Source: Ulota crispa (lineage: Eukaryota > Streptophyta > Bryopsida > Orthotrichales > Orthotrichaceae). From it: 64,000 bases of DNA. A program made the translations under genes and the position numbers. The notes beneath the pieces are model-generated. The model had not been told where the DNA came from and searched no databases. It saw only the letters and a list, made by a program, of their open reading frames with translations. Below are positions 1-64,000 of the stretch, piece by piece. Numbering within the stretch: the stretch's first letter is position 1; the number at the start of each line of letters is the position of its first letter. The stretch is taken from assembly GCA_963920765.1 (NCBI GenBank), contig OY987243.1, positions 9,672,001 to 9,736,000 on the forward strand, written 5' to 3'.

Positions 1-1732
1 TCTGTTCCTGCAGGATAGCCGCCCGTGTCATGCGTGTCAAGCCCCAGGAAGTGGCCCAGCCCGTGGGGCATGAATACAGCTCCCAGTCGTTTCTCCATCA
101 TCGCTTTCACATCCCCTTGCAACACACCATTCTCTTTCAAAGTCTCAAGAATGCAAGACTCCGCCAGCTTGTGAAGATCCACCCAGCTCGTTCCTGGTCT
201 GCTTGTTGCAACAGAAGCTTTATCATAAGCATTTGGTAATTGTATCTCAATTTCGGAACAGAAAAAATACCTCAAGGTCCCACGGATCAGCTTAACCCCG
301 AAGTGCCCAACCAAGACATAGAAACTCCACTTGAAAGCCTTAGTTAAATAAGGCAACTTTCAAAAACATATTATCTCCTCCAAGAATATTAGGTTACAAT
401 TTCTTATTTTCTACTGGTACATTTTGTTGCCTTCCTTGAAGCTCCCTAACTGATTTTTTCAACTCCCAAAGATATGGAACCGGGCTACATCTGGCTATCT
501 GAGCACTTTGGACTAAATGATTTTTGTTCCGGAGTTTGCATCACATTTACCATGACGCGAACAAAGCAAGATAATCACAGCAGAAAGAGATAATTCCACC
601 ACCTTCGAAGTCCCTTGGCATACAATGCACACACCTCAAAGATGTTACAAATGTAAGCCCCCAGGTACCTGATTGCACTTATAACAGCTTTCTGCGCCTT
701 GAGAACTGCACCATAAACGATTTTTTGGTTGTTGGTGAAGGTTCCATTCACTGGGAAGGAGCAAGTAATGTCCGCACCATAGAAGTGGTACTCAGCACCC
801 ATATCAAGCAATGCCATATCGCCATCGTCAAGAAGTCTATCATTGGGTGCAGATGCATGGCCGTAATGTAGGACCGAGCTGTTGGAGCCCGTGGCACAGA
901 TACAAGGGTAAGAACAATGGCGGCATCCTCCATAACGATATACATGGTGAAGAAATATGGCTTCAAGCTCGTGTTCCTTCATGCCTGGCTTACACTCTTG
1001 CATCACTTGGACATGGGCAGCAGAACTAACCTGGAGATCCCAAATTCAAGGTGTTAGGGTCCAACGAATGACAAAGATTGCAATACACCAACACAAGAAC
1101 ACCACTGAAAGAAATGAACTCTACAACTGATTGGAAGAAAAGCAAAGCACCTTGCACACGTAGCGCATTAGGTCAATTTCAAGGGGAGATTTGTGCACAC
1201 GGCATTCGCTGAGCACGGGATGCAACTCCTTCTTGTCCAGGGGAAAATGCTCCATGTCCTCAAACTGAGCGGGTTGTGAGAAATTCCCACTGTCAGAGTT
1301 CTTGCCATGTAGAAGATACAGCAACCAATCTGATCCTTGCCGTTTCGAGGCCAAAACCTCCGCAAGCTCGTCAACGTAGTGCACCTCATCCACTCCATAC
1401 AAAGCTTTGAAAAATGAAGGAGGTTGGATGTACCCTAGCCAAACGGCGTACTCCTCATCCAGCCGTGGACAATACAGAACCGACGTCTTGGTGTGTAAAT
1501 CTACAGTACCAAAGAAGCCAGGCTCCTTCACACCAAATAAGTAAGCGAAGTAGCTCTCTTGTCTGAATAGGGGAGTATGGTCGGTGTCGTAGCGATTCTG
1601 TTCCTCCCCTCCCTGCAGCAGGATCACTCCGTTCACATCTCGTCCTAATGATCTGAGCTTGTCGCTCATCTTGCACCACAGCTTGTTTCTGTTCACAGCG
1701 TGCAGCTCCATGTTCACCTCCATTGCTGCCAT
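1..1732 (-). CDS. Xaa-Pro dipeptidase (prolidase, PEPD-like), 5' part, cut by left edge
   Basis: Cytosolic metallopeptidase of the M24B family that splits X-Pro dipeptides. Three exons are visible on the minus strand: 1732-1151, 1030-669 and 198-1, with introns 1150-1031 (AAG|GTGCTT, CTCCAG|GTT) and 668-199 (CAG|GTACCT, AAGCAG|ACC); splicing keeps one frame. Exon 1 (194 aa) is the creatinase-like N domain, starting [15 protein letters not shown]; the in-frame TTG at 1747 is not a credible start. Exon 2 carries [13 protein letters not shown] and [17 protein letters not shown] with the two metal Asp (about residues 270 and 281, 11 apart as in human D276/D287). Exon 3 carries [14 protein letters not shown] with the metal His (about 364). 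The two C-terminal metal Glu lie beyond the edge. Family assignment is certain; exon ends are from consensus sites and homology. Confidence 0.95.
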
Positions 1733-4357
1733 TCTTTCAACACCCAAAGTTGCTGCTTGTCAATCCTTCTCTAAAATCACTCCCTTCTCAATATGGGCAA
1801 ACCCCCTTCTGGGAAAAACTGGGTGCGTCCCGAGACGGCACACTGCCTTCTCAATATGAATGCGCTGCTACATTCTTGAACCTGGGTGGAAAAGGCAGGT
1901 AGTACGCTTAGGGCCAATTTACATTAGGAGTGAAACCAAGGAAACTCAAACATTGAGCAATCATATTGGTGAATAGCTAAAAATTGGTTAAAAGGGCTAT
2001 GCGTTAGGAATTGAGACCAAGAATGTGAAAATGACGTGGAACCTCCATGACACCATTTTGACACCATATTGTCATGGTCCCAACCCAAAAAAACACTCAT
2101 ACCAATTTCTCAAGCCAAACTACCATCTTGGAACCAAGGTACACCCTAACAAAATACAAAATGTTTTGCACATTCTCATTGATGAGTCCCCCCTCTTTTC
2201 CCCTTCCCCTCTCCCCCCCTTGTCTCTACTTTCTTCCCCTCCCTTCCCCTTTGTTGTTCTTCACATCTTCTCTCTCTCCTCCTCCTTGTTGTTGAATGCT
2301 CTAAGAGTATCTCACTCTTTTTATTCCATTTACTTACTTGTTGCATTATTTGAAGGCTTCACAAAATTTCTGCAACATTCAAATTGGATTCACAATTGGT
2401 CCCAAGGCCTTTAGAGTAGGAGTTGGAATCAACATATATTACTATTTTAACACCTTTTTGAGCCCAATAGTGAGTTCAATATGGATTTTTTGCATCAAGA
2501 CTTTTATGATTCCAATTTATAATGTTAAGCGCCCCTTAGTTTATATGTTAAAATAATTGTCTCTTACCCACTCAAATCTTGACATATTTTGTGTGATTAT
2601 CCATCTACCTCCCTCTTCCTTTCTATTTAGCACAATGTTGTACTACAAATCCATGATTAAGTATGCCTCATCCTAAGAATCTCAAGAGATTTCTTAAGAG
2701 GACTCTAGAGAAGGATCCAAGGTAACTAAACATTCTATAGTCTAAACAAGTAATCCAATAAGTTACTATTATTAGATTAAATAAATAATTTTGAATCTTG
2801 TAAAAAGGGCTCCGACGTACTTTTGCATGTATTTGTGACACCATATGAATCAATCATAAATTTTAAAAAAGTATAACTGTCTGTCTATGACAATGTACAT
2901 CCTTACAATCAACATCTAACTTTGACGGATGTTGCTTTTGGATATGAGTAACAATTAGATTTGCTATTGTATCCTTCATGGTATCCTAGAGATGGAGATT
3001 AAAAAAATCTACAATTTTTTCTACAAAATCTTGTTGACTGCAATGCATTGACACCCTCTACTAATTGAAGAAAATGTATGCAATGTGCTGGCGCTCTACT
3101 AATTGAGGAAAATGTATGAGAGTGTAACTCGCCACGCAATCATGAAAAGAGATCCTCTACAGTTTTTACACGGGTATCTCTTGCAACCTCTAATCTGCTA
3201 GATGTCCCTACAAACTATTAAATATAGATAGAATATACACTGGGTATTAAACTTATTAAACACCTACTAGTGAATTAGCCCTTATATTTAGCTACTTTAG
3301 GAACTACCATGGAGGAACTTAATTCCCATACTCCAAGCTAAGCACCATTAGTACACATCTGATAATTGTAGTCATAATGCGATGCTCACAAAATTCTTCT
3401 TAACCTTTCAGAGATTACAATGTAAATTCATATCTAATGACCTCATGACCTGAAGGTTAGAACTATAATCTCCAATTTGTTGGCATTGTCTAGTAGATGG
3501 TACTTTCATTAGTTCTGCCCTAAGTCCTATCAAACCCTAAACCCTAAACTTCCAGCAAATTCTCAAAGAGAGAACAATTCAACAAGAATGATCACACTAC
3601 CTGAAGAGCGATAATTTGTTGCTGGTAGAATTGAATCTTTTCCGAGAGCGCGTTCCGGAAGGCTTCGTACAATTTGACAAACCAAACGCATCGATACTGC
3701 TCCACCCTTAATCATCACCAAACTCTAAAACGTTAACTCAATGCAACTTATCAGACAATGCCAATATCTATATTAAAAATCTCAAATTTTAGAATCTGGG
3801 TACTGTACAGTATGAACTAAAAGGGATAATAAACTTAAATAAACGGATTCCAGTTCATCACTGCAAAATTCTTCAAATATACAAACACGGTATTAAAGTT
3901 CTAAACTAAAGCCCATACACAGGACAAGAGCCCCAACCAAGATGCATAGATACAATCAGAGTGATGCGTGTAGTAGTTGTCACCTAAGACAGAAGCGCCA
4001 GTACCTTAAAGAGTGAAAAAAACTTGCAATGTTAGGGTTCACCAGTAGTTGACATCAACCTTACAAAATGTTCTACATCAATTTACAGATGATAGTCTAT
4101 TTTCCAAGGATCTAACTAACATCACTGTTGCTCCAATTGAAGCAGAAAAATGCGAAAATTTGAAGTGATAGGTCCACAAGCCAGCATCGTTTGCGAGTAC
4201 GTATGAACTACATATGTTGTGCAGCAATCGCGCAAACATAAGAGAGGAGAGAAGGCTGGGAAATCAATCAACGTGAAGCGAGCAAAGCACTGATGTTTTC
4301 ATCCGTGTTTGGATGAAAAGGTTGTCATTTACCCAATGAAAAGACTACTTTATCGAG
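1733..4357. other. Intergenic, no confident gene
   Basis: Upstream flank of the prolidase gene, mostly AT-rich. A strong pyrimidine tract lies at about 2187-2290. Telomere-like AAACCCTAAACCCTAAAC occurs at about 3534-3549. A short, relatively GC-rich patch follows at 3600-3720 and another at 4140-4290 (see the possible exon entry). No open frame resembles a known protein. Confidence 0.5.
3601..3716 (-). other. Possible orphan exon or gene relic
   Basis: The minus strand has a coding-like frame reading VEQYRCVWFVKLYEAFRNAL and on to QQQIIALQ, ending at a donor-like CAG|GTAGTG at 3602-3595. A second overlapping frame is also open, from an ATG near 3727 and starting MIKGGAVSMRLV. Base composition is more gene-like than the flanks, and a telo-box-like run lies about 60 bp downstream on that strand. 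No family was recognised and there is no good pyrimidine tract at a 3' splice site, so this may be chance. Confidence 0.2.
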
Positions 4358-4487
4358 TTAAGGGTATGTTCACACTTGGTGTTAGGAGGGGTAGTAGTAA
4401 AGAAAAATTAGATGCATTTGTACACACTTTTAGACTATGTTCATATTGCTAATACTCTTCCTAACACTAAGTGTGAACATATCTTAA
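4358..4487. mobile_element. Small palindromic MITE, TTAA-flanked
   Basis: Inverted ends GGGTATGTTCACACTTGGTG (left) and CTAAGTGTGAACATATC (right) lie between TTAA at 4358-4361 and TTAA at 4484-4487. It has no coding capacity. The ends differ from the CCCC-ended families nearby, so this is a separate family; TA instead of TTAA as target is possible. Confidence 0.6.
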
Positions 4488-4520
4488 GGGTGTAGCACGT
4501 GTTTGTGCTTAACGCCTTAA

Positions 4521-4591
4521 CTCTTAAATACCTGAGGTACCAAATTTTGGTGGTCTTTATATTAGAATTTGGTGCCTCATGCATTTAGGGG
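4521..4591. mobile_element. 71-bp TTAA palindromic mini-element (CCCCTAAATGC family)
   Basis: Starts CTCTTAAATACCTGAGGTACC after TTAA (4517-4520) and ends GGTGCCTCATGCATTTAGGGG before TTCA (4592-4595), a one-base variant of TTAA. It is almost all inverted repeat. The ends match the larger element at 43359-44244 (AATTTGGTGCCTCAGG...), so it looks like a deletion derivative of that family. Confidence 0.65.
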
Positions 4592-4603
4592 TTCACCCCT
4601 TAA

Positions 4604-4963
4604 CCCTTAAACGCTGCGCTGGTCATCATGACCAACCCGGCTTCAGTTCTCACTACAATAGCAGCAAGTGCCCACGTTATAAGATTGTTTCCTAAAGTTG
4701 CAAAAGTCAATAGAGCATGGTGCCCTCATGAAAATTGCAAAAAGGGCAACTTGGAACCTAACACTGTGTCTCTGAATCTTCTCACAATTTGGGTTACTAA
4801 AAATATGAGTGCATCTAATGAAATATTTTTTTGTATTCCATGATGGATCATGTGTTTACGATCACTTTTAGAAAAAAAGCAAATGAAAAACAGCTTTTTC
4901 TCATAGTATAGAATCTTTTTAGGAGCTTGAGGACAAAAAACGTCCTTCTCGGCGTTTTAAGGG
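4604..4963. mobile_element. TTAA element with CCCTTAAACGC ends
   Basis: Bounded by TTAA at 4600-4603 and 4964-4967. The termini CCCTTAAACGC and GGCGTTTTAAGGG are inverted. A 71-aa open frame at 4628-4843 has no recognisable domain and is probably chance. Confidence 0.7.
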
Positions 4964-4967
4964 TTAA

Positions 4968-5184
4968 GGATGTTTCTTATCAAAAGAGTTGGTTGTATTC
5001 ATACAAGGACCATTTAACACTTGAAGGAAATGGTTTTATAAACGTCAAAAATCCTCAAAAAATCCTCAAAAAATCCTAATTGATCATTAGCATGTCTATG
5101 ACTTGGCTTGAAATTAACAACTCCAATGGGATTCATGTGCTACCCAAGTGCCCCATCTGTACACAACACAAGAGAGCATAGGGG
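4968..5184 (-). mobile_element. TTAA element, CCCCTTAAGGATGTT family, copy 1
   Basis: Lies between TTAA at 4964-4967 (shared with the previous element) and 5185-5188. It is inverted relative to copy 2 at 6925-7380: both hold the block CACTTGGGTAGCACATGAAT and the block ACCATTTCCTTCAAG in the same order when one is reverse complemented. The GGATGTT end has lost its CCCCTTAA tip. Confidence 0.65.
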
Positions 5185-5226
5185 TTAATGCATCTTTGCT
5201 ATTGCAAGAATACTTCATTTATTCTT

Positions 5227-5546
5227 GGGGAAATTACAAATAGGGGCACAAAAATGAAAAATTACATATAGGGGCGCAGTTTCAAAATAAGTACAAACAG
5301 GGGCACAATTTCAAAATCCCTTTACTAAAATTTCCTAATTCAAACTTAATTTGGAGAGGCCTTTAAGTTTTTTGAAGTTTAGCTAACATTTAATGTAATG
5401 TATCTAAATCAGCCAATGTCCAAACCAAAAGTTTACAAGAATTTACAAAAAAAAAAAATGAAACTATGCCCGTTTTTGTAATTATTTGAAACTGTGCCCC
5501 TTTCTGTAATATTTTTCAATTTTGTGCCCCTATTTGTAATTTCCCC
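5227..5546. mobile_element. Palindromic MITE, GGGGAAATTACAAATAGGGG ends
   Basis: Left end GGGGAAATTACAAATAGGGG and right end CCCCTATTTGTAATTTCCCC are inverted. The interior has a second matched pair, AATTTGGAGAGGCCTTTAAG and similar. Related copies lie at 5721-6155 and 31899-32880. No open reading frame. Confidence 0.75.
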
Positions 5547-5720
5547 TTTATTCTTTGATTTTGTATAGTCTAGAATTAATTTCAAATTTTACATTTCTTC
5601 ATATTTGATTCATTTTAATCTCCATTTTTACTAATAATACTTTTTTATTTTTTCTATTTTTTATTTCAACAACTTTTTGAATAGAACCTCACAGTTTTAC
5701 TGTTTCTTTGTTTTCATATA

Positions 5721-6155
5721 GGAAAAATTACAAATAGGGGCATGAAAATGAAAAATATTACAGATAGGGGAGCAGTTTCAAAATAATTACAAATAGGGGC
5801 ATAATTTCAAAATAATTTATAAATTTTTGTAATTTTTTTTGCTTTGGACATTGGTTGATTTAGACATATCACATGAAATGTTAGCTAACTTCTAAAAAAC
5901 TTAAAGGCCTTTCCAAAAATTGTCATCCCCTTTACTAAAATTTATTTTTTTAGGCTTGATTTGGAGAGGCCTTTAAGTTTTTTGGAAGTTAGCCAACATT
6001 TCATGTGATATGTCTAAATCAACCAACGTCCAAACCAAAAAAATTACAAAAAATTACAAATTATTTTAAAATTGCACCTCTATTTGTAATTATTTTGAAA
6101 CTGCGTCCCTATCTGTAATACTTTTCATTTTCATGCCCCTATTTGTACTTTCCCC
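5721..6155. mobile_element. Palindromic MITE, same family as 5227-5546
   Basis: Ends GGAAAAATTACAAATAGGGG and CCCCTATTTGTACTTTCCCC. The arms extend far inward (TTAGCTAACTTCTAAAAAAC against TTTTTTGGAAGTTAGCCAAC). Its centre serves as a near-empty-site reference for the insertion at 32135-32714. Confidence 0.75.
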
Positions 6156-6767
6156 TTTCATAAATGTCTAATTTTGAAGTTAGGTTAATTGTTTGTCTCG
6201 CCCATGCGATTATTTTATGCTAACATTCAAGGATTAAAAAATTTCCTTGTATATACAGTAAGAGCAAAAAAAAATAGGTTATCATTTCTTAAAACATCTT
6301 ATTAATTGTAGAAGAAAAATAAGCAGGATCAACCTCAATTCCTAGCTCCCAAAAAAAACGTTTATTTGGAGGTGAAGAAAAGCTCCAAAATAAGTCCGAG
6401 CATTAGTTGGCTCACCTTTGTCATTGAAATGTTGGAAAATTCAAGGTTTCACTTACACTTCTAAGCATGTGTTTGTAATCTTAAATATATCTCATATTCC
6501 GATAACTTACTTTGGTGAATGCCCTTGTGGTACCTAGTTTCCCTGTGCAAACTCCAATAGTTTAAAAGAGATTGGTAGCAATCAACCTTTTTACAATTGA
6601 ACCTCTAAAACAAATGGACTAAGTATCACAATATTAATACTGCCTTAGTTTATAAAATCTAACATCATAGTAGATTATGAATTATCCTATTTTGAAATTC
6701 AAAGTATGTCTAAGGTCACAAATTTTGACTAACAAGTTGTCAATCATAAATCCTTCTTTGTAAGAAT

Positions 6768-6917
6768 TTTGTACTGTACAGGGCATTTTTTTTCAATCGC
6801 CAGATTACAGCTGTCGATAGGGCATTTGCCAATTAATGGAGGGACTACGCAGGATTGGTGGAATTGTGTCAATTTATCGCCGCTCTCGTTCGCCAGATTA
6901 AAATGCCCTGGTACTGT
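6768..6917. mobile_element. 150-bp MITE with GTACTGTACAGGGCATTTT ends
   Basis: Terminal inverted repeats GTACTGTACAGGGCATTTT (left) and AAAATGCCCTGGTACTGTAC (right). The interior is more GC-rich than the flanks and repeats an ATCGCC/CGCCAGATTA motif near each end. Class is unknown. Confidence 0.65.
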
Positions 6918-6924
6918 ACATTAA

Positions 6925-7380
6925 CCCCTTAAGGATGTTGTTGTTTTATATACGCTCTCTCATGTTGTATACAAAAGAGGCACTTGGGTAGCACATGAAT
7001 CCCATTGGAGTTGTAGATTTAAGCCAAGTCACAAACATACTACTAGTTAATTAAGATGATTTAGGAAATTTTTGCTCATTTGGAAAGGATCAAGTAAATT
7101 TAATATATGGACAAAGTTTATTGCTAAAGTTCAAAAAGTTGTTACATATGAAACTCTTGTAGGCACCAATTTAGCATTTTTTCTTTGGAATTTTGGAATT
7201 TTTATCTTGTTCAAAAGAGCTCAAGAGTAGGTACCAATAGATAACAAAATCAAATTCATAACTATATACCACGTTTCTCAATAGACTTTCATTTGTCATA
7301 AAACCATTTCCTTCAAGTAGTGCTAAATGGTCCTCAAATGAATCATGCTAGCTCTATTGGTGGTCAACATCCTTAAAGGG
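6925..7380 (+). mobile_element. TTAA element, CCCCTTAAGGATGTT family, copy 2
   Basis: A clean copy: TTAA (6921-6924), CCCCTTAAGGATGTTG, interior, CAACATCCTTAAAGGG, TTAA (7381-7384). Length is 456 bp with no transposase frame. Copy 1 at 4968-5184 is inverted and about half as long. Confidence 0.75.
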
Positions 7381-7384
7381 TTAA

Positions 7385-8740
7385 GGGCCTCCTTCCAAGA
7401 AACATCAAGGCCAATGAAACTCACCAATAATTAGTTAGATGAGAGTCCATGTTATTTTGGAGCTCCCATCTTACCAATTATCGATGAGCCTCACCGGCCC
7501 AAATGTCACATGAAAGGAGGCCCTAAATCTAGTGAGGCAACCCCAAGAATCACATAAAGAACAAAAAGTAACTATAGATGCATAATCTATCAAAATAAGA
7601 AACAAGCATATGTGGAATCAATCCAAAACTTGGGCAAGAATCAGATAATCCTTCAAACCTCCTATGCATACATTGGAAGAATTTGATGTTGCAAAGAAGT
7701 GCAATAGATGACATGCATTGAGTTGAATTGAAAGACCTGTTGCATGTGCAACCACAACTTGGTGGCACTCTTCTTGCACAAGAAAAGATTGTGTGAAAGT
7801 TTGGCCCCTTCAAGGCTAGGTTACCCATCCCTTTGCAAAGTCCTTATAGTCCAGCTTCAATGTAAAACAAAACCAAGAGAAAAGAAATAGAAACTGACAA
7901 CGTGTTCACTTTGCCAAGCCATGACGACAAAGAGAAGAAACTATGCTACAAAGGTCTCCAACAAGGTCTCCAACAAGGAATTTCTATAGGTTAATTTTTA
8001 CCGCAATCTTATCTCGTTTTGATAACAACTTTAACACTAAAAAATCGGGTGAAAAAGTGGATGAAATCATCAAATCCCTCGCAAACAAACACCAAGGCTC
8101 GCCAAATTTTGGATGTGCACATGGATGATTCTATCCATAATCTTTCTTAACTACTTGCATTCTGGGCAAACGAAAAATATACCTTGGTCCCCAACATGTA
8201 ATGCAGCAGACGATGATCATGCCACCGTTTGTATGAGCAGAGCTGTTGCGAAGTACAATAATGTACTGGCTTTTCAGGTCAATGACAACAGATATTCAGA
8301 CGCAAAGTAGGGAGTATTGCCTCTTGGCATGTAAAGAATACCTTCTGACTCTGACTTCATATCACGAGATATGTTTCCAGCAGCACTCCAAGTCACAACG
8401 TGAAACAGAGAACCCAAAGTGACAAAGTGATTAGGAACTAGGTTTATGATTTCAAAGCGTTCAGACATTCAGGAACTGAGCTTCACTATCATTAATAACA
8501 GTTAAAGGTGTTATGAGTAGCTGCATCATGCACTCACACGAGTCTACCATGTCAACCAAAAGAAAATGGTGGGCACAAAGACGAAAAAACAAGGTCTTTC
8601 ACTGGCATTTTCCATGTGAGAGTAGACGGAGCGAAAGGAACAACCCAACACAAAAGTAGTTAAAGCTACATTACAAACGCGGATTGTGCTTTAGAGTAGG
8701 TCATGTCAGTTTCAAAATAGATCAGTATTACGCAGAGCCA
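7385..8740. other. Intergenic, downstream of TAF9
   Basis: No recognisable gene. Short frames at 7550-7828 and 8113-8468 show no domains. From about 8100 onward base composition is more gene-like, so an alternative long TAF9 3' UTR or a non-coding transcript is possible but not demonstrated. Confidence 0.4.
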
Positions 8741-8754
8741 CATGGAGAAGACAG

Positions 8755-8766
8755 TAGACATTTATT
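8755..8766 (-). terminator. Probable TAF9 polyadenylation signal
   Basis: AATAAA on the minus strand at about 8760-8765, roughly 110 bp past the TAF9 stop codon at 8877-8879. Position and motif fit a plant near-upstream element; cleavage would fall near 8740. Confidence 0.5.
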
Positions 8767-8876
8767 TACAAGATTCAATATGGTCACGACATAGCGTAGA
8801 AACAAAAAACTGATGCCATGAAATTTGGAAAGTCCTGTAAACGAAGGCGGCATCAGTGGATCTTACAAAAGCAGCA

Positions 8877-9998
8877 CTAAGCCTTAGGTAGTCCTTTCCC
8901 AGCAATAGAGAAGGACACTTTCCGACCGTGGTCTTGCAAGTGAGTGGGCTGGACGGGTTCTTTCGAGGTTTCCTCTTTGTCATCGTCATCTTCCCATTCA
9001 ATGTCGTTATCCATGTCAGGAAAGCTTGGCCGCGTTGGCAGGATCAGCTGGTAATTGGGATAGATCAACGTGTCTACTTCAGGCGGCAACGATATGCCGT
9101 GGCCACCTATGATCTTAGGGAGAGGAATACTGTTCCTTGCTCTCGCCAAATCCACCAACATCTGTCACACAAAAACAACAGACACCAGGTGTTTAGAGAC
9201 ATAACGTTCGATGTGCATGCTGCCAATCCAGGAGCTACTGTCAAGGAGCTATAGTAGTCCATGATGTCAGGACATTCCTTCTTCAAACTTCTTGATTCCA
9301 CAATATGATTGTCCAAGCAAAGAAGATGTCAGAACATTGGAGCATGCTTCCTTGAACAGCATACGGGTGTTAAGAACGATACAAACACGTCTCTAAATCA
9401 CTGTATTACAATTTATGAAACTACCCCAGCGCAGTTTCAAATAAAAAAACCAAGTACTCGTCCCCAAATCCTAATTTCGGTCGAACCGCCGGGTGGATTC
9501 AGAGCTGCTGTCACGACTCATACACAGGTAACAAATCCTCCTTGCGAGCAACAGCAGTTCAATTGCAGGTTTACTCTAGTTGATAGGGATCTCCTTACAC
9601 CAGAATCCCTAGACTGTAAACCGATTTGACCTGCCTCTGGAATTTCTTACGAAAATCGTCAAAGTAATGGTTCCGGCAAACAGAAAGAAATCCTTGGACC
9701 TAGAGGAGATGCAGGTGAACAATGACGGCATTGGAAGGCATACCTCGCGTGGGGGTGGCTGCTGGAAGGAAGAGTTGACACGAGACTGGATAGCAAGCTT
9801 GACGTCGTCGCAATCTATAGCAAGCTTCCCGGCATGCTCGGAGTATGTCTGCGCGTCACCGAGCACGTCCACAACATAGCGATACCACAAATCCAAGAAC
9901 TGATTGATTACTCGCGGCTCACAGCGCGTGACGCCCATGGATTCCAAGATCGTCTTCACCATCTTGGCATCCCGCGGAATGTCTTCGTCCTCCGCCAT
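8877..9998 (-). CDS. TAF9: Transcription initiation factor TFIID subunit 9 (TAF9)
   Basis: Histone-fold subunit that pairs with TAF6 in nuclear TFIID and, in many eukaryotes, SAGA. Two exons, 9998-9744 and 9161-8877, flank a 582-bp intron (CGCGAG|GTATGC ... TGACAG|ATG). The 179-residue product is close to the length of known plant TAF9. The histone fold spans about residues 8-75 ([20 protein letters not shown], then [19 protein letters not shown]) and is followed by the family hallmark FQQPPPRE joined across the splice to [15 protein letters not shown]. The C-terminus is acidic ([12 protein letters not shown]). The start chosen is the ATG before AEDEDIPRD; an in-frame GTG upstream is not credible. 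AAACCCTAA telo-box motifs sit at about 10038-10060 in the presumed 5' UTR or promoter. Confidence 0.96.
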
Positions 9999-10035
9999 GG
10001 ATCCTCGACGAGCAAGTTGCGCCACACTTGAAATC

Positions 10036-10062
10036 CAAAACCCTAATCTAAAACCCTAAAGG
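10036..10062. promoter_or_regulatory. Double telo-box upstream of TAF9
   Basis: Two AAACCCTAA motifs spaced by a few bases lie just upstream of the TAF9 start. Telo-boxes are common near the start sites of plant genes for translation and basal transcription. They may act in the 410-bp divergent region shared with the gene at 10434. Confidence 0.5.
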
Positions 10063-10433
10063 CGGACAGTCACTCTTGAAACTGCGACTCCGAACGCCGG
10101 TGGACTACCATTGGTCGCCGTAGGTCCCGGTCATTCGAGACTTGGAGCTTCGGATGTCGAATCGAGATCTCGACTTTAGACTCGACTCATCGTCAGCATC
10201 TCCAAATAAACCCACATCTGAACAACGTAAAAGATGTTTAAATCATTAACTGGATGAGAATTTTTAAACACTTTTACTTTCAAAAACACATTTTACTTTT
10301 TGAGCAAAGTTTATAAGTATTGATTTTCATGGCACTTTTTTATTAAATCTATACTTATATACATCATATCTAATAATTAGTTTCAAACTATATAATTATA
10401 ATAGTTGTAATCTATGCAACAACTCATTTTAAC

Positions 10434-11054
10434 ATGAAGATGATTATAAGATTAAGAAGTAGAGATGGGATGGAACGTGTTCTTGTAGATAGTGATGCAA
10501 CCATTGGCCAATTGAAATTAGTAATTGCTACAAAAATTCAAATTCCAATAGAGAAACAACATTTATCTACTAGTTGTGATATCTTACTATCACATGAATG
10601 TGATTCTCCTTGTATTACCAAAATTTGGGGAAATGTGAGACTAAGTTCACTTGGCATCACTCATGGTGATGTCTTATACCTTTACTATCAATGTGAAAGG
10701 AGGAAAATCAACAAGACTTATCAAATTTTTGATTTGGGAGCTACTAATGAAGAAAATGAAGCATCGACCAAGTTGTCACTAAAAAAGCCAAGAGAAGAAT
10801 CAACCTTTGAGGTAGACGACAATAAGCGACTGAAGGCATATTCAATTTCAAGCCAATCTCCATCAAGTGGGGAAATTGACAAAACTTATCAAAATTTTAA
10901 CTTGAATGCTATTAGTGAAAAAAACCAAACATTGACCAGGTTTTCATTGAAAAGGCCAAGAGAAGAGTCAACGTTTGAAATAAACAATAGTAAGCAACTA
11001 AAGCCACAATATCCAATTAGTGATATTCAAAGTATTAACTTCTCCTACACATAA
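10434..11054 (+). CDS. Protein with NPL4-type ubiquitin-like domain and two C-terminal repeats
   Basis: Intronless 206-residue frame, far more AT-rich than the other genes. Residues 1-88 (MKMIIRLRSRDGMERVLVDS, ATIGQLK, IPIEKQHLST, LSSLGITHGDVLYLYY) match the N-terminal ubiquitin-like domain of NPL4, the cofactor that binds Cdc48/p97 in ubiquitin-dependent extraction. The zinc finger and MPN-like core of NPL4 are absent. Instead residues 92-137 and 148-195 are two copies of one unit (I-N/D-KTYQ-x-F-x-L-x-A ... SLK-K/R-PREESTFE ... K-x-LK), lysine-rich and probably disordered. It is divergent from TAF9, 436 bp from ATG to ATG. It could be a neofunctionalised NPL4 fragment or retrocopy; Cdc48 binding is inference from the fold only. 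The frame is intact, which favours a functional gene. Confidence 0.7.
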   Translation: MKMIIRLRSRDGMERVLVDSDATIGQLKLVIATKIQIPIEKQHLSTSCDILLSHECDSPCITKIWGNVRLSSLGITHGDVLYLYYQCERRKINKTYQIFDLGATNEENEASTKLSLKKPREESTFEVDDNKRLKAYSISSQSPSSGEIDKTYQNFNLNAISEKNQTLTRFSLKRPREESTFEINNSKQLKPQYPISDIQSINFSYT

Positions 11055-12079
11055 GGTTTCAAAAACAAATGTATTGGATATTTTCTGTATTTATACTCTA
11101 AAATACTATGAATATTATTTTTTGTTAAATTTGACCAAATTTTAGCTAGTAGATTAAAATTCAGTCGGCTTTTTTGCATGTTGAACTGATTGACACTCTA
11201 CAGAGTAGTAGAGTAACTCACACACCCCGTATTGGGATTTATCAAATACTCGTCAGTTCATTGAGTGGGGAACTGGGGACTGGGGAGCGAGGGAGACATG
11301 TACATTACCTTGAGGCGTCCTGTCATGAAAACACACAAATCCTTCAGTTCATGTCTTCATGATGTCAGCACTCAAAACCGGTGATTAATATTGGCATTAC
11401 CATCCTGTCAGAAGATCTTTCCCATGCATCTTATCACTTTGCAAATTCCTATTACTAACGTAAATCGTTGAGGACCTTGACTAGTGGCAGGTTGCCACGT
11501 ATCAAAATAAAGTACGGTCCCACTATGAGTTTCAGAGATAGCTCAAGTTGCTTTCCAGAAATAGCTTAAAATGTAAAATCTTATTAGTGATATTATTTTC
11601 ATTGGTCGAGCACCCCACTTCCACGAATGCATGCAGGTAAGGGGCAAAAATAAATAAGATCAGCCACGTGTGCACGTTCGTCCAGAGAATCGGTTTTTAG
11701 TAATCACATTCATCCAACTGTAGGCGAACTCAGGTTTTTTTTGGTTTTGGTCAGGGTAGAGCGACCCACGCCCAAGAATGCAAAGCAGGTAAGGAAACAT
11801 TGGACAAAATTGGACAAAATTGGACAAAATTGGAGAGAATTAATAATGTGTTCATCCAGAATTCATATTTTCATCAGGATTTGGCAAATTTGGTGTCTGC
11901 TTGGGGAGAGATTTAGCAATTTCAGCCATTTTGCACCCAATTTTTTTATTGTAATGGTTGCCAATGTCAAGCTGAGTTAAAATTTAAACAAAATTTTGCA
12001 AAGGAAAAAAAACATAGGCAAACTTGATGATTCTTGGAGAGGCATGTGACACATCCATTCTTCACCCATTCTCTTAGTG
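11055..12079. other. Intergenic
   Basis: No gene recognised. It contains a short tandem repeat of TTGGACAAAA (about 3.5 units, 11800-11834), and a stretch at 11170-11700 that is less AT-rich than the flanks but has no long frame. Confidence 0.4.
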
Positions 12080-12083
12080 TTAA

Positions 12084-12983
12084 CCCTTTAAAGATCACAC
12101 ATATTTTCACAAAATCCACAAGAAACCAAAGTAGTAAAATGAAGTGTGTAGTTGAATCAAATGTGGACCTAGTTTGAATAATCCAATTGCATAAATGGGA
12201 ACAACATCTTATGTACTATAAATTGTCAAAATTTCAACTAGACCTACCGTTGGAGGTGAAATACTATATTGATTAAGTGAGATGTAGGTGGAAAATCTCT
12301 AGTTTTTCATGCTTGCGTGGTTTTGGATCTTACTACTTCATACAAGCTTTGTTTGAGAAGAGCCTTATATTTCTAGAAAGGAGGGTTTCCCACCTTTCCA
12401 ACAAGACTAGGTTTACACAAAATGGATAAAAATAGCAATCACAAGGTGTAGCTAAGTGGACAAAAATGGTCAAAAATCCCACTTTATTTGCTACCCTAAA
12501 ACAATTTTACAAGAAACTTGATAAATGCTATGGAAAATCCAATCAATGAAAACAATCAAGAATTTCCCTTAAATGTGGGATGACAATTTTTAAACATGAA
12601 ATGATAGCACCATTTCAATAGATCTTCAAATACCATAATTATACTACTACTATATAGAGAAACAATACAAGCGTATTTCTTAAGCAATTTGAAAAAATTT
12701 AAGACCTGAACTGTGGCATTCTTGTTGGATGTTTGATGTATTGTGTTGTTGCTTTGATCCATCTTTGACCAAATATGGGCACGTACTTTGAGGTCATGTT
12801 GTATAAACACCATTATTTATCAATTCATATACCCAATTCCAATGTTGTTTTTTTGGTTGGATGCAAAATTCTTGTGACCACTTATGTTCTTCAAGAGCAA
12901 TTTCCAAGTTGTTGAGTAATTTTATGCTACATGCTAAAAATCACTTTGTTGAACCAAAATATGGTTTGGCGGTCTCTAAAGGG
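12084..12983 (+). mobile_element. 900-bp TTAA element, CCCTTTAAAGATCAC family
   Basis: TTAA (12080-12083), CCCTTTAAAGATCACAC ... GGCGGTCTCTAAAGGG, TTAA (12984-12987). Internal landmarks such as CACCATTTCAATAGATCTTC and GTTGTATAAACACCATTATT recur in 17403-18295 (same orientation) and 23837-24741 (inverted). No transposase frame: non-autonomous. Confidence 0.8.
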
Positions 12984-13055
12984 TTAAGGAACAGCCAATG
13001 GTTGTTGAGGAACGAGACCCCACACAATCCTAAAAGGCATTCAACTTAGTGTTAA

Positions 13056-13572
13056 CCCCTAAAGGACCAATTGCCCCCTCGGGGGACAACTCGGATTTTG
13101 GGCATGTACTTATAGCTTAATTACTTTGTATGATTTTTTGAAATTTTTATGGAAGATGAGGAATTCAAAAATCTACATGGGCATCTAACTTTTTCTTCAT
13201 TCCAATATTTATTGAAGAGAAACCACACCTACCCGCAAACAAAAATTTCTCATAGCTTTCATCTCATCAATTGAAATTGAATGATTCAAAGCTCCCCACC
13301 TATATATAAGTCTAAAGAACCTATTCCATATTTTTATTTAAAAATCAATCAATTAAAAAAAAATTGAACTGTCCGCCCTCCCTTGTTTTCCATATTTTCA
13401 TTTTCAACTTCTTCAATAAATATTGGAATGAAGTAAAAATTAGATGCTCATGTAGATTTTTGAATTCCGCATCTTCCATAAATACTTCAAAAAATCATAT
13501 AAAGTAATTGAGCTAAAAATACATGCCCAAAATCCCAACTGTCCCCTGAGGGGGCAATTGGGCCTTTAGGGG
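13056..13572. mobile_element. 517-bp TTAA fold-back element, CCCCTAAAGGACC family
   Basis: TTAA at 13052-13055 and 13573-13576. The two arms match for about 175 bp: CCCCTAAAGGACCAATTGCC, then GATTTTGGGCATGTA, GAATTCAAAAATCTACATG and CATTCCAATATTTATTGAAG on both strands. Each arm equals the GGACAA/TTGGGCATGTACC terminus of the 0.93-kb elements (for example 33631-34571), so this copy is one terminus present twice head to head. Confidence 0.85.
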
Positions 13573-13576
13573 TTAA

Positions 13577-15545
13577 GATAACCACAGTCAAAATGAGGTA
13601 AAATTCTTCCAATGTCCATCCATAAAATAAAATAAAATAAAACAAAATCTTACTATGGGGTTTCGTGTTCAGCAACAAGGTTTTTCACATTTTGTGTAGG
13701 TACTTTTTTTGGGGGGTGCTAGAGTTACTAAGTTTAGCATCCATTTGAGACCCATGACCCTGAGATCATTCAACCTGTAAGCAACCAGAGCTGACATGAT
13801 TTCAGAAGTGAGAGTGAGAACTGAGAAGGCGTAACTTACAGAAGAAACTGCAGTGTCACAATTTTTCCAATTTTTCCAAAATAAAAAAAAAATGAAAAAA
13901 CTGAAAAAAATGATAAAAATGATAAAAATGATAAAAATGAAAAAAAATACAATCAAAATCAAAATTTTACTCCCCTTGAAATAAATGAAGGGACGGTCAT
14001 TCATTGTGCCACAACTTTGCAGAGGCATGCTGCCGAAATTGAAACGGGAAAGTCGAAGGGTACACTGACCACATTTGGCGACCTCAGAACGACTAAGGAC
14101 CCGACTTTCTGGGGCTCTCACTTTTATCCATCCAAACCTGGGCAAATTCGGGCAAATATGGGCAAATTTGAGGAAATGACTTTGCTCTCCAAAACATTTT
14201 GTGTATGGGTCGTGTCTCGAGCAGTGTCAAGAACGTGAAAGATAGCAACTAGAGTTCAGTAGATTATAGTTCTAGCTGAACTTGCAAATCTCAACCGGTT
14301 TTTTTCCCATCTAGGGTTTCCGGGCATTTTTCCCCTCACAAAGGAGTTTTTTTTTTGTTGTAATTCGTTCCACAATAATAAAACGAACCACAGTCTCAGG
14401 GAGATCCTGGTTTTTTCCCGAAGTAGTTTTTTCCAAAACATTTTGTGAATCAAACTCAAAGAGAGAAGATATACATTTGATTCCGAAAACCATTGTCCTA
14501 CACTCAGAAAAATGAGTATCCAAAAACAACCTCCTCCAATAATTTTCTAAAGGACACCAGGGTTGGAGCCTTGCAGTGAAACCACCGTTTAAAACATTAA
14601 GTAGCGCTACCGGGCGCTGCCCTCCAGATGAAATGGTGTGGAATATTTCACACCATTTCATCCACCAGATGAAATAGTGTGAAATATTCCACACCTATCT
14701 TTAGCTATGGGGACACTTGGCTGAATTTGTTAGAGAGTTTATGAAAAAGAAGCTCAGTTTAGTGCGCTTACGTTAATGTGGGGCCAGCCATGTCAGAAAG
14801 AAAAAAAAAAAAAAAAGAAAAAAAAAAGGTGTCAAGATGAAGTTCGTGGATGATACCTGAAGAGAGGGAAAGGCAGCCTCTCTTTAGGCTACTGAATGTT
14901 ATGTTTGAGATTCACAATCACATCCAAAAAGAATGTTGAATTTTTGGTTTCATATTTGTCTTTGTTGATATTGGATTTAGCAATGGTAGATCCAATTGAA
15001 TTGATATAATATCAGATCATAGTTTACCAATTTTGTCTGAAATTTATTTCTAAAAATTCTTCCTACTTGAACTTTGTAGCATATATTTATAGCTTGTGGA
15101 TGTTTAAAGTACTCCAAAGACCTTTGTGAATTAACCTTCAAATAACATACCCAACTCCAAAGGGCACGCGTTCACAAAACCTTTCTTTATGCAAGAAGAG
15201 TGCCACTAAGTTGTGATTGCACATGCAATAATTCTTCAATTCTATTCAATGCATGTCACCTATTGCACTTATTTGTAACATTAAATTCTTTCATGTTTGC
15301 TTGCAATGTGTACACAAGAGGTCTAAACAATTTATGATTTTTACCCAAGTTATAGATTGACTTCTCGTGTGTTTGTTTCTTACTATAATTGGTCCGCATC
15401 AATGCCTAGCCTCTATATTTGCTTCTTATTATTTATGTAATTCTTGGCGTTGCCCCCACAGGTTAAGTAACACAAAACCAGGTTGAAGATGGCCTCATGT
15501 ATAGGATGGTGTTCATTTTTTTTGAACTAGGAGAGAATCAAATTA
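13577..15545. other. Intergenic, low-complexity patches
   Basis: No gene recognised. It holds A-rich simple repeats (13620-13650, 13870-13950, 14800-14828) and a perfect 36-base hairpin. Open frames here are driven by poly-A/T tracts. Confidence 0.4.
14627..14662. repeat. Perfect hairpin, 14-bp arms
   Basis: GATGAAATGGTGTG and CACACCATTTCATC flank an 8-base loop. A second, imperfect copy (GATGAAATAGTGTGAAATAT) follows immediately, so the motif is tandemly repeated. Function unknown. Confidence 0.7.
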
Positions 15546-15940
15546 AGGTAGACACACCCATAAGCGTGGAAATAAGGGTTTTGGAGTAGGTAAAATAATT
15601 GACTACCTTTGAAAAAAATACTATATGTTAGGAAATGGAAACCAAAAATATTGGTATCAATTTCAAGGATCAACTGCAAGCATTTGTTCACAAAGATTTT
15701 TCAAAGTCCAAAATCACTGAAATTGTAGGAACCATGAGTAAGAGATGCTAAAAACAAGGCTTGTTGGTTCTTAAATAGTGAGATAGGTACTCAAAACTTC
15801 ATGCTAGTCACCCACAACCACCACTTCATCACCCATAACCATCACTTAGTCACCCACAACCATTTGTTTTTTCTATTAATTAGCCGTGCCACTGTCAAGT
15901 GACGGACATGGGAATGCAACGCTTATGGATGCTGCTACCT
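15546..15940 (+). mobile_element. 395-bp TA-flanked MITE (AGGTAG...CTACCT), copy A
   Basis: Ends AGGTAGACACACCCATAAGC and ACGCTTATGGATGCTGCTACCT, with TA on both sides. The copy at 20911-21305 is the exact same length, inverted, and differs by only a few bases. A degenerate CACCCATAACCATCACTTAG tandem lies near the right side. No open frame: non-autonomous. Confidence 0.85.
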
Positions 15941-15969
15941 TAGATGGACGTGCACATATGACATTGATT

Positions 15970-16904
15970 CCCCTAAAAGACCAAGCCCTTTTTTTGTGTG
16001 AAAATCACTAAAAACTGCCTTTTTTGGGGGAATTAGTAGAAACATAGGAAAAAAAGTTTTTTTGGAAACCCAACCGTAAGATCTTGTCCTATAGTATGGG
16101 AGGTACTTGTGGGTTAAAACCAACTCATTCTAGATGTAGAGGAGTGACGTATTGACATCTAAAGTGAAAAATAAAGTTTTTTTCCTTGCTGTACAAATAT
16201 TTCAAAAGCCTTTGACCGCTCCTATATCAAAAAAAATGATCTATGCAAAGTTGAGGTTTATTTTTTCCATGTAGAAGACCAAGTTGGGTATGTGTGAGAG
16301 AATTTTCATATGAATTGGAGGCATGAATCATACTTTGTAAAATCTTGCAATGTTGTAAGGTAATGAAATTTGCATATACACTAGGCAAAATTGGAGGATT
16401 TATGTAAAATTCAGAAATATGAATTACTTTGATCCAAATGGTAAAAACCAAATAATCTTAGTCTACTACAACTTGGGGAAAAAATAAAAGTAACACAAAG
16501 AGCTCAAAAAAGTAGAGCACCAAATTTTACAAGGGGCAAATGGAATGGAGGTTTGGGAGTCCCATACCTACCGGCAAACTAAAACTTCTCACTTATCAAT
16601 TAAAATTGAATGGTTCAAAATTTCCCACATATATGTAAATCTAAAAAACCAATTTCAGATTTTTATTTTAAAAAATTAACTTAAAAAAAGAAAACATTAG
16701 GTTGCCTGCCCTCACCCGTTTTCTAAATATTCATGCATAACTTCTTTAATAAATGCTAAAACAAAGACAAAATTAGATGTCCATATAAGTTTTTGAATAC
16801 CCTATTTTTAATAAAAGGTTCAAAAAATCACACAAAGTAGTTTAATTGTAGATACATGCCCAAAATCCTATTTGTTCCCGGAAGGGATAATGGTCCTTTA
16901 GGGG
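15970..16904 (+). mobile_element. 0.93-kb TTAA element, CCCCTAAARGnCC family
   Basis: Starts CCCCTAAAAGACCAAGCCC and ends GGTCCTTTAGGGG before TTAA (16905-16908). The left flank is GATT rather than TTAA, so that side has mutated. Family landmarks are a GTGAAAATCACT block near the left end, GATCTTGTCCTATAGTATGG, and CATGCCCAAAATCC near the right end, shared with 33631-34571, 37366-38335 and, inverted, 44823-45750 and 46288-47228. Confidence 0.75.
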
Positions 16905-16908
16905 TTAA

Positions 16909-17398
16909 AACTATGGTAATCCACAGATCGTAATGGACAATATTTATTTGCTAGTTGTTGCTAAATTTACTTTCCAGTTGCCTCTGAGAATGCACTTGCG
17001 ACCCTTCCAAAGTCTTTCAGAGATTGGACTTTATAAAAAACCTACGCTGTACACTTTTTCTTTGTATTGTGATAGACGATAGTTTTTGTTTTGAATCGTT
17101 CCAATTTACATCAATAAAACAAGGGGATTATACAAATGAGGGTTGGATATCACAAAATAATTTCAGATATGGGTACTGTTGAAAGTAATTATAAACATCT
17201 GCACGTCTATATCATTGTTGTTATATTTGGTTCAGCACTCATTGCTTATTCCTTGCTCTAGTTTGTCAATTAGATGATTGAAAACAACTCATTGCCCAAG
17301 CCATAATATTCCTAAGCCCTTCATTGTCAACAATGCTCACATATGTGCCCCTTGTGACCCTTATTGCGGTACTTCCACTATTGCAGTTTCTTTATAAC
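16909..17398. other. Intergenic, nothing recognised
   Basis: AT-rich sequence without a supported open frame or clear inverted repeat. Confidence 0.4.
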
Positions 17399-17402
17399 TT
17401 AA

Positions 17403-18295
17403 CCCCTTAACGACCACACCCATTTTCACAGAATCCACTTTTTCAGGGGCTGTAAGCTTAGATTTGGAATTGACTCAAATATGGACTCATTTTCAATAAT
17501 CCAAACGTACAAATGGGAAGTACACCTTGTTCATTTTAAAGTACCAAAATTTCAGTTAAATCTACTGTTGGAGGTGAAACATTATAATGATTGAGTGAGC
17601 CGTATATGGAAAATCTCTTGTGTTTCATTCTTGTTTAGTTTTGAATGTTAACATTTCATGCAAGTTTTGATTGAGAAGAGCCTTACATTTCTAAAAAGCA
17701 GGGTTTCCCACCTTTCCAACAAGACTAGTTTCACACAAATTAGACAAAAATAGCAATCACGAGGTGTAGCAAAATGGACAAAAAGGGTCAAAAACCCCAC
17801 TTTCTTTGCTACCCTAAAATGGTTCTACAAGAATTTTGATAATTATTTTGGAAAATCCAATTGGTGAAAACAATCAAGAATTGGCCTTAAATGTAGGATG
17901 AGAAATTTTAAAGCCAAAATGACAACACAATTTTAGTAGATCTTCAAATACTACAATTATACTACTACCTTATATGAAAACAATACAAGCGTATTTCTTA
18001 AGCAATTTTGTGCAATTGAAATTTGACATTCTTCTTGGATGTTTGATGTATTGTGTTGTTGCTTTGATCCATCTTTGACAAAAAAAAAAGATACGCATTT
18101 TAAAGCCATGCCATATAAACACCATTATTTATCAACTCACATACCCAATTACATTGTTATTTTTTTAGGTGGATGCAAAATTCTTGTGATCACATTTATA
18201 CTTCAAGACCAAATTCCAAATTATTGAGCAATTTCAACCTAAAGGCCAAAAACCACTCCTAGTAACCAAAATATGGTCACGTCGTCCTTAAAGGG
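17403..18295 (+). mobile_element. 0.89-kb TTAA element, CCCTTTAAAGATCAC family
   Basis: TTAA (17399-17402), CCCCTTAACGACCACACCC ... GGTCACGTCGTCCTTAAAGG, then TTGA, a one-base variant of TTAA. Collinear with 12084-12983 over most of its length (TTTCCCACCTTTCCAACAAG, TTGGATGTTTGATGTATTGT). Confidence 0.75.
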
Positions 18296-18310
18296 TTGAG
18301 GCAAAGTTAT

Positions 18311-18720
18311 GGGAATGGGTATGTCTACCACACCCTTTTAGCTATTCTACCACACCTCTGGGGTAAATTTTAGATTTCTACCATCAATTAATTGAATTTG
18401 AGAATTTGGAGTTCAATTTTGGACTTAGAGACCTTGATTTTCTAGAACCATACAAAGAAGGTTGTAATTGAACAATACCCAATGAAAAACTTAGCTCAAG
18501 GGAAAAGTATTACTTTTACATTTGATTATATAAAAAGATAAGATTTTTCATTGGATGTTGTTCGATTAGACCTTTTTATTATTCTAGATTAAATCATGGT
18601 CTCTAAGTCAAAATCTGAATTCCAAATTCTCAAATTCAGCTTTTTGATGGTAGAAATCTAAAATTTACCCTAGGGTGTGGCAGAATAGCTGAAAGGGTGT
18701 GGTAGACATATCAATCTCCC
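18311..18720. mobile_element. 410-bp palindromic MITE, GGGnnTGnTATGTnnACCACACC ends
   Basis: Left end GGGAATGGGTATGTCTACCA and right end TGGTAGACATATCAATCTCCC. Inner inverted pairs include GGGTGTGG/CCACACCC and the AATTGAACAATACCCAATGA block. It shares its middle with 19213-19625. Confidence 0.75.
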
Positions 18721-19212
18721 AAAGTTATATTGATTAGCCAATATGCCATTTATCATGACAACTTAAATATTGCAAATTTGTCCCTATTTTCATTTACTTT
18801 CAAAATTAAACCCATATTTGCAATTGTTTGGTCACTTGTTGCCGAAAGATTGAAATTCTTTAAAAATCAAGCTTGAGGATATAAAAAATCAATCATTTAT
18901 GAATACGTCTATTTGGTAAACAAGTGCTTCAATCCCCATTCTAAAACTTTATAACTTCCAAAAATAATTCAAAACTTTAACAAGTAATTCAAATAATTTT
19001 GAAGAAAATTTTAAATACAAAAAACTCAAGATTATGTATATTTTTGGTATTAGTAAATTTGCAATGCAAAACATCATGGATGATGAGCATCATGGGTTCC
19101 TTTTATAGAATTAACAAAAGTTGCCATTTCACATTGGCTGTTGTTATAATGAAACTAGTTTACGTACCCATTGTACCAACGGAGGCAACAAAAATATTTT
19201 TGCAATAAAAAA

Positions 19213-19625
19213 GGGAATTGATATGTGCACATCAGGGGGTTGATATTTGCACACCCCCTGCAGGGTAAATGATTGATTTTGACCATCAAAAAGTAGCATT
19301 TCAAAATTTTGAATTCAGATTTGGACTTAGAGACCATGATTTAGTCTAGAACCATTTAAAAAGTTACAATTGAACAACACCCAATGAAAAAGCTTAGTTA
19401 GAGGGAAAAGTATTACTTTTACTTTTGTTTGTAAAAAAGATAAACTTTTTCATTGGATGTTGTTCAATTACAACTTTTTTTATGGTTCTAGACTAAATCA
19501 TGGTCTCTAAGTTCAAATCTGAATTCAAATTTCTTAAATGCAGCTTTTTGATGGTAGAAATCAATAATTTATCCCGGAGGGGGGTGTGCAAATATCAACC
19601 CCCCGGTGTGCACATATCAATTTCC
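19213..19625. mobile_element. 413-bp palindromic MITE related to 18311-18720
   Basis: Ends GGGAATTGATATGTGCACAT and ATGTGCACATATCAATTTCC-type, with a second inner pair GTTGATATTTGCACACCCCC / GGGGGTGTGCAAATATCAAC. The central block (TGAACAACACCCAATGAAAA, AAAGTATTACTTTTAC) matches the previous element, while the terminal words differ: same family, diverged ends. Confidence 0.75.
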
Positions 19626-19658
19626 TAAGAAAACTGCGCAATAGCAATCTTATCCCCG

Positions 19659-20092
19659 TGCCCTCCTATCCAGATGTCTCCTATCCATGTGCCCCCTATT
19701 CCTATGCCTCCCTATCCTTGTGCCCCCTATCCCCATGTTCCATGTCCCCATGCCCCCTATCTCCATGCCCCCCTATCCCCTTGCTCCTATCCCCATGCCC
19801 CCTATCCCCATGCCTCCCAATCCCCATGCCCTTTATCCCCGTGCTCCCCATCCTTGTGCCCCTTATCGCCATGCCCCCTATCTCCATGCCCTCTATCTCC
19901 ATGAATACCTATTCCCATGCCCCATGCCCCATGCCCCATACCCCCATGTCTCCCTATCCTTGCATGTGCCTTAATATTTCTGCATGTGCGCCCTATCCAT
20001 GTGCCCTCCTATTCCTGTGCCCCCTATTCCTATGCCTCTTATCCTTGTGCATCTTATCCCCGTCCCCACCTATCCCCATGCCCCCCTCTGAT
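19659..20092. repeat. C-rich minisatellite, unit about 15 bp (TATCCCCATGCCCCC)
   Basis: About 430 bp of imperfect tandem units built on CCCATGCCCCCTATCC with variants (TGTGCCCCCTATTCC, CATGCCTCC). All frames stay open, so translation gives strings such as PCPLSPCPP; these are not supported as genes. Strong strand asymmetry: almost no G on the plus strand except in ATG and GTG. Confidence 0.9.
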
Positions 20093-20099
20093 CGAGAGA

Positions 20100-20910
20100 A
20101 ATTTGTTGTGCAACTGCCAATGACCTATTGTTAACTTCTAGTGAAGCAAATAAAAGATAGTGTTGTACATGAATAAAATAGAGTGTTGTAATATAACTTA
20201 CAATGAGTGGTGTAACTTCTAATGATTTGTCATACTTTAGTGTAACTTTGCTTTATTTTACTTTTCATCCAAAACAACCCACATGATTCTTTTATATATA
20301 TTAAATTATATAATATAGGTACTTGTTGGTCCAATGGGAGGCAAAATAATTTTAGGCCCAATTTGACAAAACGTTTCCCATATAGTAAAACATTTTTTGT
20401 TTTGTTGGAAATCATTCTTTGTTCTTTACTTGCACAATTCAACTTGAAGCACACTTATGCAAAATATTTTTTGTTTTTTATCCATACACTAAAACATTTT
20501 TTTTCACCCACGCAATATAAGGATCCATTTTTATTAAATTTACCCACGCAATCTAATTTACCTACATAGTAAAATACTTTTCATTTTTATCCACACATTT
20601 ATACCCTTGTAGTCCAATTTACACACACATTAAAACTTTTTTTGTTTTTATCCAAGCATGTTTACCCCCGCAGTAAAAGTTGATAAAAGGACCGCCAATC
20701 GTATTTTGTTATATATAGAGACATAGAGATACATACTACAGTAAATTAAGAATAACAAGTCACATCGGAATACAAAATAGGCCAAGCTGAACGTTTCAAT
20801 ATTGAAACTGAAACGTTTAAACTTCATTTAAAAGTATCGTTTACTACAAGAGTAAGGAAATGTTATTTTCTTTTCAAATCATGAAGCAGTGATTGTTGCA
20901 ACGGGGTTTA
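20100..20910. other. Intergenic, nothing recognised
   Basis: AT-rich. Several loosely repeated ACCCACGCA / ATTTTTATCCACACA phrases at 20480-20680 may be a decayed array. No gene. Confidence 0.4.
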
Positions 20911-21305
20911 AGGTAGCAGCATCCATAAGCGTTGCATTCCCATGTCCGTCACTTGACAGTGGCACGGCTAATTAATAGAAAAAACAAATGGTTGTGGGTG
21001 ACTAAGTGATGGTTATGGGTGATGAAGTGGTGGTTGTGGGTGACTAGCATGAAGTTTTGAGTACCTATCTCACTATTTAAGAACCAACAAGCCTTGTTTT
21101 TAGCATCTCTTACTCATGGTTCCTACAATTTCAGTGATTTTGGACTTTGAAAAATCTTTGTGAACAAATGCTTGCAGTTGATCCTTGAAATTGATACCAA
21201 TATTTTTGGTTTCCATTTCCTAACATATAGTATTTTTTTCAAAGGTAGTCAATTATTTTACCTACTCCAAAACCCTTATTTCCACGCTTATGGGTGCGCC
21301 TACCT
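20911..21305 (-). mobile_element. 395-bp TA-flanked MITE (AGGTAG...CTACCT), copy B
   Basis: Inverted, near-identical copy of 15546-15940: AGGTAGCAGCATCCATAAGC ... GGGTGCGCCTACCT. The left TA (20909-20910) is intact; on the right it is TG. It abuts the TTAA-type element at 21309. Confidence 0.85.
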
Positions 21306-21308
21306 TGA

Positions 21309-21951
21309 CCCCTAAATGCCCAAGGCCTTTTTGAACTTCTTGGCATTTTTAGGAAAGTGAACAAACAATCAACCTTTCATACACCTCATCAAGTTTTTTT
21401 AAATTGTAACCGTACAAATTTAAACTTGACATGTTAGAAATTACATGGAAAAAGAAAACACAACAATATCACTTATAATTTGAAAAATCATAATGTTTGA
21501 ACATGAGGGTGTTAAAACCGTAAAAGTGACTTGAAGTCTTCTAATCCTCATTTCACATTTCAAATCTAAAAAGTTGGTCTTCAAAAAAATATGAGGTTTA
21601 AGGTCATTACATGTTTAACCTCAACCAATTTACAGCTTTCAAAATTTACTCCTACATTTTTTTTAAATGGATTTCTAATGTGGATTTTTCTCCAAGCTCT
21701 AGTGTATTTGAGGCTCATTTTCAAAATCTTCCAACACTAGAAAACTCAAGATTGCAATGGACACCCTTGTACAAAATCTTGAATAAAAAATCATGAACAT
21801 TCATTTTCAAAATCAGATTTTTGATATTAAAAATAGACTTCAAAACAAACTTGTGTTAAAAAACAAATACCAAAAATAGTGATTTGATAAGATTTTATTC
21901 GTCTTCAAAGTTTTGCAAACACCCAAATTGGGTGCCTTGGGCATTTAGGGG
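21309..21951 (+). mobile_element. 643-bp TTAA element, CCCCTAAATGCCCAAGGC ends
   Basis: Left CCCCTAAATGCCCAAGGCC after TTGA, right GGTGCCTTGGGCATTTAGGGG before TTAA (21952-21955). Terminal inverted repeat of about 18 bp. No transposase frame. Confidence 0.75.
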
Positions 21952-22181
21952 TTAAATTGTATTGGAGTACACTTTCTGCAATGAGGGAAACCGTTTACAT
22001 TTCTTTGGATGGAAGCTGGTGCCTGGTGCTAAATAAATGAGATCTGGAAAATGAAGAAAAAGTACAAAAAAGTGTCCTCTTTTGACATTTAGCATTTTTC
22101 CTTTCGCTGGGGGGTGGGGAAATATCCCAGAATATGAAAGAGCCACGCGCTACTAAAGATTCTTTAACTGACTATTTTTAA

Positions 22182-23832
22182 CCCCTACATGTTCTAGGCA
22201 CCAAATTTGGGTGTTCAGGAACTTTGAAACCTTCCTGTGAAGGCAGGTATTCCCTTGTTTTTTTGGTTCTGTTTTTTTTTTTTTTTGAATTTTGCATTTT
22301 GGAGTTTAAAGTTAGTCTCAACATTCTATTCGAATGTATTGCATATTACATTCCAATTATTCTTGGTGGAAGTTAAATTTTAATCATGCTTGTTGTACAA
22401 TGAAAAATGTGATAAATAGTATCACTAAAAAGCTTATGACAAGTTGTCATATTGAAATAACAAGTAACAAGTTAGGATTAAAGTAAAGATCTCCCTTGGG
22501 CACTCCCTTGAACACTGAGGGCCCTTCTATCAAAAACTCATCATTTATAAAATTCAAATGTGTCTTTTAGCAAATTTTCACTTGAAATGTCTTTTGCTAT
22601 ACAAAACAAAAATCATCCACAACAAAATTTCTTTCATTCAATAATGATTTGAGGATTGTAATTGGAGCTAAAGAGTTTATTTGTATTAGGTGGTAGCTCT
22701 TTGATAGTTGCATTGCAAGCTCATTTGTGAAAATGTGGTCTTGAATTTGGAAGGGGAGTCATCTGTTTTGAAGTAGCATCAACAAACACTAAATCATCAT
22801 AAGTGGTTATTTCCCAAATTTGTACACAAAAAGATACCATTTTTGCATCAAAAGTTTTGGGCAAGTCCCAAAAAAACCCAAAAAAATCATACTCATCCAT
22901 ATTTAATCACACATATCATAACACCTGCATGGCTTTTTTGGCTTCACCATCTAGAAGCCTCAAAGTTCTAGATCCCAATATTATGTTTTGATGTTTAACC
23001 CCTGAATGCCCAGAAGACCAAAATGGTGTCCACAGGATTTCACATGCATGTAAGGTATTGGATCTAATTTTTTTGACCTTGCTATAAATTCTAATTATCA
23101 AGATATTCAAGTGGTCCATGCAAGTGGAGTAATGGCAAGGCAAGTCAAATGTTATACAAGTGCCTCAAGAGTTTTAATTGGATGGAACACCAAACAGGGC
23201 ATGGTGGGAAGCAATGTTTTACAAGCTACAACTAATCAATACTCATTGCAAGCTTCCTTGCATGTGCTTTGTGGTAGCAGGAAGTTCTCCAGCAAAGGTT
23301 TCAAGCATGTTCTAGACCCATGATGGGGCAGCCCTCACCAATTGTGCCATTCAATGTTTTCTGTGCTATAGCAAATTGAAGCCCTAAAACTTAACCTACA
23401 AAGAAGTAAAATCTTCAATAATTTGCAAGAGTGTGCATTCACATCTAATCCTGCTACTAAAAAATAAGATGAATCAAGGGCTTCTAGAATTTTGTAAAAA
23501 TCATCAAATAGCAACTACCTGTCAAGAAATGAGATTTTGCCATCATATGTTGTTTGATCAAATGTTATATTCTCCCATCTCCCAAGTTCAATTGTTCCGA
23601 AAATTTGCAAACCATTTTCTAAGTGGGTGTTCCACTATTTTCAATGGTCACTTTTTGTGGATCATCCAATTGAATGAGATATGATGCATCAAAATTGTAG
23701 GTCTCTCAAAAACTTGATTATGGTGAAATTGGCCTGAATGCTTAGGGGTTAATAATGATCTTACAATAACAATTCAAAAACTTCAAAATTGCCTTCCATA
23801 AACAAGAAAAGTACCATTTGTGCATGTAGGGG
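22182..23832 (+). mobile_element. TTAA element, CCCCTACATG ends, hosting a nested element
   Basis: TTAA (22178-22181), CCCCTACATGTTCTAGGCACC ... TGCATGTAGGGG, then TTAC. Without the insert at 22999-23748 it is about 0.9 kb and collinear with 30948-31850 (TTGGTGGAAGTTAAATT, CTTGGGCACTCCCTT, CACCATCTAGAAGCCT) and, inverted, with 43359-44244. Confidence 0.75.
22999..23748 (+). mobile_element. Nested 750-bp TTAA element
   Basis: TTAA (22995-22998), CCCCTGAATGCCCAGAAGACC ... GGCCTGAATGCTTAGGGG, TTAA (23749-23752). It sits inside 22182-23832 at a place where the sister copy at 31761-31780 reads GATGTTTAATATTGATCTT without an insert, a direct filled/near-empty comparison. Confidence 0.85.
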
Positions 23833-23836
23833 TTAC

Positions 23837-24741
23837 CCCTTTAAGGACGACGTGACCATATTTTGGTTGCTGGGAGTGGTTTTTGGCCTTTAGGTTGAAA
23901 TCGCTCAATTATTTGGAATTTGGTCTTGAAGTACGCATGTGATCACAAGAACTTTGCATCCATCTAAAAAAATAACAATGCAATCGGGTATATGAGTTGA
24001 CAAATAATGGTGTTTATATGGCATGGCTTCAAAATACGTATCCATTTTTTGTCAAAGATGGATCAAAGCAACAACACAATACATCAAACATCCAACAAGA
24101 ATGTCAAATGTTAACTGTGCAGTCCTAAAAAATTTCAAATTCCTCAAGAAATATGCTTGTATTATTTCTCTATACAATAGTTTTATAATTGTAATATTTG
24201 AAGATCTATTGAAATGGTGCTATCATTTCATGTTAAAAATTTGTTGTCCTCCGTTTAATGCCAATTCATTATTGTTTTCACCAATTGGCTTTTCCATAGC
24301 ATTTATCAATTTTCTTGTAAAATTGTATTTGGGTAGCAAATAAAGTGGGATTTTTGACCCTTTTTGTCCACTTAGCTACACTTTGTGATTGCTATTTTTA
24401 TCCATTTTGTGTGAACCTAGTCTCATTGGAAAGTTGAGAATCCTTGCTTTTTAGAAGTATAAGGCTCTTCTCAAACAAAACTTGTATGAAGTAGTAAGAT
24501 CCAAAACCACACAAGCACAAAAACTAGAGATTTTCCACTTACAACTCACTCAATCATTATTATATTTCACCTCCAACGGTAGATCTAGTTGAAATTTTGA
24601 TACTTTATCGTAAATAAGGTGTAGTTCCCATTTGTACAGTTGGATTATTGAAATCATGTCCATATTTGATTCAACCGCACATCCAAGTTTACTACCCCGA
24701 TTTCTAATGGATTTTGTGAAATTTGTGTGGTCTTTAAAGGG
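23837..24741 (-). mobile_element. 0.9-kb TTAA element, CCCTTTAAAGATCAC family, inverted copy
   Basis: CCCTTTAAGGACGACGTGACC ... GTGTGGTCTTTAAAGGG, TTAA (24742-24745). It is the reverse complement arrangement of 12084-12983 and 17403-18295. Both neighbours abut directly: the left junction shares TTAC, the right one shares a single TTAA. Confidence 0.8.
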
Positions 24742-24745
24742 TTAA

Positions 24746-25615
24746 TCCCTAAACGCCCAAGTCCATTTTTTTTTGAAAAAACACTGAAAATTGCCATTTT
24801 CCGTCATTGCATCCAAATACAATGTTTTCATTTTTTTTACAAATCTAAACGTAGGATCTTGCATTTGACATTTGCAAGAAGCCATAGCAAAGTATTCATG
24901 AAGTTCAACTGTACAAATTGAGATATGAGCATTTGAAGTTAGTACAAGAAGTATTTTTGACCTCTGCCTCAAATTTTCAGGTTTTTTATTGTACATGATG
25001 AATAATTTTGCACTATGGATGCAGGAGAGGTTTGTCTAATATGTTCTAAAGCATGTAAGGCATATCTCCACAAATTTTCATGGCTTGGAACACTCCATTC
25101 ATGGGAATGTATTGCAAATATGTGCTTCAAAATCTTAGTACACAAAATTCTTTTGCAAACCAAATTGCCAATGGATTTTTTTGACAGATGAAAAATCCCA
25201 ATAGTTAATTGGAAGGTTTTGACTTTATTGACAACCACAAAAAAGAACTTAAAAAAAAATCAAAACTTTGATAGCTATTGCAATTCAAAAGTTAGTGTAT
25301 CTGTCAATTTACAAAATTGAAGTTATGTAGTACACTATCACTTTTGGTATATTTTGGTGAAGGGGTCATGCCTTCAGTGGTGGCCATTGAGAGGAGTTAA
25401 TAAAATTTGGCATGCCCAGCATGCTTGGGCTGCCCCTTCAACAAAAACAAGCACACCAAACATCAATAACATTTGAACCGTGTATCCAATTTCAATAAAT
25501 TTGTACTTTTGCAAAGCCCTTGCAAAAAATTCAAATAAATTGATCAAAATTTCCAATACAGCAAGCCTGCCCAAAATCCATTTTGTCGCCCATAGCGTGA
25601 ATGAGCTTTTAGGGG
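24746..25615 (+). mobile_element. 0.87-kb TTAA-type element, worn right end
   Basis: Follows the shared TTAA: TCCCTAAACGCCCAAGTCC ... GAATGAGCTTTTAGGGG, then TAAA in place of TTAA. Terminal inverted repeat is short (CCCTAAA). No domain found in its small frames. Confidence 0.6.
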
Positions 25616-26340
25616 TAAAGAAAAAGAAGGGACTCGAGAAAGACGAAGGTGGACCTTACAGTTACTTTAGAAAACTCACGTCCGGATTGCTTGTATTGCG
25701 CGGCATATGAAAAACGGACAGCAAGAACTGTACTTGTATGTCAACAGCAAAGGTGTCCATTCCACCGCACACAAAGGGCTAACATATCGCCGCCTGGAGC
25801 AACAGCAATGAAGGCAGCCACGGTACTCGCCAGGTGCACAACTCGAGACGAGGGACATTGTTTTTTACTTTATGTAGCAGAAAACAAGGAGAATTTGATG
25901 ACCATTAATAGAGTCCCTTTATCTTCTTCTGCATTGGATTCCAGTCCCCAGCTTCCGCATCTCCGATCCTTACGGGCACCAAGCATTCGGTGCTGGTGGT
26001 AAAAGATTTCTCTTCTTTCTTTGAAACCCACCTTAGAGCAGCATTCCAAGAGAAACCTACAGTTCTCCGGCTGAAATCCGGCATTCCCCCTTCTCAACCG
26101 GTTTTCCGCTGGACTGCACCGGGTGTTCCCGTGTAATCATGAAGCAGTCTACTGTAGTTAAATCTTTTGAAAAATCTGACCGGTTGCCTAGCCGGTAGTT
26201 TAAGTTTCAACCGGTTCGTTTGCAATTTCAACTGAGTGACCAAACATTGAATGCCGGTTCTTTCCCTACATTGACCTCGGCAAATAATACGAGAGAAGAA
26301 AATGAACCGCCTGTGTTGAGCAAGGTTCATACACAAAGAA
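25616..26340. other. Intergenic, higher GC, no recognised gene
   Basis: Composition resembles exon or UTR and several short frames are open on both strands, but no protein family was recognised. Repeated ACCGGTT words occur at 26095-26220. Confidence 0.35.
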
Positions 26341-26351
26341 CAGTGCCCATA

Positions 26352-26483
26352 AATCCGCTGTTGTAAAACATTATATAAGGTAGGAATACCCATAAGCGTC
26401 AGTGTCTCCATAACCGTAATCCGCTGTTGTAAAACATTATATAAGGTAGGAACACCCATAAGCGTCAGTGTCTCCATAACCGT
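26352..26483. repeat. 66-bp tandem duplication
   Basis: Two units (26352-26417, 26418-26483) beginning AATCCGCTGTTGTAAAAC and ending CAGTGTCTCCATAACCGT, nearly identical (one T/C change seen). The duplicated unit includes the terminal repeat of the MITE at 26444, so that end is present twice. Confidence 0.85.
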
Positions 26484-26726
26484 CACCTCTGACATCTTGG
26501 AAAATTGTGGAAGTGAATAGATGTAATGACAAGGATGTACAACATGTGAACATGAAACCTTAGAAGTGGTTATGGGTGCAATGCCACTTTACTCTTAAAA
26601 ATTCACAATTTATTCTCAGAGTATATAAATGATACATTCGAAAGTGCAAACTCATTTTTGCTGGTTCTTTATTGATAGTCATCATGTTCAAAACCCTTGG
26701 TTTGACGTTTATGGGTGCTCCTACCT
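26444..26726 (+). mobile_element. 283-bp TA-flanked MITE, AGGTAGGAACACCCATAAGC
   Basis: Left AGGTAGGAACACCCATAAGCG, right GTTTATGGGTGCTCCTACCT, with TA on both sides. Related by terminal repeat to 15546-15940 and, inverted over the whole length, to 38403-38711. Confidence 0.75.
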
Positions 26727-26729
26727 TAA

Positions 26730-27555
26730 AGTAGGTTCACCCAACAATCTAATGTGACTCGCCTCAGCAACAAGATAGGAACCATTTCTAGGTCGGGCAG
26801 AGGAGAAAGAAACACCAGAAGCTACTTGCACGCCCCAGTTCATGTGTCACAGGAAAAGAAAAAACACAAAAAACCAAGTGAAAAGAGACATGACAAAAGA
26901 AACAAGGTAACATCTCGTTGGGGAACTTCACCACAGCTATGTTTTGTAGCCACCCACAAGATATATAACTTACTCCTAAACCATCGTGAGAGTTGGGTCC
27001 AAAATATTCCACGGACCACAAGAGTAAAGAAACTATCTGCGTTGACTACCGATGTTGACACTAATCCGCATATACAACAAAAAGATTCGCTGTTCTAAAC
27101 AACGCTGAAATACAGGACGAAGGTTGAAAATAAGGAATAACACATACACCTCCCCCACGATAAAGAATAGTCACACCCACAGGAGGAAGGTTACTACAAG
27201 ACCAAAAGACTTCAGACGCCGACTTTAACAAAAAGCATAAGGCAATCCGGGTCCAAACAAGAAACACAGAAAAGACAACAAGAAGTTGTGACAACAGCGT
27301 TAACAAGAGAAAGCAGAAATGTAGAGGAGCCTAATGCATGTTGTAGAAAGGCGAAGCTGCTGCAACAACCTGCAGGCAAAAACAAATTTGATTCCTGGAA
27401 CGTCCCGTGATACACAGAGAGGACCTACGTCTGCACTCATCTTTAAAAAGGGCCAAGCATGATACACTTTTCTGGCCACTACTAGCTTCACAATGTTTGT
27501 TGTTTTGTATACAAAAGGAAAGACGGTGCTCAATATGCAATTGATGATGCGCTGC
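26730..27555. other. 3' flank or UTR of the acidic-protein gene
   Basis: Moderate GC, no convincing frame. Probably holds the 3' UTR of the minus-strand gene at 27556-28065; no clear polyadenylation signal was chosen. Confidence 0.35.
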
Positions 27556-28065
27556 CTACTTGGCTCCGTTTAACAGATGACTGGCGTCCTCCGTTCCGTT
27601 CACAACGCTGGCCTTGGTGGTGTCGCCCTCTTGAAGCAGGGTCCTGAGCCCGACGTCGCCAGACGAGGCGTCTTTGCCGGTGGTCACGGCCTCGGTGTCC
27701 CCGGCAGCAGCGGGCTCGACGTCATCAGCGTCCTCAGCCACGGCGCCCACCGAGTCCTCCTCGTCGTCACCCTCACCGTTGAGTCTCTCCTCGCTCTCGT
27801 CGGCCGCGTTGCCGTTGAGGGCGTCAAGGTCCGGGGTGTTGGCATCTTTCTTTCCCAACTCCTCCTCGCCGCCGTCGACGCCAAACTCCGCCGCTGCTGC
27901 GTCCCCGTTCTCGGCCTTCTCCACTCTGGGTTTCTTTGCCACTTGCACTTCCTCTTCCTCGCTTCCATTCTTCTCGTCGAAGCCTATCGGGTCATCCGCC
28001 GACAAACCCAACCCCTTGTCGAGCTCCACGTTCTCGACCAGCCCGGTATCCGTCGGCGCTGCCAT
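27556..28065 (-). CDS. Uncharacterised acidic, probably nuclear protein
   Basis: Single open exon of 169 residues from an ATG (MAAPTDTGLVENVELDKG) to a stop. Not assigned to a family. Composition is dominated by Asp, Glu, Ala and Gly, with a basic cluster AKKPRVEK at 43-50 that looks like a nuclear localisation signal, then long acidic runs (NGEGDDEEDSVGAVAEDADD). No membrane segment. The C-terminus is less acidic (DVGLRTLLQEGD ... ASHLLNGAK). High GC, an ATG in plausible context and a pyrimidine-rich leader just upstream support a real gene. Low complexity keeps overlapping frames open, so the long frames on the other strand are shadows. A histone-chaperone-like role would be guesswork. Confidence 0.6.
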   Translation of the reverse strand: MAAPTDTGLVENVELDKGLGLSADDPIGFDEKNGSEEEEVQVAKKPRVEKAENGDAAAAEFGVDGGEEELGKKDANTPDLDALNGNAADESEERLNGEGDDEEDSVGAVAEDADDVEPAAAGDTEAVTTGKDASSGDVGLRTLLQEGDTTKASVVNGTEDASHLLNGAK

Positions 28066-28249
28066 TGCCGATTAGCACCACTACCACTACCAACAACAAA
28101 CGACCACCCTCTAGCAACGCACCGAGTTTCTACTGCTGCATAACACGCGTGACTCACCAAATGCCAACCTACCAAGAAACCACAGCAAAGAGGGCGCTCC
28201 AAGCGGCGGACTGCTACATGCGCACGGCGCACTGAAGCTAACTTAGCTG

Positions 28250-28318
28250 CGGTAGAGGGACTCGGAGAGAGAGAGGGAAAGAAAGAGGGGGAAGGGAAAG
28301 AGAGAGAGAGAAGCAGTA
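28250..28318 (-). promoter_or_regulatory. GA/CT-rich leader of the acidic-protein gene
   Basis: The plus strand reads GAGAGAGAGGGAAAGAAAGA and further GA repeats; on the gene's strand this is a long CT tract about 190-250 bp before the ATG, a common plant core-promoter or 5' UTR feature. Confidence 0.5.
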
Positions 28319-28319
28319 G

Positions 28320-29440
28320 CAGTGAGACGCGGCCCCAGAAACTGTTTGAGAATGCGAAACTTCCGTACCCGGCGGGGTGGTGCTTATGGATGGTCGCAGC
28401 CACCACGGCCTGGCCTGAGGCGCGGCCTGGTGCCTGGCTCTCACGTCTGGCCCACGTCGGTGTGGACTCTTGCAACTGCTCCCTCAAGCGTGCTGCGCCA
28501 CTTGGCGCCCCGCATGGCGCCCTCGTGTCACCCGCCGTGATGACTCAAGCCACTCCACTCCCTGCAGTGTAGCGTTCAATTCAGCGAATGCCGTCATCAA
28601 TTGCCACCCACCCGCAGCTGCTGCTCGCTACAAGGGCAGTGCCTGTGATCGGATTCCATGTGTGCCCGCTCCCGCCCGATCTCATCCCCTCCCGCCCTCC
28701 GGGGCAGGCATTGATTACCCCCCCCCCTCGCTTCCGATCCTGCCCATCGATCGATCTTGCCGGATCCGCCGGACCAGAGCGCTGCAGCCCCGGCGCAACG
28801 GCATCCGCACCCCTGCGCCGGCATATTCCCCGCCATGCGTCACTCATCGTTCACCCCGGTCGCTGTACTCGCCCATTACTGGCTCTAATGCGCATGCCAC
28901 GTCGACTCTTTGAACGCCTCTTGCTCTTCCCCTCGTTCTCCATCACATTCTTTCCCTTCCCTGGAGCTTGGGTGTGTTATTGAGCTCGGTGTTGAGAGCA
29001 TGCCACGTCAGATTATTGTCGGTCGCTGCCATTCCCACGCCATCACAGCTTCTTAGGACGGGCATGTTCGTTTCTATGCAGCGTTTTGGTTTCGTGGAGT
29101 TTCTGTACCTTCGTTAGTGTGCCTTGATAAATGTGTGTAGAGGTAGTCTGGATTGTGGAAATGGGGTGACAGCGTGGATATTCACAGGGCTTGACGGTGG
29201 TTGGGGTCAACCGGAGGGTGCATGAGGGTGAAGAAGGTCCAAGAGGAAAAACTAAAGCAGGAGCTGGGGTCTATAAGTTACGTGTTGGATGAACCGTGGT
29301 TGAGACTTTGGAGAGCCAGAAGGGTCAGTCTGTACTTGGCTTGCTCTCACTTTCCACTTTCCTTGATAATGATGGTGGGATGGCTTGGATAAATCATACT
29401 TTACTGCCCCGGCGTGCAAAATATGGGAGGCGCACGGAAT
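28320..29440. other. GC-rich island, no confirmed gene
   Basis: Continues the GC-rich region upstream of the acidic-protein gene. Frames of 60-147 codons exist but look like composition artefacts (Pro, Arg and Ala rich, no domains). Promoter, 5' exons or a divergent non-coding transcript are possible. Confidence 0.4.
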
Positions 29441-30943
29441 GATTGTGCTGTTACTAGCTCTCGATGAAAAAATACCTAGTTTTCATCCATCGTGTCTATA
29501 CACCTTCTCCAGTCCTCCTCACTTTTCTTGTACCAGTCACAAAAGGCAGGGACCCCAATTGGGTGGGTCCGCTTTCCCATGGATTGAAAAGCCAGAATGT
29601 ACGTGCCATTCAAACATGTGCCTTGAAAGATTTGAGATATTTCTGATACTATCTCGATTAAAGACATCTGCATGGGATATGTTGTACTAATTTTGGAGAT
29701 CTACTGTACTAATCGTAATTGCACCACTATGACTCCTGATTCAGTTCATACTTCAAACACTCATACTTTATTCATACTTCCATATAAAACACCTACAGTA
29801 AATAGTGCATGTAGGTTGGCCCATACCAATTTCTCAATATTTTACACTTGTATAAATACTAATTGTTACTGCAATAGTTTTCATCAATAATTAATACAAT
29901 TAATTATCTTTAAAGGGCATTATAATAATAACAATGCTCCAAAAAGATGAATTAGTGGCATCAAAGGGCTCAATTTACTGTACATATATCAATGTTGGGC
30001 CATAGTGACAAAGCTCATGCATTTTTCAAACAAGTGTAATAGTAATAATTTATTCCCTATTTTTTTTCACTTATCTCCTCCCTCGGGATCCTAGGCAGGT
30101 CTTTGAATCCATTTATGAATTCAAAATCCTCAAATTCAATCTCATGATGGTAAATATTTAAACTTTCACACTTGAATGCACTATTTTGTGTAGTGTGCTT
30201 TCTACATAGAGTGATTGTTAAAATGTTTGGTCTTTTTAGAAATAAAAAGAACACAATCAAAAAACATGTTTTGAAAATGAAACATAAGCTATTTTAGTTT
30301 ATTGCCACACAAGCAGATTTTTAAAAGCTCAAGAACTAGAACGTGGTATGATAGTAAATATGCATTAATTTTACATCACGAAATAATAATAAAGAATCGT
30401 GAATGTAACGGAGGTAATTGTGCCTTTTATCTATTGAAAAGCTTGTTAACAAGTGGCCATAATTTCATGTTTCAACGAAAGGTGATTTATATATCGAAAA
30501 CTATTTTGCAGGAATTTGATAAGATAAAACTAAAAAAATGATCATATTGAATCCCTCTTGTAAGAAACCACGTGGACTTTTTAAGTTAACCATTAGTGAC
30601 CAAGTATTTGCATGTTTACAGTTATCACCACTTTTGAACAACATCATGACCATAATTGACTTCTGCGAAAGTTGATATTGTATGTAGATTTTGGATTTGA
30701 TCTTTGAAACAAGATCAACATAAAAGGCATTCACTAAACCAAAAAACAAAATCGAGTATGTGTCAATATAAAAAACATATCAATGTCCAAAATGCGGCAT
30801 CTAATAAAAATGGCATTATTACCATGCAATGAGCTTTATAATTTTATCCAATCACCCATCAATACTAAATTATAACAATAAGAATTGTGATTTGGTGAAA
30901 TTTGGATTTTTCGATATTTTGAAACTGATTCAATATATTTGTT
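29441..30943. other. Intergenic, AT-rich
   Basis: No gene recognised. At 30100-30160 a fragment (TCCTCAAATTCAATCTCATG, then ATGGTAAATATTTAAAC) resembles the interior edge of the MITEs at 18311 and 19213, probably a solo remnant. Confidence 0.35.
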
Positions 30944-30947
30944 TTAA

Positions 30948-31850
30948 CCCCTAAATGCCCATGGCACCAAAATTTGGTGTTTAAAAAATTTCATGAAATA
31001 TCTAAACCTTGTTAGAGGCACATATTTGATTGTTTAAGGGTTTTCTTTATTGGAGAAGTTGCCAAAAGAAGTTAGCTTCATTGCTCAATTTTAAGTTCCT
31101 TCATATCTTACTTTAGTTGTTTTTGGTGGAAGTTAAATTGCAAGTATACCTTTTGTGTCATAAAAAGTGTTGTGAATAGTGTCACAAAGTCTATGACAAG
31201 TTGCCACATTAAAAAGATGAGCATCAAGTTGAGAAAAAGGTGAAGATTTCCCTTGGGCACTCCCTTTGGTAGAAAGGGCCATGTTATTGAAATTTTGTCA
31301 TCTAACAAAATCTAAATGTGCTTTTGAACTAATTTCACTTGGAATGTCTTTGTTATAAAAATTAGAAATCATTCACCGTTGAATTTTCTTTTGTTCATAA
31401 TGATTTTTGGTCAATAATTGAAGCTAACAAAAAATATTTGTATTAGATGGTTGCACTTTGATAGTTGCATTGGAGGCTCATTTGTGACACTGTGGTCATG
31501 GATTTGGAAGAGGGGGCATTAGTTTTCAAGTGACCACAATAAACACTAAAGCATCTTATGTGGTTGTTTCCCAATTCTTGTATCCAAAAGTTGCCAATTT
31601 GCATTAGGAGTTTTGGGCACCTCCAAAAAGAGCAAAAAATTATATACTCACCATCATTCAATCATAAATATCTAAAAATCTACTTGGCCGTTTTGGATTT
31701 TTTTGGGTAGCACCATCTAGAAGCCTTGATGTTCAAGATTCTACGATTACAATTTTGTTTTGATGTTTAATATTGATCTTTTAAGGAAATTTCAAAAAAC
31801 TTCAAAATTGCCTTTTGGAAACAAGAAAAACATTCTTGGGCATTTAGGGG
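30948..31850 (+). mobile_element. 0.9-kb TTAA element, CCCCTAAATGCCC family
   Basis: TTAA (30944-30947), CCCCTAAATGCCCATGGCACC ... CTTGGGCATTTAGGGG, TTAA (31851-31854). An uninterrupted relative of 22182-23832; supplies the near-empty-site sequence at 31761-31780. Confidence 0.8.
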
Positions 31851-31898
31851 TTAAACCCAATGAGGAAAGTTATCTTCTTTGATTGTATGGCAAAAGAA

Positions 31899-32880
31899 GG
31901 GGAAATTGCAATTAGGGCCATGGAAACAAAAAATATTACAAGTAGGGGCACACTTTCAAAAAAAACTTGTAAATCTTTGTAATTTTTTTGGTTTGGACAT
32001 TGGTTGATTTAGATACATCAGATTACATGTTACCTAACTTCCAAAAAAAATTAAAAGTCTCTCCAAAAATTGCCATCTCCTATACATTTAGGCTTGACTT
32101 GGAGAGACGTTTAACTTTTTTGGAAATTAGTTAACCCCTAAATCCCTAAGTGTCCCCTTGAGGGACAAATGAGATTTCAGATAGGTACCTATGGCTAAAC
32201 TACTTTGTGTGATTTTTTGAAACTTTTATGGAAGATGGGGAATTCAAAGATCCGCGTGTTATTATTATTATTATTTTTTCATTTTGACATTTTTTGAAGA
32301 AGTAAAAAATGAATTTCTGAATTTTTTTAGAGATGGGGCAATCTGGGTGAGCCATATCTACCAATTAACTAAAGGTCCTCATAACTTTCATTTCATTTAC
32401 TTGAAATAAGTAATTCAAAGCTTCCCATGTATATATAAACTCAAAGAACCAATTTCAGATTTTTATTTCAAAAAAATGTAAATTTTAAAAAAAATTGGGC
32501 TGCCCAGACTGCCCCATCTCCAAAAAAAATCAGAAATTCATTTTTTACTTCTTCAAAAAATGTCAAATGAAAAAGAAAAAAAAAGACGTGCACACGGATC
32601 TTTGCATTCCCCATCTTCCATAAAAGTTTCAAAAAATCACACAAAATAATTTAGTCATAGGTACCTGCCCAAAATCTCATTTGTCCCTCAAGGAGACACC
32701 CAGAGATTTAGGGGTTAACATTTGATGTGATGTATTTAAATCAACCAATGTCCAAACCAAAACAAAATTACAAAAATTTACATTTTTTTTTTGAAACTGT
32801 GCCCTTGTTTGTAATTATTTTAAAAATGTGCCCCTATTTGTGATATTTTTGGTTTTTATGTCCTTATTTGTAATTTCCTC
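31899..32880. mobile_element. GGGGAAATT... palindromic MITE split by a TTAA element
   Basis: Left GGGGAAATTGCAATTAGGGCC, right TGTCCTTATTTGTAATTTCCTC. The two halves match 5227-5546 and 5721-6155. The centre is interrupted at 32131 by the element 32135-32714. Confidence 0.75.
32135..32714. mobile_element. 580-bp TTAA fold-back element nested in a MITE
   Basis: TTAA (32131-32134), CCCCTAAATCCCTAAGTGTCC ... ACACCCAGAGATTTAGGGG, TTAA (32715-32718). Long arms pair almost to the centre (GAAACTTTTATGGAAGATGG, CATTTTGACATTTTTTGAAG, GAATTTCTGA). Like 13056-13572 it is one terminus present twice head to head. Confidence 0.85.
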
Positions 32881-33630
32881 GCAAAAGAAAAGAGAAAATA
32901 ATATCAACTTGATGGAAACAAAAGGGTTATCAAGAGCTAGGAAAATTGTAGAGTACCGACAGTACGTTTAGAGTAGAAACAATTTCTTTTACTACTTTTG
33001 CCGCATGGATTGAGGTTAAAAAAAGATAGCTGCATTTTTGTTGGTAACCGCTATTAAAGGTGTTGCCATAAAATGAGGGTGGAAAAAATGGAATGGAACA
33101 TGAAAACCATAAAGCAATTGGAGCAATGCAATGCCAAATGTGCAGTGTAGGATGGCTAAGTGCAAATCCTTTGAATCTAAGGCAGTACGCTCGAAAACCG
33201 CCCATCTAAGGGCTCAACCCTCTTTTTCATGGTCTTCCATGGATGGAAGGATTTTTAGTTCATTTTTCAGACAAAGAGAAATAGATGCTGAATGCAACAT
33301 AAGTTGTTTCATATCTTTTGAAGTATTTTTGAGTTACTTATGGATTCTCAAAGTGAGTTATTTATGAATTCTCAAAGTGCATGTGTCATATGTATCTATT
33401 ATTAACCTTAGATCTTCCAAGAACCATTCACTTGCAAGTTGTGAAGAGATTTGAAGAAGCAAGGAGAATGATTGGCTCTTGCAATTAAAATCAAATTTTC
33501 TTCCATGCATTCAATGAGTTGTAAGAGGTTAATGTAAGAACCACTAGTGCACCATTTCACAACAAACTACTAGATGGTTCAAAATGAGCGAACGGTTTTT
33601 GAGCGTACTACCTTACTACAACATTATTAA

Positions 33631-34571
33631 CCCCAAAAGGTCCAAACCCTTTTTTTTGTGAAAGTCTTTGAAAACTGCCACTATTTGGGGAATGAGTAAA
33701 AAGGTAGGAAAATTTGTTTTTTTTGGAAATCCAACTGTAGGATCTTGTCCTAGACTATGGGAGGTACATGTTGGAAAAAAAATCAGCTCATTCTAGAGGT
33801 AGACAAATGAGGTAATGACATCCAAAGTTTTAAAAAAAAGTTTTTTCCCTGCTGCCCAAGAATTTCAAAAGCCTTTGACAGCTCCTATATCAAAAAAATT
33901 GCTCTACAAAAGTTGAGGTATATTTTTTCCATGTAGACGACGAAGTTAGGTAAGTGTGGGAGAATTTTTAAATGAATTGGAGGTGTGAATCATATTTTGT
34001 AAAATCTTGCAATGCCATATGGTCATGAAATTTGCATAAAGACTAGGCAAAATTGGAGGATTTATGTAAAAATTTAGAAATTTGAATTATAGTGATCCAA
34101 ATGGTGAAAACTAAGGAATCTTAGTCTACTACAACTTGGGAAAAACATAAAGTCAAAAAATACATACATAAATTGCTCAAAAAAATAAAGCATCAAATTT
34201 TACAAGGGGCAAAAGGGATGGAGGTTTGGGAGTCCCATACCTTACTAGCAAACCAAAACTTGCCACTCATCAATCAAGATTGAATGATTCAAAGCTTCCC
34301 ACATATATGTAAATCTAAAGAACCAATTTCAGATTTTTATTTTTACAAAATGCAATTTATATTTTGGATGCCTGACTCTCCCCTACTTTTCAATTATTCG
34401 TGCATAACTTCTTCAATACTTCTTGGAATGAGGAAAATATTAGATGCCCATGTAGATCTTTGAATTCCCTATCTTATGTAGAAGTTTTAAAAAATCACAC
34501 ATAATAGTTTAGCTATAAGTACATGCCGAAAATCCCACTTGGTCCCCAGGGACCACTTGGGCCTTTAGGGG
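33631..34571 (+). mobile_element. 0.94-kb TTAA element, CCCCTAAAGGACC family
   Basis: TTAA (33627-33630), CCCCAAAAGGTCCAAACCC ... TTGGGCCTTTAGGGG, TTAA (34572-34575). Collinear with 15970-16904 and 37366-38335 (GGAGGTTTGGGAGTCCCATA, ATGAATTGGAGGTGTGAATC). No transposase frame. Confidence 0.8.
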
Positions 34572-34625
34572 TTAAATCAATAACAGCAATGTGGCTAAAG
34601 CAATTTGACCCATCTGAAGCTTTAA

Positions 34626-36519
34626 CCCCTCATTGCCTGAGGTCCAAAGATGCTTCACCCCTAAAGGACCATTGTCCCCATGGGGGACAAATGAGATTTT
34701 GGGCAGGTACCTACGGCCTCAATTTTTGTCTTAACTTTTTGAAACTTCTTTTGGAAGATAGAAAAACACATTAGCTTTTGGAGAATCTAATTTTTATTCC
34801 AATTGATGCCAAAGAGCAAAAGTTATGCCCAAATAAGCACAAATTTGGGGACTAGGGGCAGCAAAAAAAATTCTTATAAAAACTTGAAAAAAAAAAAAAA
34901 AAAATTCCTATAGATTATATCTTTGTCTACATCTAAAGCTTTGGTTCATTCCATTTGGACTAGTTATGAGAAAGTTATGGACAATCTTGTTTTTTGGGCA
35001 ACTCAAGCATCTTCTTGAAAAAATAACTTATAAACTTCATTTTTGAATGCAAGTTTAACATTTTTTTAGAAAAAATTGTTGTAAAGGGAGAAGTTTGCTT
35101 TCTAGAACAATCTCACCATTGGAATTATTGCGTTTCACTTCCATTGTAGGATTTTTAGCAATTTAAGTTTTTGTTCAATCTCATACCTTCTTCTACCTAA
35201 TGTTTTTTTAAAGAATGAAAATTAAGTATTCTTTTTTTAAATTTTTTTGCAAGAGTCCCAATTCAACTTCCCACCATGCAAAAATGGAATTCCAAACTCA
35301 GTGGTGCAAAAGTTTTAAGTTAAAAATGTTCAAAGTCAAATAGTCTAGTCAAGCAAGGTGCAAAAAAAGTTTTTTATACACTTTAAATGCATATATCTTC
35401 CAATCTGTGCGGCCAAAGTTCTTGAGTTTTGTATGACACATTTTTATAATAGTCCTGCACAAGATCCTACAATCAAATATGAAAAATGCATGATTTTCAA
35501 ACTTTTTTACTTTTTGCCATAGAGGTGGCAGTTTTGAGTGTCTTTTGACAAAATAAAGGCCATGGTCCTTTGGGGGTTAACAACCTCTCTGCCTTTCAAG
35601 TGTTGTAATTCTAAACCTCAATAAAGCATGCAAATCTCAACTGTACAGTCTTGTAGTGTGCTTGTTGTAGATCATGTTGATGAAATTTAAGGTCATTTGA
35701 CCACATAGATTGAAAGATTATAATGTTTTAGTGTTGTGAAAGATGCTGAAATTTTCCTAAAAACACATTTGGAGATGAGTTTTGGTTTCTAAAATTGCTC
35801 AAATGAAAAAATTCAAAATACAAAGTGGTTCAAAACTAGTATGCATACACATTGGTGGAAACAAAATTACTCAAAAAAATCATTGTGTTTGCAACATTGT
35901 TTTGAAATGTCAAAAAACAGCAAAAAAAGTAGCAAATAATCACATCTATGGCTAAACCTCCCTCTACTAAAATGTTTTTCATTCACTCATAACTTCTTGG
36001 TTTGATATGAAATTTTAACAACAACAACTAGACTAGTATGCGCAACTTTTTCAACAAAAATTATTGAAAACGGACATTGTATGAAGAAGTTATAAGCCAC
36101 CAAAGCTCACAACAACAACAAAATGTGTGAATTTTGAACTTTGAGTTGCTCCCAAACATTAAAAAAAACTTGGATTGACATAAAAATTCTACTACAATTA
36201 GTAGACTTTAGGGGGAACAAGAACCAACAAATTTTATCAAAAAATACATTTGATGAAAAAGATACAATGAGCTCCCAAAGTTGCAGCCATAACAATGCAC
36301 AGTGGTGAACTTAAATTAAACCTATAAACTTTCAATGACTTTAACAATTGAATACATCTCAAATTGATCTGAAATTTTCACTATAGAAACTAGATTAGTC
36401 TTTGCAACTTTACCAAGAAACTTTATTGGATTCAAAATATTGATGCAAAAGTTAAAGCACTTTGAATTATGCTGATAGAGTGCTAGAGGACACATTTCGT
36501 CCCCTTTGGCAATGAGGGG
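34626..36519 (+). mobile_element. TTAA element, CCCCTCATTGCC family, with nested insert
   Basis: TTAA (34622-34625), CCCCTCATTGCCTGAGGTCC ... TTTGGCAATGAGGGG, TTAA (36520-36523). Minus the insert it is about 1.0 kb and matches 41666-42633 in reverse. Interior words include CTCCCAAAGTTGCAGCCAT and AACTAGACTAGTATGCGCAA. Confidence 0.8.
34658..35576 (+). mobile_element. Nested 0.92-kb TTAA element, CCCCTAAAGGACC ends
   Basis: TTCA (34654-34657), CCCCTAAAGGACCATTGTCC ... CATGGTCCTTTGGGGG, TTAA (35577-35580). Inserted only about 30 bp inside the left end of 34626-36519. Contains a 20-base A run near 34888. Confidence 0.8.
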
Positions 36520-36759
36520 TTAAGGAAAATAGTGGAGTGAAGTAGTTTGACTTTAGTTCAAGGTAAAACACAAAAACGTGACTTGATTTAAAATACACTT
36601 AACAATAAGGTTTAATTTTTAAAGGTTGTGTAGACTAGGCTAGTTACAAAAGTCTCAAGATCATCATGTTACAAGCAACTTTAGCTACCAAGATAGGATT
36701 CTTGTTTTTTTTGCATGTCTCAAACAATAAGGCAATGTTAGTGTTGCATGTAGACTGTA

Positions 36760-37086
36760 AGGTAGGAGGCTCATGAATGGACCATCCAAGGGCTGAAACT
36801 GAATTTTGGGAGGTGAAACTTTTTAATATATATTTTTTAGTAAATTTTCCCTCAAAGAAAAGAAAAATTGGCATATGATCCAAATTGTTTCATGTTTTTT
36901 GGAGCTTTGTGAAATTAATTATAAAATTTTGAAGTTGAAATGGCATAGAGCTCTTAAATGGATCACCTCCTCAAATGTACGGTATCTATACATTATTGAA
37001 GTTTATGAAAAACAAAATGTACAACAATAATATATTTGAGAAGGTGATCCATTTTAGAGCCTGAGCAAAATTAGAGCCTCTTACCT
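36760..37086. mobile_element. 327-bp TA-flanked MITE, AGGTAGGAGGCTC ends
   Basis: Left AGGTAGGAGGCTCATGAATG, right TTAGAGCCTCTTACCT, TA on both sides (36758-36759, 37087-37088). Shares its termini with 41363-43037 and the left end at 46087. An inner pair AAATGGATCACCTCCTCAAA / GAGAAGGTGATCCATTTTAG is also inverted. Confidence 0.65.
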
Positions 37087-37365
37087 TAGGCAATATCAAT
37101 CTCACTTGCAACTGCTAGCAGACTTCACTTGCCCACGGTCTAACTTATTTGCTTCAGCTCTTGTTACGCATTTTGCTAACATAAATTCTGCTCTATTCCT
37201 TGATGCAAGTTCACACCTACAACCTTACAATACATTTTATAAATGTGCGAAGGAATGCAATAACATATCATGTTTTCTCAAATGATACATTTGTCCATTT
37301 CAAACAATGAAAAAACAAATTCAAACTTGATCCCTAAAATCACCAAAAAGAACTGATTTGCTTAA

Positions 37366-38335
37366 CCCCTAAAGGCCCAAGTTTTTTTTTTTTTTTTTTT
37401 TTTTTGTAAAAATCACTGAAAATCATCATTTATGGGGAATGAGTAGAAAGGTAGGAAAAAAGGTTTTTTGGAAATCCAATCGTGGGATCTTGCCCTAAAC
37501 TATGTGAGGTACAAACGGGAAAAAGGCAAGCTCATTCTAGAAGTAAAAGAGTGAGATATTGACATATGAAGTGAAAAATAAAAATAAAATCCTTGCTGCC
37601 AAAAAATTTCAAAAGCCTTTGACCGCTCCTATATCAAATAAATGTTCTATACAAAGTTGAGGTTTATTATTTCCATGTAGAAGACCAAGTTAGGTAAGTG
37701 TAGGAGAATTTTTGGAAGAATTGGAGGTGTGGATCATACTTTGGAAAATCTTGCAATGTCGTAAGGCCATCAAATTTGCATATACACTAGGCAAAATTGG
37801 AGGATTTATGTAAAATTCAGAAATATGAATTACTTTGATCCAAATGGTGAAAACCAAGGAATCTTAGTCTACTACAACTTGGAAAAACAAAAAGTCAAAA
37901 AACAAATGCACAAAAAGCTCAAAAAAGTAAAGCACCAAAGTTTACAAGGGGCAAAAGGGATGGAGGTTTGGGAGTCCCATATCTTACTAGCAAACTAAAA
38001 CTTGTCACTCATCAATTAGAATTGAAGGATTCAAAGCTTCCCACATATATGTAAATATAAAAGAACCAATCTCAGATTTTTATTTTTTTTAAATGCAAAA
38101 TTAAAAAAATAAAATAGGCTACCCAAATTGCCCGCCCTCTTTCATTTATCAAAAATTTATGCATAACTTCTTCAATAAATGTTGGAATGAAGAAAAAATC
38201 AGATGCCCACATAGGTCTTAGAATTCCCTACCTTCAATAAAAGTTTCAAAAAATTACATTTACTAACTTGTTTAGATATAGGTACATGCCCAAAATCCAT
38301 TTTGTCCCCCAAAGAGACATTTTTACCTTTAGAGA
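37366..38335 (+). mobile_element. 0.97-kb TTAA element, CCCCTAAAGG family, worn right end
   Basis: TTAA (37362-37365), CCCCTAAAGGCCCAAG followed by a T run; the right end reads CCTTTAGAGACTAAG where the family has CCTTTAGGGGTTAAG. Collinear with 15970-16904 and 33631-34571. Confidence 0.75.
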
Positions 38336-38402
38336 CTAAGTTGTGTTGAACCCCACCATATTTGTTCATTCTTATTTCTTCATGAAAGTCAAAATTTGCA
38401 TA

Positions 38403-38711
38403 AGGTAGGAACACCCATAAGCATTAGTTTAAGGGTTTTGAACCTAATAACTATTAATAAACATCTAGCAAATTATAGGATCCTATTAGCAACAAAAAAA
38501 CAATGAGTTTACACTTTTGAATGTATTATTTGGATATTGTGAGAATAAGTTGTGAATTTTTAAAGAGTAAACTGCCATTGCACCCATAAGCAACACTAAG
38601 GTTTCATGTTCACATGTTGTACATCTTTGTAATTACATCTATTTACTTCTACATTTTCCAAGATTAGGAGTGACTGTTGTGGGACACTAACACTTATGGG
38701 TGTTCCTACAG
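38403..38711 (-). mobile_element. 309-bp TA-flanked MITE, inverted relative of 26444-26726
   Basis: Left AGGTAGGAACACCCATAAGC, right CACTTATGGGTGTTCCTACA. Landmarks GGTTTCATGTTCACATGTTG and ACATTTTCCAAGAT pair with the reverse strand of the 26.4-kb copy. Confidence 0.7.
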
Positions 38712-38986
38712 TAAATGAACGTCTCTCAACTCCAAATTTCAAAAGCTCATTCCAACCCATCAAAAAGAAAAACTTCAAGATAGTTTTTGTAAGTTCTTCT
38801 CTTTTTTTTCAATTTTGTTCAAGTGATTTTTTTGTTGTTGAACTGAAGTGTTTTGAAATTGCTGAGAGATTGAGAGATTCTAGAATACCTAAGTCTCTAA
38901 GGTTGGTGAATTAAATTGTTTGAAAGGTAGGCGGAGTGGCAATTTCTTTAAAATTTAGATTATTTTATTTGTCTTCATTTTATTAA

Positions 38987-40197
38987 CCCGTAAACCACAA
39001 ATGTTTGTTCAATAGTCGATTGAAAGTTGGGTAGGTTCCTATGGAGTCAATTTTTGGCAGATGTTTTTGAAATGTGGAAGCAAGGTCCATACAATTAATT
39101 CCTTTGTGTGAAAAGAAAAACAATTACAATTGGATACTAAAATAAAAAGATATGCTGTCCAAAAGAGTTTGGACACCTTGGGTAGTTTGGGTATCTTTGG
39201 AGAATCTTATGCTAAAACTCTCATCAACTTTTGAAACTTGGCATTTATGTAACTAATAAAATATGATATACAATTGTCAAAAAAAAGAAAAAAATTGAGC
39301 TTGCAAACCACATTCTAAGAGGAGTCAAACTTTGTTAACTATGTCTAATTTCAAGAAAAAATAGTTTCTTCTAACTTTAGGCCCTATTTATCTTGCAATC
39401 CATAAATTCAAAATTCTTGAAACTTTTTTGAAATATTTTGAAAGTTTTTTTCTAACTATATTCACTTTTTGGATTTCAAATAAAATATTTCCTCATTGCA
39501 CAAGAAATCATGAAAAAATGACTAGTGTATTGCCAATTCACTAAACCTCCTTAAACACCATATTCATTAAAATGGGATATTTCCACTGAATTGGGAGGTA
39601 ATTGAAAGGAAATTTGACGAAAGGTTTTATTGCAATTTAGCTCAAGTCAAGCTAAATTGCAATAAAACCTTTCAAAATTGACCTAAAATTAGAAGGTTAT
39701 ATGTGAATTCAGCTGAAAACTCTACTTTTAATGAAAATTACCGATTTAGGTTAAGATCAACATGGTTATTTTGTGAGGTGCCCAATCTCCCATTTTAATG
39801 ACTATGGTGTTCTTACATTGTAAGGTGATTTAGAATAAGCGATTCTATATTTACTTCTCAGAATTTTCATGAGTGAACCTGATATCATACACTTGTGAGC
39901 AATCAAAAATCTTATTTTTGTGTAAAGCAAAAAATTTACTTTAGGAGAGCTCAAAGTCAGCTGAACTTGTTTTGCAAGAATGAAAAGAATTTGTCTTTCT
40001 CACTTCAAACATTATAACCTTACAATCTACGAGGTTAAATGGGGTGATTTTTTTTTTTACATACTCTTGTAATTGTACATTACACTTTCATATGGTTGAA
40101 AGTTTAAAATGTTTTGTATTTTTTATTTTAAATAAATCCTCAAAAAATAACAGTTTTGGTATTATTTTTCTCTGCAACACTCATCGAGCTTTAGGGG
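38987..40197. mobile_element. Possible 1.2-kb TTAA-type element, diverged ends
   Basis: TTAA (38983-38986), CCCGTAAACCACAAATG ... CATCGAGCTTTAGGGG, TTAA (40198-40201). Only the outer CCC-GTAAA / TTTAGGGG pair is inverted. Harbours a perfect hairpin at 39620-39672. Confidence 0.5.
39620..39672. repeat. Perfect hairpin, 23-bp arms, 7-base loop
   Basis: The arm AAAGGTTTTATTGCAATTTAGCT begins at 39620 and its exact reverse complement ends at 39672, around CAAGTCA. Could be the core of a small palindromic insertion or a hairpin transcript. No miRNA family recognised. Confidence 0.8.
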
Positions 40198-40201
40198 TTA
40201 A

Positions 40202-40979
40202 GTGGAAACTCTCTTCTTTTTCGTGCACAACTTTTTTGTAAACACAACAAAATCTCGAGCCAAGACTTAGTGTTTTAGAGAGAAGAAAAAGTCGAGCATT
40301 ACTCACCTTTTAAATTCGAGTGAATTGATGTCTATTTTCGGACTCTATTTTTCAAAATACAATATTTTATTAAAAATTTGCTCAAGTTTAAAACGTTCAA
40401 TGTTGTATGTTGTTGCACTACAATGTGGTTGCTAGATAAACATATGAAGATGTTGAATTTATTGTATTTAATTGGTAATATATTGCACATCATTTTTTAA
40501 GAATTTGTGCACATTTTGGTGTATTTTAAATATAAAAATTTAAGTAAAATATATTTTGTGTAATTTTTTAAATTTCAAAAATAAGAAATTTCGGTTGTAT
40601 GATTTAGAAAAACAAACAAATGGAGATGCTGCACTTTTTCAGGTTCATGTATAATGCGTTGCCATTTTTTTAAAACTTTATATTGCATGTGTGCAAATTT
40701 TTCTTCTACAGATTTATTTGTTTACTTAGGTCCATTCAATCTTCATTGTTTTTAATAAAGATCAATGAGACATATTAATTGACAACATTTTCTTGAATGT
40801 GTGTAAAGCGATATTTCTAAATATTTTCCAAAGGCAATCTTGTAGAACAACATTGGTTAAAAATTGTCATGGTATTCAACCAAAATTAAGCCAAAGTTTA
40901 CTAATATATATTGCAAGTAAAATGTAATTGCTGAGAAAAGAAAGTTGCACATTGAAAAAATAACTCACTATAGAAATAA
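40202..40979. other. Intergenic, nothing recognised
   Basis: AT-rich, no supported frame. Confidence 0.35.
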
Positions 40980-41265
40980 GGAAAAAAATTTGATGGATAC
41001 TCTTGAAGTTTGCAATATTTTTACAAATATGCCTGATTTTTTCAGGAAATGCACAAATACCCTTGGACCTTAATTTGCTGGCGTTTTCAAGTGTTTGATT
41101 ATTAGGCACGCTACTTTCTTCTCCCTGTGTACGCACCTAGCTCCTTCCTGTAGTTGCATGTGCACAAAGGAAATTTATGGTCCAAGGGTATTTGTGCAAT
41201 ATTTGAAAAACTAGAGACACAAGTACAAATATTACAAATTTTAGGGGTATCTATCAAATTTTCCC
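40980..41265. mobile_element. 286-bp palindromic MITE
   Basis: Left GGAAAAAAATTTGATGGATAC, right GGGGTATCTATCAAATTTTCC. An inner pair CACAAATACCCTTGGACC / GGTCCAAGGGTATTTGTG is also inverted. No frame. Confidence 0.7.
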
Positions 41266-41665
41266 TAGAAATAAATGAAAATGTATCATCAATATGGATT
41301 TGTTTTTGAGCAACATGACATATTTTTGGAGCAATACATTAGTACAAGCAAAACTTCCTATAAGGTAGGAGGTTCTAATTTGGACTAGGCATTTTGAATT
41401 GACCATGTAGGATCACAAAAACAATGCACATATGTTCTTACATGAGTCACATTTTTTTATGTTCATAAATTGTACTTGTGCGTGCACTATTTTAGAACCT
41501 CAAGAGAGTGACATGAGCCACTATTGTGTGTGCTTATCGGTCTTAATTGTGTTCAAATTTGTTTATCAATAAAATATAGATACATGTCATACTAAAATAA
41601 ATGAGAACTTGTTTATAGTCATAATTTGAGTATTAGAATATGGAATGGGTGCTTGCACGCTTTAA

Positions 41666-42633
41666 CCACTCATTGCCTCTGGGGACGGAAACTGCCCTCT
41701 AGCAATCCATACCTCCTACTTGAAGTGATGTAACTTTTGCCTTTACTATTCAAAGCCAATAAAATTTGTTGGAAAAGTTGGGCATACTAGTCTAGTTTCT
41801 ATGATGAAATTTTCAGATGAATCTAAGACATATTCAATTTGTGAAAGCCATTCAAAGTTCACAAGGTCAATATGAGTTCATCACACTACACCTTGATGGC
41901 TGCAACTTTGGGGGCTTGTATCTTTTTCATCAAATGTTTGTTTTCAATAAATTTGTTGGGTTTTGTTCCCCTTAAAGTATAGTAATTGTGGGAAGGTTTT
42001 CAAGTAAATCCAAGTTTTCTTGAATGTCTAGTAGCAACTCAAAGTTCAACAAAACACACATTTTTGCATTATAGTGAACTTTAGCGGCTTATAGCTTCTT
42101 CATTGAAACTTTGTTTTCAATATTTGCTATTGGAAAAGTTGCGCATACTAGTCTAGTTATTGTGGTTCAAAATTTCATATCAACCCAAGAAGTTAAGAGT
42201 GAATGAGAAGCATTTTAGTAGAGGGAGGTTTAGCCATAGATGTGATTTTTTGCTATTTTTTTCACAATTTTTGGACATTTCAAAACAATTTTGCAAACAA
42301 AATGAGTATATTGATTGATGTTTTCTTTCACCAATGTGTTTGCATATTGATTTGAATCACTTTAGATATTTTTTTCATTTGAGTAGGTCCAGAAATCAAA
42401 TTTCACCTCTAAACATGTTTTTAGGAAAATTTTAACATCTTTTTTCAACACTAAAATATTTTAATCTTCCAATCTATATGATCAAATGACCCCAAATTTG
42501 ATTCACATCATCTACAACATGCACACTACAAAATTGTAAGGTTGAAATTTTCATAATCCTCTAACATTTAGATTTACAACATTTGAAAAGCAAGGAAACT
42601 GTAAACCCTCTTTGGACCTTAGGCAATGAGGGG
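41666..42633 (-). mobile_element. Nested 0.97-kb TTAA element, CCCCTCATTGCC family
   Basis: TTAA (41662-41665), CCACTCATTGCCTCTGGGG ... CCTTAGGCAATGAGGGG, TTAA (42634-42637). Inverted relative to 34626-36519 and lacking that copy's insert, so it serves as an approximate empty-site reference. Confidence 0.8.
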
Positions 42634-42691
42634 TTAAGAGCCTTATTGGAACATTCTTGACTTTGTAGTGGTTACTTTTAGGACTCATGTA

Positions 42692-42885
42692 CTCCATTTA
42701 CAAGCAATTTTTGCATCATGAATGCTACCACTTATGGTCAAGAATAGCTACTTACGCACCTTTTGCTTTGATAAATTGTAGTTGATTTCTCCATTTACAA
42801 GCAATTTTTGCATCATGAATGCTACCACTTATGATCAAGAATAGCTGCTTACGCACCTTTTGCTTTGATAAATTGTAGTTGATTT
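42692..42885. repeat. 97-bp tandem duplication
   Basis: Units 42692-42788 and 42789-42885 start CTCCATTTACAAGCAATTTT and end TAAATTGTAGTTGATTT; two substitutions seen (GGTCAAG/GATCAAG, CTACTT/CTGCTT). Lies inside the AGGTAGGAGG element. Confidence 0.85.
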
Positions 42886-43358
42886 GTACTAACTCATAAA
42901 GTTTCAAATTAAATGACCACAAAATTGTATCTTCTTTGGCTTTCTACCAAAAATATTTCCATTTTACCAAGGGCTGCCCTGATTTTTCCACAGAAGCGCA
43001 TTTTTGCTGCAATGGTCCATTCACGAGCCTCCTACCTTAGGCATGGATGGCGGATTTATGATGTGTTATGAACCTAGACAATTATGAGGATTTCTTGGAA
43101 TTTATCCTAATCAAAGAATATCATATCTCCAATTTCAACAATTGTCAAATCTTTGCAACTCTAGCATTGACGTGCAAACTTCAAAAAGCGAATACTTCAA
43201 AAACGTTAACTTACCTCAAATAAAATCTCTACATACAAATGTTTACAGTTGAGCTGTTTCTAAAGGGCGAGAAGAAAGAAATAAGCACTCCAATGACACT
43301 CTAGTAGTAGTTTTTTTTATCAAGTTGTAGGTGGTTTGAAACATTATTTGAGAGTTAA

Positions 43359-44244
43359 TTCCTAAATGCCTCACGGTATTTTTTGATTCACTTAAGGCAT
43401 TTTGGAATTTTATGAATTGTAGTTGTAAAATCATTATTAAACATTGACAAAAAATTGTAACCATAGGGCTTTGAACTTCAAGGTGAGCTTCAAGGCTTCT
43501 AGGTGATGCTGCTATTTTTTTTTGTTAGAAAAGTCACGTGGATGTTAAGATATTTGTGATTGAATATGGATGAGTATGGAATTATTATTATTACTTTTTA
43601 GTCACTTGCAACTTGTTATGCAAAATGGTAACTTTTGTGCACAAATTTGGAAAACAACTACATACGATCATTTAATATTGTTGTTGTTATTTCAAAATTA
43701 ATGACTCCCCTTCCAAGTCCACAATCACAATTTCACAAATGAGCGTGCAATGCCAAAGAGCCACCACCTAATACTAGGAAAAATTTCAGCTCCAATTATT
43801 GACCAAAAACCATTATGAATGAAAGAAAATCCAATGGCAAATGAACTCTAATTTGTATAACAAAAACATTCCAAGTGAAATTAATGCAAAAATACATTTA
43901 GATTTTGTTAAATGGTGAAATTTTAGTAAAGAGTCCTCACTACCCGAGGGAAAACTTGACTTTATGCTTAACTTGCTACCCACCTCTTCACTGTGTCAAC
44001 TTTGTCATAGGCTCTTTATTGACACTATTCATCACACTTTTTGGTATGCAAGAAGTATGCTTGCAATCTAGCTTCCACCAAAAACAATTGGAATGTACTA
44101 TGGAGAACATTCAAATTGAACCTTGAAACTAACTTCAAATGGCAACTTTTTCAAAATAAAATTCAAAAAAACTTAAATCTCTATTGCTAGCAAGATCTCA
44201 AAGTTTCATGAACACCCAAATTTGGTGCCTCAGGTATTTAGGGG
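43359..44244 (-). mobile_element. 0.89-kb TTAA element, CCCCTAAATGCC family, inverted copy
   Basis: TTAA (43355-43358), TTCCTAAATGCCTCACGG ... GGTGCCTCAGGTATTTAGGGG, TTAA (44245-44248). Reverse complement of the 30948-31850 layout (AGGCTTCTAGGTGATGCTGC, CACACTTTTTGGTATGCAAG). Confidence 0.75.
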
Positions 44245-44254
44245 TTAAAATCAT

Positions 44255-44789
44255 GGGAAATTATTAAAAAATGCCCCTCAATTCTTTCAAAATATCAAAG
44301 ATACCCTTGTGTTATTTGAAATATCAAAGATACCCCTAGTAGTGTGTAAGAATATCAATTATATCCCTACTTATTGATGAAAACATCAAATACCCTTAGT
44401 TTTTTTTATGCCTCTTTATTGAAATTTTTGTAAGGCACATTTGCACCAAGACATTGGCAAAGAAAGGCGTGTTGTTTAGTCAATGCAATGGCATTGGTCA
44501 CAATAAACTCAAATGCAAAAACCCTATATAAAGCTTGAAGAGCTTGCCTCCAAGATTTGACTTACATTCAATTTGCATTTACTTTTTGTAACTTCTATTG
44601 TCATCCCAATATTTACAAAAGATTACACAAAAGAGGCACAAGAAATTTACGGGTATTAGACGTTTTCCACAATAAGTAGGGGTATAATTGATATTATTAC
44701 ACAACACTAGGGGTGTTTTAGATAATTCAAATAATATAAGGGTATCTTTGATATTTTGAAAGAATTGGGGGCATTTTTGGTGTTTTCCT
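44255..44789. mobile_element. 535-bp palindromic MITE, GGGAAATTATTAAAAAATGC ends
   Basis: Left GGGAAATTATTAAAAAATGCC, right GGCATTTTTGGTGTTTTCC. Inner blocks such as CTTTCAAAATATCAAAGATA and TATCTTTGATATTTTGAAAG pair. Resembles 40980-41265 in plan; no frame. Confidence 0.7.
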
Positions 44790-44822
44790 AAAATCAAACT
44801 TGCGCAAACCATCTTCTATTAA

Positions 44823-45750
44823 CCCCTAAAGGCTCGTTGTCCCTGCGGGGACCGTTGGGGTTTGGTCATGCACCTATGGGTAAACTACTTTGTGTGATTT
44901 TCTGAAACCTTTGATGAAGGTGGTGAATTCAAAGATCTATGTGGGCATCTAATTTTTTCTTCATTCCAATATTTGATAAAGAAGTTATGCATGAACTTAT
45001 GAAATTTTGGGGCGGGTTGCCTAGACGGGCAGCCCTAAAACTTCTTTAAAAATGACATATTTTTAAAATAAAATTTTGAAATTGGTTCTTTAGATCTTTT
45101 CATACATGAGAAGCTTTGAATAATTCAATTTCAATTGATGACATGAAAATTATGAGGAGTTTTTGTTTGTGGGCCGTTATGGATTCTCTACTCTAAAATA
45201 AACTTTGAAGTCTTTTATTTTACTTACTTTTCAATATTTTAGGAAAAAAACTAAACCAAATGAAGTAGATTGTTTATTACAACAATATAAACGTTGGGAT
45301 TTGCATTTTTCGTTTCAATAATTAAATTCTTAACAATTTAGTGTTTTGACCCATTCTCTACTTTTTACTTACAAATATTTTCCCATGTGTTGTATAGTTC
45401 TAATTGATTTGAAAATTCTCCCACACATTCCTAACTTGGTCTTCTACATGGGAAAAAAACCTCAACTTTGCGTAGAGCAATTTTTTTGATTTAGGAGTGG
45501 TCAACGGCATTTGAAATTTTTGGGTAGTATGAAAAAAAACTTTTTTCTTCACTTCATATGTAAAAATCTCACTCCTTGTCATTTGGAATAAGCTCAAATT
45601 TTTTTCCCAAGTACCTCATGCTGTCTAAAGCAAGATCCTACAATTGGATTTCAAAAAAAAAAAAAAAAAAAACATACCATTCCTCTCATTTCCCCAAAAG
45701 TGGCAGTTTTTAGTCCATTTCACTGAAAAAATGGCTTGGTCCTTTAGGGG
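44823..45750 (-). mobile_element. 0.93-kb TTAA element, CCCCTAAAGG family, inverted
   Basis: TTAA (44819-44822), CCCCTAAAGGCTCGTTGTCC ... GGCTTGGTCCTTTAGGGG, TTAA (45751-45754). The block at 45180-45360 (GGATTCTCTACTCTAAAATA) recurs inverted in 47770-48680. Confidence 0.8.
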
Positions 45751-46086
45751 TTAAGCCAACACAAACACTGTTAACAAAAAAAATTGAAAACACAACAAAC
45801 AAAGCTGGAAAGCTCAAATCAAAGTTGAAAGAACTTGTAGCAATTAAATTAAAAATGTTAAACTAAAACATGCATGGACAAAACTTGATTTTCCAAAGAA
45901 CCATAATAAACATCATTATCATTTGTCAAATATGTATTCTACAATATAATTTTTTTATTTTAATAAAATGTACTTATATTTTGTACAAAATTAAGTCATT
46001 GCTGTTAAAGTGCAAATTTTTGGTGGATAGAAAAAAGTTGTATAACTAAATAACTATCTATACTAATTTAGATATATCCCTTTTTA

Positions 46087-47560
46087 AGGTAGGAGGCTCA
46101 TAAATTGACCATTTAAGGGAAAGATGGCATCTATGGGAAAATAAGGCCAACTTAAAAATTTGGAAATACTTTTGGTAGGAAGTCAAAGGAAAAACAATCT
46201 TATGACCATTTAAATTAATTTTTTTGAGTTGGTATGAGTTGATTACAATTTATCAAAGCAAAAGGGGCATATATAGTTATGATTTAACCCCTAAAGGACC
46301 ATTGTCCTTGCGGGGGACAAATGGGATTTTGGGCATGTACCTATGGTTAAACTACTTAGCGTGTTTTTTTGAAAATTTATTGAAGGTGAGGAATTCAAAG
46401 ATCTACGTGGACATCTAGTTTTTTCTTCATTCTCACATTTATTGAAAAAGTTATGCATGAATAATTGAAAAACAGGGGAGAATCGGGCAGCAAAAAAAAG
46501 ATTGAAATTTTTTTAAATAAGTTTTTGAAATTGGTTCTTTAGATTTTTATGTATTTGGGAAGCTTTGAATCATTCAATTTTGATAGATGAGATGAAAGTT
46601 ATGAGAAGTTTTAGTTTGCGGGTAGGTATGGGATTCCTAACCCTCCATTCCTTTTCCCCCTTGTAAAACTTGTTGCTTTACTATTTTGAGCTCTTTGTGT
46701 TTTTTTTTTTTGACTTTTTTTTTTGCAAGTTGCAGTAGATTAAGAATCCTTGGTTTTTACCATTTGGATCAAAGTAATTCGGGTTTTTGAATTTTACATA
46801 AATCCTCCAATTTTGCCTAGTGTATATGCAAATTTCATGACCTTATGGCATTGCAAGATTTTACAAAGTATGATCCACACTTCTGTTTCATTTGAAAATT
46901 CTCCTACTCATACCTAACTTGGTTTCCTACATGATAAAAAAAATCCTCAACTTTGCGTAGAGTAATTTTTTTGACATATCCTTGGTCAAAGGCTTCTAAA
47001 AATTTCAGGCAGTGAAGAAAAAAACTTTTTTCTTCACTTTGGGTGTAAATATCTCACTCCTCAACTTTTAGATTGAGCTGATTTTTTCCAAAGAAGTACC
47101 TCCCATAGTTTAGGCCAAGATCCTACGATTTGATTTTCCAAAAAAAAAAAAATCCTATTCTACCCACTCCCCCAAAAGTGGCAGTTTTACATTGAAAATC
47201 ATAGAAAAATGCCTCGGTCCTTTAGGGGTTAAAAGCAACTTGTAAATCAAGCATACAAGTTCAAAAAGCAATCACTCAAAATTTGAGAATGCTTAACAAG
47301 TCCTTTAAAGTGTGCAAGCACACATTCCATATTCTAATACTCAAATTATGATTGAAAACATCTTTCTATTTATTTTAGTATGACATACATTTATATTTTA
47401 CTCAAAGACAATTCTCAACACAATTATAACTAACAAGTACACAATTATGACCAACAAGTACACTGAGCAATAACCCTTGTCACTCTATTAAATCCTTAAA
47501 ACCGTGCATATAGAAGGACAAATTCTCAATTGAGAAAATGCGATCCATTCAAAAAACCCT
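46087..47560 (-). mobile_element. Broken AGGTAGGAGG element with nested insert
   Basis: The left end AGGTAGGAGGCTCATAAATTG follows TA (46085-46086). It is collinear, inverted, with 41363-43037 up to about 47560, where the expected CCTCCTACCT terminus is missing. Split by 46288-47228. Confidence 0.6.
46288..47228 (-). mobile_element. Nested 0.94-kb TTAA element, CCCCTAAAGGACC family
   Basis: TTAA (46284-46287), CCCCTAAAGGACCATTGTCC ... CTCGGTCCTTTAGGGG, TTAA (47229-47232). Inverted relative to 33631-34571 (TTTTGCCTAGTGTATATGC, GATTAAGAATCCTTGGTTTT). Confidence 0.8.
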
Positions 47561-47769
47561 CTACACTATTTTTGGCAATTCTACTTGAGCGATTCTAAAC
47601 GCCCAACCAAAATTGTAGCCTCATATCTTATTGATCATAAACATATCTAATTTTGTAGCTAATTTTGGCAACCAAATTGTTAGTACTTTTATACCTATAA
47701 TTTAACAATGGCATAGTGTCAACATGGAGTTTCACACATGTAGCTATGTGATTGGTTGGTCTAATTTAA

Positions 47770-48680
47770 CCCCTAAAGGACCAAGGAGAGTTTACACCAA
47801 AAATTTTCCAAGACTGTCATTTTTAGAGCATCAACCAGATTTGAAAATGAAAACATTTTATGCAAATGTAACCATAGGGCATAGGATCTTGTAGTAGGAT
47901 GGTTTTAGGAGATTTGGACAAAATTTCAGAATTTTTCACCACATGGATTGGAAGATGGAACAATTTCAATATTTAAAAATGTCTTGTGAAAATTCGGGCA
48001 GCTACCCATCAAAAAGTGAAATTTCTAAGGAAAAAAAGCCGTTGGGTGGTGCTTTTCTAGATTCCTTGTTCCACCTAAGTAGGGTACATGTTAAAAAAGT
48101 TTCAAATTGTTTGGAATTGTATAACATATGGGAAAAAAGTAGTAAGTAGAAAGAAGTAGAGAATGACTCAAAACACTAAATTGTTAAGAATTTAATTATG
48201 GAAATGAAAAATTCCAATCCCAACTAATGTTGTAATAAACAATTTATGTCCTATTGTTTTGTTTTTTTTTTCTCAATAATGAAAATTGAGTCAAATAAAG
48301 GACTTCCAAGTTTATTTTAGAGTAGAGAATCCATAACTGCCCGCAAACAAAAACTCCTCATAACTTTCATCTCATTAATCAAAATGGAATGATTCAAAGC
48401 TTTCCACATTCACATAAATCTCTTGAACCAACTTTGAATTTTTGTTTCTGAAAAAAGTGATTTTTAAAAATCTGCTTAGGCTGCACGTCGAGTGAAAAAA
48501 AAAAAATATCAGGCAATATCTTCTTATTCATAATTCAAAATGTTATGAAATTTAGTGCATATGAAAGATAAACCTTGTTCCCACATCTTGCAAAAATTTC
48601 AGCCTAAAATATGAAAATCTCCAATCATAAGTACCTGCCCAAAATAGCTATGTTGCGTAATGGGGTTGGTCCTTTAGGGG
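47770..48680. mobile_element. 0.91-kb TTAA element, CCCCTAAAGGACC ends
   Basis: TTAA (47766-47769), CCCCTAAAGGACCAAGGAGAG ... GGTTGGTCCTTTAGGGG, TTAA (48681-48684). Its middle (ACTAAATTGTTAAGAATTTA) pairs with 45300-45360 of 44823-45750, giving a mosaic relation between the two. Confidence 0.75.
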
Positions 48681-49039
48681 TTAAGAAAATTTATTTCAGA
48701 TTTTCAAAACTTTACACATAATTTTCATGCATTTATAGCTGTTTTTTGATGATTGCGGTATCTCCATAAGCAATGTCAAGTCAGTTTCAAAACTCAGAGT
48801 TTGAAAGCATTTCTAGTACCATACATATAAAAAAACACTTATCGTGCGTGGTTTTTGCTTTTGAAAATTGCATCATTAGCATTGAACTCACATTGCGCTT
48901 ATGATGCAAATTCAAAATTTGCGCTTGCAATGTGCATATGCACATGTGCACATACATGCATTTATATACATATAATATTTACGGAATTGCAAAAGCCACA
49001 TCCAAGATTTATAACGCCACACCCAAAGATGTGCTTTAA

Positions 49040-49057
49040 CCCCTCGACGCCCGAGGG

Positions 49058-49132
<75 letters not shown>

Positions 49133-49169
49133 ATTTCAATGTTTTTTTGAAAGCTGGGATGTTGAGGGG
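49040..49169. mobile_element. 130-bp TTAA mini-element dominated by poly-A
   Basis: TTAA (49036-49039), CCCCTCGACGCCCGAGGG, 73 consecutive A, short tail, GGGATGTTGAGGGG, TTAA (49170-49173). Terminal repeats CCCCTCGACGCCC / GGGATGTTGAGGGG are inverted. Confidence 0.8.
49058..49130. repeat. Homopolymer, 73 A
   Basis: Uninterrupted A run inside a TTAA mini-element; its length in the assembly is unlikely to be exact. Confidence 0.95.
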
Positions 49170-49173
49170 TTAA

Positions 49174-51463
49174 CCCCTAAAGGATCGAGCGACCATTGTA
49201 CAGTTGGGTACAGTAATGTTACTAATTTTTTTGCAGTGAAATTTCAGCCAACTTCAGGACCTGCCAAAGGCCATAACTTCCTCAAAAAATGTCCGTTTTT
49301 GAAACCAAAAATTTTCTTGGAATATTACTGAAGGGTACTACATGATTTGATATTAAAAAATATCTGAAATTTTATAAATGATAAAAAAAATTGGGTTACT
49401 TCCTATATAGTGTACTTCCACCTCTTGCCAAAATCACCTCTTGAATTTGATTGAGCTACGCCACCACCAACGGTTAAAGAACAAGCAAGAAATGATACAC
49501 ATCATTCAAAGAGTATGGGATGAGGTATCCATGGAGCAACTAAAAACTCTTATTTCAAGTATGCCCAATCAATTCAAGCGGTGATTTCTGCAAGAGGTGG
49601 AAGTACTAGATGGTAAACACAATATAGAAAGTAGCCAAACTTTTTTATCATTTGTAAAATTTCAGTTTTTTTATTATCAAAGCATATAGTACTCTTTTGT
49701 GCAATTCCAATGCAATTTGCAATTTCAAAATTGAACAATTTTTGAGGAAGATATGGCTTCTTAAAGTTGCTGAACTATTGGCTGAAATTTCACTGCAAAA
49801 AATTTCGTAAGATTATTGTACCCGACTGTACAGTATCCCAAATGACACATACATACCTCCATGTTTTGGCAGTGAAAGAACTTGTCTAAAACTTGCATCA
49901 TAAAGGATAATTGACATTTTTTTTGTTGTGCATCACAATTCTGTGATTCTTATGCAATCCCAAACAAGCATATCAAATTTTAATTTCAGAAAACCTAAAT
50001 ATCATTTTTGATGAATTTTTTTGTATGAAATTCATAGTTTGCACATGATAATTGATTGAAAAACATTGATGATGAATTTTTGAGATTTGATTGCATGGGT
50101 GTATAGGTAGCATCCATACGCACATCCTCCATGCTAAAAATATTCCCTTAAGCAACAAAAATGTGATCTTCAAAGGATTTGGTGTGACTTGTGAAATGGA
50201 TATTTTTGTATGATAACCAGATTTTTGTATTTGACTCATACATTGTGACTAAGTTTGTGGTTTTGAACATGATGTAATGTTTACTTGGTGAAAAAAAAGT
50301 TAAAAAATAAAAATAATTATTTTACAAAATTTTGGACATATCACAAGTCACAATAAAATTGACTAAATCCTTTGAAGATCACATTTTTGTTGCTTATTAT
50401 TTTTAGCATGGAGGATGTGCGTATGGATGTCACCTATATACCCATGCAATCAAATCTCAAAAATTCATCACCAATGTTTTTCAATCAATTATCATGTACA
50501 AATTATGAATTTCATACAAAAAAATTCATCAAAAATGGAGTTTAGGTTTTTTGAAACTAAAATTTGGTATGCTTGTTTGAGATTGCATAAGAATCACAAA
50601 TTTGTGATGCACAACAAAAAATGTCAATTATCCTTTATGTTATGCAAATTAGGCAAGTTCTTTCACTGCCAAAACATGGATGTATGTACGTATCCTTTGG
50701 GGTACTATACATTACCCAAAAGAAAGAGTACATAAATCCCTCATGGCATCCAAAAAAGTTGGTATAACAAAGAATATAATCGGCATTTTATCCTCAGATT
50801 TTTTGTATGTGATCCTTGTGCAATCACAATCAAGCATATCAAATTTAAGTTACTAAAAACCAAAATCCTATTTTTGAAAATTTGTTTTGTGTCAAAATCA
50901 TAGTTTTACAAGAAAGTAGATTAAAAAACATTGGTGGTGAATTTTTGAGATTTGGTTGCATGGATATGTAGGAGACATCCATATGCACATCTTTGTTTCA
51001 AACAAACATTTCCAAAAAGTTTCAAAATTTCTTCTACAAAGATTTTAATGTTAGGGTGATCATGACCAAATTTAGTAAAACATACATTTCTTTATGAAAT
51101 CTAATTTTTGTTATTTGACACATACATTATGATTAAGTTTGTACCTTTAAACATGATGATATGTTTATTTTGCCAAAAAATAATTTATTTATAGTACAAA
51201 CTTCTTTGAATCCCATAAGAAAGACTTGTGTACTCTTTCTTTAGGGTACTGTAATATACATACTATGTATAGTGCTGTATAAGTGGTATTTGGAATGCAT
51301 CCAAACCTCTATTATATTTGATATCAACACAAAAGATAGAATAAAGATAAATGCGATTCTAGTAAACTAGTCAAGATCCCAAATCAAAACTTTTTGTTGG
51401 TAATAAATGCTAGTTATACGATAACGTACATCTACGTACAATGGTCACTTAGTCCTTTAGGAG
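49174..51463. mobile_element. 2.3-kb TTAA element with internal palindromes
   Basis: TTAA (49170-49173, shared), CCCCTAAAGGATCGAGCGACC ... CACTTAGTCCTTTAGGAG, TTAA (51464-51467, shared). Holds one inverted pair at about 49195-49480/49550-49835 (GTACAGTTGGGTACAG / GTACCCGACTGTACAG) and a second at about 49840-50330/50340-50740 (TTTTGGCAGTGAAAGAACTT / AAGTTCTTTCACTGCCAAAA). It may be an element carrying other fold-back insertions. Confidence 0.7.
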
Positions 51464-51467
51464 TTAA

Positions 51468-51693
51468 CCCTTAAAGGACGGAGCGTGCCGCTGTGACCAA
51501 TAGAATACAAGGTGTTTTTTTTGTACTTGGAATATATTCACACCTTTACTATATTTGAGATCAACAAAGAAGTTGGAGAATAGAACAAAGTGGTTCCAAT
51601 GAGCTACTTGAGATCCCAAATTAAAACTTCTTACTGGTAGCAAATACAGCTTATACAACAGCGTATATACTATGTCCTATTATCCTTTAAGGG
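51468..51693. mobile_element. 226-bp TTAA element, deletion derivative
   Basis: TTAA (51464-51467), CCCTTAAAGGACGGAGCG ... ATTATCCTTTAAGGG, TTAA (51694-51697). Most of it matches the last 200 bp of 49174-51463 (AGATCCCAAATTAAAACTTC against AGATCCCAAATCAAAACTTT) in the same orientation. Confidence 0.8.
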
Positions 51694-52051
51694 TTAAGCA
51701 TGAAATGTGAGAATTTGATGCTGATTTTTTTAATATTTGGATTAAAGGATTTGTTTCACCTTTATCATTCTTAAAGAATACTCAAAAAATTTGGAGATAT
51801 TTGAATTTGAAACTAGAAACATGGGATTTTTGAATTACTTTAAGCAAAATACATAAAAAATATAGCAATGGCGCAATAAAATTTTGAATTTGTTCTTCTT
51901 TCTTTCAAAGAGGTGGTTAATGCCATGATTGAATGAATGATGGACCACTTTTAAAAAACAGAAAAAACAACATTAAGTTCTCAAATTACATGCTCACAAG
52001 GGTGTGGAGTTAGCAATTTTGGATGTGGCTTTAGCCATTCCCTAGGTTAAA

Positions 52052-52962
52052 CCCCTAAAGGACCAAGGAGCCCACTTTGGGCTTTATGAGAATTTGGGCA
52101 GGCTCTATTAACTTCATAATTTGGAAATTTTACATGAATTTTTTAGGATGGATGCTACTCATCAAAATCTACATGTGAAGCTTTATTTCATGTCATTCCA
52201 ATAAGTAATGCATAAGTTATAAGGTTTTTTCAATTTCAATGTCAAACCAGGCAGCAAAAAAGATATTATAATTTTATTTTTTATTTTTTTATAGGATCTT
52301 TTAGATTGACACCTACTCAAAAAAAAATTGAATCACTCAATTCCAAATAATGAGGTAAGAGTTAAAAGGAGTTTTATTTTGCAAGCAATGAAGGTAGGAA
52401 GAGGGTAGAAAAAACATATAAAGTTATCTTTTACTCTCAATTTTGAAAATTTTCAAATGGAAATGAAAATTAATGTTACCAATTGTTTGTTAGAGCATTC
52501 TCACTGTTGGAATTAACAATTTTCAACTTCTTCCAAAACTTATTAGCATATTAGTTGTATTTTTCATTTATCAATACCTTTCACTTTACAATTTTGGTAA
52601 AAATGAATCCAAGATTTTTTTTGGTTAATTTTTTTTGTATATGCTTTCAACCCATTATCCAACATATTGCAATTGCACAAGAAATACAACATATGTGTTT
52701 TTCTCTAAAAAGTTTGAAAAACAAAACTCCACCTTCTAGAAGGACTCAAAAAGCCTACATTTTGAAGTTTAGGCACATCGATCTTGCAATTGGTGGGGAT
52801 ATTAATTCTGAAATTTTGGGACAATGTACTTGTGCAAGTCAACCAAAGGATCCTACGGTTGGATTTGTTAAAAAGTAAGTTTCAATGAAGATTTTGTCCC
52901 TGATTTGGAGACTAGTATTTTGAAGAAGTTTTGGGCCTCTAAACAAGAAATAATTTTAGGGG
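52052..52962. mobile_element. 0.91-kb TTAA element, CCCCTAAAGGACC ends
   Basis: TTAA plus one extra A (52047-52051), CCCCTAAAGGACCAAGGAGCC ... ATAATTTTAGGGG, TTAA (52963-52966). The right terminus is worn. Interior follows the family plan (GATCCTACGGTTGGATTTG near the right end). Confidence 0.65.
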
Positions 52963-52966
52963 TTAA

Positions 52967-54639
52967 ACACACAAAGCTTGTCATTGAAAACATACAAACA
53001 AAAAAAAAACATAAAACATAGGTGAAAACATGAAAATTTAAATTCAACCATGTAGAGTAACATGCACCACCCATGTTAATTTGAGCCCTCCAAGAGCCCC
53101 TTACAAAGTCTCTAAAGGGGACTTAAGATAAGTACTTACTACGACAACCAAATAACTAATCCCCTATTTTTGCTCACCCTTTGAATTCAATGCAATCACA
53201 AAATTCATATTATTATGTTATCCCAATTGGACAAATACTATGGGTACAAATGTACAATAGGATCATAAATTATACTTTACTCTATTTGAATAGATGAGTG
53301 AAGTACTTGGATAATGACTAGTGAGTACATTTACATATTTTAGGAGTGCAATGTCTTTTTTATTGTTTTGGATTATGTATGTGACTTAGGTCCTTCATAC
53401 AAGATAACTATAGATATGAGAGCCATTTTCTTGTACTCATGCTAGCCAATTACTAACTTCGTTTGTCAAACCTTAGGGCTCATGGAGGGCTCAAAATTTT
53501 CCTAATGCTATTCTCCAAATAATCACAATCATTTCTATACAAATCTACAGAAACACACAATCTACTCATCTTTCCACTATCTCCATCCTTGAGGAGGGTT
53601 AAAATTGTTGCATTCAAAGTCTCAAACACATGTTTTGGACCGCTATGAATGCAACCCTTTTTTGAGAGAAAGAACTTGCCCAAACTTTTCTTTTTGCAAA
53701 TGACAAACATGACAAAGACAATATTTGATTAATATGTCATTGCCACAACATATGAAAGCAGCTTTAATTGTAATTAATTTATAGAACTTACATATTTGTT
53801 TTGAAAGCTTCAAAAGCCGCCACTTTTGGATAGGTTTTGGTTGTGAGGAATTGAATTGTTGCTATTAAAAACATAAGAATTGTAGTTATTATGTACATCT
53901 TTGTTGAAGAATTTTTAGAGCAGTTCCACCGGTGACTTCAACAAGGTCATGATGTGTCTAGCAAGGACCCTTCAAGCCACTACTCATTCACTATGCACCT
54001 TAAGTTTAGTGAGCTTTATCCTCTACTTTTCTTGAAAAGTGATCAACTGCTTATTTATGGGGTGTGTTGAAGTGTAAGGCCACCTTTTGAAAGAGCATGG
54101 GTGGAGATGAAGGAGCTTGAGGGCCAGCCAAAATAGATGAAAAATCTTGAAAGTGCTTGGACCGATGGAGATGCTCTTAGCTCCTCACACCACACGCAAC
54201 CACACTTGGTGAGTGTTCTTGAACAATAACGCCTTAATTAATGCAACTCCAAAAGCATCTTTTGCATTGCATCATCATTCGAAGGATTAAGAAACAAATG
54301 TTAATTTGTACCAAAATGTTTTACACACACCATTTGTTTGTTTTTTGTTTTGAGCCATTTGACATGACAATCCTCACAATGCATTCTATACAACAACTTG
54401 ACTTTGACAAAATCCTTCTTTCGAATTTTTGTACAGTACAAAAAGCCAAGTAGGGTCTAGTTCCATGGTACTAATGGGAATCTATTTTGATACACAAAGA
54501 CGGGTGGTCCATATTGATTTAGGATCCATATTTTCAATGGTAACGACAAGAATTTGGTACCATTCTTTTATTTAGTCAGTGGTAATTGAGGCACATCTAC
54601 AAATATCATTTTTTACAAATTTTTTTGATACTTATATAC
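52967..54639. other. Intergenic, no gene recognised
   Basis: AT-rich; two related phrases ending GAGCCCTCCAAGAGCCCC (53080) and GGGCTCATGGAGGGCTCAAA (53478-53497) may be the worn ends of another inverted-repeat element of about 0.4 kb. Confidence 0.35.
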
Positions 54640-55252
54640 AGGTAGTTTACCCTATTGTCATTGGGCTTTAGACAAATAATCAATAAACAAATAGTTACAA
54701 TATATCAAATGACATGATTATGGTATCATCTAAAAGATAATCAAATAAAATTCCAAAATCCTAAATTAATGAAGTATGAGTTAGTTATCAAGGTTTTAAT
54801 GAGGTAAGGTCAAGGTTTAGTTCTAATTTGAAATTGCTCTATTATCATTTCCTTATCATTTCCTTAGATGTTTTCATTGTCATAAATGATAATATTTTGT
54901 TGTTTTCATCTTTGAACTTTTTCTTCCTATTGTTAGTGACCTCTAAGGTCATCCATAAGTGCTAAATTAGTTGACAGTTTTCATTTGTTTTTGGTATTTT
55001 GCAACTAACATTGCTATAGCTAAGGCATTGGAGCAATAAAATGTATATCTAACTAAGGTCTTCATAGCTAATACGCTATATCTTTTGCAAATTTTGGTCA
55101 AATTGAACAAAAACTGCATTACTAGTAAAGGACTCTAAGGTCTTTCTTACAATACTTGTAAATTTGGATTTGAAACTAAACCTTGAAAGATATGAACTTT
55201 TGAAGATAAAAAAATGATAGTAGGAGCAGAGTGATAATAGGGTAAACTACCT
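54640..55252. mobile_element. 613-bp MITE, AGGTAGTTTACCCTATTGTC ends
   Basis: Left AGGTAGTTTACCCTATTGTCA, right TGATAATAGGGTAAACTACCT. No frame. The AGGTAG tip recalls the TA-flanked MITE families but the remainder differs. Confidence 0.7.
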
Positions 55253-57020
55253 ATAGGAGACTTTGAATGCAAAACAAATTTTTGGCAAGATTATCTTTAA
55301 TATTTGCCTTTAGCTTTTTATGTTTGTTTTGCTACTATAAATCATACAATGATTAAATTCTTTGTTGAAGATGAATGATACAATGATGTGGTAGGTGTTT
55401 TGATAAGGTGGTTGCATTTTTCAATTTATAAATGTTTTAAAAGTTCTTATACTGATTTAGAATCTTTGCCATTGAATTTTTCTTTCACAAATTGGAGTTG
55501 CACAAACAACATATTTGAAGCTCCTCTTTGTAATCATTGCAAAGGCCCTTATTTATATAAACATAAGTCACATGAGTGGAACATGTTTTTACGTTATTTC
55601 ATTAATAGGAAAATAAAAAATAAGAAATGTGCAATCATCAATGCACATGTAAATTATTTTTGTCAAAGTATGAAAGTTCTACGGTTGTTGGGCTAGAAGA
55701 AAAATGCAAAGCTACTATGACTATTCAATTCAATGTTAATTATAAAAAGAATGACCTCATAATAATTCTTAAAATCAAATTTGTTTTACATGCTATCAAT
55801 ATACATACAAGTTTTTTTTAGGCTACAAAATTCTTGTAAAGTCTTTTTAAATATTGTAAATCTTTCATTCAATAAGAGAATTTAGGCTTAGAATCTAGGA
55901 TAGCAAAATGTTTGAAGTTTCTTGGATTAGCACTGAATGGTGTTGTAAAGTAAAGAGTAAGATTGAACTAATCATATGAGAGTTTGTCAAAGCCTAGGAC
56001 ATTCAAATCAAGCACAAAATATATCAAATAATTCAAAAAATCACCTTGAGTATATATTATAACCTAAAGCATTTTAACATAGTAAATATTTATGCATATT
56101 TTCTTATTTGACAAAGTACCTACAAAATTTCAGCTCCAATTTGCAACAATTTTTTCTTTGTGCATGATTTTCAACAATTTCAATCAAAGTAAAAATCAGA
56201 TTTGGAAGCCTTGTTTTATCTATTTGCTAGAATGCAACATATGAGCCTCAAGTATACTAAAACTTGGAGAAACAATCACATTAGAAATTTAATTTAAAAA
56301 GTTGTAGAGTAGATTTTAAGAAGCAGTAAATTGATTCGGGTTACACATGTTGTACTTTACATACTCATATTTTTTTTGACATCCTCAATTTTAAATTTGA
56401 GATGTGAAAAGAGGATTGAAAGACTTCAAATCACTTTCACAGTTTTAACACCCTCTTCATCAAATGTTATAATCTTTCAATCCATAAGTGATATTGTTGT
56501 GTTTTCTTTTTCTATGTGATCTCTAACATATCCAATTTGAATTTGTACTATTACAATTTATAAAAAATGATGTAACTTATCAAAATGTTGCCATATTGTT
56601 CATCCAAGAGCACATTTTGAGATAGTGGAGAACGTCTGTGGGCGGTCTAGGGTTAATGTTCATGTCCTTTGGAAGAACATTGTGTAATTTGTGTTTTGGA
56701 CAAGGGTTGATTTGGAATGAGTAGTAGCAATCTCCAACTTAGAAGCCTAGTTAATGCTAATAGGTTTTTTTAATTTTGGCAATAGACATGAACAAACATA
56801 TATCTTTTGGATGGAGAGATGCAAAGTTTGCAAAATAAGACCATTCCTTGAAAATGAACTTTGAAAAAAAAGTTTTAAGATAATTTGAGTGCTTTTATTG
56901 CAAACCTTAAATATTTCCTTTATCCAAATTGTTCTCTTTGTATTACATAGATTGTAGAACCACAAAACAACAAGCTTATGGAATATAATCCTCTCTAGCA
57001 AATTAAATTAAGATCATTTA
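55253..57020. other. Intergenic, no gene recognised
   Basis: AT-rich. A 102-codon frame at 55388-55696 contains CNHCKGP and is not recognisable; it could be a transposase scrap. Confidence 0.3.
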
Positions 57021-57287
57021 TGTTAGGGACGTTACTTCGGAACATTCCGGTTTCTTTTACTTTTGACTTTAGAATATTTTTCACTTTAGATTTCTTTCAC
57101 TTTAAATCATAGTATATATAGATGTTGAGGTTGAAGTGTTATTTAGATTTGACAACAAATCTCTTGGAGCCATCATTCACCCCTTTTGATATTTGTTTCC
57201 TCATCTTTGAATCCAAGTTCATTCCTAGTTCTTATTGATTATCTTTCTATTTCTATGTACGTGATAGTTTGTCAAGCCTTACTTCAC
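57021..57287 (+). repeat. Probable 5' LTR of the Ty3/gypsy element
   Basis: Begins TGTTAGGGACGTTACTTCGG and contains a TATA-like AGTATATATAGATG at about 57110. Just past the proposed end, AGTATCAGGACC (57291-57302) resembles an initiator-Met-tRNA primer-binding site (TGGTATCAGAGC-like). The end is uncertain and no 3' LTR is available for comparison because of the N gap. Confidence 0.45.
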
Positions 57288-57489
57288 TTAAGTATCAGGA
57301 CCTTTGTTAGAGGTTGCGGTTTACCCTCTCTAATCTAATATCTCTTTTATTATAACATTTGTGTCTTGTTTTTTTGTGAGAGTTGCGGACATCTTCTCTT
57401 TTTAAAAGTTTGAAGGTTAACAAGTTGCAGTTTATTCCCTCTAAACTAATATTTTGTTTTATTTTATATGTCTTGTTATTTTTCGTCTC

Positions 57490-60400
57490 TTAGTATGGTT
57501 GAACATCAAGATTAAGTCAAATCTAAAGCTGTTGATTTTAAGTTAGAAGCCATCCTTAATGCTATTACCACGTTATCAAATCGGACTACAACGATTGAAG
57601 GAGTTATTAGTAGTCTTCAACAAGACCAACCTTCCGTCAATTCGGAGAGAGGAACTTCACTTGTGGTTTGACAAGATATACTACCACCACTACAACAAAA
57701 AGAACTTCGTACTAGTCTTTATAAGAAATTTGATGGCATGCGCTCCAAGTTTTGAGGGTTTGTCAATCAAATTCAATTGATAATTGCCTTACAATCGGGA
57801 TGCTATCCAACACAAGAATCACAAATTGGATTGGTTAGAATTTTACTTATAAGACAAGCTTTATCATAGTTCATTCCTTTATTCGAGAAAGGTTCACCTA
57901 TATTGAGCAACTTTGACATTTTTCTTGAAGCCTTTGCGGAAACGTTTGGTGAACATGATAAGGTTTGTTGAGCAACCATAAAAATTTGGTCCTTACAACA
58001 AGAAATACATTCTGCATCGGCTTACGCCTCAAACTTTTGACAGCTTACGTGCGACATCAATTAGAATGAAGCAGCCCTCGTGAGCTAATTTTATTGGAAT
58101 TAAATGTTTCTATGAAATATTTACTTTTATCACTCCTTATCCGCAAATGTTACATGAAGCAACTAGTCAAGCGGTTAATTGCGACAACCGACTTTTTCAA
58201 TTCTGTCAAGTTTAGATTCTACTAAAAGAATAAACGACTAGTTTTACGTCATCTGTATCTACAAATAATCCAATTTTGCATTCAAAGACTACAAACATGC
58301 AAATCAATGCAATACGTATCAAGCATCTTACTCCGGAAAAAAAAAAAAACGTCGCATAGAAGAGGGACTATGCTTGTATTGTAGCAACGCAAACTATAAA
58401 GTTCCCAACTGCCCAAAAAAGCCGAGTCAACATATTATTAAGATTAGAGCTGTCATCATCCAGAAAAATAAAGATACCCAGCCACAATAAGAACCGCGCG
58501 GCTGGATAATGCAATTTCACAACAATATTTAGATTTCTCTCTTTCTGCTCAACCTGACTTTTGTTTTATTATTATTTTATCCGTTGATTCTCAAAAATTT
58601 GAAACCACTACTTTATTAGATTCAAAAGCATCTGCTTGTTTTTTAGATAATTTTTTTGTTAAAAGTCACAAATTCTTTTTAGTTTAGAAATTTCAATCCA
58701 TCAATGTAGAAGTGATAGATGGACGACCCTTGTTTTTTGGCAATGTCACATACAAAACAATGCCTTTAGATGTGATATTTAAAGGCTATAATAGCCAAAT
58801 TATTTTTAATATCATAAAAACCCCGTCAAATCCTGTTATTTTTTGTCTTTCATGGTTAGAAAAGTATAATCTGTTAATAGACTGAAAATTACAAAAGATG
58901 ACTTTCCTGAAAAGTCATCCAGCCAATAAATTTGTTACACAATTTGTTGAGAAATATATTAGCAAATAAACTAGCAAATCGCAAGTGAAAAAATTCATGT
59001 TCATTGAAACAAATGCGTTTATAAAAATGGCCAAACAAGATACACCATTTGTTATCTATGCGGCTCCAACTAATAAGTAGAAGATCACAACAGCTAGTAT
59101 CTTGGAGCAGTATAAAGATTTTGTAAATGTCATTTTGAAGAAGAATGCCGACATACTACCAAAGTATCGACCATATAATTGTGCTATAAACTTGGAAAAA
59201 GGAGTACAATCTTTTTTTGGTTTAATTTATAACTTATTACAAATAGAGGTGGCAGAACTACGGAATTACATTGACAAGAATTTGGCCAAAAATTTCATTC
59301 GTCACTTCAAATCACCTGCTAGAGCACCTATTCTATTTGTGAAAAAAAAGATGGCTCCTTACGAATGTGCGTGGATTATCAAGGTCTTAATAAGATGACA
59401 AAAAACAACTGTTATCCATTATTTTTTATCTTTAAACTTTTAGATCAACTTGGAAGTGCGAAGATCTTTACCGAAATCAACCTATGCGGAGCTTACAATT
59501 TTGTAAGAATAAAAGAAAGAGATGAATGGAAGACGGCATTTTGTACAAGATATGACCATTTTGAATATAATGTCATGCTTTTTGGTCTTACAAATGCTCC
59601 AACAGTCTTTCAGCACATGATAAATAACATCTTTTGAGAGCATCTTGACAATTTTGTTGTTATCCACTTAGATGACATTTTGATATTTTCTAAAAATGAA
59701 AAAAATCATGAAAAACACGTTCGTTTAGTCTTTGAAAAATTACGCGAACAATGACTCTACGCCAGACCAGAAAAGTATTTATTTCACCAAATTGAGATGA
59801 AATTTTTGAGATTCATTACAATTATGGATGAATTGAAGATGGATCTCAAAAAGGTGAAAATTATCTTATTTTGGAAAGTTCCAAAAATTATTAGAAACGT
59901 ACAAGATTTTCTTGGTTTTGTTAATTTTTATCGGGTCTTCATCAATAGCTATTCTCATATTGCTACTCCACTCACTCGGTTGACAAACAAGGACAAACTC
60001 GACTAGAGACCATTAGCGAAGAAAATTTTCAGGATTTAAAGACTGTGTTCATTATGACTCCAATTTTAGTACATCTTAATTTTTCAAATGCATTCTATTT
60101 GGAAACCGATGCCTCAGATATTATTTTGAGAGCTATACTTTCACAAATGATGGAAGACAAAAAACTTCATCCCATTGCCTTCTACTCTTAGAAATTTTCT
60201 ATTGCCGAGATCAATTATGAGATTCACGATAAGAAACTTCTTACTATTGTATATTCCTTTAAAGAGTGGTGTTATTTTCTCAAAGGAGCTACGCACCTAG
60301 TGACTATTTATACAGACTACAAGAATTTGAAGTATTTCATGTCATCTCGTGTTTTAAATTGGCGTCAAACTCGATGGAATATGTCTCTTTCCCAGTTTGA

Positions 60401-60570
60401 TTTTATTATCACATATCGACCGGAGAAGCAACAAAAACTATCTGATGCTTTATCAAAAAGATTATACTTTAGACCTAAGACTAGAGAAACAGCATTTGAT
60501 CTACAGTATAGAATTTTGTTGAAGCCAAAACTATTTCATCTTTGCGCTACGGTTATACCATCATCTATAG
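57490..60570 (+). pseudogene. Decayed Ty3/gypsy retrotransposon, gag-pol, cut by N gap
   Basis: Domains lie in order but broken by stops and shifts. Gag remnant runs from about 57.5 to 58.3 kb. The zinc knuckle near 58375 reads CLYCSNANYKVPNC, with Tyr where His is expected. Protease remnant near 58615 reads LLDSKAS in place of LLDSGAS. Reverse transcriptase spans 59102-59700: the first part runs in one frame, then CVDYQGLNK continues in another; the catalytic box reads HLDDIL where YxDD is expected. RNase H spans about 60100-60480 (ETDAS, YTDYKNLKYF, YRPEKQQKLSDALS). Integrase and 3' LTR are missing at the gap. The RNase H phrasing resembles chromoviruses of the fungal/Tcn1 type known from mosses and lycophytes, but that placement is inference. 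Clearly non-functional. Confidence 0.9.
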
Positions 60571-60770
60571 NNNNNNNNNNNNNNNNNNNNNNNNNNNNNN
60601 NNNNNNNNNNNNNNNNNNNNNNNNNNNNNNNNNNNNNNNNNNNNNNNNNNNNNNNNNNNNNNNNNNNNNNNNNNNNNNNNNNNNNNNNNNNNNNNNNNNN
60701 NNNNNNNNNNNNNNNNNNNNNNNNNNNNNNNNNNNNNNNNNNNNNNNNNNNNNNNNNNNNNNNNNNNNNN
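60571..60770. other. Assembly gap, 200 N
   Basis: Exactly 200 undetermined bases, probably a fixed-size scaffold gap of unknown true length. To the left is retroelement RNase H sequence on the plus strand; to the right is the His-box exon of a protease gene on the minus strand. The rest of both genes must lie in the gap or the join is wrong. Confidence 0.95.
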
Positions 60771-63700
60771 CTTTCACATAAGCGACGTAGTGACCTCCCC
60801 GCATGGTCCCCGAGTGCTCCACCGTACCAATTAATTGGTACACGCTACCTCGGTTTGCACCGCCTCTGCAATCATTCCAACAAGTACGTCAGTTTCTTCT
60901 TCAAGGATTCATATGCCTCCTTTTCATACTTTGTAACAAAAAGTTGGTTTGGCTCTCGTACCACAGATCTCTTCTCAGCTCTGTACATTTGCTAAAAATC
61001 ACTCCTACGCACGTATTAAAATGAGCAAAAGTGGAGCATCTAGTATTCTCTACTACCACACATACACCAGGGACCAGGGTCAGTCCAGTTCAGTCTCACC
61101 AGCAAAGTTCATTCTAGTGCAGAGAGAATGGTGCGAGCTAGCAGATACACAAGGAAGGGTAATAAAAAGGCCCACCTTTGGTCGATGAACGGGCCCAGAT
61201 CAAGTTGCTCGTGAAAGGTGATACGGCCGCTGAGCTTGCTCAATCGCCCGTGCATGTCTTGAGCAAACCTTTTCAGGTGCACAGTGAGAACGAGAGGGGC
61301 TTTACTGATAAGAAGGGTTTTAGTTGCCTCCCGTTTCACCGTGACCATCTTCGGAGCCTGTTTTTTCAGCTTCATTGCACCGTCTTGAAGACCTTTAAGA
61401 GTGAGCTTCGTAGTCCTCTCTTTGGTTTCTTTCGCTACCCTACTAACGTTATTCCGGCGCCTCCTCCCATTTTGTGATGCAGCATCGTCGTCAACTGACG
61501 CTTCCACCAAAACATACGGCTCCTCTACATCCTCTTTGTCTTTGGATGGCTCAGATTCTGCTGCTTTCAAGACCGCTGACTCGGTAAAACAGTCTTGACT
61601 TTGCGACCGTTTCAGCGTGTTGTGCGACTTGCTAACCGAAGCGTCTTCAACAGGACTGAGCTCCACTAAACTTGCCCCAGCTCTACCAGCTGAGCTTTCA
61701 CCAGAACTCTGCTCGTCATCCACCATCTCGCTCGTCGACGACTCCATCATGCTGTTCCCATTGCTAGACATTTCGACAGACACATCCCTTGCTTGTGGAA
61801 CTACGACAATGCTCAAGGAATTTGTTGATGTGCTCAAATCCTCCACATGATCTTCCAAACAGAGTGACTGCCACTCTCCCTGCACGCCATCTCCCTCAGC
61901 ATCCACTGCATCGTGGATTGCATTAAGAGCACTATTACCAACCGAAGTTGATTCACTCTCACCATCAGTTTCAGGCAACTGCTTCGTGTCAACTGTCTCT
62001 TCGGATTGCTCGGGCTCTCGTAGAGCGTGTGCAATCCGAGTGCAGTTTTCGCAACCCCAAGCATTCTCTCCTGACAGGACTTCAGTCTTCGTGAAGGCCT
62101 GCAAACAGCCTTCGAGTGACATTATGGGATAAGTTTCTAGTTCACGAACACCGCAAGCCGACACTGCCCTCCCACCCGAAATCTGACCCACGTCCGAACT
62201 GAAGGACGGCATCGTACCAATCGAGTCAAAATTGCTGAACCGGTTGGTATCAGTCTCAGACTTATATTCAGACGCTGTGTCGTTCCGAGAGAACGAGTTC
62301 TCCTCATCAAAAAGCCCTGTAACTCCGTCCAAGCCCCCGTCATCCTCCGCAGGAGCAATGGCTCCTAAATTGGTAATAACGTTTGTCGACGTGTTTCCTC
62401 GATCCCCAGCCGAGATTTCATCCGGGTAACCTGGGGTAGTCTGATCTTTCACCTCGAAAGGCAGCTTGATAACATCCGGCAGAAAAGGAATTAGAGCAAG
62501 GCACTCCTGTTGGTTCTGAGCCTGGTAGTCGGCTCCAGGTAGCTGAGGACCATACTCCATTGTCTCCTCTTCCAGCTGGTTCCCATCATCCAGTGGCTCA
62601 GTACCACCTCCCTGCAAGGAAAACATATCCTCTGGCGAGTTATCCACTATTTCCTCTCCTTGATCAGTTGAAAACCGTCCAATCTCAGCCTCTTGTGGAG
62701 GATTGGAACCCGGTGCAGCGCTCTCAGTAGTATCAAAATCACTACGTTGGTCCAAAAAGCTCATGGCAGCGCTTTCCCCAGAAATCCTCAGCGGAGACTC
62801 GTCCACGAAGTCTAGCCATCCCTGGTCTTTATTGTTTTCCCAGGAACACGCAGTAGCACCTGCTGATATAGATTCACAGGGGAAAGTGGTAGCTGGCAAA
62901 CTGTCAAATCCGTGACCAGTCATAGAGCCCAACTGCTTTTCCTCCGGGTCATTGGGTGCTTCAGAGTTCACAGCAGCACCATCCAAAACACTCAATGGTC
63001 CTAAGCTACACCGAAGGGCGGGGGCATCCCCCGCTTTCTTCAGATCCTCCGTGGCAGCAGGATTGTTATTGTCGACCAGTCCGGAATCCAATCGAGCTGT
63101 GTCGACGCTTAGAACGCTATATGCATTCCCTCTTTGACTTCGCTGTGCAATCGACTTCGGCAACTGCTCACGAATTGATTCAACCTTCAACCGTTCCTGT
63201 TTCGAAGGAATTGGCAAAGACAAGTCCAGATAAGCCTCGTAAACCACCGACGAATGGCGACATTCACAGCAAGTCACGGTGCTGGAAAGCTGCCCACCAA
63301 ACATGTGCTCTACAAACGTATCCGGCACTTTTTTAGGGCTTCCCTCCGTGCCGTTAGATTGAGCGGTCTTACGCAAGCTTTCTTCCTCCATGTGCAATCC
63401 ATCCAGTAAACATCGTAAAAGCTCATGGCTGTCTTGCTGCTGAAACCCTTTAAACCTCGGGGCTTTAGTGCAAATGGCAGAAAAAAGTCCTCGGGGAGCC
63501 ACAGCACTCCCTACACTGCCTCCAAAGGACCGAGTCCGCATTGACCTGCCTGGCTCACCATCAGCTTCGTCTAGTGTGGGATCCATTTCCTGAAAAAAAT
63601 CCCGCAAAGATGTCTTCAAAACACCTTCCGGCTCTGTGGCGTCCTTACTGAAATGCTCCCGAAGCATACTCACACCAACCAGATTCTGCATCACCGAGTT

Positions 63701-64000
63701 GAAAAAGCACGTGTTGCCCAAATTCATCAACCCCTTCACCACCCGCCTGCTCGCTACCGGCCTGATTGCACTCTTGGACGCATCTTGCTCCACATGACCG
63801 GATTCACCATGATCGGATTCGCCTTCCACAACACCGCATATACTTTCTTGCAGCAACGCTGCTGCCTTTTGTAGCAATCTAGGTTTCGCCTCGGTTGCCT
63901 CGTCGGCGGGATACACCAGCGGGGTGTTGCACTCGAAGCACCAGCAGTCAAAGGACTCACCCCAGTGCATGACGATGGGATGCTGCAGCTCATGCCGGTG
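60771..64000 (-). CDS. Ubiquitin carboxyl-terminal hydrolase (USP), UBP1/UBP2-like, partial
   Basis: Cysteine protease that removes ubiquitin. Two exons: 64000-61176 (open through the right edge) and 60865 into the gap; the intron 61175-60866 (CAAAG|GTGGGC ... TTGCAG|AGG) joins PFIDQ to [20 protein letters not shown] in frame. At the right edge HRHELQHP...CWCFECN is the end of a ZnF-UBP domain. The Cys box [18 protein letters not shown] has its catalytic Cys codon at 63709-63707; QQQDSHELL follows about 90 residues later, then [17 protein letters not shown] linker of some 350 acidic, Ser-rich residues separates this from [11 protein letters not shown]...CENC, and after a second Ser-rich insert comes [10 protein letters not shown]. 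The His box GGHYVAY has its His codon at 60791-60789. The split USP fold with N-terminal ZnF-UBP fits plant UBP1/UBP2. The C-terminal end is lost in the gap; no internal break was seen. Confidence 0.93.

Follow-up and report, generated by a model that had tools for sequence, protein, structure and literature searches.

Non-autonomous piggyBac-superfamily elements and piggyBac-type transposases in the genome of the moss Ulota crispa

RESULTS

TTAA-flanked elements in the window

The nuclear genome of the moss Ulota crispa carries short inverted-repeat segments bounded by TTAA, which are almost certainly non-autonomous (MITE-like) copies of the piggyBac superfamily and were presumably moved by the piggyBac-type transposase of partners of about 5-7.5 kb located elsewhere in the genome. 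This piggyBac-like mobilisation, which the original prediction had suggested, is supported by PF13843 transposases between such ends, by three transposase-bearing copies sharing their ends with non-autonomous copies and by TTAA empty sites. The large piggyBac radiation in this moss is real; its kind is known, and what is unexpected is its host and its amount.

When we analyzed the window (the whole stretch of 64,000 bp), we found 20 exact copies of TTAACCC and 26 of GGGTTAA, which amounts to 46 termini. In 50 first-order Markov shuffles about 11 termini were expected (means of 6.1 and 5.1, maxima of 11 and 9, for TTAACCC and GGGTTAA, respectively). The tighter motif TTAACCCYTNANNGNC was detected 21 times in the window, and its null value was 0.2 on average in five Markov shuffles of the whole sample DNA (320.8 kb). 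Ends were paired if each of them had at most one mismatch to the motif, if at least 13 of the 16 terminal bases were equal and if the resulting element was 180-2,600 bp long. This rule yielded 16 matched-end elements (Table 1), which span 12,726 of the 64,000 bases, and together with the surplus of termini these data indicate that the TTAA-CCCY inverted-repeat array is real. The window contains 3.28 canonical ends per 10 kb and is about twofold denser than the genome (1.53).

All nine coordinate pairs proposed initially correspond to paired ends once they are extended by the 4-bp TTAA at both ends, and five of the six end families named were recovered as pairs, the exception being CGACGCC. In contrast, the expected number of about two dozen elements was too high under our pairing rule, the remaining ends being unpaired or degraded. 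The CGACGCC end at 49036 has a partner at 49173 (138 bp, long poly-A tract), and this segment was not counted because the two ends match badly. The segment 4600-4967 was also left uncounted, its end match being too poor. The length of the element at 34622..36523 is explained by the copy at 34654-35580, which sits inside it.

Table 1 Paired-end elements detected in the window
Element	Position	Strand	Length (bp)	Paired ends	Remarks
TTAAGGATGTT-end non-autonomous element	6921..7384	.	464	15/16	length includes both TTAA
TTAAAGATCAC / TTAGAGACC-end non-autonomous element	12080..12987	.	908	14/16	right-end palindrome AACCATATTTTGGTT
AAAGGACC-family element	13052..13576	.	525	15/16	long inverted arms, 167 nt, 91% complementary
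TTAACGACC-end element	17399..18299	.	901	13/16	right TTAA is TCAA viewed inward
AAATGCC-family element	21305..21955	.	651	15/16	left TTAA is TTGA
TTTAARGACC-end element	23833..24745	.	913	14/16	left end degraded
AAATGCC-family element	30944..31854	.	911	16/16	left palindrome CACCAAAATTTGGTG
AAATCYC-end element	32131..32718	.	588	15/16	long inverted arms, 155 nt, 86%
AAAGG-family element	33627..34575	.	949	14/16	
CATTGCC-family element	34622..36523	.	1,902	paired	36523 end matches A3 5' end
AAAGGACC-family element nested in 34622..36523	34654..35580	.	927	paired	left TTAA is TTCA
CATTGCC-family element	41662..42637	.	976	15/16	
AAAGGCTC/AAAGGACC-end element	44819..45754	.	936	14/16	
AAAGGACC-family element	46284..47232	.	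949	16/16	left palindrome TTGTCCTTGCGGGGGACAA
AAAGGACC-family element	47766..48684	.	919	16/16	
AAAGGAY-end element	51464..51697	.	234	15/16	

Transposases and their ends

A profile search of the genome, in which 116 of 528 candidates were scored, yielded 120 matches to PF13843 (DDE_Tnp_1_7) at E <= 0.001 (best value 1.3e-73), and no PF13843 match was obtained in 14 control genomes. Most of the matches listed contain stops. With the same scope (116/528 candidates scored), no PF13843 match among those listed falls into the window, which agrees with the earlier statement that no transposase is encoded there. In the copy L030 all three Asp of the DDD triad, which we take to be the catalytic residues, are aligned. 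The triad of other copies is incomplete or altered, for instance by N at the third position in L031. Among proteins of solved structure, L031 is related to piggyBac (6x67, 3.6e-20) and piggyBat (9c0f, 1.4e-16), and the corresponding values for L030 were 7.2e-19 and 2.5e-20, piggyBat being its best solved relative by sequence. Downstream of the domain, A1, A3 and L030 exhibit in frame a CxxC...CxxC...CF-type pattern, which is partial in A6/L034 and L033; the two cysteine-rich segments tested gave no match to PF13842, the zinc-finger model of Pfam for piggyBac.

Eight transposase loci were inspected for bounding ends, and 114 of the 120 PF13843 matches lie outside this flanking-end check. Both own ends were visible in six loci and the ends of A4 and L033 were partly visible. 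In five of the eight loci (A1, A3, A5, A6, A1b) each end consists of TTAA and, next to it, CCC or a triplet differing from CCC at one base, and the sixth (A2) is bounded by matching CCCCTTAGGGCCC repeats with degraded TTAA. These transposase-bearing elements are 5.0-7.5 kb long. Thus, the search for a transposase flanked by such ends, as recommended in the original prediction, led to PF13843 and not to another superfamily.

The terminal sequence of three transposase-bearing copies (A2, A3, A5) recurs in non-autonomous copies, and one of the latter is located in the window. A2 matches L016 2675-3604 at both ends, with 80% over 55 bp and 68% over 482 bp, the 5' end of A3 is 91.7% identical to window positions 36523-36488 over 36 bp, and A5 matches L026 1307-1169 (70.7% over 140 bp), an element that has its own TTAA empty site. 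For A1 and A1b no non-autonomous match was found in the sample DNA. These shared ends suggest that the transposase moved the non-autonomous copies in trans, and by inference the commonest family, AAAGGACC, would depend on a partner of this type as well.

Among the eight loci inspected for bounding ends there was no autonomous partner of the AAAGGACC family, and it may be argued that no transposase residing in the genome now serves the most abundant families (AAAGGACC, about 0.9 kb), their movement having been due to an extinct or cross-acting enzyme. None of the six loci showing both own ends has AAAGGACC ends (A4 and L033 being incomplete), and the copies matched are mostly 70-88% alike among the matches listed and therefore not young. 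However, the inspection of ends covered eight loci, compared with 116 scored candidates, and the left end of A5 (TTAAGGACCG) is fairly close to the window element at 13052 (31 of 45 bases equal). We consider such an origin of these families rather unlikely, although it deserves serious attention. It is very improbable that a single animal piggyBac was recently acquired by horizontal transfer and then underwent a burst of copying. Seven transposases share 30-67% pairwise identity and fall on several deep branches, so that several lineages coexist, and the copies in the sample DNA are diverged.

Target site

Genome-wide, TTAACCCYTNANNGNC (terminal repeat CCCYTNANNGNC) was found at 42,149 places compared with 92 for the reversed control, and TTAACCCCTAAAGG was found at 15,411 places (control 1). 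The piggyBac superfamily has short terminal inverted repeats of 12-19 bp starting with CCYT (PMC10175614). The commonest end in the moss genome is CCCCT, which agrees with CCY but does not fit the strict CCYT.

When 42 elements were compared with the sample DNA, ten of them had junction-spanning paralogues and were informative. For six of these ten, one or more empty copies carried a single TTAA (one of these alignments has a gap within the TTAA). For the other four, the rows listed contained other letters only, and we attribute this to substitutions that arose later or to poor alignment. Six of the ten informative elements aligned without a gap around the junction, which is what a 4-bp duplication demands, and three of these six had TTAA. 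For the element at 41662..42637 there were two clean empty sites with a single TTAA, L013 7748-7989 (88.4%) and L026 1128-894 (88.1%). The paralogous host copies of 32131..32718 were gap-free across the junction but read CTAA/CCAA. A duplication of letters other than TTAA had been named as a possible counterargument, and these paralogous empty sites did not refute the prediction. The TTAA target is duplicated at insertion, as is characteristic of piggyBac.

Duplication of TTAA is common to Kolobok, another superfamily, which is known from chlorophytes and rhodophytes according to the cited part of PMC9587614. Nevertheless, a Kolobok origin is extremely improbable since the Kolobok termini are given there as 5'-RR...YY-3' and those of the moss elements are CCC...GGG, and since the transposases between such ends are of PF13843 piggyBac type, which contradicts Kolobok in the case of those six end families that enclose a transposase. 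Tc1/mariner-like elements with ACCCC... termini and a TA target, for which TTAA is merely the preferred context, deserve practically no credence: their removal leaves the same empty site, so that paralogous empty sites alone cannot separate TA from TTAA, but the transposases are of piggyBac type and in the genome-wide target-base counts (VTAA 654, TVAA 679, TTAA 15,411) a non-T is no commoner at position 1, which a TA target would leave much freer, than at position 2. The outer T is therefore constrained as much as the inner T, and these counts refute a TA target for the commonest family.

Subterminal palindrome

With ends selected by the tighter terminal motif, a subterminal palindrome was detected in 14 of 43 end-family representatives, compared with 4.75 for reshuffled halves (maximum 12 of 1,000). 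The family palindromes are centered at 26.5-29, which is near base 25 of the element, and their half-sites differ between families. A first test, in which all TTAACCC ends were represented by a crude set of 79, gave a weak signal (5/79, null mean 0.97, maximum 6) because many such ends are chance TTAACCC. Without filtering, the palindrome count was 67 of 151 at a distance of 14-44 bp from the end (shuffles 25.4, maximum 36), and a weaker excess was seen in the zones 54-84 (38; 29.3, maximum 37) and 74-104 (44; 34.0, maximum 40). Among the transposase-bearing copies, four of six left ends carry the palindrome at center 28.0 (bp 25) and two of six right ends carry it at other centers; of 20,000 random 60-mers, 2,767 passed this criterion. 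Because the right end of piggyBac is the longer one, a palindrome in a shifted position was considered at the right ends, but the signal was unconvincing (centers 34.5-37; p = 0.12 with the representatives and p = 0.026 with all ends). The palindrome expected with the AAAGGACC family reads GTCCC...GGGAC.

In the solved piggyBac complex the C-terminal domain binds near base 25 of the end (cited part of PMC7351741), and by analogy the moss palindrome may be the binding site of the transposase C-terminal domain.

DISCUSSION

As a working mechanism, a piggyBac-type DDD transposase encoded by the partners of about 5-7.5 kb elsewhere in the genome would recognize the terminal CCCYTNANNGNC repeat, and its cysteine-rich C-terminal domain would probably read the family-specific palindrome about 25 bp inside one end. 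The element would be excised at TTAA and inserted into another TTAA, the four bases of which would be duplicated.

The host of piggyBat is a bat. Like the moss elements piggyBat (PDB 9c0f) has a PF13843 transposase, which is, however, distant in sequence. With the piggyBac of Trichoplusia ni (PDB 6x67/6x68; Chen et al., 2020, PMC7351741, in the part cited) the moss elements share the TTAA target, the CCC terminus, a related DDD transposase, a palindrome near bp 25 of one end and unequal ends. They differ from it by their moss host, their distant sequence and the coexistence of several families with different palindrome half-sites. Moreover, at 5.0-7.5 kb they are larger than intact beetle copies (2.1-3.5 kb; PMC12732532). 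Angiosperm MITEs filed under PiggyBac (PMC10004981, cited part) are likewise short non-autonomous elements assigned to this superfamily; the moss genome differs in also containing transposase-bearing partners with such ends.

According to a paper of 2025, piggyBac occurs in animals, fungi and protists, and plants contribute only occasional cases, for instance in red algae (PMC12732532). In published annotations that were surveyed in 2015, PiggyBac is listed for every group studied, land plants among them (PMC4438587), and thus piggyBac labels for land plants were already in print. Of the assumption that the superfamily is rare or absent in land plants, "rare" holds and "absent" does not, since that survey lists them.

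Taken together, the plant side of piggyBac gains a solid case with tens of thousands of ends, transposases between them and several lineages. The moss set provides TTAA transposases adapted to plants, together with material on which the reading of the palindrome by the C-terminal domain can be tested, and the TIR fractions published for other mosses may deserve a second look. More tentatively, and with considerable doubt, we suggest that mosses might harbor an old and diversified piggyBac radiation, which would have been largely missed by plant transposon pipelines and filed under other TIR superfamilies. Its geometry (palindrome at bp 25) would have been kept while the half-site changed, and one genome could then serve as a natural collection in which transposase C-terminal domains are matched with DNA recognition codes.

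Elements in the window and in the genome

The window, which spans C2:9672001-9736000, contained 20 copies of TTAACCC and 26 of GGGTTAA, compared with means of 6.1 and 5.1 in 50 first-order shuffles. When agreement of at least 13 of the 16 terminal bases between the two ends was required, we obtained 16 paired elements covering 12,726 of the 64,000 bases, including a nested case in which element 34654-35580 sits within 34622-36523. All nine example elements of the original prediction were recovered once TTAA was added on each side. Its CGACGCC family was dropped from the element count, with a single poorly matched pair behind it.

Other features were also seen in the window. Inverted repeats of AATTACAAATAGGGGCAC-like units at 5224-6160 and 31901-32878 are copies of another repeat family, and the second hosts element 32131-32718. 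A different inverted-repeat element (arms of 224 nt, 93% complementary, 255 nt between them) lies at 49919-50621, and a short inverted repeat (TGTACTGTACAGGGCATTTT ... AAAATGCCCTGGTACTGTACA) at 6770-6920 adjoins the TTAA at 6921. An ORF at 60300-60995, interrupted by an N run, resembles by eye the end of a Ty3/gypsy reverse transcriptase/RNase H, and a minus-strand ORF of 953 aa (61109-63970) carries a ubiquitin carboxyl-terminal hydrolase domain (PF00443, 1.5e-32).

Genome-wide counts were taken over 274.8 Mb in 157 contigs, probably a trimmed version of the published assembly cbUloCris4.1 (275.00 Mb, 408 scaffolds; PMC11803377). The 14-base end TTAACCCCTAAAGG was found 15,411 times and its reversed control once. 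For the general end TTAACCCYTNANNGNC, the genome-wide search that had been proposed yielded 42,149 copies versus 92 for the reversed control. End density in the window was about twice the genome average. In 15 ten-kb stretches (L014-L028; fixed round positions, all inside the first 7 Mb of contigs C1-C8), we found 13 paired elements. Their lengths add up to 11,501 of 150,000 bases, with a nested pair entering the sum twice, so that roughly 7% of this sample lies in recognisable pairs.

TTAA as target

Quantification of the target bases yielded 654 copies with the first base changed (VTAA), 679 with the second changed (TVAA) and 15,411 with intact TTAA. The first base is thus as constrained as the second, and for the commonest family this contradicts a TA target, which would leave the first base free. 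For the empty-site test, the flanks of 42 elements were joined by one TTAA and searched against the sampled genome DNA, and junction-spanning matches elsewhere were obtained for 10. The predicted TTAA duplication agreed with six of these ten informative elements, for which at least one empty copy carried TTAA, but not with the other four, where other letters were found (Table). Alignments were gap-free near the junction for six of the ten, three with TTAA and three without.

Table. Empty sites and transposase-bearing copies (A1-A6, A1b; C, contigs; L, sampled stretches)
Feature	Location	Length	Observation
TTAA empty site	window 41662-42637		best case; gap-free near junction at 88.4% (242 bp) and 88.1% (235 bp)
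TTAA empty site	L012+L013 12821-13755		junction-spanning match
TTAA empty site, weaker	L012+L013 16696-17636		alignment gap within TTAA
TTAA empty site	L026 1169-1577		junction-spanning match
TTAA empty site	L024 5388-5822		junction-spanning match
TTAA empty site, weaker	A1		L016 match gapped in left flank; second copy (L024) TGAA
Non-TTAA empty site	window 32131-32718		CTAA/CCAA
Non-TTAA empty site	window 34654-35580		TTTA/CTAA
Non-TTAA empty site	window 46284-47232		gapped
Non-TTAA empty site	L014 5904-6627		TTGA/TAGA
A1	C1:30,793,800-30,799,107	5,308 bp	TTGAGGAC ends
A2	C2:34,593,257-34,598,762	5,506 bp	TTAGGGCCC repeats; TTAA degraded at both ends
A3	C3:13,130,262-13,135,288	5,027 bp	CATYGCC ends
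A5	C5:17,373,651-17,380,739	7,089 bp	both ends found
A6	C6:21,756,573-21,763,408	6,836 bp	left end 2 bases off motif
A1b	C1:1,176,510-1,184,004	7,495 bp	both ends found

Transposase-bearing copies

The piggyBac-type transposase domain PF13843 gave 120 genome matches at E <= 0.001 (best 1.3e-73; 528 candidates, 116 scored), some of which are pieces of one gene, and no matches in 14 control genomes. None of the listed matches (116 of 528 candidates scored) fell into the window, which had been predicted to encode no transposase. Structures related by sequence were piggyBac (6x67) and piggyBat (9c0f). In transposase locus L030, three aspartates, which we take to be the catalytic triad, aligned with solved piggyBac relatives. 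Downstream of the domain, A1, A3 and L030 showed an in-frame CxxC...CxxC...CF pattern, of which L034 (copy A6) and L033 had a part; the Pfam zinc-finger model PF13842 did not match the two cysteine-rich segments tried.

Eight transposase loci were inspected for flanking ends (A4, locus L031, was seen with its right end only and L033 in part), and at six of them the transposase was flanked by both ends, as anticipated (Table). Terminal sequence was common to transposase-bearing and non-autonomous copies in three cases. Both ends of A2 aligned with the 930-bp element L016 2675-3604, one for 55 bp and the other for 482 bp, a pattern that internal deletion would give; A3 matched the 36523 end of a window element (91.7% over 36 bp) and A5 matched element L026 1169-1577 (70.7% over 140 bp). 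A6 matched a lone end in L021 (96% over 28 bp), and for A1 and A1b no matching non-autonomous copy was found within the sampled DNA. Since AAAGGACC ends were absent from all loci with resolved ends among the eight inspected, we can only infer a transposase partner for this commonest family. A 2.2-kb segment (L020 3616-5778) is 75.5% identical to the A5 interior (1263-3402) and may be one more relic or a different nested repeat.

Subterminal palindromes

The 76 canonical ends were grouped by the bases inside the repeat into 43 families and scored for palindromes (5 or more of 7 pairs complementary, centre 26.5-29, first T of TTAA = 0). Here, 14 of the 43 family representatives passed, compared with a mean of 4.75 and a maximum of 12 in 1,000 reshuffles of right halves among families. 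For all canonical ends the count was 35 of 76 (null 9.55, maximum 20), and no clear excess was found in this set for centres deeper inside the element. The 16 window elements contributed 15 passing ends of 32, random 60-mers 2,767 of 20,000. The half-sites vary (GTCCC...GGGAC, CACCAAA...TTTGGTG, AACCA...TGGTT, GGACA...TGTCC, AGGCA...TGCCT). In the gene-upstream end of four of six transposase-bearing copies, the palindrome lies at exactly 28.0 (element base 25); those of A6 and A1b are below threshold, and the right ends of A3 and A6 pass at other centres. The solved piggyBac complex (PMC7351741) has a C-terminal domain dimer bound to bp 17-33 of one left end, with the centre of this site near bp 25, and the moss palindromes share this position. 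We infer that they are putative counterparts of the piggyBac C-terminal domain sites.

piggyBac in plants and diversity of the moss transposases

In the text available, PMC10140906 and PMC10794571 name plants for piggyBac but give no details. A survey from 2015, which drew on published annotations and included 80 land plants, lists PiggyBac among the superfamilies present in every group it covered; the word 'moss' is absent from its available text (PMC4438587). PiggyBac is also listed among angiosperm MITE superfamilies (PMC10004981), and a table for the fern Ceratopteris gives 1,230 PiggyBac-labelled fragments at 0.00% (PMC6890710). In the available text of the Ulota crispa genome note (PMC11803377), neither 'transpos' nor 'repeat' occurs. 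In the moss Ptychostomum knowltonii, TIR transposons make up 29.13% of the genome, with CACTA as largest part (EDTA and RepeatModeler2; PMC11704416). Among the papers listed by literature searches, judged by titles and abstract starts, we found no description of piggyBac elements in a moss, and an earlier one is possible (most subscription literature and Repbase were outside the scope). The TIR classes of EDTA are not known to include piggyBac, and mislabelling of piggyBac as other TIR elements is therefore a testable possibility, not a result. The Ptychostomum TIR fraction could in part be unrecognised piggyBac.

The protein of L031 had 19 homologues (at most 71% identical), all from lgn/ena/jgi source records. 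L030 had 42 (at most 52% identical), 41 of them from such records and one being a fish piggyBac-derived protein. Pairwise identity among seven transposase domains was 30-67%. In FastTree, L031, L032 (right ends TTTAGCGACC and TTTAACGACC) and protein-search sequence P0006 clustered (support 0.999), L033 and L034 grouped together with L029 next to join (0.998, 0.987), and L030 and L035 paired on long branches (0.831). We read these sequences as suggesting a long-resident, diversified set of transposases, not a single recent arrival.
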